Shown piece by piece: positions 1 to 64,000 of a stretch of 64,000 nt of DNA (positions are counted from its first letter, which is position 1; every line of letters begins with the position of its first letter). The translations under genes were made by a program, and so were the position numbers. The stretch comes from Anaerobutyricum hallii. GTDB lineage: Bacteria; Bacillota; Clostridia; Lachnospirales; Lachnospiraceae. The DNA lies in NCBI RefSeq assembly GCF_900209925.1, contig NZ_LT907978.1, positions 1,237,219 to 1,301,218 of the forward strand. The letters run 5' to 3'. The notes beneath the pieces are model-generated. The model saw only the letters and a program-made list of their open reading frames with translations, made no database searches and had not been told where the DNA came from.

Positions 1-276
1 GAAGTTTTTGAACAGCCTGTTGAAATGTATAATTTATTAGAAAACCAGTTAATAAAAGAAGAGGCGGAAGAATTTTTAAATACTCTGATTAAGGGATTAA
101 AATATCCTTACCGGGAAGTTATTTATCTTCAATATCATAATAAGTTAAATAGCCGCCAGATTGCAGAACTTCTTAGGACCAGTCCTGCGAATGTAAGAAA
201 AATTTCAAGTCGGGCGAGAGAACAGCTGAAAAAAGGGATGCAAAAGAAAGGATATACTTGTGAATATGGATTTTGA
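1..276 (+). CDS. RNA polymerase sigma-70 family factor, C-terminal fragment (region 4)
   Basis: The frame is open from base 1, so this is the 3' end of a gene whose start lies outside the window. The visible 91 residues contain a sigma region 4 helix-turn-helix: the stretch around LKYPYREVIYLQY and the recognition-helix region SRQIAELLRTSPANVRK contact the -35 element in this family. It probably belongs to the ECF or a similar small sigma class, but the sigma-2 domain is not visible. Its stop overlaps the start of the next gene by 17 bases, which suggests translational coupling to a membrane protein that may act as its anti-sigma factor (inference). Confidence 0.8.
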   Translation, partial: EVFEQPVEMYNLLENQLIKEEAEEFLNTLIKGLKYPYREVIYLQYHNKLNSRQIAELLRTSPANVRKISSRAREQLKKGMQKKGYTCEYGF

Positions 277-925
277 AAAATTATTGGAGCAGGAAGCGAG
301 GAAGGCTGCCAGACAGGATTATGAAGAGGTAACAGAAAAAACAAAAGATTATTCTTACAAATATTCCAAAGCGTTTATCCAGAAAATGAATGGAGTGATT
401 CATGAGGAAAAGAAAAAGGCAAAGAAGAAAAGACGATGGTATATTTTACTGGTGGCAGCGATTATTTTGATATTGAATGCAGGAATTGTTCTAGCAAACG
501 ATGATTTGAGAGAAAAAGTGGGAGAGCTTATCATTCAGTTTTTTGATGATAATGTTCACATACGCAGTTCTAAAGAAATAGCAGATTCAGAAGAAATATT
601 TCGGCAGATGCATCTTGGCTATGTACCGGAAGGGTATCATATACTATATGAGACAGAGAATCCTACGACTATGTATGATGTTTATTATGAAGGTTCAAAT
701 GATAATTACATTGCGTTTACGCAGGGCTTTAAAGAAAATGTAGATGTACATATTACTTATGATGGGACAGGAAGGAAAAAGATTCGGGTAAATGGAAAAG
801 AAATCTATATGATTAAAGATGGGAACATAACCTCTTATTATTATGAAGATGGAGAATATTTTATTACTCTGTCTGGTACAGAAAAAGAGTCGGAATTAAT
901 AAAAATGCTAAAAAGTTTGAAATAA
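260..925 (+). CDS. DUF4367-type membrane protein, probable sigma-factor partner
   Basis: A 221-residue protein with a charged cytoplasmic N-terminus (about residues 1-58), one transmembrane helix (about 60-80, RWYILLVAAIILILNAGIVL) and an extracytoplasmic C-terminal domain resembling DUF4367 (YVPEGY followed by alternating beta-strand-like segments). It starts at a GTG inside the sigma gene, with AAAGGA about nine bases upstream. Single-pass proteins of this kind next to ECF-type sigma genes commonly sequester the sigma factor. That role is inferred from context; no zinc-binding anti-sigma motif is visible. Confidence 0.65.
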   Translation: MNMDFEKLLEQEARKAARQDYEEVTEKTKDYSYKYSKAFIQKMNGVIHEEKKKAKKKRRWYILLVAAIILILNAGIVLANDDLREKVGELIIQFFDDNVHIRSSKEIADSEEIFRQMHLGYVPEGYHILYETENPTTMYDVYYEGSNDNYIAFTQGFKENVDVHITYDGTGRKKIRVNGKEIYMIKDGNITSYYYEDGEYFITLSGTEKESELIKMLKSLK

Positions 926-1088
926 AGTGTCACACTTTACTTACTTTAATTGTGTCTTGTATAGAGGAAAGAAATTTTGCAGGAAAAGCAAGGAATATGG
1001 TAATTAATGAAATAAAATACATACTGCTATAAAAGATTCCAAGCATTTAATAAAAATGCATATAAATAAAAACTAAAGTGAGGAACAA

Positions 1089-1865
1089 ATGAAATTTGAA
1101 ATAATATATTCCAGAAAAATACGAGATGCAGTAGCTTTTTTTACAATATTTATGTTTATATGTCAGTATGGCTTGACCAGAGAAGATGTGGCAGAGAATT
1201 TTTCAAGAACTGCACCAACCTGGGGATGGTTTGCCTTTTGCGCAGTCATGAGTTTTATTTATATTTTCTTGATATGGGATGATGACTATATTTTATCGGA
1301 GTCTGGGATTATATGCCGAAGGATGATTTTTACTAGAAAGTATACATGGGATGAGTTCCCTTACTGTGGAATTTGTTATAAAGAAGGGGAGGAATCTGAG
1401 AATAAAAAAGAAAAATTCCTATACTTTTCAAAAAAACCGAAATCCCACAGAAAATTTGAGAAAGTGTGTAAAAGAATAGAATATACATCTGAAGTAGAAG
1501 CCATTTTTCAGATATATTGCCTGCATATGGATAAGCCAGACTGGGAGTTTTGGAATGAGGAATTAAAAGAGACACGAGTATGGAATGAAGAAGATTTCCA
1601 TACTTATAAACGGGAAGTTTTCAAAAAAGATATTATACAATCTGTCTATTTTTTACCTGTGCTATGGGTATTAAAATTTGTAGATAATTATTATATTCCT
1701 GTCATATTGATGGGAATAACAGTTTTCATTTATTGCAGCTCATATGCGGATAAATGGGCAGGCAAAATAAAGGATTTAACAAAAGAATATCAGAGAGCGG
1801 CATTACGTCAATTGATAGATGAGAAACAGGAAGGTTATAGAATGACAGAAAGTATTGAGGGGTAA
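1089..1865 (+). CDS. Membrane protein of unknown function (PH-like layout)
   Basis: 258 residues, not recognised. Hydrophobic segments lie at about residues 12-28 and 46-62, followed by a stretch (about 65-150) reading like a bacterial PH-type beta domain (DDYILSESGIICRR, then YTWDEFPYCGICYK). A second hydrophobic pair sits at about 185-215. A GAGG ribosome site precedes the ATG. It is the first of five closely spaced genes (2 to 14 bases apart or overlapping), so it probably belongs to one transcript. No catalytic motif was found. A role as an immunity or sensing protein would be speculation. Confidence 0.55.
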   Translation: MKFEIIYSRKIRDAVAFFTIFMFICQYGLTREDVAENFSRTAPTWGWFAFCAVMSFIYIFLIWDDDYILSESGIICRRMIFTRKYTWDEFPYCGICYKEGEESENKKEKFLYFSKKPKSHRKFEKVCKRIEYTSEVEAIFQIYCLHMDKPDWEFWNEELKETRVWNEEDFHTYKREVFKKDIIQSVYFLPVLWVLKFVDNYYIPVILMGITVFIYCSSYADKWAGKIKDLTKEYQRAALRQLIDEKQEGYRMTESIEG

Positions 1866-1867
1866 AA

Positions 1868-2773
1868 ATGCTTAAGAAAATCATTAAGAAAAGAGCGTAT
1901 ACGGGTAATAAAATAGAAGATAACTTATTATTTGTTACTTTGCAAACGCAAATTGTAGGATTAGATATGAATAACGGATATGAACAGATATTTTTATCAG
2001 ATAAATTATCGAATATGTGTAATTTTTATTATGATAAAGACACGAAACAATTACTTGTCTATAATACATCGGGGCATGCCTATTTATATCAGATGCCGGA
2101 AGGAAAGCGTTTGTCACAAAAACTTTATTTGAGGGCAATGGATTTGGAGCCGGAGAATATTGCACATAAAGGAGATTATTATTGGTATCCAGACACGAAT
2201 TTTTGTCTACGCCGTCTTGATATAAAAGATGGAAGCACAAAGCAGATATTAAAAGATAAGGAACGTAGAGTTGTAAATGTGATACAAGTAGAAGATAAAC
2301 TATATATTTTTACAGATATGAGAAGGAGAATAGAAATAGAAGGTTATGTAAAAATACTCTGCTATCATATCGATGAAAATGGAGATTTAAAATATGAGTT
2401 TGAATGGGGAGAAAGACCGTATGTTTTTATGGGGTATGTAAGAAGAGATTTTGATGGAAAAACAGTAATGGTAGGAGCAAAGACAAACACAAAATATGTA
2501 GGCGATTATTATGTAGCTTTTGAACCGGAAAATAAACGATTTGTGCCAATATATCCTATTACAGATGAGGCATGGGAATTGTATGGACATACAATGCTAG
2601 AGGGAAATAAAATCCTTGCTGCTAATCCCAAATATGTGAAAGTAATAGATATTCCATCAAGAAAAGCTTTGGAAAAATATGAACCAGAAGGAACGATATA
2701 TAGTGCTACTTTCCTAACGAAAAATAAGGGAGCTATTTTTACGGATAGGGGAGTATATGAAATTACATTTTAA
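1868..2773 (+). CDS. Hypothetical protein, beta-propeller-like
   Basis: 301 residues, no recognised family. The sequence alternates short beta strands with tight turns (repeated D-x-K/N-G patterns, for example LYQMPEGKRL, FCLRRLDIKDGSTKQIL, YVKVIDIPSRKALEKYE), which is what a WD40 or YVTN-like propeller looks like. I see no signal peptide and no transmembrane segment. The start follows a GAGGGG ribosome site and lies two bases after the preceding stop. Confidence 0.5.
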   Translation: MLKKIIKKRAYTGNKIEDNLLFVTLQTQIVGLDMNNGYEQIFLSDKLSNMCNFYYDKDTKQLLVYNTSGHAYLYQMPEGKRLSQKLYLRAMDLEPENIAHKGDYYWYPDTNFCLRRLDIKDGSTKQILKDKERRVVNVIQVEDKLYIFTDMRRRIEIEGYVKILCYHIDENGDLKYEFEWGERPYVFMGYVRRDFDGKTVMVGAKTNTKYVGDYYVAFEPENKRFVPIYPITDEAWELYGHTMLEGNKILAANPKYVKVIDIPSRKALEKYEPEGTIYSATFLTKNKGAIFTDRGVYEITF

Positions 2774-2786
2774 AGAGGGGCAATTC

Positions 2787-3473
2787 ATGACTGACGAAGA
2801 AAAGCTGACATTAATACAAAAATATGAAGAGTTACCAGCGGAAGAATTTAAAGAGGACTGTTTTGAAGATTTAAAAAAGTTCGCCTCTGATAAAGATGAT
2901 ACAGTTAAAATTTTTACTGCCAGTGTACTTTCACGTTTTGTAAATACAGCAAAACGGAAGGAAGCCATCGAGATTTTATTGCAATTATGTCATGAAGAAA
3001 ATGAGCTGGTAAGAACAGAAGCTTATGATGCTATAGGTTGCTATTGTGAAAAAAGCGTGGTAAAAAGTCTTGAAAAAGCTGTTTTATCGGAAAAAGATGG
3101 GTTGGCAAGAAGTTATGCAATTGATTCGTGGATTTATGTACAACAGCATTTGTGTACAAACGAGACAGAAGTTATTGGATATTTGAATGCTATATTAGAA
3201 AAGGAACGAGATGATAATTGTATCTTGAATTGTCTGTATGGGAAATATTCTTTCGGAGAGAGAGCTGCTTTGGATGAAATCCTTAATTATATCAAGAATA
3301 CAGATTATCATATACGGTGTAGTGTTTTATCTATCATTCAATTGATTTTGGAAGACGAAAACTGCACAGAAAAATGTAAAAGAAAAATAAAAGCTACACT
3401 TACAAAACTTTTAAAAAGGGAAAAAACAAATGCAGTAAAAGAGCAGGCAGAAGAAGTAATGAGGTGGCTATAA
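2787..3473 (+). CDS. HEAT-repeat domain protein
   Basis: About 228 residues of helical pairs typical of HEAT or armadillo-like repeats: LKKFASDKDDTVKIFTASV, LLQLCHEENELVRTEAYDAI, LNYIKNTDYHIRCSVLSII. Such solenoids bind proteins; no enzymatic motif is seen. I place the start at the ATG at 2787 rather than an upstream in-frame ATG at 2757, because GAGGGG lies just before it and the upstream choice would overlap the preceding gene. The stop TAA shares bases with the next start (TAATG), indicating coupling. Confidence 0.65.
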   Translation: MTDEEKLTLIQKYEELPAEEFKEDCFEDLKKFASDKDDTVKIFTASVLSRFVNTAKRKEAIEILLQLCHEENELVRTEAYDAIGCYCEKSVVKSLEKAVLSEKDGLARSYAIDSWIYVQQHLCTNETEVIGYLNAILEKERDDNCILNCLYGKYSFGERAALDEILNYIKNTDYHIRCSVLSIIQLILEDENCTEKCKRKIKATLTKLLKREKTNAVKEQAEEVMRWL

Positions 3474-3964
3474 TGTGGCATATATGGACCATAGATGACT
3501 GGGAGAAAAATATTGATTTGACCAGAGAAGGGCATCGAACAGGACTCCGGTTACGATTTGATAAAGATATTGACAGCGAAGTTCGCAGAGCTTGTAAAGA
3601 GTTTGCTGTATTTTTGAGGAGAGAATATTTTTTCCCAATCCGGGTAGTTGTTTACATAAGAAATGTTAAGAAACTTATTGCGATGGATGGAGAGAAGGCG
3701 TATGGGACATTTTGGAGTATGTATGATGACTATAATATTGAACCACATATTCGTGTAGCAGCAGGAGACTACATGGACTTGTGCCATAAATGGGGAAAAG
3801 ATAGTGCGTTAACAGCGATACTATCTACGATAGCACATGAACTTACCCATTATTTTCAGTGGATTAATGCATTAAAACTGACACCGATTGGACAAGAGAG
3901 GCAGGCAACAAATTATGCACGATATATACTAGATGAATATGCGGAAACGAGAGAACATCCATAG
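3473..3964 (+). CDS. Putative HExxH zinc metallopeptidase-like protein
   Basis: About 163 residues. The C-terminal half carries IAHELTHYFQW, a classic HExxH zinc-binding motif, followed about 28 residues later by the acidic segment YILDEYAETR, which could provide a third ligand as in SprT-like or ImmA-like enzymes. The N-terminal half is probably an alpha/beta scaffold (RLRFDKDIDSEVRRACKEF). The start is the ATG overlapping the preceding TAA, with GAGGTGG as ribosome site. No signal peptide is present, so it should act in the cytoplasm. The substrate is unknown. Confidence 0.55.
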   Translation: MWHIWTIDDWEKNIDLTREGHRTGLRLRFDKDIDSEVRRACKEFAVFLRREYFFPIRVVVYIRNVKKLIAMDGEKAYGTFWSMYDDYNIEPHIRVAAGDYMDLCHKWGKDSALTAILSTIAHELTHYFQWINALKLTPIGQERQATNYARYILDEYAETREHP

Positions 3965-3977
3965 GGGGAAGAAGTAG

Positions 3978-4415
3978 ATGATGAACGGCAATATTTCAAT
4001 AGAGAAACTATGGTATGATGAAGACTTCTATGAAGTGCAGATTATAATGAGTACGGAGCAAATTCATTGTAAGATAAAGACATATATCGTTGATGAAGAA
4101 ATTAATGCTCTTTCACAAAAAATATTAGATTATGTGAAAAACGATATAGGATTTTACTGGGAGATAGGAGAAGAAGATTCGGATAGCTGCCCTAAAATTA
4201 TCATAGAATCATTTATAAAAGATATATCGGGACATATTGTGTTAAATATATCATGTCAGTTACAATCAATTGAAGAAAATGCAAAATGTAATTATAATTG
4301 CAAGTTCCCGATAAAAACGGAAGTGGGTTTGCTTTATAATTTTGCTAAGCAGCTACCGAAGCTTAATGAACAAGAAGTAGGGATGTATGTTGAGCTTTTG
4401 GAAAGCAAAGAATAG
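3978..4415 (+). CDS. Hypothetical protein, last gene of the five-gene operon
   Basis: 145 residues, cytoplasmic and acidic, with alternating beta strands (FYEVQIIMSTEQIHCKIKTY, IIIESFIKDISGHIVLNIS). It has no recognised domain. GGGGGAAG precedes a pair of adjacent ATGs, so either 3978 or 3981 could be used. It lies 13 bases after the HExxH gene. Small acidic beta-rich proteins at the end of clusters like this are often immunity proteins, but nothing here proves it. Confidence 0.5.
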   Translation: MMNGNISIEKLWYDEDFYEVQIIMSTEQIHCKIKTYIVDEEINALSQKILDYVKNDIGFYWEIGEEDSDSCPKIIIESFIKDISGHIVLNISCQLQSIEENAKCNYNCKFPIKTEVGLLYNFAKQLPKLNEQEVGMYVELLESKE

Positions 4416-4431
4416 AATATTGACAGTCTCC

Positions 4432-4472
4432 AAAAAAGGAGCATATGCAGTATTACATATGCCCTTTCATTA
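4432..4472. terminator. Bidirectional hairpin between convergent genes
   Basis: An inverted repeat (GCATATG, loop CAGTATTA, CATATGC) sits between the convergent ends of the 3978 gene and the YgiT gene. It has A-rich sequence on the left and CTTTC on the right, so it probably ends transcription from both sides. Confidence 0.5.
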
Positions 4473-4482
4473 AAAAATAAAT

Positions 4483-4710
4483 TTATGCTGTTTGTTGATA
4501 ATCTACTACCGCAATTTCAGTCAATACTCCTTTAATTTTTTGAATAATATTTTCAATTTTTTCTAAAGTTTCTCCTGATAAATATTCTTCTCCGCATTGG
4601 GTACATTTTTCACAAGGTACATTTTTTATAATAATATAACAATCATGATAATCAGTCATATACGTTGTTGTAGAAGTTTCAATATTCCCTTTACAATAAA
4701 AGCAAGTCAC
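4483..4710 (-). CDS. YgiT-type zinc finger antitoxin
   Basis: 75 residues with the YgiT/MqsA N-terminal zinc finger: CFYC near the N-terminus and CEKCTQCGEEYL about 33 residues later, four cysteines in two CxxC pairs. Proteins of this type are the antitoxin halves of toxin-antitoxin pairs, usually next to a DUF4258 or MqsR-like toxin. The start is a GTG that overlaps the stop of the toxin remnant on the same strand (GTGA), so the two were translationally coupled. The DNA-binding helix-turn-helix of full MqsA is absent, as is usual in the short YgiT form. With the toxin interrupted it may now be an orphan. Confidence 0.75.
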   Translation of the reverse strand: MTCFYCKGNIETSTTTYMTDYHDCYIIIKNVPCEKCTQCGEEYLSGETLEKIENIIQKIKGVLTEIAVVDYQQTA

Positions 4711-4838
4711 TTATCATTCTCCTTTCTGGTTTTGAAATCAGATTCCCATTTATTAATATCAGGAAAATATGCAGTTATAAGAAACAAATCAGCATCGTGT
4801 TGTCCGATCACTATATGGAGATATTTATCTTTTATGGA
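4707..4838 (-). pseudogene. C-terminal remnant of a DUF4258-like toxin, truncated by the IS element
   Basis: Read on the minus strand, this segment encodes about 42 residues ending just at the YgiT start: YLHIVIGQHDADLFLITAYF, then the PDxNKWExDFKTRKE-type ending. That resembles the C-terminal half of DUF4258 toxins paired with YgiT antitoxins. Upstream the frame runs into the IS605-type end at about 4840 and no toxin N-terminus is found. The toxin is therefore 5'-truncated and very probably inactive. Confidence 0.7.
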
Positions 4839-4892
4839 CGAGAAGACCCAGTCGTAACTATGCTAAGGCTGGGATGAATCGTCCAGTTGGTG

Positions 4893-5327
4893 TTAAGACA
4901 GCTCACTCTTGCGGACATACTTCCTCTTAGGCTGTCCCTGCTTCTTGATATACTCTTCGATTACTTCCAGATTTGCTCCTCCAGTACTGCCAAGATAATA
5001 GCCGTCTGTCCAAAAAGAATCTCCCCACAGATATTCTTTAAGCTGCTCCTTATATTTCTTACGTACCTGTCTTGCACTGACCTGTTTCATCAGTCCGATA
5101 TATCTTGCCAGCTCCTTATCAGGTGGCAGGCTGAACAGCAGGTGCAGATGATCCCTGTCTGCTTTTCCCTCGATAAGTTCTCCGCCCCATCCTTCCAGGA
5201 GATGACGCATCTCGTCTAACAAAAAATCTGCGATCTCATCTGTAATGCACGGCTTACGGTATTTTACAACAAAAACAGCGTGATAGGATAAACTCCATAC
5301 ACGGTGGCGTTCTCTTCTGATCTTCAT
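4893..5327 (-). CDS. tnpA: IS200/IS605 transposase TnpA (Y1 HUH)
   Basis: 144 residues, full length for the Y1 transposase family, which excises and inserts single-stranded DNA at hairpin ends. The HUH motif is DHLHLLFSLPP (His60 and His62), and the catalytic tyrosine is Tyr126 in the helix EVIEEYIKKQG. AGGAGA lies nine bases before the ATG. It diverges from tnpB, the arrangement of IS605 itself. All key residues appear present, so it may be active. Confidence 0.93.
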   Translation of the reverse strand: MKIRRERHRVWSLSYHAVFVVKYRKPCITDEIADFLLDEMRHLLEGWGGELIEGKADRDHLHLLFSLPPDKELARYIGLMKQVSARQVRKKYKEQLKEYLWGDSFWTDGYYLGSTGGANLEVIEEYIKKQGQPKRKYVRKSELS

Positions 5328-5367
5328 GATCCTTGATCTCCTTCCACGAAAATATGTTCTATTGATA

Positions 5368-5396
5368 TTGATAAGTTATCTGTTTTGTGCTATAAT
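5368..5396 (+). promoter_or_regulatory. Promoter for tnpB
   Basis: TTGATA (5368-5373), 17-base spacer, TATAAT (5391-5396), lying between the divergent transposase genes and followed 45 bases later by AAGGAG. Confidence 0.6.
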
Positions 5397-5453
5397 TATA
5401 GCATAAATAAAGCATATTTACAATCGTATGGTTAACTGGAAAGGAGTAAGACT

Positions 5454-7085
5454 ATAGAGTATAAAAGTACATTCACAATCCCATCTGCAAGGATATATAT
5501 GGATGAATTATCTTCTGTAGAGCAGGATATGGTCCGGCTGACTTTTCTCCGGTATAACCGCATGAAGGAATGGTACTATAACCAGTCTTATAATGAAAAA
5601 TATCTGGGGATTCCTTTTGCCGTAGATGGCAAGACAGAGACTGCTCTTCTCAAAGAACATTACCGTGTCTTGTACGGAGGAAAGCTGTCTGATTATTATG
5701 TCACATCCTTGTTTTCTTCTGTCAATGGAATGAGGAAATCCCAGAAGAAATTATTAAAGCTTGCGGAGCAGGAACGGATGCAGCGGCAGGAGAACCGCCG
5801 GGAGAAAGCAGATTCCTTAAAAGAACGCCTTGTGCGGATGCAGGCAGGGAAAGACTGGCTGAAAGCCTTTGGGCGGTATCTTGCTGGGAAAGGAACAGAG
5901 CCAAAAGCCCCGTCTGTACAAAAGCAGGGATTCACTTATTCTAGCGGAAAACTTTTCTATCGTGGAAAAAAGAACCAACTCGTAGAAGCGGAGCCTTTTG
6001 TCTATGAACGGGAACTAGAGAAACGGATCCGGCAGACAAAAGCCCATATCGCACAGATCGAAGACAAGATCCGCCGGACAGATGAAAAAGCTGGCAGGAT
6101 TCCCTCCCGCATCACATTCGGTTCTGAGAAACAGTACAAGAAGAAAGATACCCTTTCCCTTACGGGAAAAGAATTAAGGGCATGGCACCAGGAGCGTGAC
6201 TTTGCAAGAAACCGTATCGTAAACTTCTCCGGTCGTGCTGTTTCCCCAGATGGGAATTACCTCTGTAAATATGATGCAGAGGGGCACACTCTGGAAGTAA
6301 CAATGATCAATGGAGAGAAGATCCTGTTCCATGAAGTTCATTTTCCTTACCGTGGAGAAGAACTGGCACAGTACCTTAAAGAACGGAAAGGCTCTGTTGG
6401 CTATATGATGGAGCGCAAGAAAGACGGGAACGGCAGGGAATATCTTATCTTTAAGGCAGCCCTGACGGTGAAAAAAGACAATCTTAACTACAGTACATCC
6501 GATGGAGTCCTTGCTTACGACTTTAATTATGACCATATCGCATGGGCAGATGTTTCGTCAGATGGAAACCTCATCAAAGCAGGGGTGATCCCGTTTACGC
6601 TGGATGGGCTATCTTCCGGTCATGCAAAAGAAATCTTAGGTACTGCAGTAAAGAAGCTGGTTGCTCTTGCTACAGACAGGAAGAAACCGATCGTCCGGGA
6701 AGACCTTGATTTTGTAAGGAAGAAGGCACAGATGGAATACCGGGAAGATACCGCTGTACTTAAAGTAAACCCGGCGTATACCAGCCTTATCGCTAAAGTA
6801 AAATACATGAAACTAAAGAATCTGTCTATCCATTGTGCCGCAGCTTATGTAATCGGGCGCAGGGGGATGGGATTTTTAGAAAAACTACCATCTTACCTCA
6901 ACTGTCTTGTGCCAAAGACACAGAAAAACCGCTGGAGAACCGTCTTTACCCACGCAAAAAAGGCAGGTCCTTCCTACTTTCGGAAGAATCTGCCTGTATG
7001 GGATAAATGGAAACAATTTGATGCCAATGTACATAACTATAACGAAAACTATTCCTTGTGGAAAGAATCCTATTCCATGCAATAA
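5454..7085 (+). CDS. tnpB: TnpB-family RNA-guided nuclease, variant without zinc ribbon
   Basis: The conventional start is the ATG at 5499 (528 residues). However, AAGGAG at 5441-5446 is placed for an ATA codon at 5454, and the extra 15 residues (IEYKSTFTIPSARIY) look like a TnpB N-terminus, so I annotate from 5454. Numbering from the ATG, the RuvC core shows Asp341 in VLAYDFNYD and Glu401 in KPIVREDLDF. After NPAYTS, where TnpB normally has two CxxC pairs, the zinc ribbon is missing. The segment that usually supplies the third aspartate (D-x-N-A-A-x-N-I) reads IHCAAAYVIGRRG. It may be an active form with a rearranged site, a nuclease-dead form, or a degraded gene; the long intact frame argues against decay. 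Confidence 0.8.
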   Translation: MEYKSTFTIPSARIYMDELSSVEQDMVRLTFLRYNRMKEWYYNQSYNEKYLGIPFAVDGKTETALLKEHYRVLYGGKLSDYYVTSLFSSVNGMRKSQKKLLKLAEQERMQRQENRREKADSLKERLVRMQAGKDWLKAFGRYLAGKGTEPKAPSVQKQGFTYSSGKLFYRGKKNQLVEAEPFVYERELEKRIRQTKAHIAQIEDKIRRTDEKAGRIPSRITFGSEKQYKKKDTLSLTGKELRAWHQERDFARNRIVNFSGRAVSPDGNYLCKYDAEGHTLEVTMINGEKILFHEVHFPYRGEELAQYLKERKGSVGYMMERKKDGNGREYLIFKAALTVKKDNLNYSTSDGVLAYDFNYDHIAWADVSSDGNLIKAGVIPFTLDGLSSGHAKEILGTAVKKLVALATDRKKPIVREDLDFVRKKAQMEYREDTAVLKVNPAYTSLIAKVKYMKLKNLSIHCAAAYVIGRRGMGFLEKLPSYLNCLVPKTQKNRWRTVFTHAKKAGPSYFRKNLPVWDKWKQFDANVHNYNENYSLWKESYSMQ

Positions 7086-7440
7086 AACTTTGTAACTGTT
7101 CACTTATATATGTCACTGAAAACATGGAGCCTGCTGTACCGCTCTCTCGTTTTTCCCCAAGGTTAGGGGACTGGCGGGAAACGGATGGATGCGGCAGGCT
7201 CCCAACAGGAGGAAGCAGATGCTGCAGAGCCGGAAAGCCTGACCCATGCCAAAACAGGCACACCTGTTAAAGTTGGTGATGGTTGGTCTGGACCCATAGA
7301 CACGAGCTAAATCTTGTATACCCCGTAGATTGTAAAGCCGGGGGTTCTCTCTGAAAAAAGATTGCCCTGCAATTTTCTTTTCAGACCGAATCCATGTCGT
7401 AACTATCGTAGATAGTTAAGGCATGGTAGTTCAATGCAAG
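7086..7440 (+). ncRNA. Probable omega RNA / IS right end
   Basis: This is about 355 bases without a gene, between the tnpB stop and the right IS end. It is rich in foldable sequence: GAGCCTGCTG near 7126 can pair with CGGCAGGCTC near 7191, a G/C-rich hairpin lies near 7340, and the terminal hairpin is at 7392-7426. TnpB guide RNAs come from exactly this position and run through the right end into the flanking DNA. The guide would then begin near 7438. This is position and structure only; no RNA family match was possible. Confidence 0.55.
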
Positions 7441-7579
7441 GGATTCTAATGCGAGAGAAACGTATCGAAAAGAAATTCGTAACAGACATTATTATAAAAA
7501 TGATATTTTTGTTTTGGATATTCTCAGAGAGGAGATGAAGGACAATGATTCACGCATACAGCGAATCTTATCTATATGA
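7439..7579 (+). pseudogene. C-terminal gene fragment cut off by the IS right end
   Basis: An open frame begins at the IS junction and ends at TGA 7577-7579, encoding about 46 residues (RDSNARETYRKEIR ... FVLDILREEMKDNDSRIQR). It overlaps the start of the next gene by 35 bases, as cotranscribed partner genes often do. It has no start codon of its own in a good context and looks like the end of a protein whose first part was lost. I cannot name the family. Being immediately upstream of an XRE gene suggests a toxin-antitoxin or similar pair. Confidence 0.45.
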
Positions 7580-8192
7580 TGCGAAGCAAAATCTGGCTGA
7601 ATGTTTTGATTATGCGATTAGCAATTGTCGTTTTAATGCAGATATATTTTCAAGGCTGTTTGTCCAATCTGGATATGCAGACAAATTTGAGCGTGGAAAT
7701 CCAGCGATTGTTTCAGGAATATCTGGGATAGAACTGGCTCAAGAAATCATTATGTATGCTTATATGAATTACAAATTTCCAAAAAAAATATTTTCCGAGG
7801 AACGTTCGGAATTCTATTGGGCTGGTTGGGCTTTGGCAGAGTATCAGTGGGTTACCTGTAGACGATTCAAAGATATTTTTTCAAGAATACCTCTTTCAGA
7901 AATTGTTACAATGTATAGCGTATATCATGAAATGGATATAGGGCATTTCATTGAAGATATAAATAAAAAATATATGAGCGTAACACAGGAAATTCATTTA
8001 AAAACAATTCGTGAAAATCGTGGCATATCTCAAGTAGAACTTGCAGCACTTTCAGGTGTAAAACTTCGTTCGATACAAATGTATGAGCAAAAAGTAAATG
8101 ATATTGATAAAGCACAGGCGAGAACCCTTTACAAGCTTTCAAGAGTATTAGGATGCAGCATCGAAGATTTGTTAGAAAATCCGGAACTGTAA
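7545..8192 (+). CDS. XRE-family helix-turn-helix protein
   Basis: 215 residues. The C-terminal part (about 145-210) is an XRE helix-turn-helix: LKTIRENRGISQVELAALSG, then KLRSIQMYEQ. The N-terminal 140 residues form a conserved-looking helical domain with no name I can give (YAISNCRFNADIFSRLF, YWAGWALAEYQW). GAGGAGATGAAGG precedes the ATG. The gene overlaps the fragment ending at 7579, so it was probably the regulator or antitoxin half of a pair whose partner is broken. Confidence 0.7.
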   Translation: MIHAYSESYLYDAKQNLAECFDYAISNCRFNADIFSRLFVQSGYADKFERGNPAIVSGISGIELAQEIIMYAYMNYKFPKKIFSEERSEFYWAGWALAEYQWVTCRRFKDIFSRIPLSEIVTMYSVYHEMDIGHFIEDINKKYMSVTQEIHLKTIRENRGISQVELAALSGVKLRSIQMYEQKVNDIDKAQARTLYKLSRVLGCSIEDLLENPEL

Positions 8193-8252
8193 AAAGTTAA
8201 TGCTTTTTATTTTTGGCAGTACCATAAATATATAGCGTCAGAAAGGAAAATC

Positions 8253-8950
8253 ATGAACCAGAAAAATATAGTAAAAGATATACAGTCAAAACTTTTTGAA
8301 CTTCAGGATATAAAGTATCGGGATTTTCATGCGAAGCTTATGCCGACGGTGAATAAGGAGAAGATTATTGGAGTTCGGATTCCTGTACTGCGTTCATTTG
8401 CAAAGGAGTTTGGTAAAACTAAAGAGGCAAAGCTGTTTTTGCAAGTGCTTCCACATTCATATTATGAAGAAAATAATCTGCATGGTCTTTTACTAGAGCA
8501 GATAAAGGATTACGAAAAGTGTCTACAGGAGCTGGAACGATTTCTGCCTTTTATAGATAATTGGGCAACCTGTGATTTGCTTGTTGTTCGTACGGTAAAA
8601 AGCATCTTGATGTATTTATAGAAGAGGTGTATCGCTGGATACAATCACAGCATACATATACGATACGATTTGGAATTGGTATGTTGATGCGATATTATCT
8701 GGATGAAAATTTTCAGATGGAGTATCCGGAAAAGGTGATGCAGATTTGTTCGGAAGAGTATTATGTGAATATGATGCGGGCATGGTATTTTGCTACGGCA
8801 CTTGCAAAACAATATGAGAACATTCTTCCATTTATAGAGGATAAAAAGCTGGATGTCTGGACACATAATAAAACAATTCAAAAAGCAATTGAGAGTTATC
8901 GGATAACACCGGAGCAAAAAATGTATCTTAGAACATTAAAAATAAAGTAA
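8253..8950 (+). pseudogene. DNA alkylation repair protein (AlkD-like), frameshifted
   Basis: Two frames together make one AlkD-like HEAT-fold glycosylase homologue of the usual ~230 residues. The first (8253-8621) carries GVRIPVLRSFAKEF and FIDNWATCDL. The second continues in another frame with KKHLDVFIEEVYRWIQS and ends at 8950. The frame changes near 8578-8600, where the family normally reads D-x-x-S/P-K-x-F-K-K. The shift equals one missing base (or two extra). The gene is either inactivated or carries a sequencing error. Its start has AAAGGA upstream. Confidence 0.8.
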
Positions 8951-8972
8951 TGATTCCATTCGAGGTGACAAA

Positions 8973-10445
8973 GTGAAATCACTATCAATTTATACACTTA
9001 CAAGAAATCAGAGTATAGAGCATATATCAAAACTGGAAAGACAGTTATCCGGAAGGAAGTTTCCTTTAAAAATACGTACCTGGGAATGGGGGAGTATGAG
9101 GGCATTGGCAGCTCAGTTGGAAATGCATATGCAGGAAGTATATTCCCTCCGTTTTTTCTATTCTTTCCAGATTCCAAGACTGGGAAAAGAGTTTGATCTT
9201 CTTCAGATTAAGGACAATTATATCGTAAATATTGAGTTAAAGAGTGGGGTAGTTTCGGATCAGGCAATTCGTAAGCAGCTGATTCAGAACCGCTATTATT
9301 TATCTGTTTTAGGAAGACCAATTCAATCTTATACCTATATTAGCAGCCAGAACAGGCTGGTTCGTCTGACACATCATGATCATATCGTGGATGCAGGCTG
9401 GGAAAGATTATGTGAGGATTTACAAAAAGAAGGTACGAATTATGAAGGAAATATCGAAGATTTATTTCGGGCGGAGTTATATTTGATTTCACCGATAACA
9501 GACCCTGTCCGTTTTTTAAAAAAGGAATATTTCCTGACTTCTCAGCAAAGAGATATTGAGAAAAAGATTTTAAGAGATATTTATGCAAAGCGATCAGGAT
9601 GTTTTTGGTTTAGTGGAATTCCGGGAACAGGAAAAACCTTGCTTCTTTATGATATTGCTATGAAGCTGTCTGTTCGCCATCGAATCTGTATGGTACATTG
9701 CGAGGAGAATGGAGAAAAGTGGAGAATATTACATGAACGCTTGCAAAGAATTGATTTTTTGGCAGATGAGCAGATTCGCATCGAAGAAAGAAAAGCCGGA
9801 ACACAAATACCGCTTGAAAAATATAGAGGGATTTTAGTTGATGAGGCACATTTGCTTTCCAAAGATAAGATAGAGAGATTGTTAGAGTTAAGCAAAGAGC
9901 AGCCTGTGATATTTTCCAGTGATTCCGAAGATGTTATCTCAACAGAAGAAATGGATAAAGAAAATATAAAAAAGTTGGAAAATCAGACAGATATTAAGGT
10001 GTTTCGATTGACAAATCGTATTCGGACGAATGCGGAACTTTCTACATTTATTCAGAATATGATGCATTTGCCGCCAAGAATGAATTCGCGGGGATATCCG
10101 CACATTTTTGTAGTATATGCAAATGATGATGTTGAGGCAGAGAATTTGCTAAGTGATTATATAAAGCAGGGATATCAGTGGATTGAAATAGAAGAATCAG
10201 AGAGGCAGGAAGCACAGGCAGATTTAAAAATGCAGGCGGTCAGAGATATGGATAAAATAGTTCTTCTTCTTGATGAGCGGTATTATTATGATGAAGAAGG
10301 ATATCTAAGGGCAGCCTGTTTTATGAAAAATGGAAGTTCGTATGTAAGAAAGATTTTTCACAGGTTGAATCATGCAAAGGAAAGTATAGCTTTGGTAGTA
10401 AAGAAAAATGAGAAAGTATATAATACGTTGCTGGAGTTATTATAA
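8973..10445 (+). CDS. PD-(D/E)XK nuclease fused to a DUF2075/SF1-like ATPase
   Basis: 490 residues starting at GTG after GAGGTGAC. The N-terminal part has a restriction-nuclease-like core: Asp75 in KEFDLLQIKD, Glu88 and Lys90 in IVNIELKSG, then Gln102. The second part is a P-loop ATPase: Walker A GIPGTGKT at 215-222, Walker B GILVDEAH at 287-293, and RLTNRIRTNAELSTFI resembling the arginine-containing motif of DUF2075 proteins. There is no membrane segment. Such nuclease plus helicase-like fusions are frequent in phage-defence and DNA-processing genes, but this protein's role is not known. It stands alone, 22 bases after the broken AlkD gene. Confidence 0.7.
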   Translation: MKSLSIYTLTRNQSIEHISKLERQLSGRKFPLKIRTWEWGSMRALAAQLEMHMQEVYSLRFFYSFQIPRLGKEFDLLQIKDNYIVNIELKSGVVSDQAIRKQLIQNRYYLSVLGRPIQSYTYISSQNRLVRLTHHDHIVDAGWERLCEDLQKEGTNYEGNIEDLFRAELYLISPITDPVRFLKKEYFLTSQQRDIEKKILRDIYAKRSGCFWFSGIPGTGKTLLLYDIAMKLSVRHRICMVHCEENGEKWRILHERLQRIDFLADEQIRIEERKAGTQIPLEKYRGILVDEAHLLSKDKIERLLELSKEQPVIFSSDSEDVISTEEMDKENIKKLENQTDIKVFRLTNRIRTNAELSTFIQNMMHLPPRMNSRGYPHIFVVYANDDVEAENLLSDYIKQGYQWIEIEESERQEAQADLKMQAVRDMDKIVLLLDERYYYDEEGYLRAACFMKNGSSYVRKIFHRLNHAKESIALVVKKNEKVYNTLLELL

Positions 10446-10470
10446 ACAAAAGAAAATAATGGGGAAGCGC

Positions 10471-10634
10471 TAGAGCGTGTTTGAAAAATCATTCCTACAA
10501 TCTGTACGCCCCAATTTGCGGTATATTTTGCCTTCATTCAGTTGACGTAGCCCGCTACGCCGCCCTCATTCAGGCGAAATCTCCCACAAATTGTAACGCA
10601 CATCTTGCAGAAAGCATTTTTCGAACACGCTCTA
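10471..10634. repeat. MITE-like repeat with terminal inverted repeats
   Basis: A 164-bp unit begins TAGAGCGTGTTTGAAAAAT and ends with the near-exact reverse complement ATTTTTCGAACACGCTCTA. The ends are TA dinucleotides. The interior contains a GTAGCCCGCTAC palindrome and repeated CATTCAG words. A short frame running through it (10481-10726) is not a gene. Confidence 0.75.
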
Positions 10635-10725
10635 AAAAAATGTATTTTACCAAGTGTGTTTTCTCTACTTTTTTTGTTATATTTTGTGCTATAATAAAAA
10701 TAATTTTTTTTAGAGGAGACATATA

Positions 10726-11751
10726 ATGCTAGATTTTGTAAACGATTATTCAGAAGGCGCCCATGAAAAGATTTTACAGCGATTGTTAGAAACTAACATG
10801 GAAAAGCTGTCTGGCTATGGGACAGATCAATATTGTGAGTCAGCAAAACAGAAAATCAGGGAAGCCTGTGAATGTCCAGAGGCAGATATTTATTTTTTAG
10901 TTGGCGGAACACAGACGAATGCTACGGTTATTGATGCTTTGCTTGAGCAGTACGAAGGAGTTGTATCTGCAGATACAGGACATATCAGTACACATGAGGC
11001 AGGAGCAATTGAAGCATCCGCCCATAAAGTGTTGGCAATTCCGCATAAGAACGGGAAAGTTACTGCAAAAGCCGTAAAACAGTATTTTGCAGATTTTTAT
11101 GCAGATGGCAACCATGAACATATGGTATTTCCGGGAATGGTGTATATTTCCCATCCGACAGAATACGGTACACTTTACAGTAAAAAAGAATTGGAAGAGT
11201 TGTCTATAGTCTGTCATGAATATGATGCACCACTTTATTTAGATGGTGCGAGACTTGGCTATGGTCTTGTCAGTGAAGAAAACGATGTAACACTAGCGGA
11301 CATTGCTTCTTTATGTGATGCATTTTACATCGGTGGTACAAAGGTTGGAGCATTATGCGGAGAGGCAGTTGTATTTCCGAAGAATAATGCACCGAAGCAT
11401 TTCATGACAATCATAAAGCAGCATGGAGCACTTCTTGCAAAAGGACGATTGCTTGGTGTACAGTTTGATACTCTTTTTACAGATGATTTATATCTTACAA
11501 TTAGTAAAAATGCGATTAAAACAGCGAATACATTGAAAGAGGCTCTAAAAGAGAAGGGGTATACTTTCTATATAGATTCTCCAACAAATCAGATCTTTCT
11601 GGTCTTAGAAGATGAAAGATTAAAACAGTTAGAGGAAGAAGCAGCAGTCAGCTTTTGGGAAAAGGCAGATGATAACCACACGATCATTCGCCTTGCTACA
11701 AGCTGGGCTACAAAAGAGGAAGAAATCAAAGCACTGATTGAAATCTTATAA
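10726..11751 (+). CDS. ltaE: Low-specificity L-threonine aldolase, PLP-dependent
   Basis: 341 residues, normal length. The fold-type I PLP signature is clear: substrate/PLP residues in YFLVGGTQTNATV, LYLDGARLGYGL (the aspartate that pairs with the PLP nitrogen), and the Schiff-base lysine in FYIGGTKVGALCGE. Family members split threonine or allo-threonine into glycine and acetaldehyde. AGAGGAGA precedes the ATG and a TATAAT box lies near 10690. The gene stands alone, with the MITE-like repeat immediately upstream. Confidence 0.88.
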   Translation: MLDFVNDYSEGAHEKILQRLLETNMEKLSGYGTDQYCESAKQKIREACECPEADIYFLVGGTQTNATVIDALLEQYEGVVSADTGHISTHEAGAIEASAHKVLAIPHKNGKVTAKAVKQYFADFYADGNHEHMVFPGMVYISHPTEYGTLYSKKELEELSIVCHEYDAPLYLDGARLGYGLVSEENDVTLADIASLCDAFYIGGTKVGALCGEAVVFPKNNAPKHFMTIIKQHGALLAKGRLLGVQFDTLFTDDLYLTISKNAIKTANTLKEALKEKGYTFYIDSPTNQIFLVLEDERLKQLEEEAAVSFWEKADDNHTIIRLATSWATKEEEIKALIEIL

Positions 11752-11764
11752 ATTAGAGAGTATA

Positions 11765-11945
11765 TTTATCTCAGTCGAGAAGACTCCCACCTCTTTCAGG
11801 TGGTGAGTGACAGCAAATTTGTCTCAGTGAGAGTCCAATCTCCGACTGAGATAAACGCTCCGCGAGGATGCGCAGTGATTCTGTAAAGAATATGTCAGCT
11901 TACGCTGACCAGAATCACGCGCCAAGTCTCGCGGCTGCTCGACTT
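11765..11945 (+). repeat. Structured repeat family B1, full copy 1
   Basis: A ~181-bp unit. Its first half is closed by TATCTCAGTCG / CGACTGAGATA and contains the small hairpin CCACCTCTTTCAGGTGG. The second half folds as nested stems (CCGCGAG/CTCGCGG, GTGATTCTG/CAGAATCAC, GTCAGC/GCTGAC). A second full copy lies at 45291-45472 in reverse, with partial copies at 32523 and 59536. The small hairpins resemble IS200/IS605 ends, so it may be a non-autonomous relative (inference). Confidence 0.8.
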
Positions 11946-11974
11946 GAATATTTTTAAGAAAAAAGTATCTATTA

Positions 11975-12157
11975 CAAAGACAGATTTTAAGAAAAGAATC
12001 AAAGATATTTTTATGACTTTCACGTTATGGAATTCTGACCAAAAACTTCGAGAGAGTTATCGAGAAGTTTTGTTTTGGGGCAGAATGGAATGTTTAACGT
12101 GACGGAATAAAAATACTTTGTATTTTTTTCTTAAAATCGTCTGTAGACAAGTATAGT
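11975..12157 (+). repeat. Long imperfect hairpin upstream of hydF
   Basis: About 180 bases form one long imperfect inverted repeat. The left arm reads CAGATTTTAAGAAAAGAAT ... TGGAATTCTGACC, and the right arm contains the complementary series up to TTCTTAAAATCGTCTGTAG. The apex is at about 12050-12075 (AAAACTTC / GAAGTTTT). It ends 17 bases before the hydF ATG. It could be a decayed inverted-repeat element or an RNA structure in the hydF leader. Confidence 0.65.
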
Positions 12158-12173
12158 TTGAAAGGAGCATTTT

Positions 12174-13400
12174 ATGAGTTTAAATGATACCCCATCCGGG
12201 GAAAGAATACATATTGGTTTTTTTGGCAGACGAAATGCCGGAAAGTCTAGCGTGGTAAATGCGGTGACCGGTCAGGAGCTGGCAGTTGTTTCAGATACAA
12301 AGGGGACAACAACAGACCCTGTTTCTAAAGCAATGGAGCTTTTGCCGTTAGGTCCGGTTCTGATTATTGATACACCTGGATTTGACGATGAAGGACAGCT
12401 TGGAGAACTTCGTGTGCGGAAAACAAAGCAGATATTAAACAAAACAGATATTGCAGTACTTGTTATAGATGCGGTAGAAGGTTTAAAGCAATGTGATGAA
12501 GAATTGCTATCTATTTTTAAAGAAAAAGATATACCGTATTTACTTGTATACAATAAAGAAGATATGCTTAAGGAAGAGCAAAAGGATCCTTTGGTAGAGG
12601 ACAATAACAATGTGGTATATGTGAGTGCCCTGCAAAAGACGCATATTCAGGAATTAAAAGAAAAACTTGCAAAACAGATAAAAACAGAAGATCAGACATT
12701 ACAGCTTGTTGGAGATCTTGTTCAGCCTTCTGATCTCATTATACTGGTTATTCCAATTGATTCTGCTGCGCCGAAGGGAAGACTGATTTTACCACAGCAG
12801 CAGGTTATCCGCGATATATTAGAAGCGGGAGGGGCGGCTATATGTGTGAAAGAAACAGAACTTTCGAAACTACTTACTGATCTGGGGAATCGTCCGAGTA
12901 TGGTAATTACGGACAGCCAGGCGTTTGCTCAGGTGAGCCAGGTGGTACCGGAAGAAATTTTGCTTACCTCCTTTTCTATTTTAATGGCAAGATATAAGGG
13001 ATTTTTAGATGAAGCGGTACAGGGAGCGGCAGCGATCCGACAACTGAAAGATGGAGATCGTGTTCTCATTTCAGAAGGGTGTACACATCATCGTCAATGT
13101 GATGATATCGGAACGGTAAAGATTCCTCGGTGGCTGAAAAATTATACAGGAAAGAATCTTATAATTGAAACCTCCTCCGGTCGGGAATTTCCAGAAGACC
13201 TTTCTCCGTTTTCATTAATTATTCACTGTGGCGGCTGTATGCTCAATGGACGTGAAATGAAGTATCGTATGAAGTGTGCAAAAGATCAGCATATCCCATT
13301 CACAAACTATGGAATTGCCATTGCACATATGCAGGGAATTTTAGAAAGAAGTATTCAAGTATTCCCCGATCTTGTTAAAAAGATAAAATCTGATCTGTAG
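12174..13400 (+). CDS. hydF: [FeFe]-hydrogenase H-cluster maturation GTPase HydF
   Basis: 408 residues, the usual length. The N-terminal GTPase has G1 GRRNAGKSS, G2/G3 around TKGTTTDP and DTPGFDD, and G4 YNKEDM. The C-terminal FeS-binding domain has CTHHRQCDD (HxH-type ligand region) and IHCGGCMLNGREM (CxxC), the cluster site on which the 2Fe subcluster is assembled. HydF passes that precursor to HydA together with HydE and HydG, which are not in this window. AAAGGAG precedes the ATG. Its presence shows the organism makes or consumes H2 by an [FeFe] enzyme. Confidence 0.95.
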   Translation: MSLNDTPSGERIHIGFFGRRNAGKSSVVNAVTGQELAVVSDTKGTTTDPVSKAMELLPLGPVLIIDTPGFDDEGQLGELRVRKTKQILNKTDIAVLVIDAVEGLKQCDEELLSIFKEKDIPYLLVYNKEDMLKEEQKDPLVEDNNNVVYVSALQKTHIQELKEKLAKQIKTEDQTLQLVGDLVQPSDLIILVIPIDSAAPKGRLILPQQQVIRDILEAGGAAICVKETELSKLLTDLGNRPSMVITDSQAFAQVSQVVPEEILLTSFSILMARYKGFLDEAVQGAAAIRQLKDGDRVLISEGCTHHRQCDDIGTVKIPRWLKNYTGKNLIIETSSGREFPEDLSPFSLIIHCGGCMLNGREMKYRMKCAKDQHIPFTNYGIAIAHMQGILERSIQVFPDLVKKIKSDL

Positions 13401-13411
13401 ATTTTAAAATC

Positions 13412-13476
13412 AACAAAAAAACGATATCTCTTAGATAGCTGAATGTGCATCTTATCTTAGGGATATCGTTTTTCTG
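13412..13476. terminator. Bidirectional hairpin terminator
   Basis: AAAAACGATATCTCTTAGATA pairs with TATCTTAGGGATATCGTTTTT. It lies between convergent hydF and the HD-domain gene, with A and T tracts on the two sides. Confidence 0.75.
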
Positions 13477-13509
13477 TTATGTGTATTTATTGTATTAAAA
13501 TCACACAAA

Positions 13510-13980
13510 TCAAGCCTGTGCAGAACGCTTTGTAAGAGTTTCTACAGTAGAACAATATTTGTCTACAAGACATACCAGGAGTGCCTCACGACTTCGTGGC
13601 ACTTTGGTAAGATTCAGCGGCCACATATGGTGTGCGATAATGTCCTTTTCTTTATCGGTTAAAGAAAAGCGGGTGCTGGCATTGAGAAGAGCAGTGTGTG
13701 CATGAGAAAATCCATGCCACTTATGGCTGTCATCTTTCTCGTGCCAGTCATAAAGATAAAAGTCGTGAAGAAAAGCACCAATGACAAGGGACTTTACGTT
13801 AGAACCAAGCCCCAGGCGTTTATTTAAGTAATAGCATACTTTTGTAACATACATAACGTGCTCGTACGTACTTACGCTGCCATGCTGACAGAAACTTTTC
13901 ATGGAACGTGCTTCTTTACTATTACAGTATTTTTCTAATATTGTATGAATTTCCTGAATTTCTGTATTGCTTAACTTCAT
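13510..13980 (-). CDS. HD-domain phosphohydrolase-like protein
   Basis: 156 residues with HD-superfamily metal ligands: an early His in STYEHVMYVTK, the HD pair in GAFLHDFYLYDWHE, HAHTALLNAS, IIAHHMWPLN, and the distal aspartate in CLVDKYCST. These enzymes hydrolyse phosphate esters of nucleotides or related compounds. The substrate here is unknown. AAAGGATG precedes the ATG. It is a single gene, convergent with hydF. Confidence 0.8.
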   Translation of the reverse strand: MKLSNTEIQEIHTILEKYCNSKEARSMKSFCQHGSVSTYEHVMYVTKVCYYLNKRLGLGSNVKSLVIGAFLHDFYLYDWHEKDDSHKWHGFSHAHTALLNASTRFSLTDKEKDIIAHHMWPLNLTKVPRSREALLVCLVDKYCSTVETLTKRSAQA

Positions 13981-14048
13981 ATAAAATCATCCTTTAAAAT
14001 CATCATTTATATTATAGCCCTGTTACAATCTGTTGAAAATATTTGGAC

Positions 14049-15374
14049 TTAGATTACTTCTGTCTTCCAGTAGGCAGCGCTATATGGAGGAAGATCCATG
14101 CCACCGCCAAAGTCAACAGTTTCTCCTGTAACAAGATCTGTTCCAAGACCGGAGCGCGCATTAAAATCAGCATGAAATGTGTTGGAATCAGCATTGATTG
14201 CAACAATAACACGTTCCTCATCACAGCTTCTTTCAAAAATGAGTTGTTTATCTCTTACAAGAAGATTTGCATAGCCACCGTTGTATAAAGCCGGGTGAGT
14301 GTGGTGTGCTTTCGCATAAGCGGCAATTGCATCAGAAAGTTCGTTCCATTCCGGTTTTTCAAGACGAGGACGAATCTCTTCATCACGACCCTGTTTTTTA
14401 CCTTCAATGCCCCATTCACTTCCATAATATATAGAAGGAACACCTGGCATTCCAAATAGCAGGCCATAAATAACAGGCAGCTGCTGTTTATCCTCTAATA
14501 TAGTGGCAATACGGCTGACATCATGATTATCTACAAAAGAGAGAAGATGCTTTCCGCGGTAAATACACCAGTTTTCATAACCAAACTGGCGGTTTAAGCT
14601 GTAGCTGATTTCATGCATGTTCGCACAGTTGAAACTGGAATACAATCCCTTGTAACATTCATAGTTTGTAACGGAATGACACTTCTCATCATTCATATAC
14701 ATATTATAATCGCCATGTAATGTTTCTCCCATAAGAACAAAATCTTCTTTCAGAGTACTGGTAAAACGGCGTAGCTCTTTTAAGTAAAAATCACTCAAAC
14801 AGTAAGCAACATCAAGGCGGAGACCGTCAATACCATAAAGGTCTGTCCACTGTTTGATTGCATCGAACTGGTGTTGTCTGACATCCGGATTATCAAGATT
14901 TAACTTAACAAGTTCGTTATGTCCTTCCCATCCTTCATACCAGAATCCATCATTATATTCTGTATTGCCATCAAAACTTAAATGAAACCAGGCACAATAA
15001 GGACTGTCCCATTTCTTTTCCTGCACATCCTTAAATGCCCAGAAACCGCGGCCAACATGATTAAATACACCGTCAAATAAAATTTTAAGACCTGCCTCGT
15101 GAATAGCATCACATACTTCCTTTAAGTCATCGTTCGTGCCAAGACGGCGGTCTAGGGTGTAGTAATCTCTGGTGTCATATCCATGATAGTCACTTTCCAT
15201 GAGAGGATTAAAGAGAACACAGGTAGCACCGAGCTTTTTAATATGAGAAATCCAGTCCTTTACTTCAAGGATGGAATGTCTCACGACACTGTCATCGCTG
15301 CTTCTTTCTTCATTTAAAACTCCACAGAGTCCTAATGGATAAATCTGGTAAACTACTGCTTCATCGAACCACAT
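14049..15374 (-). CDS. GH13 alpha-amylase family protein (cyclomaltodextrinase/neopullulanase-like)
   Basis: 441 residues of a GH13 (beta/alpha)8 barrel plus a short C-terminal beta domain. The four conserved regions are present: DGVFNHVG, GLRLDVAYC (nucleophile Asp), LMGETLHGD (acid/base Glu) and FVDNHDVSR (third Asp). There is no signal peptide, so it acts on imported maltooligosaccharides or cyclodextrin-like substrates in the cytoplasm. It lacks the N-terminal domain of larger neopullulanases. AGGAGGG precedes the ATG. Confidence 0.88.
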   Translation of the reverse strand: MWFDEAVVYQIYPLGLCGVLNEERSSDDSVVRHSILEVKDWISHIKKLGATCVLFNPLMESDYHGYDTRDYYTLDRRLGTNDDLKEVCDAIHEAGLKILFDGVFNHVGRGFWAFKDVQEKKWDSPYCAWFHLSFDGNTEYNDGFWYEGWEGHNELVKLNLDNPDVRQHQFDAIKQWTDLYGIDGLRLDVAYCLSDFYLKELRRFTSTLKEDFVLMGETLHGDYNMYMNDEKCHSVTNYECYKGLYSSFNCANMHEISYSLNRQFGYENWCIYRGKHLLSFVDNHDVSRIATILEDKQQLPVIYGLLFGMPGVPSIYYGSEWGIEGKKQGRDEEIRPRLEKPEWNELSDAIAAYAKAHHTHPALYNGGYANLLVRDKQLIFERSCDEERVIVAINADSNTFHADFNARSGLGTDLVTGETVDFGGGMDLPPYSAAYWKTEVI

Positions 15375-15509
15375 AAGCTGTCCCTCCTAAATATAGAAAA
15401 TGCTCGTCAGCCTTAAAAAATTGAGCCTCCGAGCATTTTCATTATAGCATAAATTCTGTCAAGATTCAAATTGGAAGGTCCAATTTAGGCATACAATTTG
15501 AAGAAAAAA

Positions 15510-15746
15510 CTATGCTGTGATATAAGGGGAGATTGCCTTCATGATCGTTGGCATCTCATTTTCTCTTTCCATGATTCTTAAATCAACTTTGTTGCGGATA
15601 TCCATAGTCATTACTCCAAGAAGAGACTTGGCATCTACAACGTACTGTCCATAAATTAAGTCAAAGTGGCTTTCAAAATCTTCAATAGCTTTTACAAATG
15701 ATGTCGCATTATCCACAGAGCCAAACTTGATTGTGACTGTTTTCAT
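15510..15746 (-). CDS. HPr-like protein without the phospho-acceptor histidine
   Basis: 78 residues with the HPr-fold pattern: initial strand TVTIKFGSVDNA, a helix with FVKAIEDF, and AKSLLGVMTMDI, which matches HPr's S-I-L-G-I/M-M segment. The loop where HPr carries His15 (G-L-H-A-R-P) reads GSVDNATSF, so neither the histidine nor the arginine is present. It cannot serve in PTS transfer the normal way and may be regulatory. I use the ATG at 15746 because GGAG lies nine bases upstream; the longer frame has no ribosome site. Confidence 0.75.
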   Translation of the reverse strand: MKTVTIKFGSVDNATSFVKAIEDFESHFDLIYGQYVVDAKSLLGVMTMDIRNKVDLRIMERENEMPTIMKAISPYITA

Positions 15747-15936
15747 AATTCTACATCTCCTTATCATAAATGTATATTATACCGGTAAACAGATTGTCGG
15801 TATAAAAAATAAATATTTAATAAATCGTTTTGACGATTTTGGCTTATAATATTTCATATAAGGCAAAAAGTCAAGAAAAATTTTCAGAAGAAAGAAAATC
15901 GTAAAAAAAATAAAGTGAACATATTTTGAAAGCTTC

Positions 15937-15965
15937 TTGCATTTTTTATTCAAAATAGATATAAT
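15937..15965 (+). promoter_or_regulatory. Promoter of the amino-acid ABC transporter operon
   Basis: TTGCAT (15937-15942), 17-base spacer, TATAAT (15960-15965), about 50 bases before the substrate-binding protein start. Confidence 0.6.
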
Positions 15966-16013
15966 AGAATGGTGAGTATAAAATAATAAGAATTAAGAAA
16001 GGAAGGATACATT

Positions 16014-16805
16014 ATGAAAAAATTCTTATCTGTAGCTTTAGCAGCAGTTATGATGTTATCATTAGCAGCATGTGGAAGCAGCTCAAACAAGGCAGAATCC
16101 AGTTCAGAAGGAGGCAGTGCTTCTGATAAGACTTATATTATCGCGACAGATACAACTTTTGCACCATTTGAATTCACAAATGATAAAAATGAATTCGTAG
16201 GTATTGATGTAGATATCTTAGCTGCGATCGCAAAAGATCAGGGATTTAAGTATGAATTACAGTCTCTTGGTTTTGATGCCGCTGTAGCTGCTCTTGAGTC
16301 CGGACAGGCAGATGGAACAATTGCCGGTATGTCTATTACAGAAGAAAGACAGAAAAAATATGACTTCTCTGAAGCTTATTATGATTCCTATGTATGTATG
16401 GCTGTAAAGAAAGGCAGCAGCATCAAAGGATATGAAGATTTAAAAGGTAAGAAAGTTGCAGCAAAGACAGGTACACAGGGAGCTGACTGTGCTGAGTCTT
16501 TAAAAGATAAATATGGATTTGATATCACATATTTCGATGATTCCGCAACAATGTACCAGGATGTTAAGACAGGCAACACTGTTGCATGTTTCGAAGATCA
16601 GCCTGTAATGGCTTATGGTGTTTCTCAGGGTAATGGTCTTGAGATCGTAACAGAAGAGAAAGATAACTTCTCCACACCTTATGGTTTTGCCGTATTAAAA
16701 GGACAGAACGCAGATTTACTCAAGATGTTTAACGAAGGTTTAAAGAATATTAAAGCGAACGGTACTTATGATGAGATCGTTGCAAAATATACCTCAGCGA
16801 AATAA
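16014..16805 (+). CDS. Amino-acid ABC transporter, substrate-binding lipoprotein
   Basis: 263 residues. The signal peptide ends in a lipobox (LSLAACGSS; lipid-modified Cys20), followed by a Ser/Glu-rich linker and a type II periplasmic-binding fold of the family-3 solute-binding type. Family marks are YIIATDTTFAPFEF, GIDVDILAAIAKDQG and GQADGTIAGMSITEERQKKY. It captures a polar or basic amino acid outside the membrane; the exact ligand cannot be read from sequence. It is the first gene of a three-gene operon with permease and ATPase. Confidence 0.92.
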   Translation: MKKFLSVALAAVMMLSLAACGSSSNKAESSSEGGSASDKTYIIATDTTFAPFEFTNDKNEFVGIDVDILAAIAKDQGFKYELQSLGFDAAVAALESGQADGTIAGMSITEERQKKYDFSEAYYDSYVCMAVKKGSSIKGYEDLKGKKVAAKTGTQGADCAESLKDKYGFDITYFDDSATMYQDVKTGNTVACFEDQPVMAYGVSQGNGLEIVTEEKDNFSTPYGFAVLKGQNADLLKMFNEGLKNIKANGTYDEIVAKYTSAK

Positions 16806-16838
16806 TTGAGAGACAAAGGTTAGGTAAGAGGTTAATTT

Positions 16839-17507
16839 ATGAATCTATTTGGAGTTTTAAGTGAAGTCTATCCAACATTGTTGACTGGACTTACTATGAC
16901 AGTTAAGATTACGATTTTATCTCTGATCATCGCTTTGGTTATCGGTATTTTCGTATGTCTTATGAATATTTCCAGTAATATTGTATTACGTGGAATCGCA
17001 AAGTTTTATATTTGGCTGATTCGTGGTACTCCGATGCTGGTGCAGGCATTTTATTTCTATTTTGCTCTGCCACAGTTAGTTCAGGCGGTTACAGGCTCAC
17101 AGTTCCGCATTACCGTATTTACAGCCAGTTTAGTTACACTTGCCCTGAATGCAGGCGCTTATATTTCTGAGATTTTCCGAGGTTCTATTGAGTCCGTTAA
17201 TAAAGGACAGATGGAAGCGGCAAGAAGTCTTGGTTTAAGTTATGCAAAGTCAATGCAGAAGATTATTCTTCCGCAGGCAGTGCGTATCTGTCTCCCATCT
17301 CTTGTAAACCAGTTTATCATTACGTTAAAGGATTCTACGATTCTTTACGCAATCGGTTTATCAGAGGTTATGTATAATGCAAAGATTTATGTAGGAAGAA
17401 CGATGGAATCATTTGCAACATATACATGGGTAGCAGTCTTCTTCCTTTTGATAGTGACAGTTCTGTCATTTATCTCAAGATATGTTGAAAGGAGGATGAA
17501 TGCGTAA
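16839..17507 (+). CDS. Amino-acid ABC transporter, permease
   Basis: 222 residues, HisM/GlnP type, with five or so membrane spans. The family's cytoplasmic coupling motif is visible as [20 protein letters not shown] (EAA loop) with the proline-rich exit, and FIRGTPML-type sequence occurs as [13 protein letters not shown]. It forms the channel for the substrate delivered by the 16014 lipoprotein. Its stop shares bases with the ATPase start (TAATG). Confidence 0.92.
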
Positions 17508-18250
17508 TGACAACAGAGAAAGATGTAAAGATTCATGTAAAAGGTCTGAAGAAGAGTTTTGGACATGTACATGTTTTAAAGGGAATTGATGCAGAGATTA
17601 AAGCCGGTGAGGTAATCTGTGTCATTGGACCTTCTGGTTCCGGTAAGTCAACATTTCTTCGCTGCCTGAATCGTTTAGAGGAAGCAACAGCCGGAGAGAT
17701 TCTTGTAGATGGACAGAGTATTACGGAAAAGAGTTCAGATATTGACAAGATTCGTCAGCATATCGGAATGGTATTCCAGCAGTTTAACCTGTTCCCTCAT
17801 TATACAGTAAAAGAGAATATTATGCTTGCTCCTGTAGAACTTAAGTTAAAGTCTAAAGAAGAAGCAGAAAAGAAGGCTCTTGAGCTGTTAAAGCGTGTTG
17901 GTCTGGCAGAGAAAGCAGATGCAAAGCCAAAACAGCTTTCCGGTGGACAGCAGCAGCGTGTGGCAATTGCACGTGCTCTTGCGATGGAACCGGACATCAT
18001 GCTGTTTGATGAACCGACTTCAGCATTAGATCCAGAGATGGTTTGTGAAGTTCTTGATGTTATGAAAGAACTGGCTGCAGAGGGAATGACCATGGTCGTG
18101 GTAACTCATGAGATGGGATTTGCTCACGATGTAGCAGACAGAGTATTTTTCATTGATCAGGGTGTTATTATGGAACAGGGAACCCCGGAAGAGGTTATGG
18201 ATCATCCAAAGAATGAGAGAACGCAGAGTTTCTTAAGTAAAGTATTATAA
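17507..18250 (+). CDS. Amino-acid ABC transporter, ATP-binding protein
   Basis: 247 residues, GlnQ/ArtP-like. Walker A is [10 protein letters not shown]-loop [10 protein letters not shown], signature LSGGQQQR, Walker [13 protein letters not shown], switch His in VVTHEM. It powers the permease encoded just upstream, with which it overlaps by one base. A strong terminator follows. Confidence 0.95.
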
Positions 18251-18262
18251 AACATTTTAAAT

Positions 18263-18297
18263 AAAAAGGCATCTGTTTCTGACAGGTGCCTTTTTTA
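18263..18297 (+). terminator. Terminator of the ABC transporter operon
   Basis: AAAGGCATCTG / CAGGTGCCTTTTTT hairpin with T-run directly after the ATPase gene. proB starts 11 bases beyond it, so proBA expression either reads through or uses a promoter overlapping this hairpin. Confidence 0.85.
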
Positions 18298-18307
18298 GGA
18301 GGTTGTT

Positions 18308-19081
18308 ATGCGAATCGTTGTAAAAGTGGGAACATCAACATTAACCCATACTAGTGGAAGAATTAATATCAGAAGAACAGAAAAGCTTTGTAAGATTTTA
18401 AGTGATGTAAAAAATGCAGGACATGAGCTTATTTTAGTTTCTTCTGGTGCTATTGGCATGGGTGTAGGAAAACTGAATATGAAAAGTAAGCCCGAAGATA
18501 TGCCCACAAAGCAGGCGGCAGCAGCGATAGGACAGTGCGAGTTGATGTATCTTTATGACAAGTTATTTAGAGAATATAATCATATTGTTGCACAGATGTT
18601 GATTACAGGGTTAGATTTCTCCAATGAAGAAAGTCATAGTAACTTTCAGAGTACATTAAATCGTCTCTTAGAATTGAATGTTATTCCGATCATTAATGAG
18701 AATGACACTATTGCGACACAGGAAATTTCTGTGGGGGATAATGATACGATGGGAGCAATCGTTGCAGAAAACGCTCAGGCAGATTTATTAATTATCCTAA
18801 GTGATATAGACGGTCTTTATACAGGAGATCCGCGTAATAATCCAGATGCACAGCTCATTGATACTATATTTTCTATTACTCCGGAAATAAAAGAATTAGC
18901 AGGAACAAAGGGAACAACTCTTGGTACAGGTGGAATGATCACTAAAATTCATGCGGCAGAAATAGCAATGGATGCCGGAATTGATATGATTATCGCTAAT
19001 GGAACAAGACCGGAACTGCTTTATAAAATTCTTGATGGAGATAAAGTTGGAACAAAGTTTATCGGGAGGAAAAAAGGATGA
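18308..19081 (+). CDS. proB: Glutamate 5-kinase
   Basis: 257 residues, the short form without the C-terminal PUA domain. The amino-acid-kinase fold shows [11 protein letters not shown] at the N-terminus, [18 protein letters not shown] and [12 protein letters not shown]. The enzyme phosphorylates glutamate to gamma-glutamyl phosphate, the first step of proline synthesis. AGGAGG precedes the ATG. It overlaps proA by four bases (ATGA), so the unstable product is handed directly to the coupled reductase. Confidence 0.95.
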
Positions 19082-20334
19082 CAACAAGAGAGATTCTGAA
19101 ACAGGCAGTCACAGCAAAAATTGCGATCAACTCAGCAGATACAGAGACCAAAAATAAAGCACTTGCCAATATGGCAGATGAGCTTTTAGCTCATACAGAT
19201 GCCATTTTAGAGGCAAACAAGCAGGATGTAGAAGCGGCAAAAGGAAAGATTTCCGATGTAATGATCGATCGTCTGATGTTAGATGCCGGACGAATTGAAG
19301 GAATGGCAAAGGGAATCAGAGAATTGATCTGCCTGGAAGATCCGGCAGGGAAAGTAATAAGAACGGTAGAACGTCCAAACGGAATCATTATTGAAAAAAC
19401 GGCTGCTCCTATGGGAGTAATCGCAATCATTTATGAGAGTCGTCCAAACGTAACAAGCGATGCGGCAGCACTTTGTATCAAGAGTGGTAATGTTTGTGTT
19501 CTTCGAAGTGGAAAAGAAGCATGGAAGAGTGCAGATGCAGTTGTAAAAGCACTAAAAGAAGGAATGAGAAAGTCCGGACTTCCAGCAGAAGGAATTCAGC
19601 TTATCGAAGATACAAGCAGAGAAAGTTCCGTAGAATTAATGAAGGCAGTAGGATATGTCGATCTCTTAATTCCAAGAGGAGGTCCTGGTTTGATCCGCTC
19701 CTGTGTGGAGAATGCAAAAGTTCCATGTATCCAGACCGGAACAGGAATCTGTCATGTTTATGTCGATGCCAAAGCAGACTTTGATAAAGCATTGGGCATT
19801 ATCGAGAATGCAAAAACAAGCCGTCCAAGTGTTTGTAATGCAGAAGAAGTTTTACTCGTTCACAGTGCAGTTGCTGAACAGTTCCTGCCATTATTACAGA
19901 AAAAATTAGTGGAAGACCGCAAAGAAAAAGGAGAAATTCCAGTGGAACTTCGTCTTTGTGACAGAGCCGCTAAAATTATTTCAGGAACACCGGCTGGGGC
20001 AGATGATTTCGATACAGAATTCCTAGATTACATTCTTGCGGTAAAAGTAGTAGATAGCGTGGAAGAAGCAGTAGAACATATTTCAAAACATTCTACGGGT
20101 CACAGTGAGGCAATTATCACAGAATCAAAAGAAGCAGCAGACTATTTTACGATGAGAGTAGACAGTGCCGCAGTATATGTGAACGTTTCTACCCGCTTCA
20201 CAGATGGAGGAGAATTTGGACTTGGCTGCGAAATGGGAATATCCACGCAGAAACTCCATGCCAGAGGACCAATGGGCTTAGAAGAATTATGTACTTATAA
20301 ATATATCATCCGGGGAGAAGGACAGATTCGATAG
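19078..20334 (+). CDS. proA: Gamma-glutamyl phosphate reductase
   Basis: 418 residues, full length. An aldehyde-dehydrogenase-like fold with [40 protein letters not shown] and the catalytic cysteine in [13 protein letters not shown]. It reduces gamma-glutamyl phosphate with NADPH to glutamate semialdehyde. It is translationally coupled to proB. proC is not in the window. The transcript runs into palindromic cassette A7. Confidence 0.96.
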
Positions 20335-20449
20335 TAATTTATAGGCTAAAAATTCTATAAATCAGTCCCAAAAGATTTGACTTTCGGAATTTCTGATTTT
20401 TCAATTATCTCCCTCATATTCATACTGCATTAAGGTCAAAAATAAAACA

Positions 20450-20564
20450 GCCCTTATAAGTTCTTATTATATAAAAATGCGCCTTAGAGCAAGCTCAAAA
20501 TACGGTTACGTATTTTGAGTGCAGTGATACGAAGCATTTTTATATAATAAGAACTTATAAGGGC
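20450..20564. repeat. Palindromic cassette A7 (bidirectional terminator-like)
   Basis: Two exact 31-base arms (20450-20480 and 20534-20564; GCCCTTATAAGTTCTTATTA... and its complement) enclose a core of GAGCAAG, a second hairpin CTCAAAATAC/GTATTTTGAG, and CAGTGATAC. It sits between convergent proA and the gene at 20583. It shares its stem / internal loop / stem plan with cassettes A1-A6 but not its stem sequences. Confidence 0.85.
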
Positions 20565-20582
20565 GTCTCTTTATTCCAAACC

Positions 20583-21407
20583 TTAAGCAGCAAACTCCTG
20601 CTGTCTTTGATCAAGTATTGCTTTATATTCATCGCAATTATCTGCTGTGATATTCTCAAGCTCGTCATCCGGAAGAATACGTCTGTCGTAGTTTCTTCGG
20701 AAAAAGCCTCTTAAATAAATGAGAAAAGCAGAATTATAAATCTTTCTTGTCAGTCTTAAAATCTCTTCATAATTAATCTCTTTTAAAGCGTGATATAAAT
20801 CAAAGAAATCATCGGTATCAAGATGTGCAAACTGTAAAGTCTGCTCTAATAAAACGTCATCATTCTCAAAGAGAGATATATAACCCAGCAAATACATTAA
20901 CTGGCGGAAGGTCATAATAAAGTCATTCGGTTCTAATGTTTCAAGGAACTGCTCAAAACTGACCTTCACTCTCCATAGTCCTTCTTCTAAAAGATGGCGG
21001 ATAGAAATCTCATTGAATGGACCAGGAATCTGAATCTTATCGATATGTACGGTTTTTAACGTGAGGCGCTCCATAAAACGGGCGAGTGTAACACGACAGG
21101 CATGGAATTCGGAATAAGCATTCATATAAACAAATAAATCTTCCGTCTCATCATAGGAACTATTTATGAAATCATAAAAATGAGTAAACTCATGGAAAAG
21201 AATAAAGCGGGCATAACTGTCACTATAAAGATGAAAGCGAGGGTTCAGATGCAAAATATACTTACCCTCAAGAAGTTCAAGGATATTAAAAAAACCTTCA
21301 ACATATTTTTCCGCATCATACTGTACTGCCGAAATCTGAATATCTTCCGGCAAATCATACTTTTCTTTATATTCATTCCATAAATCATTAATCTGTCTTA
21401 GATTCAT
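20583..21407 (-). CDS. HExxH-motif protein of unknown function
   Basis: 274 residues. The motif ILFHEFTHFYDF (HExxH) lies at about residues 90-101, followed about 30 residues later by AYSEFHACRVTLA, whose Glu and His are candidate third ligands. The C-terminal half is helical (LLYLGYISLFE-like, LRLTRKIYNSAFLIYL). There is no signal peptide. This is the layout of an intracellular zinc peptidase such as the ImmA/IrrE or SprT type, but I do not recognise a named family. GGAAGGCGG precedes the ATG. Confidence 0.6.
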   Translation of the reverse strand: MNLRQINDLWNEYKEKYDLPEDIQISAVQYDAEKYVEGFFNILELLEGKYILHLNPRFHLYSDSYARFILFHEFTHFYDFINSSYDETEDLFVYMNAYSEFHACRVTLARFMERLTLKTVHIDKIQIPGPFNEISIRHLLEEGLWRVKVSFEQFLETLEPNDFIMTFRQLMYLLGYISLFENDDVLLEQTLQFAHLDTDDFFDLYHALKEINYEEILRLTRKIYNSAFLIYLRGFFRRNYDRRILPDDELENITADNCDEYKAILDQRQQEFAA

Positions 21408-21509
21408 ATGTAACCCGCCTTCCTTACCTAATTGTCTATATTATATAACAATGCTTTTTAAATAACAACGCTATAATAAAAAGAAAAAGGATAAATTCTT
21501 GCGATTTTA

Positions 21510-22757
21510 TTAATTTGCCTTATAATAAAAGAACATTTGCGTTGTGAGAGCGCCTTCTTCTAAGTCTTTCTGGCTGACCCAGTCTCCAAAGGAAGAAGTG
21601 CCACGCTTTGGAAGATAATGTGGATCCATTAACAGGTATTTATCTTTTTTTGCATTGTAATCAACAATTGTTCCGTAGTGTCCCGGCAGATATACAATGG
21701 CAGTATCGCCAGCTTTTAATTTCTGCTTTAATTCCTTAAAAGATTCTCCGCATCCGTCATAAGAAAATCCATATTTATAACCGAACTTTTCAGCCGCCGC
21801 CTTAAAAAATCCGCTGTCAGTTCCACAATCTTCAATACGATAGCGTTTATCAGAAGCGTATTTTGCCAGTTCATATGGATCAGGGAAGTGACCGCTTAAT
21901 GAGTAAATAGCATTTACTGTAGCAAAAATTCCACATCCGGAAGTACAAAAATTATTTGTTTCTGTATCTTGTGTTGTTTCATTTCCGTAATGATGCTTGC
22001 CCCAAAGGGGATCAAATTGGACAAAAACCTGAAGATTTCCCTTTTCAATTGCCTTTTTATTTCTGGTAAGACGCCATAAAGCATTCTGGTTATTGGTAAA
22101 TTCTAAAAGATTGCTGTCATTTTCAGACAGAATTCGCTTGGTATTTACATCGCAGATAATATAATAATTCCCTTTTCTGGTAATGCGGAAAGTACCTGCT
22201 TCCTTTTCAGTTCCCCAAAGTTCATTAATATAAGGGTTAGTTTCCTGCAAGGTATCCGATTTTAGATATTTATCTTCATTTGCTTTTTTGATAGTGTAGC
22301 AATTATTTCCGACATACTTAAAGGTATAAGTGAGTGTATCGGCATATGCATGATAGCTATCTGTAGAAAAAGTAGAAGAATTCTGGTTTTGATAAAAAGA
22401 AAGATGGTATGTTCCATTCGCAAAAGGTCTTTTTTCCCGTCCGTCATAAATCAGGCAGTTTGATTGAAACTCTTCCCCTGTGATCCAGCCATAATTACTA
22501 GTCCCTTTTTTAGAAGTGTACTGAATCTCGTACCAGGAACCAGAAGAACCTACAACCTTTACTCCACTGTATTTAGGAAGCATCGTTTTTAAATCTTCAC
22601 TATAGTCAGAAATATATACTGACAATTCATTACGCGCCAAAGCATAAATGAAATCAGAATGGCTCTCATACCCATGCTGAAATGCAAATGATTTCGATGG
22701 AATGAGAAAACATCCGCAAATAATCAAAAGTAAAAATAAAATAGAATGTTTTTTCAA
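21510..22757 (-). CDS. Secreted C39-like cysteine peptidase with SH3-like and ricin-like domains
   Basis: 415 residues, starting at TTG after CGGAGGG. A signal peptide (KKHSILFLLLIICGCFLIPS) is followed by an SH3b-like segment (about 50-105, VVGSSGSWYEIQYTSKKG, YGWITGEEF), a beta-trefoil-like region (about 110-240, with repeated Y-x-I-x-K and ALWRL) and a C39-like peptidase domain. The peptidase shows Cys in NFCTSGCGIFA, His in LPGHYGTIVDY and Asp in LLMDPHY. It probably acts on the cell wall or on secreted peptides. No export partner is adjacent. Confidence 0.8.
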   Translation of the reverse strand: MKKHSILFLLLIICGCFLIPSKSFAFQHGYESHSDFIYALARNELSVYISDYSEDLKTMLPKYSGVKVVGSSGSWYEIQYTSKKGTSNYGWITGEEFQSNCLIYDGREKRPFANGTYHLSFYQNQNSSTFSTDSYHAYADTLTYTFKYVGNNCYTIKKANEDKYLKSDTLQETNPYINELWGTEKEAGTFRITRKGNYYIICDVNTKRILSENDSNLLEFTNNQNALWRLTRNKKAIEKGNLQVFVQFDPLWGKHHYGNETTQDTETNNFCTSGCGIFATVNAIYSLSGHFPDPYELAKYASDKRYRIEDCGTDSGFFKAAAEKFGYKYGFSYDGCGESFKELKQKLKAGDTAIVYLPGHYGTIVDYNAKKDKYLLMDPHYLPKRGTSSFGDWVSQKDLEEGALTTQMFFYYKAN

Positions 22758-23066
22758 AGATAGCCCTCCGTTTGTTTTTCATGTACTCTCGGTATTCTTG
22801 ATATTCTTATGATTCCGAGAGAGTATGTTACATTTTACAAAAGTCTTAAAAATATTAAATATATGTTACATTGCGCATTATTATACCATGAAATATCAAA
22901 AATGAAAACAAACATATTGCATAAAATGTATAGGATATTATGGCATAATTCCGATGAAAGAGATTGAGATAAATGATAATTCATGGTAAAATTATACAAA
23001 GTATTTCACAAATGAACTCTTTCTATGATTTTGTTATAGAAATACAGAACGAAAGGAATGAAGACA
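22758..23066. other. Intergenic region with a divergent promoter zone
   Basis: About 300 bases with no gene. TGTACTCTCGG and CCGAGAGAGTA near 22782-22830 form an imperfect inverted repeat whose GAGAGTACAT word recurs near 40078, 59228-59285 and 62040. A promoter candidate for the alarmone synthetase is TTGAGA (22964-22969), 17 bases, TAAAAT (22987-22992). Confidence 0.45.
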
Positions 23067-23828
23067 ATGGAACAAAGAAAAAGAATTTTTGGAGCATTAG
23101 ATGATTTAATGCGCTCTCCAATAGGTGAGAGACTTCGGGAAAGAATGTTCCGGGAATTATCTACAAAAGAGATACATGATATGCTGCAGAAAGAGCAGAA
23201 ACCCTATAAAGAATTAATGGCATATTACCAATGTGCGCTGATGGAAGTAGAGACAAAGTTTCGTGTATTAAACGAGCAGTTTTCTCTTGTTCACGATAGA
23301 AATCCTATTGAATCAATTAAAACGAGAGTAAAGAGTCTTGAAAGTATAACAGAGAAGTTAAATCGGAGAAATCTTCCTTTTTCAACACAAAGTATCGAAG
23401 AGAATCTGACAGATATTGCAGGAATCCGTATTATCTGTTCTTTTAGGGAAGATATTTATTTTCTTGCGGACTGCCTTTTAGAGCAGGATGATGTTACTCT
23501 AGTTCAGCGTAAGGATTATATCGAAAATCCAAAGGAGAATGGATATCGAAGCCTGCATCTTATTGTAGAAGTGCCAATCTTTCTAGAACATAAGAAGAAG
23601 ATGATGAAGGTAGAAGTACAGCTTCGAACAATTGCTATGGATTTCTGGGCAAGCCTTGAACATAAGTTAAAGTATAAGAAGGATATTGTATCGGATCAGT
23701 TAACGGCTGATCTGAAACTGTGCGCAGATGAGAGTGCAGCACTTGATTTAAAGATGGACCGGATTCGTAAGGAAATAGAAGTGTTAAAGACACCTCTTGC
23801 AAAAGCGGAAGATGGTAAGAGTCAGTGA
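23067..23828 (+). CDS. Small alarmone synthetase, RelA/SpoT-domain GTP pyrophosphokinase
   Basis: About 253 residues with only the (p)ppGpp synthetase domain, like YjbM/YwaC. Diagnostic segments are IKTRVKSLESITEKL, ENLTDIAGIRIICSF (Asp for Mg), YIENPKENGYRSLHL (G-loop with the Tyr that stacks on GTP) and VEVQLRTIAMDFWASLEHKL (catalytic Glu). No HD hydrolase, TGS or ACT domains follow, so it can only make the alarmone. I prefer the ATG at 23067: AAAGGA is nine bases upstream, whereas the in-frame ATG at 23058 directly abuts it. Confidence 0.92.
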   Translation: MEQRKRIFGALDDLMRSPIGERLRERMFRELSTKEIHDMLQKEQKPYKELMAYYQCALMEVETKFRVLNEQFSLVHDRNPIESIKTRVKSLESITEKLNRRNLPFSTQSIEENLTDIAGIRIICSFREDIYFLADCLLEQDDVTLVQRKDYIENPKENGYRSLHLIVEVPIFLEHKKKMMKVEVQLRTIAMDFWASLEHKLKYKKDIVSDQLTADLKLCADESAALDLKMDRIRKEIEVLKTPLAKAEDGKSQ

Positions 23829-23941
23829 AGAAGTTGTAATGATATATTCTCTGGAAATAAATTGATTGTAAATCAGCTATAAATAGGTATAAATAAAGAA
23901 AAAAGACATAGTTAAATGATATAAGCAGGAGGTCTGTGTAT

Positions 23942-24901
23942 ATGATTTATATGTCTTTTTTTATTGGATTGATTCTTATATGTAAAGGAGGAGACTGGTT
24001 TGTTGATGCCGCATCAAAAATATCTGAAACTCTGGGAATTCCGAAATATGTAGTGGGAGCAACGATAGTAAGTTTTGCAACAACAATGCCGGAAATCATC
24101 GTATCGGCTGCCGCAGCATTAAAAGGACATTCCGCTATGGCGATTGGAAATGCAGTAGGTTCTGTTTCGGCAAATACTGGAATTATTCTTGCAATCAGTC
24201 TGTTTTTTCTTCCGGCAGCAATCAAAAGACAGGATTATATTATAAAAACAATCTTATATGTAGGAACCCTCGTATTACTTCTGATAAGTTTCAAAGACAG
24301 AGTATTTGATTGGTCAGACTGCATATTACTATTACTTGCCGGAATTTTATTTTTAATAATGAATATAAAAAATGCATTTCAAGAAAGAAATAAGGGCTTT
24401 CAAAGAAAAAATCAGAAAAACGATAGTAAAACACAGAAAAAAGAATGCTGGAAAATGTTTGTCTGGTTTTTCATAGGTGCGGTCGCTATTGTAGCTGGTT
24501 CAGAAATTTTAGTAAAATCCGCATGCGAAATTGCAGAAAAATTACATATCAGTGAAGAAATCATATCTGTTACAATCGTTGCAATGGGAACTTCCCTCCC
24601 GGAATTTGTAACGACAGTAACCGCAATCATCAAAAAAGAATCTTCTTTATCTGTAGGGAATATTGTGGGAGCAAACATGATCGATTCGGCATTTATCCTT
24701 CCTGTATGTACATTACTCGGAGGGAAAAGTCTTCCTGTTTCTACGCAGATGGCATTGATTGATATGCCAGTATGTATTTTAGTATCAGTTGTGGCATTAT
24801 TTCCCATGTTATATCGGAATAAAATAGCAAGAATAGACGGAGTCTTTACATTATTAATCTACAGCAGCTATTTGATATATATATGTCGGGGTAATTTGTG
24901 A
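23942..24901 (+). CDS. Calcium/sodium antiporter (CaCA family, YrbG-like)
   Basis: About 319 residues with two inverted membrane repeats. Each repeat has the alpha motif: IVSFATTMPEIIVSAAAALKG with GNAVGSVSANTG, and VAMGTSLPEFVTTVTAIIKK with GNIVGANMIDS. These form the ion site that exchanges Ca for Na. A short charged loop (about 145-170) separates the halves. The ATG at 23942 is nine bases after AGGAGG; the earlier GTG at 23936 is too close. Confidence 0.9.
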   Translation: MIYMSFFIGLILICKGGDWFVDAASKISETLGIPKYVVGATIVSFATTMPEIIVSAAAALKGHSAMAIGNAVGSVSANTGIILAISLFFLPAAIKRQDYIIKTILYVGTLVLLLISFKDRVFDWSDCILLLLAGILFLIMNIKNAFQERNKGFQRKNQKNDSKTQKKECWKMFVWFFIGAVAIVAGSEILVKSACEIAEKLHISEEIISVTIVAMGTSLPEFVTTVTAIIKKESSLSVGNIVGANMIDSAFILPVCTLLGGKSLPVSTQMALIDMPVCILVSVVALFPMLYRNKIARIDGVFTLLIYSSYLIYICRGNL

Positions 24902-25000
24902 TATCAAGTTAAAGTCAAAGGGTCAAAAGGGTCAAACGTCGTTCGTGCATGAACGATAAGGAGTTTGACTTTGTAATCTGCGAAACATGAGAAAATATAG

Positions 25001-25029
25001 TTGACAAGAAGAAACTATGGTGTTATATT
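25001..25029 (+). promoter_or_regulatory. Promoter of the DnaJ-type gene
   Basis: TTGACA (25001-25006), 17-base spacer, TATATT (25024-25029), 43 bases before the start. An imperfect inverted repeat (GTCAAACGTC ... GTTTGAC) lies just upstream at about 24925-24970. It is not a recognisable CIRCE element. Confidence 0.6.
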
Positions 25030-25071
25030 TCAAATAGAACAAATAGAATTCACAACGAGAGGGTGAAGATT

Positions 25072-26106
25072 ATGTCAATAAAAAAGGATTATTATGAAGT
25101 TCTTGGAATAAATAAAAACGCAGATGATAAAGCAATTAAAAAAGCATACCGTAAACTGGCGAAAAAGTATCATCCGGATATTAATCCGGGAGATGCCAAT
25201 GCAGAAGCAAAGTTTAAAGAAGTTACAGAAGCTTATGAGATCTTAAGCAATCCAGAAAAAAGAAAACTTTATGATCAGTTCGGTCATGCCGCTTTTGATG
25301 GAACAGGAGGAGCGCAGTCAGGTGCGTATGGCAATGCCGGCGGCTTTGAAGGCTTTGAAGGCTTTAACGGCTTTAATGGATTTAATGGAGCCGGCGGATT
25401 CCATGGAGGAACCTATCGTACGAAGAATGGTAACGGATATCAGGAATTCCATTTTGAAGGTGGAGACATGGGAGATATCTTTGAAAACTTCTTTGGTGGA
25501 GGTTTCAAAAAGTCTGGATTTCAGAATGATTTCAAACAAACCGGAGGTTTTGGAAATCAGCAGCATTATCAGACAAAAGGCTCCGATATTCATGCTGAAA
25601 TCAATGTAAGTTTTGATGCAGCCGCCTTTGGTAAAAAAGAAACCATTCATTTAAAAGATGATCAGGGAAAGATACAGGCACTAGAAGTTAATATTCCGGC
25701 AGGAATCGAAACAGGACAGAACATCCGATTAAAAGGAAAAGGTTCTCCGGGATATCAGGGTGGTAGTGCAGGCGATTTGTTCCTGAAAGTTACTGTAAAA
25801 GAAAAACCTGGATTTAAACGAGAAGGTCAAAACTTATATAATACCGTCTCTATTCCATTTATTACTGCCGTACTCGGTGGTGATGTAACTGTACAGACAA
25901 TTTATGGAAATGTTCGCTGCAATATTAAGCCGGGAACGCAGTCAGGAAGTAAACTCAGATTGCGTGGTAAAGGTATTGTATCCATGAAGAATTCTTCTGT
26001 ATATGGTGATCAGTACACAACAGTGGAGGTTCAGGTACCGAAGAACCTGACACCAAGTGCAAAACAGAAACTCAGAGAATTTGAAGATGCCTGTAAAGCA
26101 GCTTAA
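25072..26106 (+). CDS. DnaJ-family co-chaperone (CbpA/short type, no zinc finger)
   Basis: About 344 residues. The J domain (residues 3-70) has [10 protein letters not shown] (the HPD that stimulates DnaK). A Gly/Phe-rich region follows (repeated [15 protein letters not shown], about 80-170), and then two beta-barrel substrate-binding domains ([35 protein letters not shown]). The CxxCxGxG zinc domain of true DnaJ is absent. It delivers substrates to DnaK. I take the ATG at 25072, eight bases after GAGAGGG, rather than the GTG at 25063. Confidence 0.9.
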
Positions 26107-26133
26107 GGCCTGGTTTGTAGGTTTGATGGAGAC

Positions 26134-26250
26134 GAAAAAAGAAAAAATACCATATCCCATCTGCTCTGTAGTCGTTGCGTTTAAGATGCTCGTCCGCATC
26201 TTAAACGCGCTTTGAAGACGCATCTGGGATATGGTATTTTTTCTTTTTTC
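26134..26250 (-). repeat. Palindromic cassette A1
   Basis: The arms GAAAAAAGAAAAAATACCAT... and their exact complement (26-bp stem) enclose the cassette core in reverse orientation: GTAGTCGTTGC, inner hairpin GTTTAAGATGC/GCATCTTAAAC, then the complement of the GGAGC side. The poly-A and poly-T arms make it a bidirectional terminator candidate between convergent genes. With A2 it bounds a 522-bp composite. Confidence 0.88.
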
Positions 26251-26538
26251 TGGCTACTCTAAATCCGCGCAAAAACCCCACAGCGTAAAGTTATAAAATG
26301 CAATATTTATAAAGATTCTCTTTTCTTTACCATAGTTTCCTTACAATTCAACAGGAAGTTCTATTACAACGGCTGTCTAACTTTATCTTATAGATTAGTT
26401 GATAAAAAGATATGAAAAAAATAAAATTTTAAGTATATACAACAATTTGAATGTCAACCCTTTAGAATTTAATTCCATGGAGAGACATAACTTTCTGGAG
26501 AAGTCCCATTCTCGCCAACTGTGGATATAGGATAGTCA
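26251..26538. other. Interior of composite palindromic element 1
   Basis: 288 bases without a gene. They share blocks with the interior of the second composite (40832-41118): CTGTCTAAC, TTTGAATGTCAA (26446-26457), CCTTTAGAATTTAATTC and GATAGTCAGAAAAAA. Confidence 0.6.
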
Positions 26539-26655
26539 GAAAAAAGAAAAAACAATATACCCCAGATGCGGCTTGGGAGCGTATTTAAGATGCGGATGAG
26601 CATCTTAAATACAGCGACTACAGAGCAGATGGGGTATATTGTTTTTCCTTTTTTC
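26539..26655 (+). repeat. Palindromic cassette A2
   Basis: Same architecture as A1 in the forward orientation. The arm's variable part is ACAATATACCCCA (complement preserved on the right). The core is CTTGGGAGC, inner hairpin GTATTTAAGATGC/GCATCTTAAATAC, then AGCGACTACAGAGCAG. Confidence 0.88.
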
Positions 26656-26687
26656 GTCTATACGAAATCTACAGGAATGGATTGTGT

Positions 26688-27626
26688 CTACTGCTGTGAG
26701 CTTTCCTGCAGCCAGCTTTGAACATCTTCTACTGCAATTTTTACTGCTTGTGCAATTTGTTCAATGGGCATTCCCATATCAGAAAGGCGAAGAACCGTTT
26801 CTTTTTTCTCTTCAAGTTTGCTGTTGTTAACTAAGTTCTCTAAAGCTTTACACATATCTATCTCACTCTCCCTTTCTTCCATAATTAATGACTGGTTTAT
26901 GATTCGCTGAGAATTGACGATAGAGCCAATTGTTAAGCCTAATTCAGCAGGTATGGATTTATTTTTGTATCGTTTATTAAAGTTAGTATAGTCTTCTTCG
27001 TAAATGAGGCGCACCATATCAAATACGGTTTGAACATCATTATTTTGAAATTGAAAATGTTCACTGCTTCGTATTTGTAACAGGTTCATTTTATAATCAG
27101 ATACCATAGGTTTTAAATCTTCGGTGACTTGAATCATATCTACCAAATTAGTTGGACCGTCCCATTCTTCTTCTCCATAGTATATGCATAGACCAATTAC
27201 AGGATGTAGTCGGTCTGTTTTTGTCAGTCCGGATAAAAATTCATCGGAGGAGCTATAGTTCTTTTCTCTTTTATTTCTGGCAGATAATTCATTATATTCC
27301 TTGAGATAGATTAATGCATCGGCGATCATGTGCCGGAGTGGCATGGCATAATGAATTTTTTCCTGATTCTCTAAACCCCAGATGATAAAGTCCGTTCCAT
27401 TCGCAGTTTTTCTGACAACATCTAAGATTCGCTGCACGGTTTCTGCGTGGTTGTTAAACTTTATTACAGAAGAAATATCAGTATCTGCTTCTTTTAAATC
27501 TTCTGGTTTTAATACTTGCTTTCCCTTAAATAAAATGGTATTAAATAAATCTGCAAATCGCTGATTATCTCTCCAGAAATTCTTTAGTACAGTGTCCGGT
27601 TTCACTTTATTACGAATCGCCGTCAC
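26688..27626 (-). CDS. Rpn-family/PD-(D/E)XK transposase-like nuclease
   Basis: About 312 residues. The N-terminal nuclease core matches the recombination-promoting (Rpn) class: FWRDNQRFADLFNTILF, then DFIIWGLENQEKIHYAMP (where the family has E-x-Q) and MPLRHMIADALIYLKEY. LHPVIGLCIYYGEEEWDGP is a strong family signature. The C-terminus is a helical region ending in a short helix-turn-helix-like motif (MGMPIEQIAQAVKIAVEDVQSWL). These proteins cut DNA and are expanded in many gut Firmicutes. The GTG at 27626 is six bases after AGGAAG; the GTG at 27632 abuts it. Confidence 0.8.
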   Translation of the reverse strand: MTAIRNKVKPDTVLKNFWRDNQRFADLFNTILFKGKQVLKPEDLKEADTDISSVIKFNNHAETVQRILDVVRKTANGTDFIIWGLENQEKIHYAMPLRHMIADALIYLKEYNELSARNKREKNYSSSDEFLSGLTKTDRLHPVIGLCIYYGEEEWDGPTNLVDMIQVTEDLKPMVSDYKMNLLQIRSSEHFQFQNNDVQTVFDMVRLIYEEDYTNFNKRYKNKSIPAELGLTIGSIVNSQRIINQSLIMEERESEIDMCKALENLVNNSKLEEKKETVLRLSDMGMPIEQIAQAVKIAVEDVQSWLQESSQQ

Positions 27627-27860
27627 TGTCACCTTCCTTTCTTTATTAGTATACTATAGGTGTTGCTATTTTGATATATAAACATATATTACCATATAAA
27701 AGATAGAAAGTAAATATATTCCATAAAAATTATTGATATTTTTTGTCAAGTCATTTTTCAGAAACTAGTTTTTAATATAGGGTATTTCTCTTATTGCGAT
27801 ACCTCATTAAAGCAAGTATAATATTAGATATAACATATTTTTAAGAAAAGAGGTGCAGTT

Positions 27861-29045
27861 ATGGGAATTTACTTGAATCCAGGGACAATAGAATTTCAGG
27901 AAAGTATAAATTCAGAAATATATGTAGATAAGACAATGCTTATTGAGAGAACAAATGCAGCTCTTAGAACAAAACAAAAGTATATGTGTATCAGCCGGCC
28001 GAGAAGATTTGGAAAGTCGATGGCGGCAGATATGCTTGCGGCGTATTACGGAAAGGATTATGATTCGGCGGCACTGTTCGATGGATTAGAAATTAGTCAT
28101 TGTGAGACATTTTCCACACATTTAAATAAATATAATGTTTTTAAGATAAATGTGCAGGAATTTTTAAGTATGACACAGAATGTAGATGAGATGCTTAAAG
28201 TACTTCAGAAAAGACTGATTAAAGAATTAAAATATAACTATCCAGAATATGTAGATTGTGATAATCTGGTGTTTGCCATGCAGGATATTTTCTCTTATAC
28301 AGGACAATCCTTTATTGTTTTGATTGATGAATGGGATTGCTTGTTTCGTGAATATAAACAGGATGAAGAGGCACAGAGAAAATATCTGGATTTTTTAAGG
28401 GTATGGCTAAAGGATAAAGCATACATCGCTCTTGCCTATATGACAGGAATTCTTCCGGTTAAAAAGTACGGAACGCATTCTGCATTAAATATGTTTATGG
28501 AATATTCGATGACAGATTCTGGAAATATGGCAGAATATTTTGGTTTCACAGAAAAGGAAGTAGAGAATCTTTGCATAGAATATGGAATGAGTATAGAGGA
28601 AACAAAAGCATGGTATAATGGGTACGGTCTTTATGACCATAACAAACAGGAGGATATTTTATATTCTATTTACAATCCAAAGTCAGTTGTAGAAGCAATG
28701 TTACGTCACAGATTTGGAAACTACTGGAATCAGACAGAGACATATGAAGCACTTAAGGTATATATTCAGATGAATATGGATGGCTTAAAAGATGCTATCA
28801 TTGAAATGCTTGCGGGTAATAGCGTAAGAATTAATATAGGTACCTTTCATAATGATATGACGACATTTGCAACGAGAGATGATATTTTGACGCTGCTTGT
28901 GCATTTGGGATATCTTACTTATGATGTAGAAAAAGAATCCGTTAGAATTCCGAATAAAGAGGTGGCGCAGGAATATATTAATGCAATCAGTACGATGGAT
29001 TGGAAAGAGGTAATTTTTTCTATAAATAATTCAAGGGTAATTTAA
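27861..29045 (+). pseudogene. AAA-ATPase-like/PDDEXK protein with C-terminal deletion
   Basis: 394 residues with the AAA-ATPase-like domain of the DUF1703-linked family: SRPRRFGKSMAADML (P-loop, about 45-60), FIVLIDEWDCLF (Walker B), ALAYMTGILPVKKYG, WYNGYGL. The frame stops at residue 394, whereas the neighbour has 536. Just past the stop, another frame reads GNLILAGINYDKKQKSILA and then stops, which is the usual extreme C-terminus of the family. About 120 residues, including the nuclease core, appear deleted, with the junction near 29030-29045. The ATPase domain is otherwise intact. Confidence 0.75.
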
Positions 29046-29149
29046 TTCTGGCAGGAATTAATTATGATAAAAAACAAAAAAGCATACTTGCCTGATAGAG
29101 AAGGTAGAATATAATTTGAAATAAAATAGACAGGAAAGGGGATGTTAAA

Positions 29150-30760
29150 ATGGGACTGTTTTTAAATAGCATAGGAATTTATGATAGATACAAGACAGTA
29201 ACCAAGGGACAATACTTTGTTGATAAAACAGCATTATTGGAAGAAATCATTCCTTTATTGGGGCAGGAACAGCGGTTTATATGTATTACCAGACCGAGAA
29301 GGTTTGGAAAGACCATTATGGCAAATATGATTGGTGCTTTTTTTGAAAAAGGAATAGAGAACAGAAAGATTTTTGATTCTTTTGCGATTTCTAAAGCGGA
29401 GCAATACGAAGAACATATTGGAAAATATAATGTTATTTACATTGATTTTAGTGAAATACCGGAAGGCTGCAAAGATTATAATTCTTATATAAAAAGAATA
29501 TCGGATGGAATAAAAAGTGATTTACAGGATACTTTTTCAGAAATAGGTTTACAGAGAAAAGTTTCTATATGGGATTTGTTATCGGATGTGTTTGAGAAGA
29601 CGGGTGAAAAGTTTATTTTTGTTATGGATGAATGGGATGCCCCGTTTAATATGGAATTTGTAACGGAAAATGACAGGAAAAGCTATCTTTTATTTCTGAA
29701 ATTATTGCTGAAAGGAAAGAGTTATGTTGAGCTTGCTTATATGACAGGGGTTCTTCCTATTGCAAAGTATTCGAGTGGTTCAGAGCTAAATATGTTTTTA
29801 GAATATGATATGGCAACAAAGATAAAGTACAGTGAATATTTTGGATTTTCTGATGAGGAAGTGGACGGACTTTATGACAGATACAGAAAGTATACAAGGA
29901 AACCTCGTATTACAAGAGAGGAGCTGCGAGAATGGTATGATGGATATTATACAGCGGCAAGAGAAAGAATATATAATCCGCGCTCTATAGTATGTGCTTT
30001 GTCCGATAACCAGCTTTCAAATTACTGGACAAGTTCCGGACCGTATGATGAGATTTTTTATTATGTCAGAAATGATATAAAAAATATTAGAAATGATTTG
30101 GCGTTGATGGTGATCGGAGAGAGGATTAATGCGAAAATAGGAGATTTTGCGGCGGTATCAATGGAATTAAAAACAAAAAATCAGATTTATTCTGCAATGG
30201 TCATTTATGGATTGCTTACTTATGATAATGGACAGGTTTTTATTCCAAATAAAGAGCTTATGCTAAAGTATGACGAGTTACTTCAAAGTGAGGATTCGCT
30301 GGGGTATGTATACAGACTAGCCAGGCGGTCGGAAGAAATGCTTCAGGCAACGCTGGCAGGTGATGTAGATACCATGGCATCTATTTTAGAGTATGCACAT
30401 AATACGGAGGTACCAATATTATCTTATAATGCAGAAATAGAATTGACAGCTATTGTAAATCTTGTATATCTTGCAGCCAGAGATCGATATAGAGTGGAAA
30501 GAGAAGATAAAGCAGGGAAGGGATTTGTAGATTTCATTTTCTATCCTGTTAGAAAAGAAGATGATGGAATTATTTTAGAATTAAAGATAGACCATACTCC
30601 AGAAGAGGCAATTTCTCAGATTAAGGATAAAAAATATGCCTTAAAGTTTCAGGGAAAGTTAGAAGAACAGCCTAAATATACAGGACGAATTCTTGCGGTA
30701 GGGATAGGTTACGATAAACAGACAAAGGAACATAGTTGTAAAGTAGAGGTGCTAAAATGA
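29150..30760 (+). CDS. AAA-ATPase-like protein with C-terminal PD-(D/E)XK nuclease domain
   Basis: 536 residues, full length for this family. P-loop TRPRRFGKTIMANM (about 47-60), Walker B FIFVMDEWDAPF, sensor region LAYMTGVLPIAKY, WYDGYYT. The C-terminal PDDEXK domain has GKGFVDFIFYP (Asp) and DGIILELKIDH (Glu-x-Lys), then EEAISQIKDKKYA (Gln). Cellular role is not established; the family is abundant and repeated in gut anaerobes. It follows a degenerate paralogue and overlaps the next gene by four bases. Confidence 0.85.
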   Translation: MGLFLNSIGIYDRYKTVTKGQYFVDKTALLEEIIPLLGQEQRFICITRPRRFGKTIMANMIGAFFEKGIENRKIFDSFAISKAEQYEEHIGKYNVIYIDFSEIPEGCKDYNSYIKRISDGIKSDLQDTFSEIGLQRKVSIWDLLSDVFEKTGEKFIFVMDEWDAPFNMEFVTENDRKSYLLFLKLLLKGKSYVELAYMTGVLPIAKYSSGSELNMFLEYDMATKIKYSEYFGFSDEEVDGLYDRYRKYTRKPRITREELREWYDGYYTAARERIYNPRSIVCALSDNQLSNYWTSSGPYDEIFYYVRNDIKNIRNDLALMVIGERINAKIGDFAAVSMELKTKNQIYSAMVIYGLLTYDNGQVFIPNKELMLKYDELLQSEDSLGYVYRLARRSEEMLQATLAGDVDTMASILEYAHNTEVPILSYNAEIELTAIVNLVYLAARDRYRVEREDKAGKGFVDFIFYPVRKEDDGIILELKIDHTPEEAISQIKDKKYALKFQGKLEEQPKYTGRILAVGIGYDKQTKEHSCKVEVLK

Positions 30761-31386
30761 CAACAATTTTATGCTATGGAGATTCAAACACATACGGTTA
30801 TAATCCGGTAAATGGTTTGCGTTATCCAAAAGATGTACGTTGGACAGGTGTATTACAGAAGATGCTCGGAGAGGAGTATGAGGTGATAGAAGAGGGCTGC
30901 AACGGAAGGACAACAGTTTTTGAGGATGCAAAGGAGCCATGGAAGGCGGGTCTTGGATATTTAAGGCCTTGTCTTAATACGCATAAACCGATTGATTTTG
31001 TGATCATGATGCTTGGAAGTAATGATTTAAAAAGGATGTTTCATGCATCTGCACAGGAAATTGCGGATGGGGCAGAAGAACTGGTCAAGGTCATAAAGGA
31101 ATTTACAAAAGAAAAGCAGGGATATATTCCAAAGGTAGTTCTGGTGTCTCCGCCGGAGATTGGAAAAGATATTGCGGCATCAGAGTTTGCACGTTCATTT
31201 GATGAAGATGCGATTATTCGTTCAAGGGAACTCTCTGTTTTATATGAGAGAATTGCTAAAAAGTATGGTTGTATTTTCTTTGATGCGGCAAAGGTAGTGG
31301 AGTCATCAAGAGTAGATTCTTTACATCTGATGCCAGAGGCACATAAGAAGTTAGCAGAAGCGTTTTATGATAGGATTTCTTTTTAG
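30757..31386 (+). CDS. SGNH/GDSL-family hydrolase
   Basis: 209 residues, cytoplasmic. The four blocks are present: YGDSNTYGYNP (nucleophile Ser), EEGCNGRTTVFED (Gly/Asn region), MMLGSNDLKRMF (Asn) and DSLHLMPEAHKKLAE (Asp/His). It should cleave an ester, typically an acetyl group on a carbohydrate. It shares ATGA with the preceding ATPase gene, with AGAGGTG as ribosome site. Confidence 0.88.
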   Translation: MTTILCYGDSNTYGYNPVNGLRYPKDVRWTGVLQKMLGEEYEVIEEGCNGRTTVFEDAKEPWKAGLGYLRPCLNTHKPIDFVIMMLGSNDLKRMFHASAQEIADGAEELVKVIKEFTKEKQGYIPKVVLVSPPEIGKDIAASEFARSFDEDAIIRSRELSVLYERIAKKYGCIFFDAAKVVESSRVDSLHLMPEAHKKLAEAFYDRISF

Positions 31387-31401
31387 ATTGGCACTCGACT
31401 A

Positions 31402-31429
31402 TTGACATGGCTAATAATATCTGTATAAT
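31402..31429 (+). promoter_or_regulatory. Promoter of mecA
   Basis: TTGACA (31402-31407), 16-base spacer, TATAAT (31424-31429). It lies inside a longer reading frame that could start at 31407, which shows that the real mecA start is downstream at 31470. Confidence 0.7.
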
Positions 31430-31469
31430 AAAGTTAGGCAAAGCAAATGGCCTTGAAAGAAGGGATATT

Positions 31470-32345
31470 ATGTTTTTTTGGAAAATAGATGATGAGACGA
31501 TAAGGTGCCTTATTAATAAAGAAGAGATTGGGCAGATGGGTTTTGATTTAAATGAATTGAGTTCGGATAATGATTTGATGGAAGAATTTCTTAATGCGAT
31601 TATCGCGAATTCTAAGAATTATATTAACTGGAATACGGATAATGGTGTGCAGAATTATATTGCAAGAGCATTACCTTCGGAACAGTTTCTCATTACGATT
31701 AGTTGTACTTTTCAGGATGTAGCGATTGACAGGGATTTAGATCAGATAAAGAAGATGACGACGGCATTAAGAGAGAGGATTTCTGATGACCGGATTGATA
31801 GTATTTACTCTATGAGCGGAGAAGAAAAGGAACGGGAGTTTGAGGCTTTAGCAAAAGATCTCCATGATGTATGTATGGGAAATACAACAGAAAAAGAAGA
31901 AAAAGAAAAAAACGAAACAAATGAAACAAAGGAAGCAGAGACGACAGGGGCAGGGAATGTATCTTTGGAAACGCCTAAAGACTTTGCTAAAGATATGGCA
32001 TCTTCTAAAGCAGCGGAACAGGGAGGCCCAGAACAGGCGGTAAGACCACATATTCCGGCCCAGAAGCTGATTTTTAAAGAGTTCCGTAATCTGATTGATT
32101 TTTGTTCTCTTTTGAATAAAGATTACTTTATTCCGTCAAGTCTCTATAAAGATTCAGAGGAATATATTTTGTTAGTAGAATTTCCGATAGAGATGGATAA
32201 TTCAAAGATAATCACTTTTATGATTACAGCAGAAGAATATGGAGCAGAATGTTCAAACCAAAGGCTTGAGGGATATTATTTGTCAGAACATGCAACGTTA
32301 CTTATTAAAGATAAGGCAGTAGAAACGCTTTATCGTATGAATTGA
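31470..32345 (+). CDS. mecA: MecA-type adaptor protein for ClpC/ClpP
   Basis: About 291 residues. The N-terminus FFWKIDDETIRCLINKEEI is the MecA substrate-binding domain (residues 1-95). A long acidic, low-complexity linker follows (about 130-205, KEEKEKNETNETKEAETTG), and then the C-terminal ClpC-binding domain (KLIFKEFRNLIDFCSLL, YLSEHATLLIKDKAVETL). It delivers substrates to the ClpCP protease. The ATG at 31470 follows AGAAGGGAT and matches the conserved N-terminus. Confidence 0.9.
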   Translation: MFFWKIDDETIRCLINKEEIGQMGFDLNELSSDNDLMEEFLNAIIANSKNYINWNTDNGVQNYIARALPSEQFLITISCTFQDVAIDRDLDQIKKMTTALRERISDDRIDSIYSMSGEEKEREFEALAKDLHDVCMGNTTEKEEKEKNETNETKEAETTGAGNVSLETPKDFAKDMASSKAAEQGGPEQAVRPHIPAQKLIFKEFRNLIDFCSLLNKDYFIPSSLYKDSEEYILLVEFPIEMDNSKIITFMITAEEYGAECSNQRLEGYYLSEHATLLIKDKAVETLYRMN

Positions 32346-32653
32346 TTTTGTAAATGAACAGAGTATCATAGTAAAATGTGTTATGATTTTTTGCTATATC
32401 AGACAGCAAGAATGTCGGGACATTCTTGAATTTATGAGAAAGCGGGAATTATACATAACCAAATAAGAAGAATTATGATATACTAACAGGGAGTCGGTTG
32501 CAAAACAGATTCCTTGTTTTTGTTTATCTCAGTCGAGAAGACTCCCGCCTCTTTCAGGTGGTGATTGATTAATAACTGTATTGCGTTTGAGTTTTACAGG
32601 AGAAGTGACAGAGGATGATTAAGCAGTTGTAAAAGAAAGGAACGAAAACAGAT
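32346..32653. other. Intergenic region with repeat fragments
   Basis: 308 bases with no gene. It contains a B2 head joined to the B2 tail hairpin (32395-32431, CAGCAAGAATG / CATTCTTG) and the first part of a B1 unit (32523-32565, TATCTCAGTCGAGAAGACTC with the CGCCTCTTTCAGGTGG hairpin). Both are truncated copies. Confidence 0.6.
32523..32565 (+). repeat. B1 repeat, 5' fragment
   Basis: Matches the first ~43 bases of the B1 unit at 11765, with one change in the small hairpin stem. The rest of the unit is absent. Confidence 0.75.
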
Positions 32654-33517
32654 ATGGATTTATCAGATGTAAGAAAGAATATTGACCGCGTAGATGGAGA
32701 GATTCGCAGACTTTTCGTAGAACGTATGACTCTGGCAGATCAGGTTGCCTGTATTAAAGCGAAAACAGAAGATAAAATTTATAAACCGGACAGGGAAGAA
32801 ATCATTATTAAGAAACAGACAGAAGGAATGAAGCCGGAGTTAGTAAGAGAATATACAGCATTGATCAAGAGAATTATGGAAGTAAGCCGTAAGTATCAAT
32901 ATGGAAGAACATTAGAGCTTCGTCAGTGTTTTCCATTTGAATATACGAAGGTGCCTGCGGTAATCTTAAAACCGGCAATGGTAAGAGAAGAATTATATAC
33001 CTGTGAAGACTATTCAAAAGATAAGGTGATTACGGTAGCCTCTTATGAAGAAGTGGCGGATTATATTAAAGAAGGCAAGGCAGATGCGGGAATCGGTATT
33101 ATTGAGGAAGTTGGAATCGGAGTATCAGATGAACTTCATAATCTGCTTGCAGAGAAGGAGCTGTATATCACGCATTGTAAAGTGCAGGAAGACGGGGGCG
33201 TGCGCCGTAAGGTCGTTACTTTTGTAGATACGCTTGTTGTACTGCCATCGCATAATCGTGTAAAGATTATGTTTGAATGTCCGAATCACAGCGGAAGTAT
33301 CAGCAGTATTTTATCTATGATTTCTGATTATGGAGTCAATCTGACGGAGATTCATTCCCGTCCGTTTTGGAAGGATAATAGCTGGAACTATAAGTTTTTT
33401 GCTGAGCTGAATGCCAATATTGATACAAAAGAAATACGTGCATTACTATACCAGCTTTCCCAGGAAACAGAATATTTAAAGATTCTTGGAAGCTATGCCT
33501 GTGAAGGAGATTTTTAA
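32654..33517 (+). CDS. Chorismate mutase fused to a degenerate prephenate-dehydratase/ACT region
   Basis: 287 residues. Residues 1-88 are an AroQ chorismate mutase (VRKNIDRVDGEIRRLFVERM, VACIKAK, YKPDREEIIIKK). The middle (about 95-200) retains only traces of prephenate dehydratase: VASYEEVADYIKEGKADAGI and LLAEKELYITHC. The family's GPEGTFS-type opening is missing, and VDTLVVL stands where the catalytic T-R-F segment would be. The C-terminus is an ACT-like regulatory domain (ISSILSMISDYGVNLTEIHS, then RP). Normal PheA has 360-380 residues. The mutase should work; dehydratase activity is doubtful. Confidence 0.8.
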   Translation: MDLSDVRKNIDRVDGEIRRLFVERMTLADQVACIKAKTEDKIYKPDREEIIIKKQTEGMKPELVREYTALIKRIMEVSRKYQYGRTLELRQCFPFEYTKVPAVILKPAMVREELYTCEDYSKDKVITVASYEEVADYIKEGKADAGIGIIEEVGIGVSDELHNLLAEKELYITHCKVQEDGGVRRKVVTFVDTLVVLPSHNRVKIMFECPNHSGSISSILSMISDYGVNLTEIHSRPFWKDNSWNYKFFAELNANIDTKEIRALLYQLSQETEYLKILGSYACEGDF

Positions 33518-33518
33518 A

Positions 33519-34205
33519 ATGGATTTTTTAGAAGAAAAAGTATTTGACCGGGAGCAGTATGATACCTATATCCGCCGCATTCATTATGATGACCGGGATG
33601 CGGTCATGTATGAGAAAATGTTGCATTTCCTTTTCCCTTATATTGTGGAAGAACGAGGGATAGAAGATTGCGTGGGACTGATGGAAGAATATATTCACTG
33701 GAATGAACAATTAATAGAGAAGTGTCTGTATCATTTGCCGCATGATGTGCCTTATATTAATATTTGCCGGGCGTATCAGTCTGTTGTGTTGCTGCTGGCA
33801 GGTAAGTTAGAAGAAGGAATAGAGCAGCTTAGAAAGATTGGAACAGAGAATTTTCAATATGATGGAAAAGCACCAAAAGTGATCATGACACAGGATGGGA
33901 CGATTTATAAACCGGTATCAAAGCTGTTTCTTTTATATAATTATGCAAAGGTGTTGAAAAAAAAGGGAGATTTTGAAGGCCTTGAAGCTTTCAAGAAAGA
34001 ATTTCCTCATGCATTTACTGTTTATGGTGATGAAGGACATACAGAACATGACCTGTTTTACAGGCAGCAGGTAGAACAATACGAAGATGTATTGTTTTAT
34101 CCGATCTATCAGAGAGTTTATAAAGCTGGACGGGGACCGCAGGATTTCTTTGTTTATTATGATGTGGAAAAGTCGGTGCCTGTTTCACATATAATTTCAA
34201 TTTAA
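33519..34205 (+). CDS. Hypothetical protein downstream of the PheA-like gene
   Basis: About 228 residues, not recognised, rich in helices that look like TPR-type pairs (YINICRAYQSVVLLLAGKLE, LFLLYNYAKVLKKKGDFEGLE). There is no signal peptide or catalytic motif. The ATG at 33519 is nine bases after AAGGAG; a longer in-frame start would overlap the previous gene. It lies between the PheA-like gene and metY, so it is probably cotranscribed. Confidence 0.6.
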   Translation: MDFLEEKVFDREQYDTYIRRIHYDDRDAVMYEKMLHFLFPYIVEERGIEDCVGLMEEYIHWNEQLIEKCLYHLPHDVPYINICRAYQSVVLLLAGKLEEGIEQLRKIGTENFQYDGKAPKVIMTQDGTIYKPVSKLFLLYNYAKVLKKKGDFEGLEAFKKEFPHAFTVYGDEGHTEHDLFYRQQVEQYEDVLFYPIYQRVYKAGRGPQDFFVYYDVEKSVPVSHIISI

Positions 34206-34236
34206 TAGCATTTAATATTTTATGGAGGGAAAACGA

Positions 34237-35520
34237 ATGAAGGAATATTCATTAGGAACAAAGTGCGTACAGGGAGGTTATACACCTGGTAATGGTGAGC
34301 CAAGACAGATTCCGATCATACAGAGCACAACATTTAAATATGAGACAAGTGAGGCAATGGGCCGTCTTTTTGATTTAGAAGAAGAGGGATATTTTTATTC
34401 TAGATTACAGAATCCTACGAATGATACGGTTGCAAGAAAGATTTGTGAGTTAGAAGGCGGAAGTGCGGCAATGCTTACTTCTTCCGGTCAGGCAGCATCC
34501 TTTTATGCGGTGTTTAACATTGCTTCGTGCGGAGACCACATTGTATCCTCATCTTCTATTTATGGTGGAACATATAATCTTTTTGCAGTAACAATGAAAA
34601 GAATGGGAATTGATTTTACATTTGTTTCCCCAGATTGTACAGAAGAAGAGCTGAATGCAGCCTTTCAGCCAAACACAAAGGCGGTTTTTGGAGAGACCAT
34701 TGCGAATCCGGCACTTACGGTATTAGATATTGAGAAGTTTGCCAGCGCAGCACATGCACATGGGGTACCTTTAATCGTAGATAATACTTTTGCAACGCCG
34801 GTAAACTGCCGTCCGTTTGAATGGGGCGCAGATATCGTTACACATTCCACAACAAAGTATATGGATGGCCATGCCGCAGGCTTAGGAGGCTGTATTGTAG
34901 ACAGTGGAAACTTTGACTGGACAAAGTATCCGGAGAAATATCCGGGACTGTGTACACCAGATGACAGCTACCATGGTGTGATTTATACAGAGCGTTTTGG
35001 TATCGGTGGAGCGTATATAACAAAAGCAACAGCACAGCTTATGAGAGATTTCGGAGCAATGCAGTCTCCACAGAATGCATTTATTTTAAATCTTGGATTA
35101 GAAAGTCTTCATGTCCGTATGAAACGTCATTGTGAAAATGGACTGGCAGTTGCAAAGTTCTTACAGCAGCATGAAAAAGTTACCTATGTAAATTACTGTG
35201 GTCTTGAAGGAGATGCTTATCATGAACTGGCAGAAAAGTATCTTCCAAATGGTTCTTGTGGTGTAGTAAGCTTTGGTGTAAAAGGTGGAAGAAAAGCAGC
35301 AGAGAATTTTATGAAACATTTAAAAATCGCGGCAATTGAAACACATGTTGCAGATGCGAGAACCTGCTGTCTTCATCCTGCAAGTGCAACACACCGTCAG
35401 ATGAATGATGAAGAGTTAGAAGCATGTGGCGTAAAACCAGACTTAATTCGTTATTCCTGTGGTTTAGAGAATGCAGAAGATTTAATTGCAGATCTTTCTC
35501 AGGCATTAGAGCAGATTTAA
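34237..35520 (+). CDS. metY: O-acetylhomoserine aminocarboxypropyltransferase (sulfhydrylase)
   Basis: About 427 residues of the Cys/Met-metabolism PLP family. Key segments are YSRLQNPTNDTVARKICELEG, SSGQAASFYAVF, VDNTFATPVNCRPFEWGADI and the PLP lysine in THSTTKYMDGHAAGLGG. It makes homocysteine from O-acetylhomoserine and sulfide. The ATG at 34237 follows GGAGGG. No SAM riboswitch or T-box is visible in the short upstream gap. Confidence 0.92.
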   Translation: MKEYSLGTKCVQGGYTPGNGEPRQIPIIQSTTFKYETSEAMGRLFDLEEEGYFYSRLQNPTNDTVARKICELEGGSAAMLTSSGQAASFYAVFNIASCGDHIVSSSSIYGGTYNLFAVTMKRMGIDFTFVSPDCTEEELNAAFQPNTKAVFGETIANPALTVLDIEKFASAAHAHGVPLIVDNTFATPVNCRPFEWGADIVTHSTTKYMDGHAAGLGGCIVDSGNFDWTKYPEKYPGLCTPDDSYHGVIYTERFGIGGAYITKATAQLMRDFGAMQSPQNAFILNLGLESLHVRMKRHCENGLAVAKFLQQHEKVTYVNYCGLEGDAYHELAEKYLPNGSCGVVSFGVKGGRKAAENFMKHLKIAAIETHVADARTCCLHPASATHRQMNDEELEACGVKPDLIRYSCGLENAEDLIADLSQALEQI

Positions 35521-35537
35521 TATTCAGATTCAGATAT

Positions 35538-35601
35538 AGAAAGCTGTAGAGGTAAGAAAACATTTACATAAAGATGCAATACCCACTACAGCTTTTTTGT
35601 A
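35538..35601 (+). terminator. Terminator after metY
   Basis: AAAGCTGTAG pairs with CTACAGCTTTTTT across a 36-base loop. Confidence 0.7.
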
Positions 35602-35736
35602 ATAGGGACAAATTGGAAAAAGAAAAAGTAAAGAAGTCTTATTTTGCACACATTTTAAATGTATAATGCCTTTTGTAACAAGTTGTTAACAAATAATATA
35701 TATTTACACAACAATTATTGCGAGAGGAGTTTACAA

Positions 35737-36771
35737 TTGAAACATAAAAAGACACTATTTACATTCTTGCTTCTGTGTGGGTTATTCGTTCTTAGTAAGC
35801 CGGTATCCGCAGCGAAAGTACCGGTAATTCGTGCAGGCAAGTCAACAAATTTAAAAGGAACCATCATTAATGTGAAGTACAGAGGAACAGCAGTGACAAT
35901 GGCAGATAATTCAGCGGCACCATCTATTAAGATTGGTTCTGATATTTTTGTACCATGCAAAACGCTTTTTTCTGATAATGGAATCCATGCAGCTTATGCA
36001 GCAGATGGAAATAAAGTCACATTAAGACATGGAAGGCGAAAGGTTATTTTTTATGCGAATAAGAAGTATGCAAAGGTGAACGGAAAGAAGATGAGCTTAA
36101 AAGTTAAGCCATATTTTGTTACATATAAGCGGAGTAATGTAAGAGATCTTCTTGTTCCTGCAAAGCAGGCAGCTTCTTTCCTTGGATTAAAATATAGTTA
36201 TCGCAGTGATGCGCGTCTGGTAACACTGGGGCTTCGTAATGGAATTGAAGAATCTGCGACACAGACAAGAAGTGTGGATAAGAATGAGTTTATTGATACG
36301 ATCGGACCGCTTGCAAGGGCTAACTACAAACGTACAGGAATTCTTGCTTCTGTAACAATGGCACAGGCTATTTTGGAAAGCGGATGGGGCCAGTCTACAT
36401 TAGCAGAGAATGGGAATAATCTTTTTGGAATGAAGATTAGTTTATCCGGTAATAACTGGGCTGGTTCTGCATGGGATGGAATCAACTATTATAAGAAGTC
36501 TACATATGAATATGGAGGCGGTGGCAGATATTCGATCAAAGCGAAGTTCCGTAAGTATTCCTGTGTGGAAGACTCTATTGAAGATCACTCCGCCTATCTT
36601 TTAGGGGCGAAGAGCGGAAGCAGAAAAAGATATGCAGGATTGACGAAGACAAAGAGTTATAAAAAGCAGCTTCAGATAATTAAAAAGGGAGGATACGCTA
36701 CATCCGGTTCTTATGTGAATGATCTGTGCAGAGTAATCCGTACATATCATCTTACAAAATGGGATAAATAA
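35737..36771 (+). CDS. Secreted glucosaminidase with copper-amine-oxidase-like N-terminal domain
   Basis: 344 residues from a TTG at 35737, nine bases or so after GAGAGGAG; this start gives a clean signal peptide (KHKKTLFTFLLLCGLFVLS). A longer frame from 35659 does not. After the signal comes a stalk-like domain (about 55-170, IKIGSDIFVPCKTLFSDNGI), typical of copper amine oxidase N-like repeats that bind the cell surface. Next is a FlgJ/LytD-type glucosaminidase domain: SVTMAQAILESGWGQSTLA (catalytic Glu), NNLFGMK, and AGLTKTKSYKKQLQIIKKGG near the end. It cleaves peptidoglycan outside the cell. Confidence 0.88.
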   Translation: MKHKKTLFTFLLLCGLFVLSKPVSAAKVPVIRAGKSTNLKGTIINVKYRGTAVTMADNSAAPSIKIGSDIFVPCKTLFSDNGIHAAYAADGNKVTLRHGRRKVIFYANKKYAKVNGKKMSLKVKPYFVTYKRSNVRDLLVPAKQAASFLGLKYSYRSDARLVTLGLRNGIEESATQTRSVDKNEFIDTIGPLARANYKRTGILASVTMAQAILESGWGQSTLAENGNNLFGMKISLSGNNWAGSAWDGINYYKKSTYEYGGGGRYSIKAKFRKYSCVEDSIEDHSAYLLGAKSGSRKRYAGLTKTKSYKKQLQIIKKGGYATSGSYVNDLCRVIRTYHLTKWDK

Positions 36772-36794
36772 GTAAATATTTATAAAGACAGTAT

Positions 36795-36823
36795 TTGACC
36801 CTATAGAGAAAGTGTATTATAGT
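36795..36823 (+). promoter_or_regulatory. Promoter upstream of the VanZ-like gene
   Basis: TTGACC (36795-36800), 17-base spacer, TATAGT (36818-36823). A hairpin with T-run follows immediately. Confidence 0.55.
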
Positions 36824-36850
36824 AAAAGCAGGTTTCGGCCTGCTTTTTTG
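36824..36850 (+). terminator. Hairpin terminator overlapping a promoter
   Basis: AAAAGCAGG, loop TTTCGG, CCTGCTTTTTT. It ends transcription from the glucosaminidase gene, but lies where the promoter at 36795-36823 would start its RNA. Confidence 0.7.
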
Positions 36851-36909
36851 AATTTTTGATATTTGGAATCTTATCAAAGCAGGTTACTATTTATAAGGGG
36901 AGATCAATT

Positions 36910-37311
36910 ATGGAACGAATGTTAGAAGGAATGGTCATCTTTATAGCCAGAATACATAATTATATTTTGTCATTGAATGATGCCTACGAGAAGAACTTTA
37001 CAGACAAACAACTGCATTTCCTTGTAATCGGGATTATAGGTATGCTGATTTTAGCAGTAATCTATCCGCTATTTAAGATTTTAAGTGAAAATCATATCCT
37101 TGCGATTGCATTTATTTATGTATTCACAGTTATTGTTGTTATAACCTTTGCTATTGAGATTGGACAGAAGATTTCCGGTACCGGAACAATGGATTTTGCA
37201 GATATTGTATTTGGACTTGCAGGATTTTTACTAATGTTTGCTATATTTGCAGTCATTCGAGAAATTATTCTTGCTATTGTTAATCTTTTACGAAAGATAG
37301 GAAGACATTAG
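36910..37311 (+). CDS. VanZ-like membrane protein
   Basis: About 133 residues with three or four membrane helices. The VanZ-like signature is visible: DKQLHFLVIG before the first helix, AIEIGQKISGTGTMDFADIVFG in the middle and GFLLMFAIFAVIREI at the end (the family's E..Q ... D..D ... G pattern). The function of this group is not settled; the name comes from a teicoplanin-resistance gene. The ATG at 36910 follows GGGGAG. Confidence 0.75.
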   Translation: MERMLEGMVIFIARIHNYILSLNDAYEKNFTDKQLHFLVIGIIGMLILAVIYPLFKILSENHILAIAFIYVFTVIVVITFAIEIGQKISGTGTMDFADIVFGLAGFLLMFAIFAVIREIILAIVNLLRKIGRH

Positions 37312-37312
37312 A

Positions 37313-37371
37313 TATATCAGATGTGAGATGACCCCACCTCTGTAGGTGGCGAGCAACAGATCAAGAATCCT
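37313..37371 (+). repeat. B2 repeat, 5' fragment
   Basis: ATATATCAGATGTGAGATGA, the hairpin CCACCTCTGTAGGTGG and GAGCAACA match the start of the B2 unit at 39844. The remainder is replaced by a terminator. Confidence 0.7.
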
Positions 37372-37391
37372 GTAAAAGGGATTCTTTTTTT
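37363..37391 (+). terminator. Terminator after the VanZ-like gene
   Basis: AAGAATCC, loop TGTAAAAG, GGATTCTTTTTTT. Confidence 0.8.
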
Positions 37392-37491
37392 CTGTTCATA
37401 TTTTTTCTGCATTTTTTTCATACAATTTTCAGAAAATTAGTGTATGATATAGAAGAAAAGAAAATTAAGCAAGAATGAGGGAGGCTTTTTC

Positions 37492-38169
37492 ATGGATAAA
37501 TTAAAAATAATGATCGTAGATGATGAGAGCAGAATGAGGAAACTGGTAAAGGATTTCCTGAAAAAGAAGGACTTTGAAGTTGTAGAAGCCGCAGATGGCG
37601 AAGAAGCCCTGGATATCTTTTTTAAAGATAAAAGCATCAGTTTAATCATCTGTGATGTAATGATGCCTAAAATTAATGGATTTGATGTAGTAAAAGAAAT
37701 TCGCCAGTATTCACAGGTTCCGATTATCATGCTGACTGCAAAGGGCGAGGAGAGCGATGAGCTTAATGGATTTGACCTTGGAGTAGACGAATATATTTCC
37801 AAACCATTCAGCCCAAAGATTCTTGTTGCCAGAGTTGAGGCAATTTTAAGAAGAAGTAATAATCTTTCTACAGGAGAAATACGGAAAGCGGGCGGTATTG
37901 AACTTGATATTGCAGCACACGAAGTCAGAATTGATGGAAAGGAGATTACATTAAGTTTTAAAGAATTTGAATTACTGAACTATTTCGTAATGAATCAGGG
38001 AGTAGCACTTTCAAGAGAAAAGATTCTTAATAACGTATGGAATTATGATTATTTTGGAGATGCCAGAACGATTGACACCCATGTCAAAAAGCTGCGTAGT
38101 AAGCTGGGCGAAAAGGGAGAGTATATCAAGACAATCTGGGGAATGGGCTATAAGTTTGAGGTAGATTAA
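37492..38169 (+). CDS. OmpR-family response regulator
   Basis: 225 residues. The receiver domain has IVDDESRMRKLV (acidic pair), ICDVMMPKINGFDV (phospho-acceptor Asp), LTAKGEE and YISKPFSPKIL (Lys). A winged helix follows (LSFKEFELLNYFVMNQGVAL, DTHVKKLRSKLG). It is the DNA-binding half of a two-component system with the kinase 59 bases downstream. Its targets are unknown. GAGGGAGG precedes the ATG. Confidence 0.95.
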   Translation: MDKLKIMIVDDESRMRKLVKDFLKKKDFEVVEAADGEEALDIFFKDKSISLIICDVMMPKINGFDVVKEIRQYSQVPIIMLTAKGEESDELNGFDLGVDEYISKPFSPKILVARVEAILRRSNNLSTGEIRKAGGIELDIAAHEVRIDGKEITLSFKEFELLNYFVMNQGVALSREKILNNVWNYDYFGDARTIDTHVKKLRSKLGEKGEYIKTIWGMGYKFEVD

Positions 38170-38177
38170 GTAAGGTG

Positions 38178-38212
38178 GCATCTTGCAGCAGGAATGCCGG
38201 GGCATTCTTGAA
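38178..38212 (+). repeat. B2 tail hairpin fragment between regulator and kinase
   Basis: GCAGCAGGAATGCCGGGGCATTCTTGAA-type hairpin, the same as the end of the B2 unit at 40020. It lies in the 59-base gap between the two-component genes and could lower kinase expression relative to the regulator. Confidence 0.65.
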
Positions 38213-38228
38213 TGGTTAGGAGTACAGT

Positions 38229-39794
38229 ATGAGAAATTCAATACGATTTAAGATGACATCAATATTAATCCTGATTGTAGGATGGGTCATTGTATTTACA
38301 TGGCTTTTGAATCATACATTTTCAGAAAAATATTATGTGTCATCTGAAAAAGAATCCATCGTGGAGACTTTTAATAAAGTCAAGAATATCTTAAAGAATG
38401 AAGAGGATCAGGATACCATTGATGAGGAAATGGAACAGATTTCTAATAAGACAAATATAAAGATGATGATCGCGCAGTCCAGTAACTATTATTATAGTCA
38501 AAATGTAATATTTAGTAATCTGATAGACGGAAGTAAAACGTACGAAGAGATTCTTGGTTACCTTGATCAGATTCGAAGCCAGGTTATTCTTGGTAATAAG
38601 GGAAACTATTTCTGGGGGGATAATAAAAAGCATATCCTGCCATGGGAAAAGACAGAGGAGAATAACTTTTCTACACTGATAAATAAAGGATATTTTGTAA
38701 CGCAGTTAAAAGATCAGGCCAGTGGGCAGAATGGCATTTATCTCTTTGGATTTACAGATAACGATTATTTGATCGCCATGCGCGTATCAATTGAAGGAAT
38801 ACGGGCCAGTGCAGATATCAGCAGCCGATTTATGATATATATCGGAATGATCGGTATCATACTGGGAAGTCTGATTATCTTTATTTTTGCATCCAGTTTT
38901 ACAAAGCCGATTAAAAATATGGCATCTGTTGCTAATCGAATGGCTAATCTGGATTTTGATGCGAAGGTTGAAGTCACGCAGGATGATGAACTAGGAGAAC
39001 TGGGTAATTCAATGAATCAGTTATCGGAAAAGCTGGAATCGACAATCGCAGATTTAAAATCGGCAAACCTGGAACTGAAGAAGGATATTGAGAAAAAAGA
39101 AAAGATTGATGATATGAGGAAGGAATTCCTCTCCCACGTCAGTCATGAACTAAAAACACCGATTGCCCTGATTCAAGGCTATGCAGAAGGCTTAAAAGAA
39201 AATATTACAGATGACGAAGAAAGCAAGGACTTCTATTGTGAAGTAATCGCAGACGAAGCGAAAAAGATGAATGCAATGGTCAAAAAGCTTCTCACGCTCA
39301 ATCAGATCGAATTTGGCAATAATCAGCTCAGTATGCAGCGCTTTGATGTATGTCAGATGATTCAAAATAAGATCAATTCATCGCAGATACTTTTCAAAAA
39401 GAAGAATAATAAGGTTCTCTTTGAAGAACAAGGTCCGGTATACGCCTGGGCTGATGAATTAATGATTGAAGAAGTATTCAGTAACTATCTGTCTAATGCA
39501 TTGAATCACGTTTATGAAAATGGTACGATTCGAATCTGGTTTGAACGTATGGATAGTAACCTTCGTATTCATGTATATAATGACGGTAAATGCATTCCGG
39601 AAGAAGAACTCAATAAGCTCTGGATCAAGTTTTATAAAGTTGATAAAGCTAGAACGAGAGAATACGGAGGAAACGGAATCGGTCTATCTATCGTAGCAGC
39701 AACAATGAAAGCACATGGAAAGGACTTTGGAGTAGCAAATAAAGAAAATGGAGTAGACTTCTACTTTGATTTAGATGCTAAAATTAAATCTTAA
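38229..39794 (+). CDS. HAMP-containing sensor histidine kinase
   Basis: 521 residues. TM1 at about 10-30, an extracytoplasmic sensor domain (about 35-195), TM2 at about 200-222 (FMIYIGMIGIILGSLIIFIF), HAMP (PIKNMASVANRMANLDFD), then a HisKA box with FLSHVSHELKTPIALIQGYA (phospho-His) and an HATPase_c domain (NYLSNALNHV N-box, IRIHVYNDGKCI, GGNGIGLSIV). It phosphorylates the upstream response regulator. The signal is unknown. Confidence 0.95.
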   Translation: MRNSIRFKMTSILILIVGWVIVFTWLLNHTFSEKYYVSSEKESIVETFNKVKNILKNEEDQDTIDEEMEQISNKTNIKMMIAQSSNYYYSQNVIFSNLIDGSKTYEEILGYLDQIRSQVILGNKGNYFWGDNKKHILPWEKTEENNFSTLINKGYFVTQLKDQASGQNGIYLFGFTDNDYLIAMRVSIEGIRASADISSRFMIYIGMIGIILGSLIIFIFASSFTKPIKNMASVANRMANLDFDAKVEVTQDDELGELGNSMNQLSEKLESTIADLKSANLELKKDIEKKEKIDDMRKEFLSHVSHELKTPIALIQGYAEGLKENITDDEESKDFYCEVIADEAKKMNAMVKKLLTLNQIEFGNNQLSMQRFDVCQMIQNKINSSQILFKKKNNKVLFEEQGPVYAWADELMIEEVFSNYLSNALNHVYENGTIRIWFERMDSNLRIHVYNDGKCIPEEELNKLWIKFYKVDKARTREYGGNGIGLSIVAATMKAHGKDFGVANKENGVDFYFDLDAKIKS

Positions 39795-40109
39795 CCTAAT
39801 CCCATAAATCAGTTAAGTCCGACAGTCTTTTTATAAAAAAGTTTATATCAGATGTGAGATGACTCCCACCTCTGTAGGTAGCGAGCAACAAATCAGTATC
39901 AGTGGGGGAGTCAATCCCCCATCTGATATAGCCTCCGGCAGGATTGCAGAGATGCGCAGAAGAAGTATGTCATGCATTGCATGACGCGCATCTCGCAGCA
40001 AGAATGCCGAGGCATTCTTGAATTCTTGCAGAAAATACGTTGTTATCATGAAAACGTACAAGTGCAAGAAAAACTCCGAGAGTACATTTAGTAAAATAGG
40101 GGGAAAACA
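39795..40109. other. Repeat-filled intergenic region
   Basis: 315 bases with no gene; nearly all of it is the full B2 unit, followed by CCGAGAGTACAT and a GGGGGAAA ribosome site for the DUF2284 gene. Confidence 0.7.
39844..40020 (+). repeat. Structured repeat family B2, full copy
   Basis: A 177-bp unit. The first half is closed by TATCAGATG / CATCTGATA and contains GACTCCCACCTCTGTAGGT. Next comes GAGATGCGC / GCGCATCTC around an inner hairpin TGTCATGCA/TGCATGACG, and finally AAGAATGCC / GGCATTCTT. Fragments occur at 37313, 40966, 38178 and 32395. The layout parallels B1 although the stem sequences differ. Confidence 0.78.
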
Positions 40110-40691
40110 ATGAAAGAGAAGAAATATGCTGCTGAAAAGATAGAAAATTTTCAGGTAGAAGTTCCTATGGAAGAATATGTGAAAGAATGTGTGGATGTTG
40201 CGACGTTTCTTGAATTTTGCAAGGAATGTTCAAACTATGGGAAGCTATGGTGTTGTCCACCATATACATTTGATGTGGAGAAGGATTATTGGAATAAGTA
40301 TCGTAAAATTCAAATTATGGGACGAAAATTATATCTGCCAAAAAAACTTACAAGTCAGTCCTATGTGGAAAATGAACAATGGAAAGTAACAGAAGAATTT
40401 CTTCGCCCTTATAAAGAGGAATTAGAAGAGGAAATCTTGAAATTAGAGCAGAAATATTCCGGAAGTATTTCTTTAAGTAGTGGTGCCTGTCTGCATTGTA
40501 AAAAAGCAGAATGTACACGCGTATCTGGTGAACCTTGCCGTTTTCAGGATAAAATGCGTTATTCGATAGAATCATTAGGAGGAAATGTTGGTAAAACGGT
40601 AACTAAGTATCTCAATCAGGAATTACAGTGGGTAGAAGAAGGGAAACTCCCAGAATATTTTATGCTGATTTATGGACTGTTGATTTTGTAG
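40110..40691 (+). CDS. DUF2284 predicted metal-binding protein
   Basis: 193 residues with a conserved cysteine set: FCKECSNYGKLWCCPPYTF in the first half and GACLHCKKAECTRVSGEPCR later, followed by the family's S-x-E-x-x-G motif (RYSIESLGGNVG). These cysteines very probably hold an iron-sulfur cluster or zinc. No function is established. GGGGGAAA precedes the ATG. Confidence 0.85.
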   Translation: MKEKKYAAEKIENFQVEVPMEEYVKECVDVATFLEFCKECSNYGKLWCCPPYTFDVEKDYWNKYRKIQIMGRKLYLPKKLTSQSYVENEQWKVTEEFLRPYKEELEEEILKLEQKYSGSISLSSGACLHCKKAECTRVSGEPCRFQDKMRYSIESLGGNVGKTVTKYLNQELQWVEEGKLPEYFMLIYGLLIL

Positions 40692-40714
40692 ATTTTGTAG
40701 ATTTGGTGTAGACG

Positions 40715-40831
40715 AAAAAAGAAAAAAGGATATATTCCATCTGCTCTGTAGTCGCTGGATTTAAGATGCTCATCCGCATCTTAAACCCACTCCCAAGCCG
40801 CATCTGGAATATATCCTTTTTTCTTTTTTCT
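40715..40831 (-). repeat. Palindromic cassette A3
   Basis: Reverse orientation, like A1. The stem variable part is AAGGATATATTCCA with its complement preserved. The inner hairpin is GTTTAAGATGC-like (GATTTAAGATGC / GCATCTTAAACC), with GTAGTCGCTGG on the left. It lies between convergent genes and with A4 bounds a 521-bp composite. Confidence 0.88.
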
Positions 40832-41118
40832 GCCTAATCTAAATCCACAGTTTAATAATAGATATTTCTTCAGTGCCTGTCTAACATTATCCCACAGATC
40901 AGTTGAAAAATAAGGGGTTTGTTTGTCCTAAAATCTATGATTTTCATTCAAATAAAAATCTGTATATCCGATGTGAGATGACTCCCATCTCGCAGCAAGA
41001 ATGCCGGGGCATCCTTGAACCAACCATTTGAATGTCAATCCTTTAGAATTTAATTCATGGACAGCCGTATCCCTCTGGAGAATTCCCATTTTTACCAGCT
41101 ATGGATTTGCGATAGTCA
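40832..41118. other. Interior of composite palindromic element 2, with a nested B2 remnant
   Basis: 287 bases without a gene. They share CTGTCTAAC, TTTGAATGTCAA (41027-41038), CTTTAGAATTTAATTC and CTCTGGAGAA-type blocks with composite 1. A B2 remnant at 40966-41017 is absent from composite 1. Confidence 0.6.
40966..41017 (+). repeat. B2 repeat with internal deletion
   Basis: The head (GATGTGAGATGACTCCCA) is joined directly to the tail (TCTCGCAGCAAGAATGCCGG); about 120 bases of the full unit are missing. Confidence 0.7.
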
Positions 41119-41235
41119 GAAAAAAAGAAAACTACCCTATCCCAGATGCGGCTTCGGAGCGTGTTTAAGATGCGGACGAGCATCTTAAACACAGCGACTA
41201 CAGAGCAGATGGGATATGGTAGTTTCCTTTTTTTC
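41119..41235 (+). repeat. Palindromic cassette A4
   Basis: Forward orientation. The arms differ at one position (CTACCCTATCCC versus CTACCATATCCC on the complement). The core is CTTCGGAGC, inner hairpin TGTTTAAGATGC / GCATCTTAAACA, then CAGCGACTACAGAGCAG. Confidence 0.88.
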
Positions 41236-41256
41236 TACCAAATCTACAGATCAGAA

Positions 41257-41469
41257 TTATTCATATAGTGGAAAACTTCCGGATTCTTCTTCGTTGAATA
41301 CGTAGTATACGGCGTTCTCTTCTGGTTTTAAGTATAAATCCATCGTTTTTAAATCTTTAACTTTGCGGTCTTTATTACCTGCATCTACCCAGACTTTTTT
41401 TGCTTTTGCAATAACCTCTTTGCTTTCAATTTGGTTTCCTGCAAATTCTACATTATATGTTGATTTCAT
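41257..41469 (-). CDS. DUF6465-family small protein
   Basis: 70 residues matching the small Lachnospiraceae family DUF6465: VEFAGNQIESKEVIAKAKKV, then DLYLKPEENAVYYVFN. It is a compact alpha/beta protein with no signal. Function unknown. AAAGGGG precedes the ATG by about eight bases. Confidence 0.75.
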   Translation of the reverse strand: MKSTYNVEFAGNQIESKEVIAKAKKVWVDAGNKDRKVKDLKTMDLYLKPEENAVYYVFNEEESGSFPLYE

Positions 41470-41668
41470 TTATGTATCCCCTTTCCTGATTGGAATTATT
41501 ATAATGTACTATTGTTACAAATATCATATAACAAATCTTACCAAAAATCAATGATGAAATTTCGACAAGGAATGAGGATAGAGATTTGAATTTTTTATAG
41601 ATAAATCTTGCAAAATAAATGTTTTTCAACTAGAATAAAAAGGAATGAAGTACAGGAGGATGAAGAAG

Positions 41669-42274
41669 ATGGTTGCAATTATCGATTATGATGCCGGAAA
41701 TATTAAAAGTGTAGAAAAAGCATTACTACATCTTGGAGAAGAGGTAATAATCACACGTGATCGTGAGCAGATTTTAAATAGTGATAAAGTTATCTTACCG
41801 GGGGTTGGGGCATTTGGAGATGCCATGGAAAAGCTTCGCTCATATGGACTTGATAAAGTAATTTACGAGGTAGTAGAGAGAAAGATTCCATTTTTGGGGA
41901 TTTGTCTTGGGTTGCAGCTTCTTTTTGAAAAAAGTGATGAAACACCAGGTGTAAAAGGCCTTGGAGTTTTGCCGGGAGAGATTTTAAGGATTCCAGATAA
42001 AGAGGGGATTAAGATTCCGCATATGGGATGGAATTCTGTTAAAATAAAAAAAGATGCAAGGATTTTTAAGGATGTTCCACAGGACTCTTATGTCTATTTC
42101 GTACATTCTTATTATCTGAAAGCAGGAAGAGAGGAAGATGTAGCGGCAACGACAGAGTATTCTACATTAATTCATGCGGCTGTAGAACATGACAATGTAT
42201 TTGCCTGTCAGTTCCATCCGGAAAAAAGTAGTGAGATTGGTCTGAAGATTCTCAAGAATTTTGTGGAGTTATAA
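41669..42274 (+). CDS. hisH: Imidazole glycerol phosphate synthase, glutaminase subunit
   Basis: About 201 residues. A class I glutamine amidotransferase: nucleophile Cys in [13 protein letters not shown], His and Glu in [11 protein letters not shown], oxyanion region [11 protein letters not shown]. It supplies ammonia to HisF in histidine synthesis. I start at 41669, nine bases after AGGAGG, at the conserved [10 protein letters not shown]. Only hisH and hisF of the pathway are here. Confidence 0.95.
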
Positions 42275-42286
42275 AAGGAGATATAT

Positions 42287-43045
42287 ATGTTTACAAAAAG
42301 AATTATTCCCTGTCTTGATGTTAATGACGGCAGAGTAGTAAAAGGTGTGAATTTTGTTAATTTAATCGATGCTGGAGATCCGGTAGCTATTGCAGAAGCA
42401 TACGATAAGGCCGGGGCAGATGAACTTGTATTTCTCGATATAACAGCATCTTCTGATGCAAGAAATACCGTAGTGGACATGGTGCGAAAAGTAGCAGAAA
42501 AGGTTTTTATTCCGTTTACTGTTGGTGGAGGAATACGAACAGTAGATGATTTTAAAGCAATTCTTCGTGAAGGAGCAGATAAAGTTTCTGTCAATTCAGC
42601 AGCAATTATGCGACCGGAACTGATCAGCGAAGCAGCAGATAAATTTGGAAGCCAGTGTGTGGTTGTTGCTATTGATGCAAAAAGAAGAAAAGATGGAGGC
42701 TGGAATATTTTTAAAAACGGTGGAAGAGTGGATATGGGTCTTGATGCCGTAGAATGGGCGATGAAAGCAGAAAAGCTTGGAGCAGGAGAAATTCTTCTTA
42801 CCAGTATGGATTGTGACGGAACAAAAGCAGGTTATGATCTAGAACTGACACGTATGATTTCAGAAAATGTATCGATTCCGGTCATTGCTTCCGGTGGTGC
42901 AGGAACAAAAGAACATTTTTATGATGCATTTAATGAAGGTAAAGCAGATGCAGCATTAGCAGCATCTTTATTTCATTTCAAAGAATTGGAAATAATGGAC
43001 CTGAAAAAATATCTTAGAGAAAAAGGAATTTCAGTAAGGATATAA
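42287..43045 (+). CDS. hisF: Imidazole glycerol phosphate synthase, cyclase subunit
   Basis: 252 residues, full length (beta/alpha)8 barrel. Catalytic Asp in [15 protein letters not shown] and the second Asp in [15 protein letters not shown]; phosphate sites [10 protein letters not shown] and [10 protein letters not shown]. It joins ammonia from HisH to PRFAR, giving IGP and AICAR. It lies 12 bases after hisH. Confidence 0.96.
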
Positions 43046-43092
43046 GATAGATATATATAGAAGGATATGAACCAATTGTGGATTTAAATTAG

Positions 43093-43216
43093 ACAGAAAA
43101 AAGAAAAAATGATACATTCCAGATGTGGCTTCGGAGCGTGATTGAGATGCGAATGAGCATCTTAAATACAGCGACTACAGAGCAGATGGAATGTATCATT
43201 TTTTCTTTTTTTTGTC
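43093..43216 (+). repeat. Palindromic cassette A5
   Basis: Forward orientation. Arm variable part ATGATACATTCCA with complement preserved; core CTTCGGAGC, inner stem GATTGAGATGC / GCATCTTAAATAC (weaker here), then AGCGACTACAGAGCAG. It lies between convergent hisF and the symporter gene. Confidence 0.86.
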
Positions 43217-43313
43217 TATCCTAAACCAACAGTTGGTATAAAATCGTAGACTTTTGGATAATCCCCTCTTTCCCATAGACAAAAATACGGATTTCATCTG
43301 GAGCCAAAGGACA

Positions 43314-43433
43314 GAAAACCAGAAATATTATATAGACTAAAATGTGATGTCGGAGCAAGTAAAAATGCCGGTCAGGCATTTTCTACGCCGCGACTATCTT
43401 CACATTTTAGTCTATATAATATTTCTGGTTTTC
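43314..43433 (+). repeat. Palindromic cassette A6 (divergent type)
   Basis: Exact 34-base arms (GAAAACCAGAAATATTATAT... and complement). Core GTCGGAGCAAG, inner hairpin AAAATGCC/GGCATTTT, then GCCGCGACTATC. Stem sequences are unrelated to A1-A5; the core motifs are kept. Confidence 0.82.
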
Positions 43434-43451
43434 GTTTCCTTAGCCTATCAA

Positions 43452-44852
43452 TCAGAATTTTTGAAAATACTTTTTCGTTTCGGCCACAACTACACCATTT
43501 AAGGCAAGAAGGGCAATCAGGTTTGGAATCGCCATAAGACCATTTACAATATCTGCGATTGTCCATACAGCAGAAACAGTCATGTACGGTCCGATAAATA
43601 CGCAGGCAATGTAGATCCAGCGGTAAGTACGAACTACTTTTTTATTGTTTCCTGTAAGATAGTCAAGACATCTTTCGCTGTAGTAGTCCCATCCGAGAAT
43701 AGTAGTGAATGCAAAGAATACAAGGCAGAGCATTAAGATAAAAGCGGATACCCTTCCAGGGAAAGGAAGTCCAACCTGAAATGCTCTTGTTGTAACAGCA
43801 ACACCTTCAAGTCCCTTGTCCCAGCTTCCGGTGATGACAATGGAAAGACCAGTCATTGTACAAATGATGATAGTATCAATAACCGTACCAAGCATAGATA
43901 CAAGTCCCTGTCTTACAGGTTCTGTAGTCTGTACAGCAGCAGCAGCGATTGGTGCACTTCCGATACCGGCCTCGTTAGAGAAAATACCGCGGGCAATACC
44001 TTTTTGCATAGCAAGCATCATAGCACCAAGAGCACCACCGGCAACCGCACGTATACCAAAAGCACTCTGAATGATTTCTACAACAGCGCCAGGAATAGCT
44101 TTATAGTTAAGGATTAAAATTACAACAGCGGCCATAATGTAAGCGGCAGCCATAAATGGAACAACAACCTGTGCTACAGCAGAAATTCTTCGAAGTCCTC
44201 CGATGATAACGAAAGCAACGAAAATAGTTAAAATGATTCCGGCAATGACTACTGTCCAGGAATATTCTCGTCCAAATAACTGTACGGTCCATGCATTGTT
44301 TGCATCAAAGAAATTATTTACCGCACTGGTAATACCATTGATCTGTGAGAAGGTACCAATACCTAAAAGACCTACCAGAACACCGAAAACAGCAAAGATT
44401 TTCGCAAGCCATTTCCAGTTTTCGCCCATACCTTTTTCTATGTAATAAAATGGTCCGCCGACAATATGTCCATCGTCTGCAACCGTTCTGTATTTGATGG
44501 CGAGAAGACATTCGGAGTACTTTGTAGCTGTACCAACAGTGGCAGCAACGATCATCCAGAAAAGTGCTCCCGGTCCACCAGCAACGATGGCCGTAGCAAC
44601 ACCAACGATGTTTCCGGTTCCGATCGTAGCGGAAAGAGCGGTACATAATGCTCCGAAACTGGAAATTTCTCCATGTTCTCCATCCGTTTCATTAGAGAAC
44701 ATATACTTAAAAGCGAGGATAAGTTTACGAACTTGAATACCTTTCAAACGGATTGTCAGAAAGATACCAGTTGCCAGAATCATGACGATTAACGGGACAC
44801 CCCATACTAAATCGTCAATCTTTGTTAAGATTGTGTTGATTGTTCCAAACAT
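43452..44852 (-). CDS. Alanine/glycine:cation symporter (AGCS family)
   Basis: 466 residues with about ten membrane helices. AGCS signatures: ATIGTGNIVGVATAIVAGGPGA, FWMIVAATVGTATKYSECLLA and GIFSNEAGIGSAPIAAAA. It imports alanine or glycine with sodium. The glycine riboswitch upstream suggests glycine matters. The ATG has no good ribosome site; it sits one base after the stop of a 13-codon leader frame, so translation may be coupled. Confidence 0.92.
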   Translation of the reverse strand: MFGTINTILTKIDDLVWGVPLIVMILATGIFLTIRLKGIQVRKLILAFKYMFSNETDGEHGEISSFGALCTALSATIGTGNIVGVATAIVAGGPGALFWMIVAATVGTATKYSECLLAIKYRTVADDGHIVGGPFYYIEKGMGENWKWLAKIFAVFGVLVGLLGIGTFSQINGITSAVNNFFDANNAWTVQLFGREYSWTVVIAGIILTIFVAFVIIGGLRRISAVAQVVVPFMAAAYIMAAVVILILNYKAIPGAVVEIIQSAFGIRAVAGGALGAMMLAMQKGIARGIFSNEAGIGSAPIAAAAVQTTEPVRQGLVSMLGTVIDTIIICTMTGLSIVITGSWDKGLEGVAVTTRAFQVGLPFPGRVSAFILMLCLVFFAFTTILGWDYYSERCLDYLTGNNKKVVRTYRWIYIACVFIGPYMTVSAVWTIADIVNGLMAIPNLIALLALNGVVVAETKKYFQKF

Positions 44853-44853
44853 A

Positions 44854-44895
44854 TTACTTGTTTTGACAGACTATGCCTGATTGCATGAAAGGCAT
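44854..44895 (-). CDS. Leader peptide frame of the symporter (13 codons)
   Basis: MPFMQSGIVCQNK, preceded by AAAGGAAAG at suitable distance and ending TAA one base before the symporter ATG. The mRNA here can fold (ATGCCT ... AGGCAT). It may serve as a ribosome loading site for the poorly led symporter gene. Inferred from spacing only. Confidence 0.4.
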   Translation of the reverse strand: MPFMQSGIVCQNK

Positions 44896-45042
44896 AATTC
44901 TATCTTTCCTTTCTTAATAGATTTTTCTGTGTGAAATACAATATGAATAACCATATTACAATTGATTCTCCTGAAAAATCATCTCGGAAAAGGGGAAACT
45001 GCCTTTGCAAAGTAAGAATCTACAGTTTTCTAAAGACACAAA

Positions 45043-45070
45043 AAGGACTGATACCCATCATCAGCCCTCA
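45043..45070 (-). terminator. Riboswitch expression-platform terminator
   Basis: On the minus strand, AGGGCTGAT, loop GATGGGT, ATCAGTCCTTTTT lies directly after the glycine aptamer and about 190 bases before the symporter start. It would stop transcription in the OFF state. Confidence 0.75.
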
Positions 45071-45091
45071 AAAGAGTTAAACATGCATATA

Positions 45092-45188
45092 TAGTGCCCT
45101 GTCCTTTTGCCTGAGAGATTAGCAGATATACTGCCGTACACCTTCGGCGCTTTACATCGCGGTAAAGACTCTCCAGAGAGTAATGCTG
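45092..45188 (-). ncRNA. Glycine riboswitch, single aptamer
   Basis: The minus strand shows the glycine aptamer landmarks in order: CTCTGGAGAGTC, GCGCCGAAGGTG, then CTCTCAGGCAAAAGGACAG. Only one aptamer is visible. It is followed by a terminator and the alanine/glycine symporter gene, a typical target. Glycine binding would change terminator formation; whether it acts as ON or OFF cannot be read by eye. Confidence 0.88.
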
Positions 45189-45290
45189 TATTGTTATATA
45201 GCAAACAATACTAAAGTATCATAAAATGAAAAGTATTTCAATATGTTTTTTTAAAAATGCAAGAATATGCAGGTAAAATTGCAAAATATT

Positions 45291-45472
45291 CAAGTCGAGC
45301 AGCCGCGAGACTTGGCGCGTGATTCTGGTCAGCGTAAGCTGACATATTCTTTACAGAATCACTGCGCATCCTCGCGGAGCGTTTATCTCAGTCGGAGATT
45401 GGCCTCCCACTGAGACAAATTTGCTGTCACTCACTACCTGAAAGGGGTGGGAGTCTTCTCGACTGAGATAAA
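45291..45472 (-). repeat. Structured repeat family B1, full copy 2
   Basis: Reverse complement of the unit at 11765-11945, nearly identical through the nested stem section. It differs mainly at the GGCCTCCCACTGAGACAAAT segment and in the small hairpin. It lies between the riboswitch and the XdhC-like operon. Confidence 0.82.
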
Positions 45473-45504
45473 GTTTTTCTAATCGAGTGATGCAAGAGTA
45501 GAAC

Positions 45505-45533
45505 TTGAGATAAAAGAATATTGTTGTTATAAT
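45505..45533 (+). promoter_or_regulatory. Promoter of the XdhC-like operon
   Basis: TTGAGA (45505-45510), 17-base spacer, TATAAT (45528-45533), about 50 bases before the start. Confidence 0.6.
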
Positions 45534-45581
45534 AATGTTATTATAATGTAGAAAGTGAAAATTAAAGGAGACATTTGACAG

Positions 45582-46604
45582 ATGGAAGGACAGTTAAAAA
45601 AGAAGCTGATAAAGTATTTATTAGAAGATAAAGTCTGTAATCTTGTGACAGAAATTTTTTCAACAGAAGGAGAGAGTGTTCCGGCACCTAATACAGAAGT
45701 TTTTTTGCGAAGAAGTATTATAGAGCCGGCAGAACCTGGATTTTCTTATCAGCCGCTTCTTTTAAAAGAGGAGAATACACTGAGGTTTTTTGAGCCGATT
45801 GCGAAAGAAGAACGTCTGATCATTCTTGGAGGTGGCCACATTTCCAAGTATCTATGTGAGTTTGCCGCAAAAACAGGATTTGCTGTCTGGGTGATCGATG
45901 AGAGACAGGAATTTGCCAACGAAGAACGTTTTCCGGAGGCAAAGAATGTAATTTGTGGTGAGTTTAAAACTGTGCTTCCGGAATTACATATTAATAAAAA
46001 TGATTATGTGGCAATTGTTACGAGAGGGCATAGTTGTGACGGGGACTGCCTTTATTATATTTTAACGCATGAAATGCCGGGATATCTTGGCATGATTGGT
46101 TCAAAAAGAAGAGTAAGTGCCCAGTTTACGATGTTTAAAGGCATGGGGATTTCAGAAGAAAAAATTGCCCAGGTTCACAATCCGATCGGGCTGCCGATTA
46201 AAGGGGTAACGCCGCCAGAAATTGCAGTATCGATTCTTGCAGAGCTTATTTTGACAAAAAGAACGAAAAAGACAGATGGAAAAGTGCAGACGGAATTAGA
46301 TTATGAAGTGCTTTCAGAGTGGCTTTCACAAAGTCGTCCGTGCGCAATGGCAACAATATTAAAAGCACAGGGATCTTCGCCGAGAAAAGAAGGGGCAAAG
46401 ATGCTGATTTTTGAAAATAAGTCTATTTTGGGAAGTGTTGGAGGTGGTCTGGCAGAAAGTAAGGTCATTGAAAAAGGATGTGAAATCATCGGAAGCGGAA
46501 AGGCTTTTCTATTTCATTTTGTCATGGATGCAGATGTAGCAGCCAGAGTTGGAATGGCATGTGGCGGTACATTTGACATATTGATTGAAGATGTTAAGTT
46601 TTGA
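45582..46604 (+). CDS. XdhC/CoxI-family molybdoenzyme maturation protein
   Basis: 340 residues. A Rossmann domain comes first (about 78-215): LIILGGGHISKYLCEFA, VWVIDERQEFAN, YLGMIGSKRRV. An XdhC/CoxI domain follows at the C-terminus: PCAMATILKAQGSSPRKEGA and GSVGGGLAESKVIEKG. The usual XdhC has these two domains in the opposite order. The family loads sulfurated molybdenum cofactor into xanthine-dehydrogenase-like enzymes. It opens a molybdenum-cofactor cluster with the two genes downstream. Confidence 0.85.
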   Translation: MEGQLKKKLIKYLLEDKVCNLVTEIFSTEGESVPAPNTEVFLRRSIIEPAEPGFSYQPLLLKEENTLRFFEPIAKEERLIILGGGHISKYLCEFAAKTGFAVWVIDERQEFANEERFPEAKNVICGEFKTVLPELHINKNDYVAIVTRGHSCDGDCLYYILTHEMPGYLGMIGSKRRVSAQFTMFKGMGISEEKIAQVHNPIGLPIKGVTPPEIAVSILAELILTKRTKKTDGKVQTELDYEVLSEWLSQSRPCAMATILKAQGSSPRKEGAKMLIFENKSILGSVGGGLAESKVIEKGCEIIGSGKAFLFHFVMDADVAARVGMACGGTFDILIEDVKF

Positions 46605-46645
46605 CCCCAACATTATAGCATATAAATATAAAAGAGGAAAAAAGA

Positions 46646-47665
46646 ATGAAATTAATGAAAACACAGGATGCAGTAGGTCAGGTATTGTGTCATGATATTA
46701 CACAGATTATAAAAGGAGTTACAAAAGACGCTGTTTTTCGGAAAGGACATGTGATTACGGAGGAGGATATTCCCGTATTACTCAGTGTTGGAAAGGATAA
46801 CGTATATATTTGGGAAAAAGGCGAGAAGAAACTGCATGAGAATGAAGCAGCAGAAATTTTAAGAGAGATGTGTCAGGGAAAGTATATGCATCCGACACCG
46901 GTGAAAGAAGGAAAGATTGAGCTGGTGGCAGATATAGATGGGCTGCTGAAAGTAAACAGTGATAAAATCAAAAAAGTAAATAGTATGGGTGAGATGATGA
47001 TTGCTTCCCGTCATGGAAATTTTGCGGTAAAAAAGGGAGACAAGCTTGCCGGAACAAGAATTATTCCGCTCGTGATTGAAAAAGAAAAGATGGAAAGTGC
47101 AAAGGCTGTCTGTGAAGGTCAGACCATTCTTTCGTTAAAACCGTTTGTCCATAAAAAAGTTGGAATTGTTACTACAGGAAATGAAGTATATTATCACAGG
47201 ATCGAAGATACATTTACCCCTGTAATTAAAGAAAAACTGGCAGAATATGATACGGAAGTGATCGGACAGGTAATCTGTAATGACGATCATGAGAAGATTA
47301 CAAAAGCAATTCTTTCTTTCATCGAAAAAGGAGCGGATCTGGTTCTTTGTACAGGTGGCATGAGTGTGGATCCTGATGATAAAACACCGCTTGCCATTAA
47401 AAATACCGGTGCCAAAATTGTTTCTTACGGAGCACCGGTACTGCCGGGCGCTATGTTTTTATTAAGTTATTATAATGAGAATATTCCAATTGTCGGCCTG
47501 CCGGGGTGTGTTATGTATGCAAAAAGAACGATTTTTGATCTGGCGCTTCCTCGAATGATGGCAGATGATAAAATAACAGCAGAAGAACTGGCAGAATTAG
47601 GAGAAGGAGGACTGTGCTTAAACTGTTCCGTCTGCACGTTCCCGAATTGCGGTTTTGGAAAATAA
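46646..47665 (+). CDS. Molybdopterin-binding protein (MoeA-like)
   Basis: 339 residues with a MoCF-binding fold in the C-terminal half: KVGIVTTGNEVYYHRIED, DLVLCTGGMSVDPDDKTP, VLPGAMFLLSYYN and IVGLPGCVMYAKR. The N-terminal part matches the MoeA-like region of selenium-dependent molybdenum hydroxylase clusters. The last 15 residues contain CSVCTFPNCGFGK, a cysteine cluster that could bind metal. It probably inserts or carries molybdenum on the pterin. Confidence 0.85.
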   Translation: MKLMKTQDAVGQVLCHDITQIIKGVTKDAVFRKGHVITEEDIPVLLSVGKDNVYIWEKGEKKLHENEAAEILREMCQGKYMHPTPVKEGKIELVADIDGLLKVNSDKIKKVNSMGEMMIASRHGNFAVKKGDKLAGTRIIPLVIEKEKMESAKAVCEGQTILSLKPFVHKKVGIVTTGNEVYYHRIEDTFTPVIKEKLAEYDTEVIGQVICNDDHEKITKAILSFIEKGADLVLCTGGMSVDPDDKTPLAIKNTGAKIVSYGAPVLPGAMFLLSYYNENIPIVGLPGCVMYAKRTIFDLALPRMMADDKITAEELAELGEGGLCLNCSVCTFPNCGFGK

Positions 47666-47735
47666 AAAAGAAATACGAAAAAATAAAAACAAAAATAGAA
47701 GAAAAATATAAGAAAGAAAACAGAAGGGAAAAAAC

Positions 47736-48224
47736 ATGGAGTATACGCATTTTGATCAAAATGGAAATGCAGTTATGGTAGATGTGAGCGATAAGATTGA
47801 AACAAAGAGAACCGCCGTTGCCAGAGGCTCGATCCGTATGAGCAGAGAATGTTACGAAAAAATAAAAAATCAGGATATGAAAAAAGGAGATGTTTTGGGA
47901 GTTGCCCGTATTGCCGGAATTATGGGGGCAAAGAAAACATCCGAATTGATTCCGTTATGTCATATTTTAAATCTTACTTCAGTAACAGTGGATTTTATTA
48001 TGCAGGAAGAAAGCTGCAGCGTAACGGCAGTATGTGAGGCAAAAACTACAGGGAAAACCGGAGTAGAAATGGAAGCACTGACCGGAGTGCAGATTGCGCT
48101 TCTTACCATTTATGATATGTGTAAAGCTGTAGATAAAACGATGGAAATTTATGGTGTTTGTCTGTGCAGTAAATCGGGTGGTAAAAGTGGAGATGTCGTA
48201 TACCGGCTGCCCGAAGGAGAATAG
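47736..48224 (+). CDS. moaC: Cyclic pyranopterin monophosphate synthase
   Basis: 162 residues, full length. MoaC signatures are VDVSDKIETKRTAVARGSI, GVARIAGIMGAKKTSELIPLCH (substrate-binding His) and VEMEALTGVQIALLTIYDMCKA with KAVDK. It converts the GTP-derived intermediate made by MoaA into cPMP, the first step of molybdenum-cofactor synthesis. moaA is not in the window. Confidence 0.96.
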   Translation: MEYTHFDQNGNAVMVDVSDKIETKRTAVARGSIRMSRECYEKIKNQDMKKGDVLGVARIAGIMGAKKTSELIPLCHILNLTSVTVDFIMQEESCSVTAVCEAKTTGKTGVEMEALTGVQIALLTIYDMCKAVDKTMEIYGVCLCSKSGGKSGDVVYRLPEGE

Positions 48225-48226
48225 TA

Positions 48227-50125
48227 ATGCGTTATCAGATTGAAAATGGAACAGTTTCTCTTGGAGGAAAGACAGTTCTTGATCATATTGATTTTTCTGT
48301 AAAAGGTTGGGAAAAAGTAGCGGTCGTTGGGCGAAATGGAGCAGGGAAAACGACACTTTTGCGTCTTATCAGTGGGGAATTATCTCTTGACAGAGATGAT
48401 AAAAACTTTGGAAAAGGAATAAAGACCGATAGAGAACTTTCGATTGGGTTTTTGCATCAGCAAAGTTTTCAGGATGTAGAAAAAACGGTAGAGCAGGAAA
48501 TCATATCTCTTATTAATGAAGAGGATATTTTTTCGAGAGAGCGGTATTATTTTGAAAAAGAATATGACCGGATATTTACTGGATTTGGATTTCAAAAAGA
48601 AGATAAAAAGAAAAAGATCAAACAGTTTTCCGGTGGAGAGCAGACAAAGTTAGCACTTATCAAACTTTTATTATCAAAACCGGATATTTTGTTGTTGGAT
48701 GAACCGACAAATCATCTGGATATAGCATCTGTAGAATGGCTGGAAGAGTATCTGACTTCCTATGAGAAGGCAGTCATTATGGTTTCACATGATCGTTTTT
48801 TTGTTGATCGCACAACAGAAATTATTTATGAACTTGCCGATGGAAAGCTGACACGCTATGTTGGAAATTATACAGAATATAAAAGACAAAAAGAAAAGCA
48901 GCGGGAAGTGCAGCAAAAAAAATACGATGCACAGCAAAAAGAAATTGCGAGACTAAATGAACTGATTGAAAAGTTTAAACATAAGCCGAAAAAGGCATCC
49001 ATGGCTCGCTCAAAGAAAAAAGTATTGGAACGGATGCAGCGGGTGGAAAGACCTGATAAAGAAGAGGCATATGTTTTTAAAGAAAAGTTAGAACCGATTA
49101 CATTGGGAGCTAAAAATGTATTAGAAACAGAGCATTTAAAAATTGGATATACAATAGAACATCCGCTCAAAGAACTCACTTTGCGAATACGACGAGGACA
49201 AAAAATTGCTGTTCTTGGAGCGAATGGAGCGGGAAAGAGTACATTTTTCAAAACAATTATTGGAGAACTGTCCCCAATTTCAGGAAAATACGTGATTGGT
49301 AATGGAATTATGACGGGATATTTTGACCAGCATTCAGGAGAAATATCCTCGGAAAAAAGAGTAGAAGAATATTTTGGAGAATGTTTTCCTAAGTTGACAG
49401 AAAAAGAAAAACGTCAGGTTTTGGGAAAGTATTTATTTCGTTCACAAAAAGCAAATATGAAAATATCTGATTTATCCGGAGGGGAAAAAAGCAGGTTAGT
49501 ATTAGCTGAAATTCTTGAAAGCCGTCCAAACTTTCTGGTGCTTGATGAACCGACAAATCATATGGACCTGCCGGCAAAAGAAACGATGGAATCTGCATTT
49601 GCAGCGTATACCGGTACGATGCTCTTTATTTCCCATGACAGATATTTTGTCAGTAAAATTGCGGATGCCCTTTTATTATTTGAAGAAGATGGTGTAAAGT
49701 ATTATCCGTTTGGCTATGAACATTACCTTCATATGTTAAAGAAAAAAAGAGAGGGAACCCAGACATGGGCGGAGGTAGTAGAAGCAGAAAATACAGCGTT
49801 AGTAGAAGGACTTTTCGCTGTACCATCAAAAGAAAGGCATCAGACTGCAAGATTTAGTACAGAACAATCCTATACAGACTGGCAGCTGGCTCTTGCAAAA
49901 GAAGAGCTGGAAAAATATGAGATACAGCTTGAAAAACAGCAGGAAGAAATAGAATTCGCAGAGCAGACCGTTACTTTTGAAGAATATCAATCGGGTAATT
50001 GGAAAATAAAAAAAGAAGAATTGCAAAAACAGTTTGAAAAAATAGCAGAAGAATACCAGGAACAATGTCTGATATGGTATGAAAAATGGCAGGAATATGA
50101 AGAAGCTTTTCTTGACTATGTTTAA
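48227..50125 (+). CDS. ABC-F family ATPase
   Basis: 632 residues with two ABC domains and no membrane span. First: GRNGAGKTT, FSGGEQTKLAL, LLLDEPTNHLD. Second: GANGAGKST, LSGGEKSRLVLA, LVLDEPTNHMD. Between them is the charged linker of ribosome-acting ABC-F proteins (about 215-285, with KPKKASMARSKKK), and a coiled-coil tail follows (about 560-632). It probably acts on the ribosome E-site; antibiotic protection cannot be told from housekeeping by sequence alone. The start lies two bases after moaC. Confidence 0.88.
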   Translation: MRYQIENGTVSLGGKTVLDHIDFSVKGWEKVAVVGRNGAGKTTLLRLISGELSLDRDDKNFGKGIKTDRELSIGFLHQQSFQDVEKTVEQEIISLINEEDIFSRERYYFEKEYDRIFTGFGFQKEDKKKKIKQFSGGEQTKLALIKLLLSKPDILLLDEPTNHLDIASVEWLEEYLTSYEKAVIMVSHDRFFVDRTTEIIYELADGKLTRYVGNYTEYKRQKEKQREVQQKKYDAQQKEIARLNELIEKFKHKPKKASMARSKKKVLERMQRVERPDKEEAYVFKEKLEPITLGAKNVLETEHLKIGYTIEHPLKELTLRIRRGQKIAVLGANGAGKSTFFKTIIGELSPISGKYVIGNGIMTGYFDQHSGEISSEKRVEEYFGECFPKLTEKEKRQVLGKYLFRSQKANMKISDLSGGEKSRLVLAEILESRPNFLVLDEPTNHMDLPAKETMESAFAAYTGTMLFISHDRYFVSKIADALLLFEEDGVKYYPFGYEHYLHMLKKKREGTQTWAEVVEAENTALVEGLFAVPSKERHQTARFSTEQSYTDWQLALAKEELEKYEIQLEKQQEEIEFAEQTVTFEEYQSGNWKIKKEELQKQFEKIAEEYQEQCLIWYEKWQEYEEAFLDYV

Positions 50126-50179
50126 AAGAAGGAAAAAGTGAAAAGGAAAAAAGGAAAAAGAAAAAGTGAGTTTTACATA

Positions 50180-50236
50180 AAAAAGCTATATATCCTCTGT
50201 ACGCTTTTGAAGCACAGAGGATATGTAGCTTTTTTG
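50180..50236. terminator. Bidirectional terminator
   Basis: AAAAGCTA ... ATCCTCTGT pairs with ACAGAGGAT ... TAGCTTTTTT between convergent genes; strong stem with A and T tracts. Confidence 0.85.
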
Positions 50237-50261
50237 TTTTTTAAATTAAAAAATTTTTACT

Positions 50262-53200
50262 TTAGAGATCAGTATTTAACTTTTTTTGTGCTGTTGCTAA
50301 CATCAGTTTGATTCGATTGATCTGGTTTACTTCACTTGCTCCCGGATCGTAATCAATTGCTACAATGTTAGATTCTGGATATTTACGGCGAAGTTCTTTG
50401 ATAACTCCTTTACCAACAACGTGGTTTGGAAGACAGGCAAAAGGCTGGGTACAGACAATATTTGGTGCGCCCTGTTTGATAAGTTCAACCATTTCCCCGG
50501 TTAAGAACCATCCTTCTCCGGTCTGATTTCCGAGCGATACAATAGGTTTTGCGTATTCGGCAAGCTCTTTAATATGAGGTGGTGCAGTGAAACGTTCGCT
50601 TCGCTCTAATTCCTTTCGAAGGAAGCCTCGATAAGTCTCCAGTGCAGAAATTGCCATATTACATAACTTAGCAGCCTTAGCAGACTTTCCAAGGTACTCT
50701 GCCTTAAAATTACTGTTATAGAAAGAGTAGAACATAAAGTCTAATAAATCAGGCATTACTGCTTCTGCTCCTTCTTCCTCTAAAAGTTCTACCAGATGAT
50801 TGTTTGCATCCGGAAGGAATTTTACGAGGATTTCTCCAACGATACCAACACGAGGTTTCTTTTCATCGGTAATTGGCAGTTTATCAAAGTCATGGATGAT
50901 TCCACGAATATTTTTCTTAAATTCACCGTAACGTGCCTTTTCAAGAGATTTAATACAACGCTTCTTCCATACTTCATGTAAGTGGTTCGCAGAACCTTTT
51001 ACCTTCTCATATGGGCGGACGCGGTAAAGAACACGCATAAATAAATCTCCGTAGATAACACCCTGGAGTGCGCGAACTAAGAGCGCAGGCGTAAACTTAA
51101 ATCCTTCATTCTTTTCGATTCCCTGTACACTTAAACTGATAACTGGAATCTGACCGTAGCCATTCTTTTCTAATGCACGACGGATGAAGCCGATATAGTT
51201 CGTTGCCCGGCAGCCGCCTCCTGTCTGAGAGATAATAACTGCAGTTTTGTTGAGGTCATACTTACCGGAAGTTAAGGCAGTCATGATCTGGCCGACTACG
51301 ATAAGAGATGGATAGCAGGCATCGTTATTTACATATTTTAAGCCGGTATCCACAGCCTGTTTTCCCATTTCCGGCAGAATTTCTACATGGTATCCGCAGT
51401 GGCGGAAGGCAGGAGTGAGCAGGTCAAAATGAATTGGAGACATCTGTGGGATCAGAATCGTGTAATCCTTCTTCATTTCTTTTGTAAACTCTACTTTTGT
51501 AATATTTGCCGGAACCGGATGTGGCTCAATGTGCTTACGATTTCTGATCTTTACCGCAGCAATCAGAGAACGGATACGGATTCTGGCAGCACCTAAGTTG
51601 TTAACCTCATCAATCTTAAGGACAGTGTAAATACGTCCGGAATTGGTCATAATATCATTTACCTGATCCGTTGTTACGGCATCAAGACCACAGCCGAAAG
51701 AGTTAAGCTGGATAACTTCAAGCTGTTTATTCTTCTTTGCATAGTTTGCAGCGGCATATAGACGGGAATGATACATCCACTGGTCAGATACGATTAACGG
51801 ACGTTCTACATGACCTAAATGGCAGATAGAATCTTCACTTAATACGGCGATGCCGAAAGAGTTGATCAGTTCCGGAATACCATGATTAATTTCCGGGTCG
51901 ATATGGTATGGACGGCCACAGAGGACGATACCCATTTTACCGGTTTCAGCAAGGTATGCAAGAGTTTCTTCTCCCTTTGCCTGTACATCTTTTCTTACTT
52001 GTGCGGCTTCTTTATATGCTTCCTCAACGGCATGGCTGATTTCTTCTTTTGTCACATCAAAATGTTTCGATAATTCATCGTACAAACGTACTTTTAAAGC
52101 TTCTTCATTATCAAGTGCCAGGAATGGATTCATAAAGAGAACATCCGGATCACGAAGTTCTTCCATGTTATTTTTAATGTTTTCTGCATAAGAAGTTACA
52201 ATAGGGCAGTTATAGTGGTTGTTAGAGCCCTCCATTTGATTCTCTTCATAAGGAACACAAGGATAAAAAATAGTTTGAATTCCCTTTTGCAGTAGCCACA
52301 TAACATGTCCATGCGCAATCTTGGCAGGGTAACATTCAGACTCACTAGGAATGGATTCAATACCAAGCTCGTAAATCTTTCTGGATGACTTTGGAGAAAG
52401 CATAACCCGGAAAGAAAGATTTGTGAAAAATGTATGCCAGAATGGATAATTCTCATACATGTTCAATACTCTTGGAATACCGATCACACCACGCTTTGCC
52501 TCGTCTGGTTTTAAAGATTTATATCCGAAAATACGTTTATATTTATATTCATAAAGGTTTGGTACATGTTCATGATTTTTCTCAAGACCAAGACCACGTT
52601 CACAACGATTGCCGGAAATGAATTGACGGTCGTTGTTAAACTTATTAATAGTAAGAATACAGTGGTTGTTACATCCCTGGCAGCGGCTCATGGAAGTAGT
52701 GTATTCAAGATGGATGATCTCATCAATAGAGAGCATCTTTGTATCACCCGTTTCATCTTCTCGCTCTCTTGCGATTAAAGCAGCACCAAAAGCGCCCATG
52801 ATACCGGCAATATCCGGACGAACAGCATGACAGCCGGATATACGCTCAAAACTACGAAGAACCGCATCATTATAGAACGTACCACCCTGTACTACGATTT
52901 TTTTACCAAGCTGTTTTGGATCCGTAAGCTTAATTACTTTTAATAAAGCGTTACGGATAACGGAATAAGCAAGACCGGCAGAAATATCACCAACGCTTGC
53001 CCCTTCTTTCTGTGCCTGTTTTACTTTGGAATTCATAAACACAGTACAGCGTGAACCTAAGTCAATTGGAGACGGAGCAAACAAAGCAACCTTGGCAAAA
53101 TCAGCAACAGAATAATTTAAGGACTTCGCAAAAGTTTCAATGAAAGAACCGCATCCGGAAGAGCAGGCCTCGTTTAAGAGAACATTATCCACAGCGTGAT

Positions 53201-54488
53201 TGCGGATCTTAATACATTTCATATCCTGACCGCCGATATCTAAGATGCAGTCTACATCCGGTTCAAAGAAAGCAGCGGCATAATAGTGTGCCATCGTTTC
53301 TACTTCTCCATGATCAAGCTGTAATGCGGCTTTAATCAATGCCTCACCGTAACCGGTAGAACAGGAACCGGAAATCTTAGCAGAAGGAGGAAGAAGTTCT
53401 TTTAATTCCTTCATCGCACGAATTGTTGTGTTTAATGGACTTCCGTTGTTATTATCATAGAAACGGTATAAAAGAGAACCGTCCTCTCCGACTAAAGCAA
53501 GCTTTGTTGTTGTGGAACCGGCATCAATACCAAGATAGCATTTGCCGCTGTATGTAGCTAAATCCGCTTTTTTTACTTTGAACTGATTATGCTCTTTAAT
53601 AAATGCATCATATTCCTGTTCATCTTTAAAAAGAGGCTCCATACGTTCAACTTCTACAGCAAGCTTTATGTCAGATTCAAATTCTTTTAAAAGCTCATCC
53701 ATTGTAAAAAAGCATTCTTCCTTTGCATTAAGAGCAGCGCCCTTTGCAGCAAAAAGATGAGAATATGGTGGGTCTATAATATGTTCTTCATCTAGATTCA
53801 AAGTACGGATAAAAGCATTCTTTAATTCCGGCATAAAATGTAGAGGTCCGCCGAGAAATGCAACGTAACCTTTGATCGGCTTACCACAGGCAAGACCACT
53901 GATCGTCTGGTTTACTACTGCCTGAAAAATAGAAGCAGCAAGATTCTCTTTTGTAGCTCCTTCATTAATTAAAGGCTGAATATCAGACTTTGCGAAAACA
54001 CCACAGCGGGCAGCAATCGGATAAAGCGTATCGTAATTACGGGCATATTCATTAAGACCGGTAGCATCTGTCTGTAAAAGACTGGCCATCTGGTCAATAA
54101 AAGAGCCGGTACCACCGGCACATACACCATTCATACGCTGTTCAATTCCGTTATTAAAATAAATAATCTTGGCGTCTTCACCGCCAAGTTCAATTGCAAC
54201 ATCTGTTTTTGGCTCATAGTCCTGCAATGCATTTGCCACACAGACTACTTCCTGACAAAACGGAATATGTAAATACTCTGAAATAGACATTCCACCAGAA
54301 CCGGTTACCGTCGGATGAATTGTCAGATTCCCAAGTTTCGCTCTGGCTTCAGATAATAAAGTTTGTAATGTTCCTTTAATATTTGCAAAATGTCGTTTGT
54401 AATCTGAAAAAAGGATAGTATGGCTCTCATCAATGACGGTTACCTTAACTGTAGTAGAACCAATATCAATTCCTAATGCGTGTTTCAT
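50262..54488 (-). CDS. Acyl-CoA dehydratase activase/HgdC-HgdB-like fusion, 1,408 residues
   Basis: The largest gene in the window. Two ASKHA ATPase domains of the BadF/BcrA type come first: residues about 4-255 ([32 protein letters not shown]) and 318-575 ([36 protein letters not shown], with the Cys that can ligate a shared 4Fe-4S cluster). DUF2229-like (about 665-870) and HgdB-like regions with cysteines (about 985-1300) follow. Relatives activate radical 2-hydroxyacyl-CoA dehydratases, but the substrate of this long form is not established. AAAGGAG sits unusually far (about 14 bases) from the ATG, with a 3-codon frame between. Confidence 0.88.
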
Positions 54489-54695
54489 GATTAATCAATC
54501 ATCTCCTTTAGTAAAATGTGTATTAATAATAAGGTAAGTAATTTTCCAAATATCCAAACTATTATAAACGAGTTGGACGTAAAATACAACAAATTTTGAA
54601 AAAAGATTCCGAGCGTACCTATTTGGGTATGGCGGGAACATCTTTTGTAACAGCATCATATTTTATAATTGAGGAAGTAAAAAGGAAGAGCATTT

Positions 54696-55073
54696 ATGAG
54701 CGAAAAAGTGTATGTAAACATATGTGACAAGAGAAAATGTCCCGGTCCGGTATATGCGGTAAAAAAAGGAGATACGCTCTATTCTATTGCACAGAAATAC
54801 CATTGCCGGGTACGAACGCTGCTTGATCTGAATCCTTTTGTAGATATATATAATTTACAGCCTGGCGAAGAAATCTGCGTGCCAGATTGCAGGGGACAGG
54901 GAAAAGTAGACTTCCGGCCGTATGTAGTAAAAGAAGGAGATACCTTAGGAGGTATTCTGAAAAATGTTTCGATGAGTTTTGAAGAACTGGCAAAAGTAAA
55001 CCGGATTTTATATAACCTTATTGTACCCGCTGGAACGATTCTTTTGATACCGGGTAAAAAAGAGGAAAAATAA
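54696..55073 (+). CDS. Double LysM-domain protein
   Basis: 125 residues with two LysM units: YAVKKGDTLYSIAQKYHCRV ... LNPFVDIYNLQPGEEICVP, and YVVKEGDTLGGILKNVSMSF ... NRILYNLIVPAGTILLIP. LysM binds peptidoglycan or chitin-like glycans. No signal peptide is visible at the N-terminus (MSEKVYVNICDKRKCPG), so it may be a spore or cytoplasmic LysM protein as in SafA-like cases. Confidence 0.85.
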   Translation: MSEKVYVNICDKRKCPGPVYAVKKGDTLYSIAQKYHCRVRTLLDLNPFVDIYNLQPGEEICVPDCRGQGKVDFRPYVVKEGDTLGGILKNVSMSFEELAKVNRILYNLIVPAGTILLIPGKKEEK

Positions 55074-55084
55074 CAGAAATGCGT

Positions 55085-55113
55085 TTGACAAAGTATTAGA
55101 TATTTCTTATAAT
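55085..55113 (+). promoter_or_regulatory. Consensus promoter upstream of corA
   Basis: TTGACA (55085-55090), exactly 17 bases, TATAAT (55108-55113): a perfect housekeeping-type match. A hairpin follows about 25 bases later. Confidence 0.75.
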
Positions 55114-55138
55114 AAAATCAAACGGTTTCAGTCCTGTA

Positions 55139-55168
55139 AGAGTCCGCGAAACGGGCTCTTTCTTTCGT
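55139..55168 (+). terminator. Attenuator-like hairpin in the corA leader
   Basis: AGAGTCCG, loop CGAAA, CGGGCTCTTTCTTTC. An RNA from the consensus promoter would be only about 48 bases if stopped here. Confidence 0.65.
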
Positions 55169-55266
55169 TTTGACAAGGTGAAAAGTATAAGATTAAGACT
55201 AAGATTAAGACCAAGATAAAGAAGCACCGGCTGGAATCTTATAAACTGTTGAAAGAGGGAAGTCTC

Positions 55267-56205
55267 ATGATAAGAATTTTTAAAACGACCGATTCAGGGA
55301 TTCGCAAGGTTGCAGTGGCAGAAGAAGGATGCTGGATAGCTCTTACCAACCCTACGTCAGAAGAATTAACTACGATAGCAGACCAGTTCAACATTGATGT
55401 TGACGACTTAAAAAGCCCCTTGGATGAAGAGGAACGTTCCCGTATACAGGTGGAGGAGAATTATACATTAATTATCCTGGATATTCCGACGATAGAAGAG
55501 CGTAAAGGCAGGGAATATTTTTATACGATACCATTTGGAATTATCTTTACCGATAAGTATATATTCACCGTCTGTCTTGTAGATTCACCGGTATTGACCG
55601 TATTTATGGATGGAAGAGTGAAGGATTTTTATACGTTTAAAAGAACTCGTTTTATTTATCAGATGCTTTATCGTAATGCAACGATGTTTCTGCAGTATCT
55701 GAAGATTATTGACAAGAAAAGCGATGAAGTGGAGAAGAAGCTTCATATTTCTCAGAGAAATCAGGAATTGATAGAGATGCTTGATCTTGAAAAGAGCCTT
55801 GTGTATTTTACAACATCTTTACGAGGTAATGAAGTTGTTCTTGAGAAGCTGATGCGTAACACATCGATTCCACGCTATGAAGATGACGAAGAATTGCTGG
55901 AAGATGTTATCATTGAAAATAAACAGGCAATAGAGATGGCAAAAATTTACAGTGATATTTTAAGTGGAACAATGGATGCCTTCGCTTCTGTTATATCTAA
56001 TAACTTAAATATTGCGATGAAGTTTTTATCTGTTATCACGATCGTACTTACAGTGCCGACAATCGTTACAAGTGCGCTTGGCATGAACGTCAGCGGAATT
56101 CCTTTTGCAAACAACCCATATGGTTTCTGGATTGTTGTGGGAATCTCTTTATTGATGACTTTAGCTGCCGGGGCGATCATTGCAAAAAACAAACATTTTA
56201 AATAA
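55267..56205 (+). CDS. corA: CorA-family magnesium/divalent-metal transporter
   Basis: About 312 residues. A long cytoplasmic N-terminal domain (1-250; VKDFYTFKRTRFIYQMLYRN, VEKKLHISQRNQELIEMLDL) is followed by two C-terminal membrane helices. The GMN motif is present in VTSALGMNVSGIPFANNPYG, at the usual pore-mouth position. The ATG at 55267 follows GAGGGAAG. It forms a pentameric channel for Mg in this family. A preceding promoter and attenuator suggest leader control. Confidence 0.9.
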   Translation: MIRIFKTTDSGIRKVAVAEEGCWIALTNPTSEELTTIADQFNIDVDDLKSPLDEEERSRIQVEENYTLIILDIPTIEERKGREYFYTIPFGIIFTDKYIFTVCLVDSPVLTVFMDGRVKDFYTFKRTRFIYQMLYRNATMFLQYLKIIDKKSDEVEKKLHISQRNQELIEMLDLEKSLVYFTTSLRGNEVVLEKLMRNTSIPRYEDDEELLEDVIIENKQAIEMAKIYSDILSGTMDAFASVISNNLNIAMKFLSVITIVLTVPTIVTSALGMNVSGIPFANNPYGFWIVVGISLLMTLAAGAIIAKNKHFK

Positions 56206-56210
56206 ACAGG

Positions 56211-56234
56211 ATGCAGCCGGAATTTCCGGCTGCT
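56211..56234 (+). terminator. Hairpin after corA
   Basis: GCAGCCGG, loop AATT, CCGGCTGC with no T-run. It may be a weak terminator or a stabilising 3' end. Confidence 0.45.
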
Positions 56235-56272
56235 GATGTTTATATCATAAAAAATATTAAAGGAGGCGTGCT

Positions 56273-57088
56273 ATGAACTGGCTAGACAAGCTGGAACGTA
56301 AATTTGGAAGATATGCGATACGTAATCTGCCGCTGTATATTGTGATGCTTTATGCGATAGGAGCGGTGCTTAATATTATGACAAAGGGTTCTTATTACTA
56401 TTATGTTGCATTGAACCCGTATATGATACTTCATGGACAGGTTTGGAGACTGCTTGGTTTCCTCATTGTACCACCGAATGCCAATATTATTTTTATTATA
56501 TTTGTATTAATGTTTTATTACTCCATAGGGGAATCACTGGTGCAGGTGTGGGGAGCATTCCGTTTTAATATGTATATTTTCCTCGGAGTGATCGCAACAA
56601 TTGCAGCATCCTTTGTTGTATATTTTATTTATCCGTCTACGATGATCTTTATGGATACATTCTATTTGAATCTGTCGATGTTTTTAGCATATGCAACGAT
56701 TTTTCCGGAGATGCGGGTATACCTTTATGGAATTGTGCCGGTTAAAGTAAAGTGGCTGGCATGGGTGGATGTTGCACTCCTAGCATATAATTTTATGACT
56801 GGCAATATAGGATCTAAAGTTGCAATCGTAGTCAGTTTACTAAACTTTCTTTTGTTCTACATTTCTTCAAGGAATTATAAAAGAGTTTCGCCAAAAGAGA
56901 TTCAAAGAAAGCGGGCATATCGTAAAGCATCTTCCGCGGTATTAAATAAGCCATATCGTCATAAATGTGCCGTATGTGGGAAGACAGAACTTGATGACCC
57001 TAATTTAGAATTTCGTTATTGTTCAAAGTGTAATGGGAATTATGAGTATTGTAATGAGCATTTATTTACACATACTCATGTAAAATAA
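56273..57088 (+). CDS. Rhomboid-like membrane pseudoprotease with C-terminal zinc finger
   Basis: 271 residues. Six or so membrane helices with the rhomboid scaffold: GQVWRLLGFLIVPPNANIIF and YYSIGESLVQVWGAFRFNMY resemble the family's W-R and G-x-x-x-E segments. The catalytic G-x-S-G is absent (LNLSMFLAYATIF instead) and the H-x-x-x-N motif is missing, so it is probably not a protease. The C-terminal 45 residues hold CAVCGKTELDD, YCSKCNGNYEYC and HLFTHTH, a zinc-binding module. It begins a run of four genes with DUF2953 and gerW. Confidence 0.7.
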   Translation: MNWLDKLERKFGRYAIRNLPLYIVMLYAIGAVLNIMTKGSYYYYVALNPYMILHGQVWRLLGFLIVPPNANIIFIIFVLMFYYSIGESLVQVWGAFRFNMYIFLGVIATIAASFVVYFIYPSTMIFMDTFYLNLSMFLAYATIFPEMRVYLYGIVPVKVKWLAWVDVALLAYNFMTGNIGSKVAIVVSLLNFLLFYISSRNYKRVSPKEIQRKRAYRKASSAVLNKPYRHKCAVCGKTELDDPNLEFRYCSKCNGNYEYCNEHLFTHTHVK

Positions 57089-57109
57089 AAAGTGACAGGA
57101 GGCGGTCTT

Positions 57110-57430
57110 ATGGTGACTATATCGGAAAACATCATAATCGGTGAGACGATTTCCCATGATGCGAAAAGTATCTTGCGGGGAGTCCGCCATCCTTTTATAT
57201 GGAAGAAAGGACTCTGGTATGGAATCACTACTTCCTGTAGTGGAGATACGATCATGTATGTTCTTTCGTCAAGAGAGATGCGGCAGAAGTTTTATCAAAA
57301 TAACAATCTACGATTATTGGGAATAGCAGGTTCTATAAAAGAAGCGTACGAGATTGTGTTAAAACTTGTGCAGACAGGGTATAATAATGATTGTATCTAC
57401 GAGATGAAGGAATATCTGGAGAAGTTTTAA
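57110..57430 (+). CDS. Hypothetical protein between rhomboid-like and DUF2953 genes
   Basis: 106 residues from the ATG at 57110 (seven or so bases after AGGAGG); an in-frame ATG at 57092 would overlap the ribosome site. Not recognised. Composition suggests a small alpha/beta cytoplasmic protein (LWYGITTSCSGDTIMYVLS, LLGIAGSIKEAYEIVLKLVQ). It is very likely cotranscribed with its neighbours. Confidence 0.55.
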   Translation: MVTISENIIIGETISHDAKSILRGVRHPFIWKKGLWYGITTSCSGDTIMYVLSSREMRQKFYQNNNLRLLGIAGSIKEAYEIVLKLVQTGYNNDCIYEMKEYLEKF

Positions 57431-57445
57431 AACAGGAGGGAAAAT

Positions 57446-58378
57446 GTGCTGCATGTATTATTTATATTATTGAAAATACTTGGGATACTGCTCCTGTTGC
57501 TTGTCGGAGTTTTACTGCTCGTGCTGCTGGCACCTCTTCGGTATTCTTTTAAGTTAGAAAAAGAAGAGCAGGTTTCGCCAGAGTTTTCGGTAAGAGTTAC
57601 CTGGCTGTGCTGGCTTTTTTATTTTAAGGCCAGCTACATAGAGAAGGCATTTGATTATCGAATAAGAATACTGGGGCATCAGATTGCCGGAAATCAAAAG
57701 GAATTTCTTGAAAGGCAAAAGAAAAAGGCAGAAAAAGCGCAGGAAAAACGTAGAAAAGAAAAAGAGAACAGGAAGGAGGAATCACAGAAGAAAGAAAAAG
57801 AACTGCCTGTTACAATATCGGAAGAGAAAGTCTCTGCAACAGAAAAACCGGAAGAAGATCTCCTGAAAGAAAAAGAGTCAGAAGGAAGTTACAGTGGGGA
57901 GAGCGTAAAGGATGCGGCTTCCAATAAGGAATTATCAACAGAAAAACAGGTAAAAGAAAAGACAGACAAATCATCAAAAAGAAAGGGTTCCTTTTTTAAA
58001 AAAGGGAAAGCGAGAATAAAAAGTTTAAAAGATGCAAAGTCTAATTTAGATCAATTTCCATGGAGAGAGTGGCTGGAGCTTGGAAAGGATATTGTGATCC
58101 GTTTCTTTAAGCATGTTCTTCCACAGAAACTCCGGGGAACGATTACTTTTGGATTTTCTGATCCGGCAGATACAGGATATGTGACCGGAATAGCTGCTGT
58201 GTTTTATCCAAAATATGGAGAGAGTTTTTCTTTATATCCGGATTTTGAACGCAAGGTGTTTGCGGCGCAGTGTGAAGGAAAGGGAAGAATTCGACTGGGA
58301 TATATACTTGTTCTGGTTGTTTCTATATTAAGAGAAAAAAGTGTGAGAATAATGATTAAACGTATGATTTTAGATTAA
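57446..58378 (+). CDS. DUF2953 domain protein
   Basis: 310 residues starting at GTG after AGGAGG. An N-terminal membrane helix (LLKILGILLLLLVGVLLLVL), a long highly charged Lys/Glu-rich linker (about 85-190) and a C-terminal domain typical of DUF2953 (KLRGTITFGFSDPADTGYVT, YPDFERKVFAAQCEGKGRIR). In Bacillus the relative ytfI lies next to gerW/ytfJ, as here. The family is linked to sporulation by context. The linker is longer than I expect for the family. Confidence 0.82.
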   Translation: MLHVLFILLKILGILLLLLVGVLLLVLLAPLRYSFKLEKEEQVSPEFSVRVTWLCWLFYFKASYIEKAFDYRIRILGHQIAGNQKEFLERQKKKAEKAQEKRRKEKENRKEESQKKEKELPVTISEEKVSATEKPEEDLLKEKESEGSYSGESVKDAASNKELSTEKQVKEKTDKSSKRKGSFFKKGKARIKSLKDAKSNLDQFPWREWLELGKDIVIRFFKHVLPQKLRGTITFGFSDPADTGYVTGIAAVFYPKYGESFSLYPDFERKVFAAQCEGKGRIRLGYILVLVVSILREKSVRIMIKRMILD

Positions 58379-58393
58379 ACAGGAGGGTATACT

Positions 58394-58837
58394 ATGGATA
58401 AGCAGAATTTTGATACAACAGTGAATTCTTTATTTGGTGGAATGGATCATGTATTATCATCAAAGACCGTTGTAGGAGAACCACAGGTGATTGGAGATAC
58501 CATTATCCTTCCACTTGTAGACATTTCCTTTGGAATGGGCGCAGGAGCTTTTAATAAAGAAAAAGGAAACAGCGCAGGCGGAGGAATTGGTGGTAAGATG
58601 TCCCCTAGTGCTATTTTAGTTATCCATAACGGACAGACAAAGCTTGTGAATATCCGAGACCAGGATGCGATAACAAAGGTGCTTGATATGGTGCCGGATG
58701 CTGTGAATAAAGTGGTTTCCATTATTAAAGGCGATACGGCGGAGAATAAAGTAGATCCGGAAGTGGAAGCGGCTGTCAATAAGGCAGCACAGGCGGAGAG
58801 TTCCGTAGTAGATGTTATTGATTCCGAAAAAAAGTAA
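58394..58837 (+). CDS. gerW: GerW-family sporulation protein (YtfJ)
   Basis: 147 residues. GerW signatures are TVVGEPQVIGDTIILPLVDI and a glycine-rich loop GGIGGKMSPSAILVI, followed by VVSIIKGDTAENK. In Bacillus it is a forespore protein needed for normal germination. Its presence supports a spore-former. It lies 15 bases after the DUF2953 gene, with AGGAGGG as ribosome site. Confidence 0.92.
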   Translation: MDKQNFDTTVNSLFGGMDHVLSSKTVVGEPQVIGDTIILPLVDISFGMGAGAFNKEKGNSAGGGIGGKMSPSAILVIHNGQTKLVNIRDQDAITKVLDMVPDAVNKVVSIIKGDTAENKVDPEVEAAVNKAAQAESSVVDVIDSEKK

Positions 58838-58937
58838 AGATTTTTAAAAGTTTTCCTTGCAATTTGTTTTGATTTCTGATAGTATAGACTCGTTGTAAGT
58901 CTGTCAGACTTAAGTATATTCGCGAGGAGGTGCTATC

Positions 58938-59123
58938 ATGGCAAGATGCGCTATTTGTGACAAAGGTGCTCATTTCGGTATCAAAGTGAGTCATTCACAT
59001 AGAAGATCAAACAAAATGTGGAAATCCAACATTAAGTCTGTAAGAGTGAAAGTGAACGGAGCTTCTAAGAAAATGTATGTTTGTACTTCTTGTTTAAGAT
59101 CAGGTAAAGTAGAACGTGCGTAG
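58938..59123 (+). CDS. rpmB: 50S ribosomal protein L28
   Basis: 61 residues. MARCAICDKGAHFGIKVSHS with the CxxC pair and C-terminal CTSCL (second pair) gives the zinc-binding L28 form; RRSNKMWKSN is the RNA-binding stretch. GAGGAGG precedes the ATG. In B. subtilis rpmB sits by yloU-yloV, the same context as here. Confidence 0.96.
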   Translation: MARCAICDKGAHFGIKVSHSHRRSNKMWKSNIKSVRVKVNGASKKMYVCTSCLRSGKVERA

Positions 59124-59194
59124 TTTTACTGTCACTGAGGATGAAAGAAGACTCTAATCTTTGTCCTTACAGGAATGTATGCAGATATGAGTTA

Positions 59195-59224
59195 AGGGGG
59201 AATCAGTGATTCCCTCTTTTTTCT
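59195..59224 (+). terminator. Terminator after rpmB
   Basis: GGGGAATCA / TGATTCCCTCTTTTTT, short-loop hairpin with T-run. Confidence 0.85.
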
Positions 59225-59288
59225 TTATATGTACTCTCGGAATCTTCTCATAAAAGCAAGAGCAGTGAAGGCTTCGAGAGTACATTTG

Positions 59289-59432
59289 TCAGACATGCTC
59301 ACAGAACAGCAGATATCCTAACAGGGTACTGATAACCAGAAGAATAAATTTTACTGCGAAACCGGTGAGAAAGCAGCTTAGGAACAGACCGAAGGAAAAA
59401 CAAAAAAGAGCGAACCCGCATAATTTTTTCAT
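59289..59432 (-). CDS. 47-residue membrane peptide
   Basis: MKKLCGFALFCFSFGLFLSC, then a second hydrophobic stretch (about 23-43, ending LLGYLLFCEHV). The ATG follows GGGGGAGTTTT, a good ribosome site. It resembles short two-helix peptides with KK-C/G-GF starts and LGYxLFC ends that I have seen in Lachnospiraceae genomes. Function unknown. It converges with rpmB, with the rpmB terminator between them. Confidence 0.65.
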   Translation of the reverse strand: MKKLCGFALFCFSFGLFLSCFLTGFAVKFILLVISTLLGYLLFCEHV

Positions 59433-59535
59433 AAAACTCCCCCTTATGTTCCTTATAATACTATATGAGTATGCAGCAGTTTTGTTTCATCTTATATAAT
59501 ACAAAGTTAAGATGCAAAATTAAGATACGGAATGG

Positions 59536-59633
59536 GAGATAAACGCTCCGCGGGGATGCGCAGTGATTCTGTAAAGAATATGTCAGCTTATGCTGATCAG
59601 AATCACGCGCCAAGTCTCGCGGCTGCTCGACTT
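59536..59633 (+). repeat. B1 repeat, 3' fragment
   Basis: Matches the second half of the B1 unit: GAGATAAACGCTCCGCG, the GTGATTCTG/CAGAATCAC stem and GGCTGCTCGACTT. Two changes (CTTACGCTGACC to CTTATGCTGATC) keep its inner hairpin paired through G-U or A-U. Confidence 0.78.
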
Positions 59634-59705
59634 AAAATTTGTGGTTCCAATTTCACCGAAAAGAGGTTATACTATATAAAACGATAATAAACGGAGGGAT
59701 AGTAT

Positions 59706-60062
59706 ATGAAAGGACAAATGCACACCGATTTAGGTCAGGTTATTATAGATGAAGAGGTTATTGCAACTTACGCCGGAATTAATGCATTAGAATGTTTTGG
59801 TATTGTTGGAATGGCATCCGTTAATGTAAAGGATGGTTTTGCCCAGCTCTTAAAGAGAGATAATGTAAGCAAAGGTGTTCATATTAAGGTGAATGATAAT
59901 AAGATTTATATAGATTTTCATATTATTGTAGTATACGGTGTCTCTATTGCTACAGTTACAGAGAATTTAATCCAGAATGTAAAGTATCGTGTTGAGAAGT
60001 TTACCGGTATGAGTGTAGAGAAGATCAATATTTATGTAGAGGGAGTTCGTATTGTAGATTAA
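59706..60062 (+). CDS. Asp23/Gls24-family protein
   Basis: 118 residues, YloU-like: TDLGQVIIDEEVIATYAGIN, NVKDGFAQLLKRDNVSKG, IHIIVVYGVSIATVTENL (as FHIIVVYG...) and VEKINIYVEGVRIV. Its neighbourhood with the DAK2 gene matches yloU-yloV of Bacillus. The family is associated with the cell envelope; this cytoplasmic form has no membrane anchor. GGAGGG precedes the ATG. Confidence 0.9.
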   Translation: MKGQMHTDLGQVIIDEEVIATYAGINALECFGIVGMASVNVKDGFAQLLKRDNVSKGVHIKVNDNKIYIDFHIIVVYGVSIATVTENLIQNVKYRVEKFTGMSVEKINIYVEGVRIVD

Positions 60063-60177
60063 GTAGGAATCTGCGTTGAATTTTCTTTTTGTAAAATTTT
60101 GTAAAAGAATAAATACTAAGAATAAAAGAATTAATATAAGAATAATAGATAAAACAGGTAAATAAGGAGGAAATGTT

Positions 60178-61887
60178 GTGAACAGTCACACCATAGACGC
60201 AAAGTCTTTTCAGAAGTTGTTTTTAGCTGGTGCAAACCGCATCAATTCACGAAAAGATTATATTAATGAACTGAATGTATTTCCGGTTCCGGATGGAGAT
60301 ACCGGAACGAATATGTCACTGACAATTTTAGCGGCTGCCAAAGAAGTTGGAGCAGTTGAAGAACCGACAATGGCTACGATCTGTAAAGCAATCAGTAATG
60401 GTTCTCTTCGTGGGGCACGTGGTAACTCCGGTGTAATTCTTTCCCAGCTGTTTCGTGGCTTTACCAAGGCAGTTTCCAAGGCGGATTCTCTTGGGAAAGA
60501 TGAGATTACAGCAGGATTTACAAGAGCGGTAGAGACAGCGTACAAGGCAGTTATGAAGCCAAAAGAAGGAACGATTCTTACTGTTGCAAAAGGAATGGCA
60601 GATAAGGCAGAAGAATTAGTGGATGAAGATATGGATGTGATCGAATTCTGCGAGGCAATCGTAGCATACGGTTACGAAGTCCTTTCGAAAACGCCGGATA
60701 TGCTTCCTGTATTAAAAGAAGCGGGCGTAGTAGACTCCGGTGGACAGGGCCTTATGGAAGTGTTACAGGGAATTGTAGATGCACTTACCGGTAAGGTGAC
60801 AGAGATTGAAGTTCCGGCAGAAGCAGCGTCTATGTCCTCTGCAGTTATTAGCGCACCAAAGGCAGATATTTCCACAGCAGATATCAAGTTTGGTTACTGT
60901 ACAGAATTTATCATTTTATTAGATAAGCCACTTACAAAGGAAGACGAGAAGGGACTGAAGAAGTTTTTCCTTTCTATCGGTGATTCTTTAGTATTAGTTG
61001 CAGATGAAGAGATCTGTAAAGTGCATGTACACACAAATCATCCGGGTCAGGCATTTGAAAAGGCATTAACATTTGGTGCTCTTTCTAATATGAAGATTGA
61101 TAATATGCGTCTGGAACATCAGGAGAAGCTGATTAAAGATGCTGAGAATGAGGCGGCCCGCCAGAGACAGCAGGAAGCGGAAGAAGAAAAGCTTACCGCA
61201 CAGGAAGCTGCAAAGGCACAGCCTGCAAAAGAAGTAGGATTTATCGCAGTTTCTGCTGGGGAAGGCCTTACAGATATCTTCAAAGGTCTTGGTGTGGATT
61301 ACCTTATTGAAGGTGGACAGACTATGAACCCTAGTACAGAAGATATGCTGAATGCAATCGATCAGGTGAATGCAAAGAATATTTTTATTCTTCCAAATAA
61401 TAAGAATATTATCCTTGCAGCAGAGCAGGCAAGAGATTTAACAGAAGATAAGAAGATTGTTGTTCTTCCTACAAAGACCATTCCTCAGGGAATTTCAGCG
61501 ATGATCGGATATATGCCGGAGGCATCTGTTGATGAGAATGCAGAGAACATGAAAGATGCTTACCAGGATATAGCAAGCGGTCAGGTTACTTATGCTGTAA
61601 GAGACACATCAATTGATGGAAAAGAGATTCATAATGGCGACATCATGGGAATTAATGATGGCGGAATCGCAGCCGTAGGAAAGGATCTGATGGAAACAAC
61701 GATTGACTTACTTTCCACTATGGTGGATGAAGATTCAGAGCTGATCTGTCTTTATTATGGAGCAGATGTATCTAAGCAGGATGCAGACGCACTTTCTGAT
61801 GAAATCGAAGAAAAGTTCCCGGAATGTGAAGTAGAAGTAAACTTTGGCGGTCAGCCGATTTATTATTATATGATTTCTGTAGAATAA
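60178..61887 (+). CDS. DAK2-domain kinase-like protein (YloV/FakA type)
   Basis: 569 residues starting at GTG after AAGGAGG. The DhaL/DAK2 domain (1-200) has NVFPVPDGDTGTNMSLT (Mg/ATP-binding Asp residues) and RGARGNSGVILSQLFRGF. A middle region (about 220-330, HVHTNHPGQAFEKAL) and a C-terminal DAK1-like/FakA-C domain follow (EVGFIAVSAGEGLTDIFKGL, PTKTIPQGISAMIGY). Relatives phosphorylate fatty acids bound to FakB, feeding phospholipid synthesis. FakB-like genes are not in this window, so the substrate is by analogy. Confidence 0.9.
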   Translation: MNSHTIDAKSFQKLFLAGANRINSRKDYINELNVFPVPDGDTGTNMSLTILAAAKEVGAVEEPTMATICKAISNGSLRGARGNSGVILSQLFRGFTKAVSKADSLGKDEITAGFTRAVETAYKAVMKPKEGTILTVAKGMADKAEELVDEDMDVIEFCEAIVAYGYEVLSKTPDMLPVLKEAGVVDSGGQGLMEVLQGIVDALTGKVTEIEVPAEAASMSSAVISAPKADISTADIKFGYCTEFIILLDKPLTKEDEKGLKKFFLSIGDSLVLVADEEICKVHVHTNHPGQAFEKALTFGALSNMKIDNMRLEHQEKLIKDAENEAARQRQQEAEEEKLTAQEAAKAQPAKEVGFIAVSAGEGLTDIFKGLGVDYLIEGGQTMNPSTEDMLNAIDQVNAKNIFILPNNKNIILAAEQARDLTEDKKIVVLPTKTIPQGISAMIGYMPEASVDENAENMKDAYQDIASGQVTYAVRDTSIDGKEIHNGDIMGINDGGIAAVGKDLMETTIDLLSTMVDEDSELICLYYGADVSKQDADALSDEIEEKFPECEVEVNFGGQPIYYYMISVE

Positions 61888-61899
61888 GCATAGCATTAC

Positions 61900-61942
61900 A
61901 ACAGCGATTTCGTGAATAAGACATGGAATCGCTGTTGTTTTT
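61900..61942 (+). terminator. Terminator after the DAK2 gene
   Basis: AACAGCGATTTC ... GAATCGCTGTTGTTTTT hairpin. Confidence 0.85.
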
Positions 61943-61950
61943 GAATAAGT

Positions 61951-62013
61951 AAGAAAGCAGGAAGGTTACAAATGCAGATGGATGAATTTTGCTATTTGAC
62001 TTTCCTGCTTTTT
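61951..62013 (+). terminator. Second hairpin upstream of recG
   Basis: GAAAGCAGGAA pairs with TTCCTGCTTTTTC across a 38-base loop. It follows the first terminator by eight bases and precedes recG, so it could be a back-up stop. Confidence 0.55.
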
Positions 62014-62072
62014 CATTAAAAAAAGAAATTCTTGAATCCGAGAGTACATGAATTTGATAAGGAGGAGCCGGG

Positions 62073-64000
62073 ATGGGAATACCCGTAAGAGAAATAAAAG
62101 GGATTGGAGAAAAGACAGAAAAACTGCTTGCAAGACTTGAGATTGAGACAGTGGATCAGTTAGTGCATCATTATCCGCGCTGTTATACAACGTATCCTGA
62201 GCCGATCGCGATATCTGATATAAAGACAGGACAAAGATGTTCTGTTGAGGCGGAAATCTCTTCCCCGATTCATTTGAAAACAGTGCGTAAATTAAAACTT
62301 TGTACAGGGCTTATTGCCGATGTCAGCGGACAGCTTTTTGTACGATGGTTTAATATGCCCTATCTGCGAAATACATTAAAGCAGGGAGAACGGTGGATTT
62401 TTACAGGGACTCCAATCTACAAGGACGGTCGCCTTATGTTTGAGCAGCCGGAATATTGTAAAAAAGAAAAATATATACAGCTAATGGAAACATTTCAACC
62501 GATATATCCGCTTACAACTGGGCTTTCCAATAAGACAGTGCAAAAAGCACAAGCAGCAGCATTTGAAATGTACAGAGAGGAAGAATATCTTCCAGAGTCT
62601 GTTCGGAAGTATTATGATCTTGAACCGGTAGATAAGGCGCTGAAAGAAGTCCATTTTCCTACAGGAACAGAACATCTGATGGAAGCGAAGAAAAGAATTA
62701 TTTTTGATGAATTCTTTCGCTTTTTCAGTGCGTTAGAACTTGTAAAAGACAGGGAAGAGCAAGCACTCAATCATTATATTATCCCTATGGAAGAACCGGT
62801 GAAAAGATTTATAGAAAGCCTGCCATATCCGCTCACCGGAGCACAGAAAAAAGTATTGAGTGAAATACGTCAGGATTTTTCCGGAACGATGGCAATGAAC
62901 CGTCTTTTACAGGGAGATGTTGGTTCTGGAAAGACAATCGTGGCTATGACGGCAATGTATGCAGCAGTACTTTCCGGTTATCAGGCGGCGCTGATGGCTC
63001 CGACAGAAGTACTGGCACAGCAGCATTATCAGAACTTTAGGAATCTTTTGTCACCGCTTGGGATTTCTATTGCGCTGCTTACTGGTTCTACAAAAGGCAG
63101 AGAAAAAAGAGAAATAAAAGAAAAATGTGCTTCCGGTGAGATTCAGATTTTAATTGGAACACACGCAGTGATTCAGGACGATGTACTATTTGATAATCTT
63201 GCATTCATTGTCACAGATGAACAGCACCGTTTTGGTGTCAAGCAAAGAGATGCATTTATGAAAAAGGGAAGAGATCCGCATGTTCTTGTCATGAGCGCAA
63301 CGCCGATCCCGCGTACTTTGGGAATTATTCTATATCGGGATTTAGATGTTAGTATTATGAACGAAATGCCGGCATCAAGGCTGCCAATTAAAAATTCTGT
63401 CGTGGGAACATCCTATCGACCGGCGGCATGGGAATTTATCAGAAAACAAGTGGCACTTGGGCATCAGGCCTATGTCATTTGTCCTATGATTGAAGAAAGT
63501 GAAAAAATGGACCTTGAAAATGTGGAAGAGTATGCACGTATGCTTTCGCAGGCACTACCTCCTTCCATTACGGTTGCCGCTCTAAACGGTCATATGCGAT
63601 CAGCGGAAAAGAATGAGATTATGGAACGTTTCTCGAAAAATGAAATTCAGGTATTGGTTTCAACTACCGTAGTAGAGGTAGGGGTTGACGTTCCGAATGC
63701 AACGGTGATGGTGATCGAGAATGCAGAGCGCTTTGGCCTTGCACAGCTCCATCAGCTTCGTGGGCGGGTAGGAAGAGGAAAAGCACAGTCATACTGCGTA
63801 TTTATTTCTGGTTCAGAAAAAGAAGAGGCAATGGAAAGACTTTCGATTATCGGCCATTCAAATGATGGGTTTGAAATTGCTAACGAGGATTTAAAACTTC
63901 GTGGTCCCGGAGAATTTTTTGGTGTCAAGCAAAGCGGAACGATGAACTTTGCTCTAGGAGACATTTATTCCAATGCAGATATTTTAAAAATGGCATCGGA
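62073..64000 (+). CDS. recG: ATP-dependent DNA helicase RecG, 3' end outside the window
   Basis: The frame is open to the last base (642 residues seen; RecG is about 680). N-terminal wedge/OB domain (about 60-145, IKTGQRCSVEAEIS), then helicase motifs: RLLQGDVGSGKTIVAM (I), APTEVLAQQH (Ia), IGTHAVIQ, FIVTDEQHRFGVKQR (II, DEQH), MSATPIPRTLG (III), VVEVGVDVPNATVMVIENAE (V) and FGLAQLHQLRGRVGRG (VI). It reverses stalled replication forks and processes Holliday junctions. GGAGGAG precedes the ATG. Confidence 0.97.
   Translation, partial: MGIPVREIKGIGEKTEKLLARLEIETVDQLVHHYPRCYTTYPEPIAISDIKTGQRCSVEAEISSPIHLKTVRKLKLCTGLIADVSGQLFVRWFNMPYLRNTLKQGERWIFTGTPIYKDGRLMFEQPEYCKKEKYIQLMETFQPIYPLTTGLSNKTVQKAQAAAFEMYREEEYLPESVRKYYDLEPVDKALKEVHFPTGTEHLMEAKKRIIFDEFFRFFSALELVKDREEQALNHYIIPMEEPVKRFIESLPYPLTGAQKKVLSEIRQDFSGTMAMNRLLQGDVGSGKTIVAMTAMYAAVLSGYQAALMAPTEVLAQQHYQNFRNLLSPLGISIALLTGSTKGREKREIKEKCASGEIQILIGTHAVIQDDVLFDNLAFIVTDEQHRFGVKQRDAFMKKGRDPHVLVMSATPIPRTLGIILYRDLDVSIMNEMPASRLPIKNSVVGTSYRPAAWEFIRKQVALGHQAYVICPMIEESEKMDLENVEEYARMLSQALPPSITVAALNGHMRSAEKNEIMERFSKNEIQVLVSTTVVEVGVDVPNATVMVIENAERFGLAQLHQLRGRVGRGKAQSYCVFISGSEKEEAMERLSIIGHSNDGFEIANEDLKLRGPGEFFGVKQSGTMNFALGDIYSNADILKMAS

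Follow-up and report, generated by a model that had tools for sequence, protein, structure and literature searches.

Gene-end palindromes of an Anaerobutyricum clade have copy-specific, self-complementary arms that suggest copying of one arm from the other

Introduction

How do the two arms of a palindrome stay complementary while their sequence differs from copy to copy? The question is raised by seven palindromes (A1–A7) in a 64,000-nucleotide stretch, referred to here as the window, of the genome of an Anaerobutyricum bacterium from the gut. Two-sided changes in a stem are usually read as proof of selected RNA structure. The initial annotation allowed for this reading and for a process that restores arm symmetry by copying, and it inferred a mobile or self-templating family of bidirectional terminators.

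The palindromes of the window

The positions of the seven palindromes and their common plan (outer stem, loop motif, inner hairpin, loop motif and outer stem) were given correctly in that annotation (Table 1). The arms of A6 and A7 are indeed exact over 34 and 31 bases, respectively, and in A1–A5 the mid-arm bases are copy-specific, with the opposite arm altered to match. One mismatch had been counted in A4; there are two, one in the variable part and one in the outer A/T tract. A2 and A5 each have a single mismatched pair, located in the outer tract of A2 and at the outermost position of A5. Among the neighbouring genes, the names proA, dnaJ-type, DUF2284, hisF and symporter stand, Rpn is matched weakly (Transposase_31, 25.2 bits) and the gene at 20583 has no family match.

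Table 1. Palindromes of the window and their neighbouring genes. For A1–A7 the strand is that of the core motif.
Feature	Position	Strand	Description
A7	20450..20564	+	divergent type, perfect 31-bp arms; 3′ end of gene 20583-21407(-)
A1 gene-side terminus	26107..26133	-	immediately 3′ of the TAA of the dnaJ-type gene
A1	26134..26250	-	type I hairpin; 3′ end of the dnaJ-type gene
A2	26539..26655	+	type I hairpin; 3′ end of gene 26688-27632(-), weak Transposase_31 match
A3	40715..40831	-	type I hairpin; 3′ end of the DUF2284 gene 40110-40691
A4	41119..41235	+	type I hairpin, two mismatched pairs; 3′ end of a minus-strand gene
A5	43093..43216	+	type I hairpin; gap between hisF and the Na-alanine symporter gene
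A6	43314..43433	+	type II hairpin, perfect 34-bp arms

Folding energies range from −63 to −73 kcal/mol, and a putative role as bidirectional terminators is plausible. A terminator consensus scan of positions 25900–43600, which permits loops of 3–8 only, listed none of the copies. Searched with Rfam at gathering thresholds, the whole window gave a glycine riboswitch only, with no match at the palindromes.

A repeat family of one clade

A genome-wide search bore out the existence of a family: the core motif has 212 matches in the 3.5-Mb genome, against 3 for a reversed-pattern control. Copies were studied in the window and 40 further stretches of the window genome (G000; 529 kb), and in 20 stretches (330 kb) and 12 later stretches (42 kb) of G003. 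The copy finder accepted sequences with a core motif whose arm score was 14 or higher, which drops 2 of 127 and 0 of 30 strict motif matches; the strict core motif alone is accompanied by long complementary arms in 125 of 127 matches in the sampled window genome and in 30 of 30 in sampled A. hallii.

A complete copy spans about 190 bp and comprises terminal inverted repeats, a basal ACA / GTC-TGT step, the arms, an internal loop and an inner hairpin. The mutually complementary arms are 26–34 bp long and enclose the GGAGC / GCGACTA internal loop, followed by the inner hairpin. CGTCT or a near variant lies 3′ of the 3′ arm in most copies listed; in our reading GTC is unpaired between the arm and the basal ACA/TGT pairs, and GACTAC (GTAG on the other strand) is located at the inner loop. 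With a threshold of 12 matching bases among the 13 terminal ones, repeats of the AAATNCTRATTTG-type and TTACTATTTAATTCA-type were recognisable at the termini of 26 of 172 copies; the other 146 copies fall below this threshold. Unit length is 178–194 bp in 24 of the 26, and no target duplication was recognised by eye flanking them. Complete copies are mostly MITE/REP-like units of 178–194 bp.

Among 24 genomes of the genus, with up to 150 candidates scored in each, only the window genome and A. hallii have matches; the 22 genomes without a match disfavour an old genus-wide terminator family. At family level, with stricter filters and at most 11 candidates scored, 1 of 299 genera has matches, namely that of the window. 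The symporter gene ends of seven other species have no comparable hairpin, in a comparison that leaves out L279, L281, L272 and L273 (another ORF was taken). At least 120 stretches of viral contigs matched; the pattern was too loose, and these matches were taken as chance and left out. The top-ranked results of a literature search included no paper on such repeats in Anaerobutyricum, which does not prove absence. The term mobile is supported by the >200 copies, by the terminal inverted repeats of part of them, by sites that are occupied in only one of the two close species and by the 22 genomes without a match. At the search sensitivity used, the palindromes would be a young, non-autonomous mobile family of one Anaerobutyricum clade.

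Neither a cognate transposase nor a parent transposon was found for the element. The IS200 gene of the window (4893–5327) has no adjoining copy within 4400–5560, and of the 16 out of 24 genus genomes with Y1_Tnp, 14 have no element match; mobilisation by IS200/IS605 was rejected. RAYT was likewise set aside, since NF047646 scores above the cut-off in 0 of 24 genus genomes, with below-cut-off matches in 13.

Placement at gene ends

The palindromes were initially described as confined to 3′-3′ gaps. This is true of all seven in the window and fails genome-wide: in the sampled part of the window genome, 131 placed copies include 64 in convergent and 64 in tandem gaps. In that part, 39 of 65 convergent, 47 of 306 tandem and 3 of 64 divergent gaps are occupied; these copy densities are not genome averages, because the stretches were picked for having copies or orthologs. 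Convergent gaps are preferred and tandem gaps are used as well.

The stronger rule is placement beside a gene 3′ end, with the CGTCT side facing that gene. With genes called by a simple codon-score script that misses small genes, 91 of 137 and 24 of 35 copies have a stop codon no more than 100 nt from the core on the CGTCT side, and 1 and 3 have one on the opposite side. The stop-to-core distance is 47–49, 54–56 or 61–63 nt in 66 of the 91, and stops at those distances are mostly within the element terminus or directly before it. The elements often supply the stop codon of the neighbouring gene; the TGA of the symporter gene 43452-44852(-), for example, sits inside the A6 terminus.

Relation to REPs and MITEs

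Di Nocera, De Gregorio and Rocco (2013; PMC3733652) describe CGTC- and GTAG-tagged REPs as high-copy palindromes with one tagged end, mainly in convergent and tandem gaps near gene 3′ ends and often in opposite-facing pairs. The Anaerobutyricum element resembles them in its high copy number at 3′ ends in both kinds of gap and in its frequent opposite-facing pairs, and it has a candidate tag at one end. GTAG REP termini often provide a stop codon, as do the termini of the element. CGTC REPs have no known transposase, a further likeness. In the same account, REPs measure 20–40 bp, CGTC REPs have stems of 8–9 bp, and the five phyla listed for them do not include Firmicutes. The element differs from such single short stems in its length of ~190 bp, its copy-variable arms of 26–34 bp, its conserved internal loop, its inner hairpin and its terminal inverted repeats. 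With the palindrome oriented as here, its CGTC falls on the 3′ side and is a candidate counterpart of the REP tag.

With MITEs as a general class the element shares short length, many copies, terminal inverted repeats and sites that hold an element in one close species and not in the other. It differs in that no target duplication was recognised by eye and no parent transposon found, and in an interior that is one long palindrome. The family appears to be MITE/REP-like, with long, copy-specific, self-matching arms.

Paired changes in the arms

The arms are perfect in 115 of 172 copies, and only 65 of 4856 pairs (1.3%) are non-Watson–Crick (29 G.T, 22 A.C and 14 other). Covariation was counted in a 32-copy alignment. 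Two-sided changes occupy 233 of its cells, whereas shuffling gave 72.7 on average; none of 500 shuffles reached 233, and sliding the partners gave at most 63.

In the eight closest pairs, whose left flanks differ by no more than 5%, there are 12 compensated and 0 uncompensated changes in 215 arm pairs, or 0.056 compensated changes per arm pair against 0.030 per flank site. With flank differences of up to 15%, 168 compensated and 32 uncompensated changes were counted; the compensated rate is then 0.093 per arm pair and the flank rate 0.100 per site. Compensated and uncompensated changes in close pairs stand at 12:0 and 79:7; these counts cover pairs of equal length with ungapped arms, and the pairs share copies and are non-independent.

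In Bacillus cereus, Safina et al. (2017; PMC5381666) observed intrinsic terminators, likewise gene-end hairpins with paired changes, in which intermediates are mostly G-U rather than A-C (68:8), 79% of switches are between A-U and G-C, and most changed pairs are one-sided. Classical two-step compensatory evolution of this kind, with pairing selected in an RNA terminator and G-U intermediates, would suit the gene-end position of the element, its almost perfect arm pairing and its outer type I tract, which is T-rich on the reading strand. However, the B. cereus hallmarks (G-U intermediates, A-U/G-C switches and a one-sided majority) are absent from the closest pairs of the element, in which two-sided changes exceed the flank rate with no intermediate. 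Its wobble bias is not clear (29:22), and the mismatch kinds differ from the B. cereus intermediates (Fisher p=3.5e-5). The arm switches are transversion-rich, with 17 transitions and 30 transversions on the short edges (1–2 changes) of minimum spanning trees, a count that omits most type IV and about half of type II edges; against the 79% of A-U/G-C switches in B. cereus, p=2.6e-9. The confinement of the family to one clade also speaks against this explanation. Two-step selection explains the arm changes poorly and is considered improbable.

Exchange between copies

A stronger alternative keeps the mobile family and attributes the arm differences of flank-matched copies solely to exchange of whole hairpins, by ectopic gene conversion or by renewed insertion at old sites, with pairing maintained by selection on a slowly evolving hairpin. 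Exchange does appear to take place. L239 and L246 have arms, core and nearly all of the right flank in common (1 of 23 different) and differ in the left flank. For this pair, transfer of the entire hairpin is the better reading, and the case counts against copying alone. Hairpin parts correlate weakly or not at all with the flanks, and the flanks correlate with each other. Furthermore, among 53 ortholog pairs between the two species (element in both at 4, in one at 7, in neither at 42), the element type differs at all 4 gene ends that carry an element in both.

Exchange should move the core with the arms, yet 0 of 66 arm–core site pairs are linked at p<0.01, compared with 6 of 15 arm–arm pairs. 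Cores are no more alike in pairs with identical arms (4.54 differences) than in other pairs (4.44). Six pairs with changed arms and left flanks at most 5% different have 0–3 core differences of 62–65, against a mean of 4.3 over all type I pairs, a mean taken from 81 of 96 measured type I copies, those with equal 26-base arms and a 44-base core. L241 and the A. hallii copy nearest to it, L348, a putative ortholog, differ by one compensated switch, with an identical core and 3 of 169 flank sites different; no donor was present among the copies examined. Exchange as the sole source of the differences is a serious possibility, though a less likely one than copying and exchange together.

Six of the seven one-species sites were read. 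The other species has element remains at two (L230 and A7), an ordinary short terminator at two (L212 near 3010; window near 50261) and neither at two. At A7, the A. hallii site has the outer hairpin without the core, and one compensated T-A/C-G switch separates the species. This site invites the idea that the core is a mobile insert entering the loops of pre-existing, unrelated terminator hairpins, with the arms as target sequence, which would account for copy-specific, self-complementary arms in one step. Yet the outer tags are present in A. hallii, and core loss is therefore the simpler reading. Conserved ACA / GTC tags lie outside the arms and terminal repeats beyond them, arm length is near-constant per type, and arm sequences group into related families. 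Where an element faces an ordinary terminator (L251/L212 and window 50261/L214), the hairpins are unrelated by eye, and none of the six sites has a simple hairpin with the same arms lacking CAG/CGTC tags. Loop insertion is thus very improbable.

Two further observations count against arm copying: the orthologous type I pair L262/L342 has 3 uncompensated and 2 compensated differences, counted by eye, and the hybrid copy L335 has mismatched arms left uncorrected.

Proposed mechanism

Closely matched arms that vary by copy suggest that each palindrome has one arm templated on its partner. It is proposed that a change in one arm is copied onto its partner, most simply by a quasipalindrome template switch during DNA replication, and that the arms remain complementary because of this copying. 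Recombination between copies would swap hairpins and replace one subtype by another at old sites. Mobilisation would depend on an enzyme acting in trans, and copies may persist at gene 3′ ends, where their termini contribute stop codons and their hairpins could stop transcription. The probability of this joint explanation (a mobile family, arm-to-arm copying and exchange between copies) is put at roughly 0.55. Of the two processes first envisaged, one that rebuilds symmetric arms fits the counts best, with the amendment that whole hairpins are exchanged between copies too.

Template switching has been invoked by Monttinen and Loytynoja (2022; PMC8794818) for the maintenance of RNA hairpins, and quasipalindrome-associated template-switch mutations are reported in Escherichia coli (PMC7202029). 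The element has in common with these systems two-sided stem changes, which may arise in one event, and a loop-inversion footprint. In L072, the core is inverted relative to the outer tags, which is the footprint described in PMC8794818; it is the one clear case among 189 scored (164 normal, 24 unclear). As far as these two sources describe, they concern reconstructed RNA-gene histories or mutation assays, whereas the present case is a natural family with >200 copies in one genome.

Several observations fit copying less well. Eleven positions at the outer end of the arm and six at its inner end are nearly invariant, which copying alone does not explain. Transversions make up 30 of 47 arm switches and 14 of 65 residual mismatches, a spectrum at odds with plain copying of ordinary mutations. 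Many type I copies keep G.T pairs in the inner hairpin, 29 of 100 doing so at one position, and this counts against copying because the inner hairpin should be corrected too. Active rewriting of the arms is a further, improbable reading, in which new bases would be written into the middle of one arm whenever an element is mobilised or repaired and then copied to the other arm. If true, each copy would gain its own self-matching barcode, with outer tract, inner loop and core fixed.

Significance

In a family of >200 copies within one genome, two-sided changes bear the marks of DNA copying, a warning that covariation is not to be read as selection by default. The family also offers a natural system in which strain sequencing can separate two-step compensation, template switching and exchange between copies. 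It also represents a mobile element whose home is the gene end, which is able to supply the stop codon and is found as another subtype at the same sites in the sister species.

Anatomy and distribution

All seven palindromes of the initial annotation (A1–A7) are present as it described them. The collection covers 593 kb of this genome including the window, with 137 copies, and 330 kb of the close relative G003, here taken to be A. hallii, with 35. Here, 102 copies have a type I core, 26 type II and nine others; in the fetched part of A. hallii, unlike here, type IV dominates (33/35). The plan comprises, in order, ACA, a G-initial arm, an internal loop, a core hairpin, a C-final second arm and GTCT or a near variant, with a sharp repeat boundary about 30 nt past CGTCT. 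Of the 172 copies, 26 show recognisable terminal inverted repeats; 24 of them measure 178–194 bp as units, and the other two 154 and 168 bp. Opposite-facing twins are frequent, with their CGTCT sides outwards.

The genome (3,515,670 bases, one contig, with the window at 1237219-1301218) matches the pattern GAGC-N25..40-GCGACTA 103 times forward and 109 times in reverse, against 1 and 2 matches for a reversed-pattern control. A type I stretch scanned across named genomes gave hits on four contigs of Anaerobutyricum hallii DSM 3353, plus two isolated hits in other places. The covariance-model search proposed in the initial annotation, with a model built from 32 copies (R1), found the family in two of 24 genus genomes, with at least 150 candidates in each, and not in the other 22. 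A strict pattern gave 80 + 80 matches in this genome and at most three per genome, not above control, in the other 298 family genomes. A second model covering types I–IV (R2) matched only this genome among 299 genera, with ≤11 candidates per genome scored; the family surveyed is the Lachnospiraceae. Because of this distribution across genus and family, the palindromes look young and confined to one clade. Several A. hallii contigs (C8, C10, C116 and C138 among them) start or stop in or near a copy; draft assemblies therefore seem to break at the palindromes, and the number of copies in A. hallii may be underestimated.

Arm pairing and spectrum of changes

The stem covariation claimed earlier is borne out, with two-sided changes at 21 of 24 pairs and in 233 cells, against 72.7 in shuffles. 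Non-Watson–Crick arm pairs number 65 of 4856 in 172 copies, whose arms are perfect in 115 and gapped in 10. The 81 type I copies carry 44 distinct 5′ arms, varying mostly at positions 12–20 of 26 (diversity up to 0.59, elsewhere ≤0.07). Residual mismatches comprise 29 G·T, 22 A·C and 14 others. This 29:22 spectrum is unlike the 68:8 of G-U to A-C intermediates given for Bacillus cereus terminators in PMC5381666 (p = 3.5e-5). Arm switches on short spanning-tree edges comprise 17 transitions and 30 transversions (type I 13/21, II 4/5, IV 0/4 with 24 inner pairs), whereas 79% of the switches in those terminators are A-U/G-C (p = 2.6e-9). The arm switches also differ, unexplained, from the mismatches that remain in the palindromes themselves (51 to 14; p = 1.1e-5). 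The type I inner hairpin holds 58 G·T versus 9 A·C cells; two positions give 45 of the 58, and these are probably inherited. The inner hairpin is left uncorrected, which counts against general copying.

Tempo of arm change

Among type I copies, two-sided arm difference is independent of core difference (mean 2.54 in 41 pairs with identical cores, 2.80 in all 3240 pairs). Arm sites are not linked to core sites (0/66 at p < 0.01) but are linked to one another (6/15). Flank-matched pairs are not independent, because copies recur across them; eight with left flanks ≤5% different carry 12 compensated differences (both paired bases changed) and 0 uncompensated (one arm only) over 215 arm pairs, a compensated rate of 0.056 per arm pair, with 0.030 for the flank (38/1280) and 0.029 for the core. 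At ≤10% (29 pairs) the counts are 79 to 7 and the rates 0.099 versus 0.064 for the flank; at ≤15% (67 pairs), 168 to 32 and 0.093 versus 0.100. In the clearest case, L241 here and L348, chosen as its closest A. hallii copy and not as an established ortholog, differ by one compensated switch, with an identical core and 3/169 flank differences.

Two slow steps via a harmful intermediate would leave clearly fewer two-sided than neutral flank changes, but two-sided changes are about as many, or more. Arm changes at or above the flank rate follow directly from one-step copying between arms. The best reading, at a probability of about 0.55, is arm-to-arm copying with some exchange: a change in one arm would be copied onto the other in one step, and some exchange of hairpins between copies would accompany this. 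Exchange alone as the source of arm differences ranks next and is rather unlikely; in its favour, copy L239 has the arms, the core and nearly all of the right flank of L246, yet its left flank is that of L238, so a hairpin was exchanged.

Besides L239, other individual copies speak for more than one process in palindrome change. A hybrid hairpin of two half-elements with non-matching arms (L335) has a normal copy as its A. hallii ortholog. Two A. hallii copies (L222, L230) have CGTC-type flanks at both sides, as expected from collapse of twins. The core is inverted relative to the outer tags in one of 189 copies (L072), and the orthologous type I pair L262/L342 shows two compensated and three uncompensated differences.

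Placement at gene ends

The initial annotation confined the palindromes to 3′–3′ gaps; the preference stands, the exclusivity does not. Within the fetched stretches of this genome, copies occupy 39/65 convergent, 47/306 tandem and 3/64 divergent gaps (convergent versus tandem, p = 8e-13), and of 131 placed copies 64 are convergent, 64 tandem and three divergent. Occupancy in the fetched part of A. hallii is 11/22, 13/209 and 2/24, respectively (p = 5e-7). Orientation is a stronger placement rule than gap type. A gene's stop codon lies within 100 nt of the core on the CGTCT side in 91/137 copies here and 24/35 in A. hallii, and on the opposite side in one and three copies. The 91 stop distances include 15 at 47–49, 27 at 54–56 and 24 at 61–63 nt; modulo 3, types pooled, they divide 36, 28 and 27.

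The terminus of the commonest subfamily, read towards the hairpin, is AAATNCTRATTTGTAGATTT and therefore contains TAA or TGA plus TAG; TAA often directly adjoins it. Stop-supplying termini have likewise been reported for GTAG REPs (PMC3733652). The symporter whose gene ends in A6 finishes ...ETKKYFQKF here versus ...ETKKYFEKIRK in an element-free species (L277, hand-translated), which illustrates how the element alters a protein's end.

Coordinates of palindromes and neighbouring features
Sequence	Positions	Strand	Feature
Window	4893-5327	-	IS200/IS605-family transposase gene; no palindrome copy in 4400-5560
Window	20450-20564		A7
Window	26688-27632	-	Gene beside A2; weak Transposase_31 (YhgA-like) match, 25.2 bits, E 1.4e-5
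Window	41119-41235		A4
Window	43314-43433		A6
Window	43452-44852	-	Sodium:alanine symporter gene, ending in A6
Window	45089-45186	-	RF00504 match (glycine riboswitch), 53.1 bits; lies upstream of the symporter gene
L335	~1510-1645 (this genome near 1176680)		Hybrid hairpin
L212 (A. hallii)	near 1609		Complete unit
L257	15717-15952		Other intergenic repeat, ~240 bp
L241	1474-1710; 11865-12100		Same repeat
G003:C144	30457-30692		Same repeat

Turnover between the two species

Among 53 reciprocal best ortholog pairs, an element stands at the gene end in both species for four, in one only for seven and in neither for 42 (p = 0.007). Type differs at all four shared ends (here I three times and II once, in A. 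hallii IV), and the protein ends are identical at three and one residue apart at the other; old sites were therefore refilled or converted. By eye, the A4 gene is a fifth shared site, with type I here, IV in A. hallii and an unchanged protein end. The sequence was read at six of the seven one-sided sites. Two of these are losses, not empty sites: at A7, A. hallii retains the outer hairpin, with the core absent and one compensated T-A/C-G difference, and at L267/L230 it retains the terminus only. At two of the six, the species lacking the element has an ordinary short terminator instead. Another of the six, L212 near 1609, holds a complete A. hallii unit with perfect 15-base terminal repeats, which is absent from this genome. 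The other intergenic repeat (table) is 93–94% alike across the two species (best match) and occurs in several further places.

Nature of the family

The palindromes are probable transcription terminators. The family is a new variety of REP/MITE-like palindrome, unusual in the tempo at which its arms change and in the symmetry of those changes.
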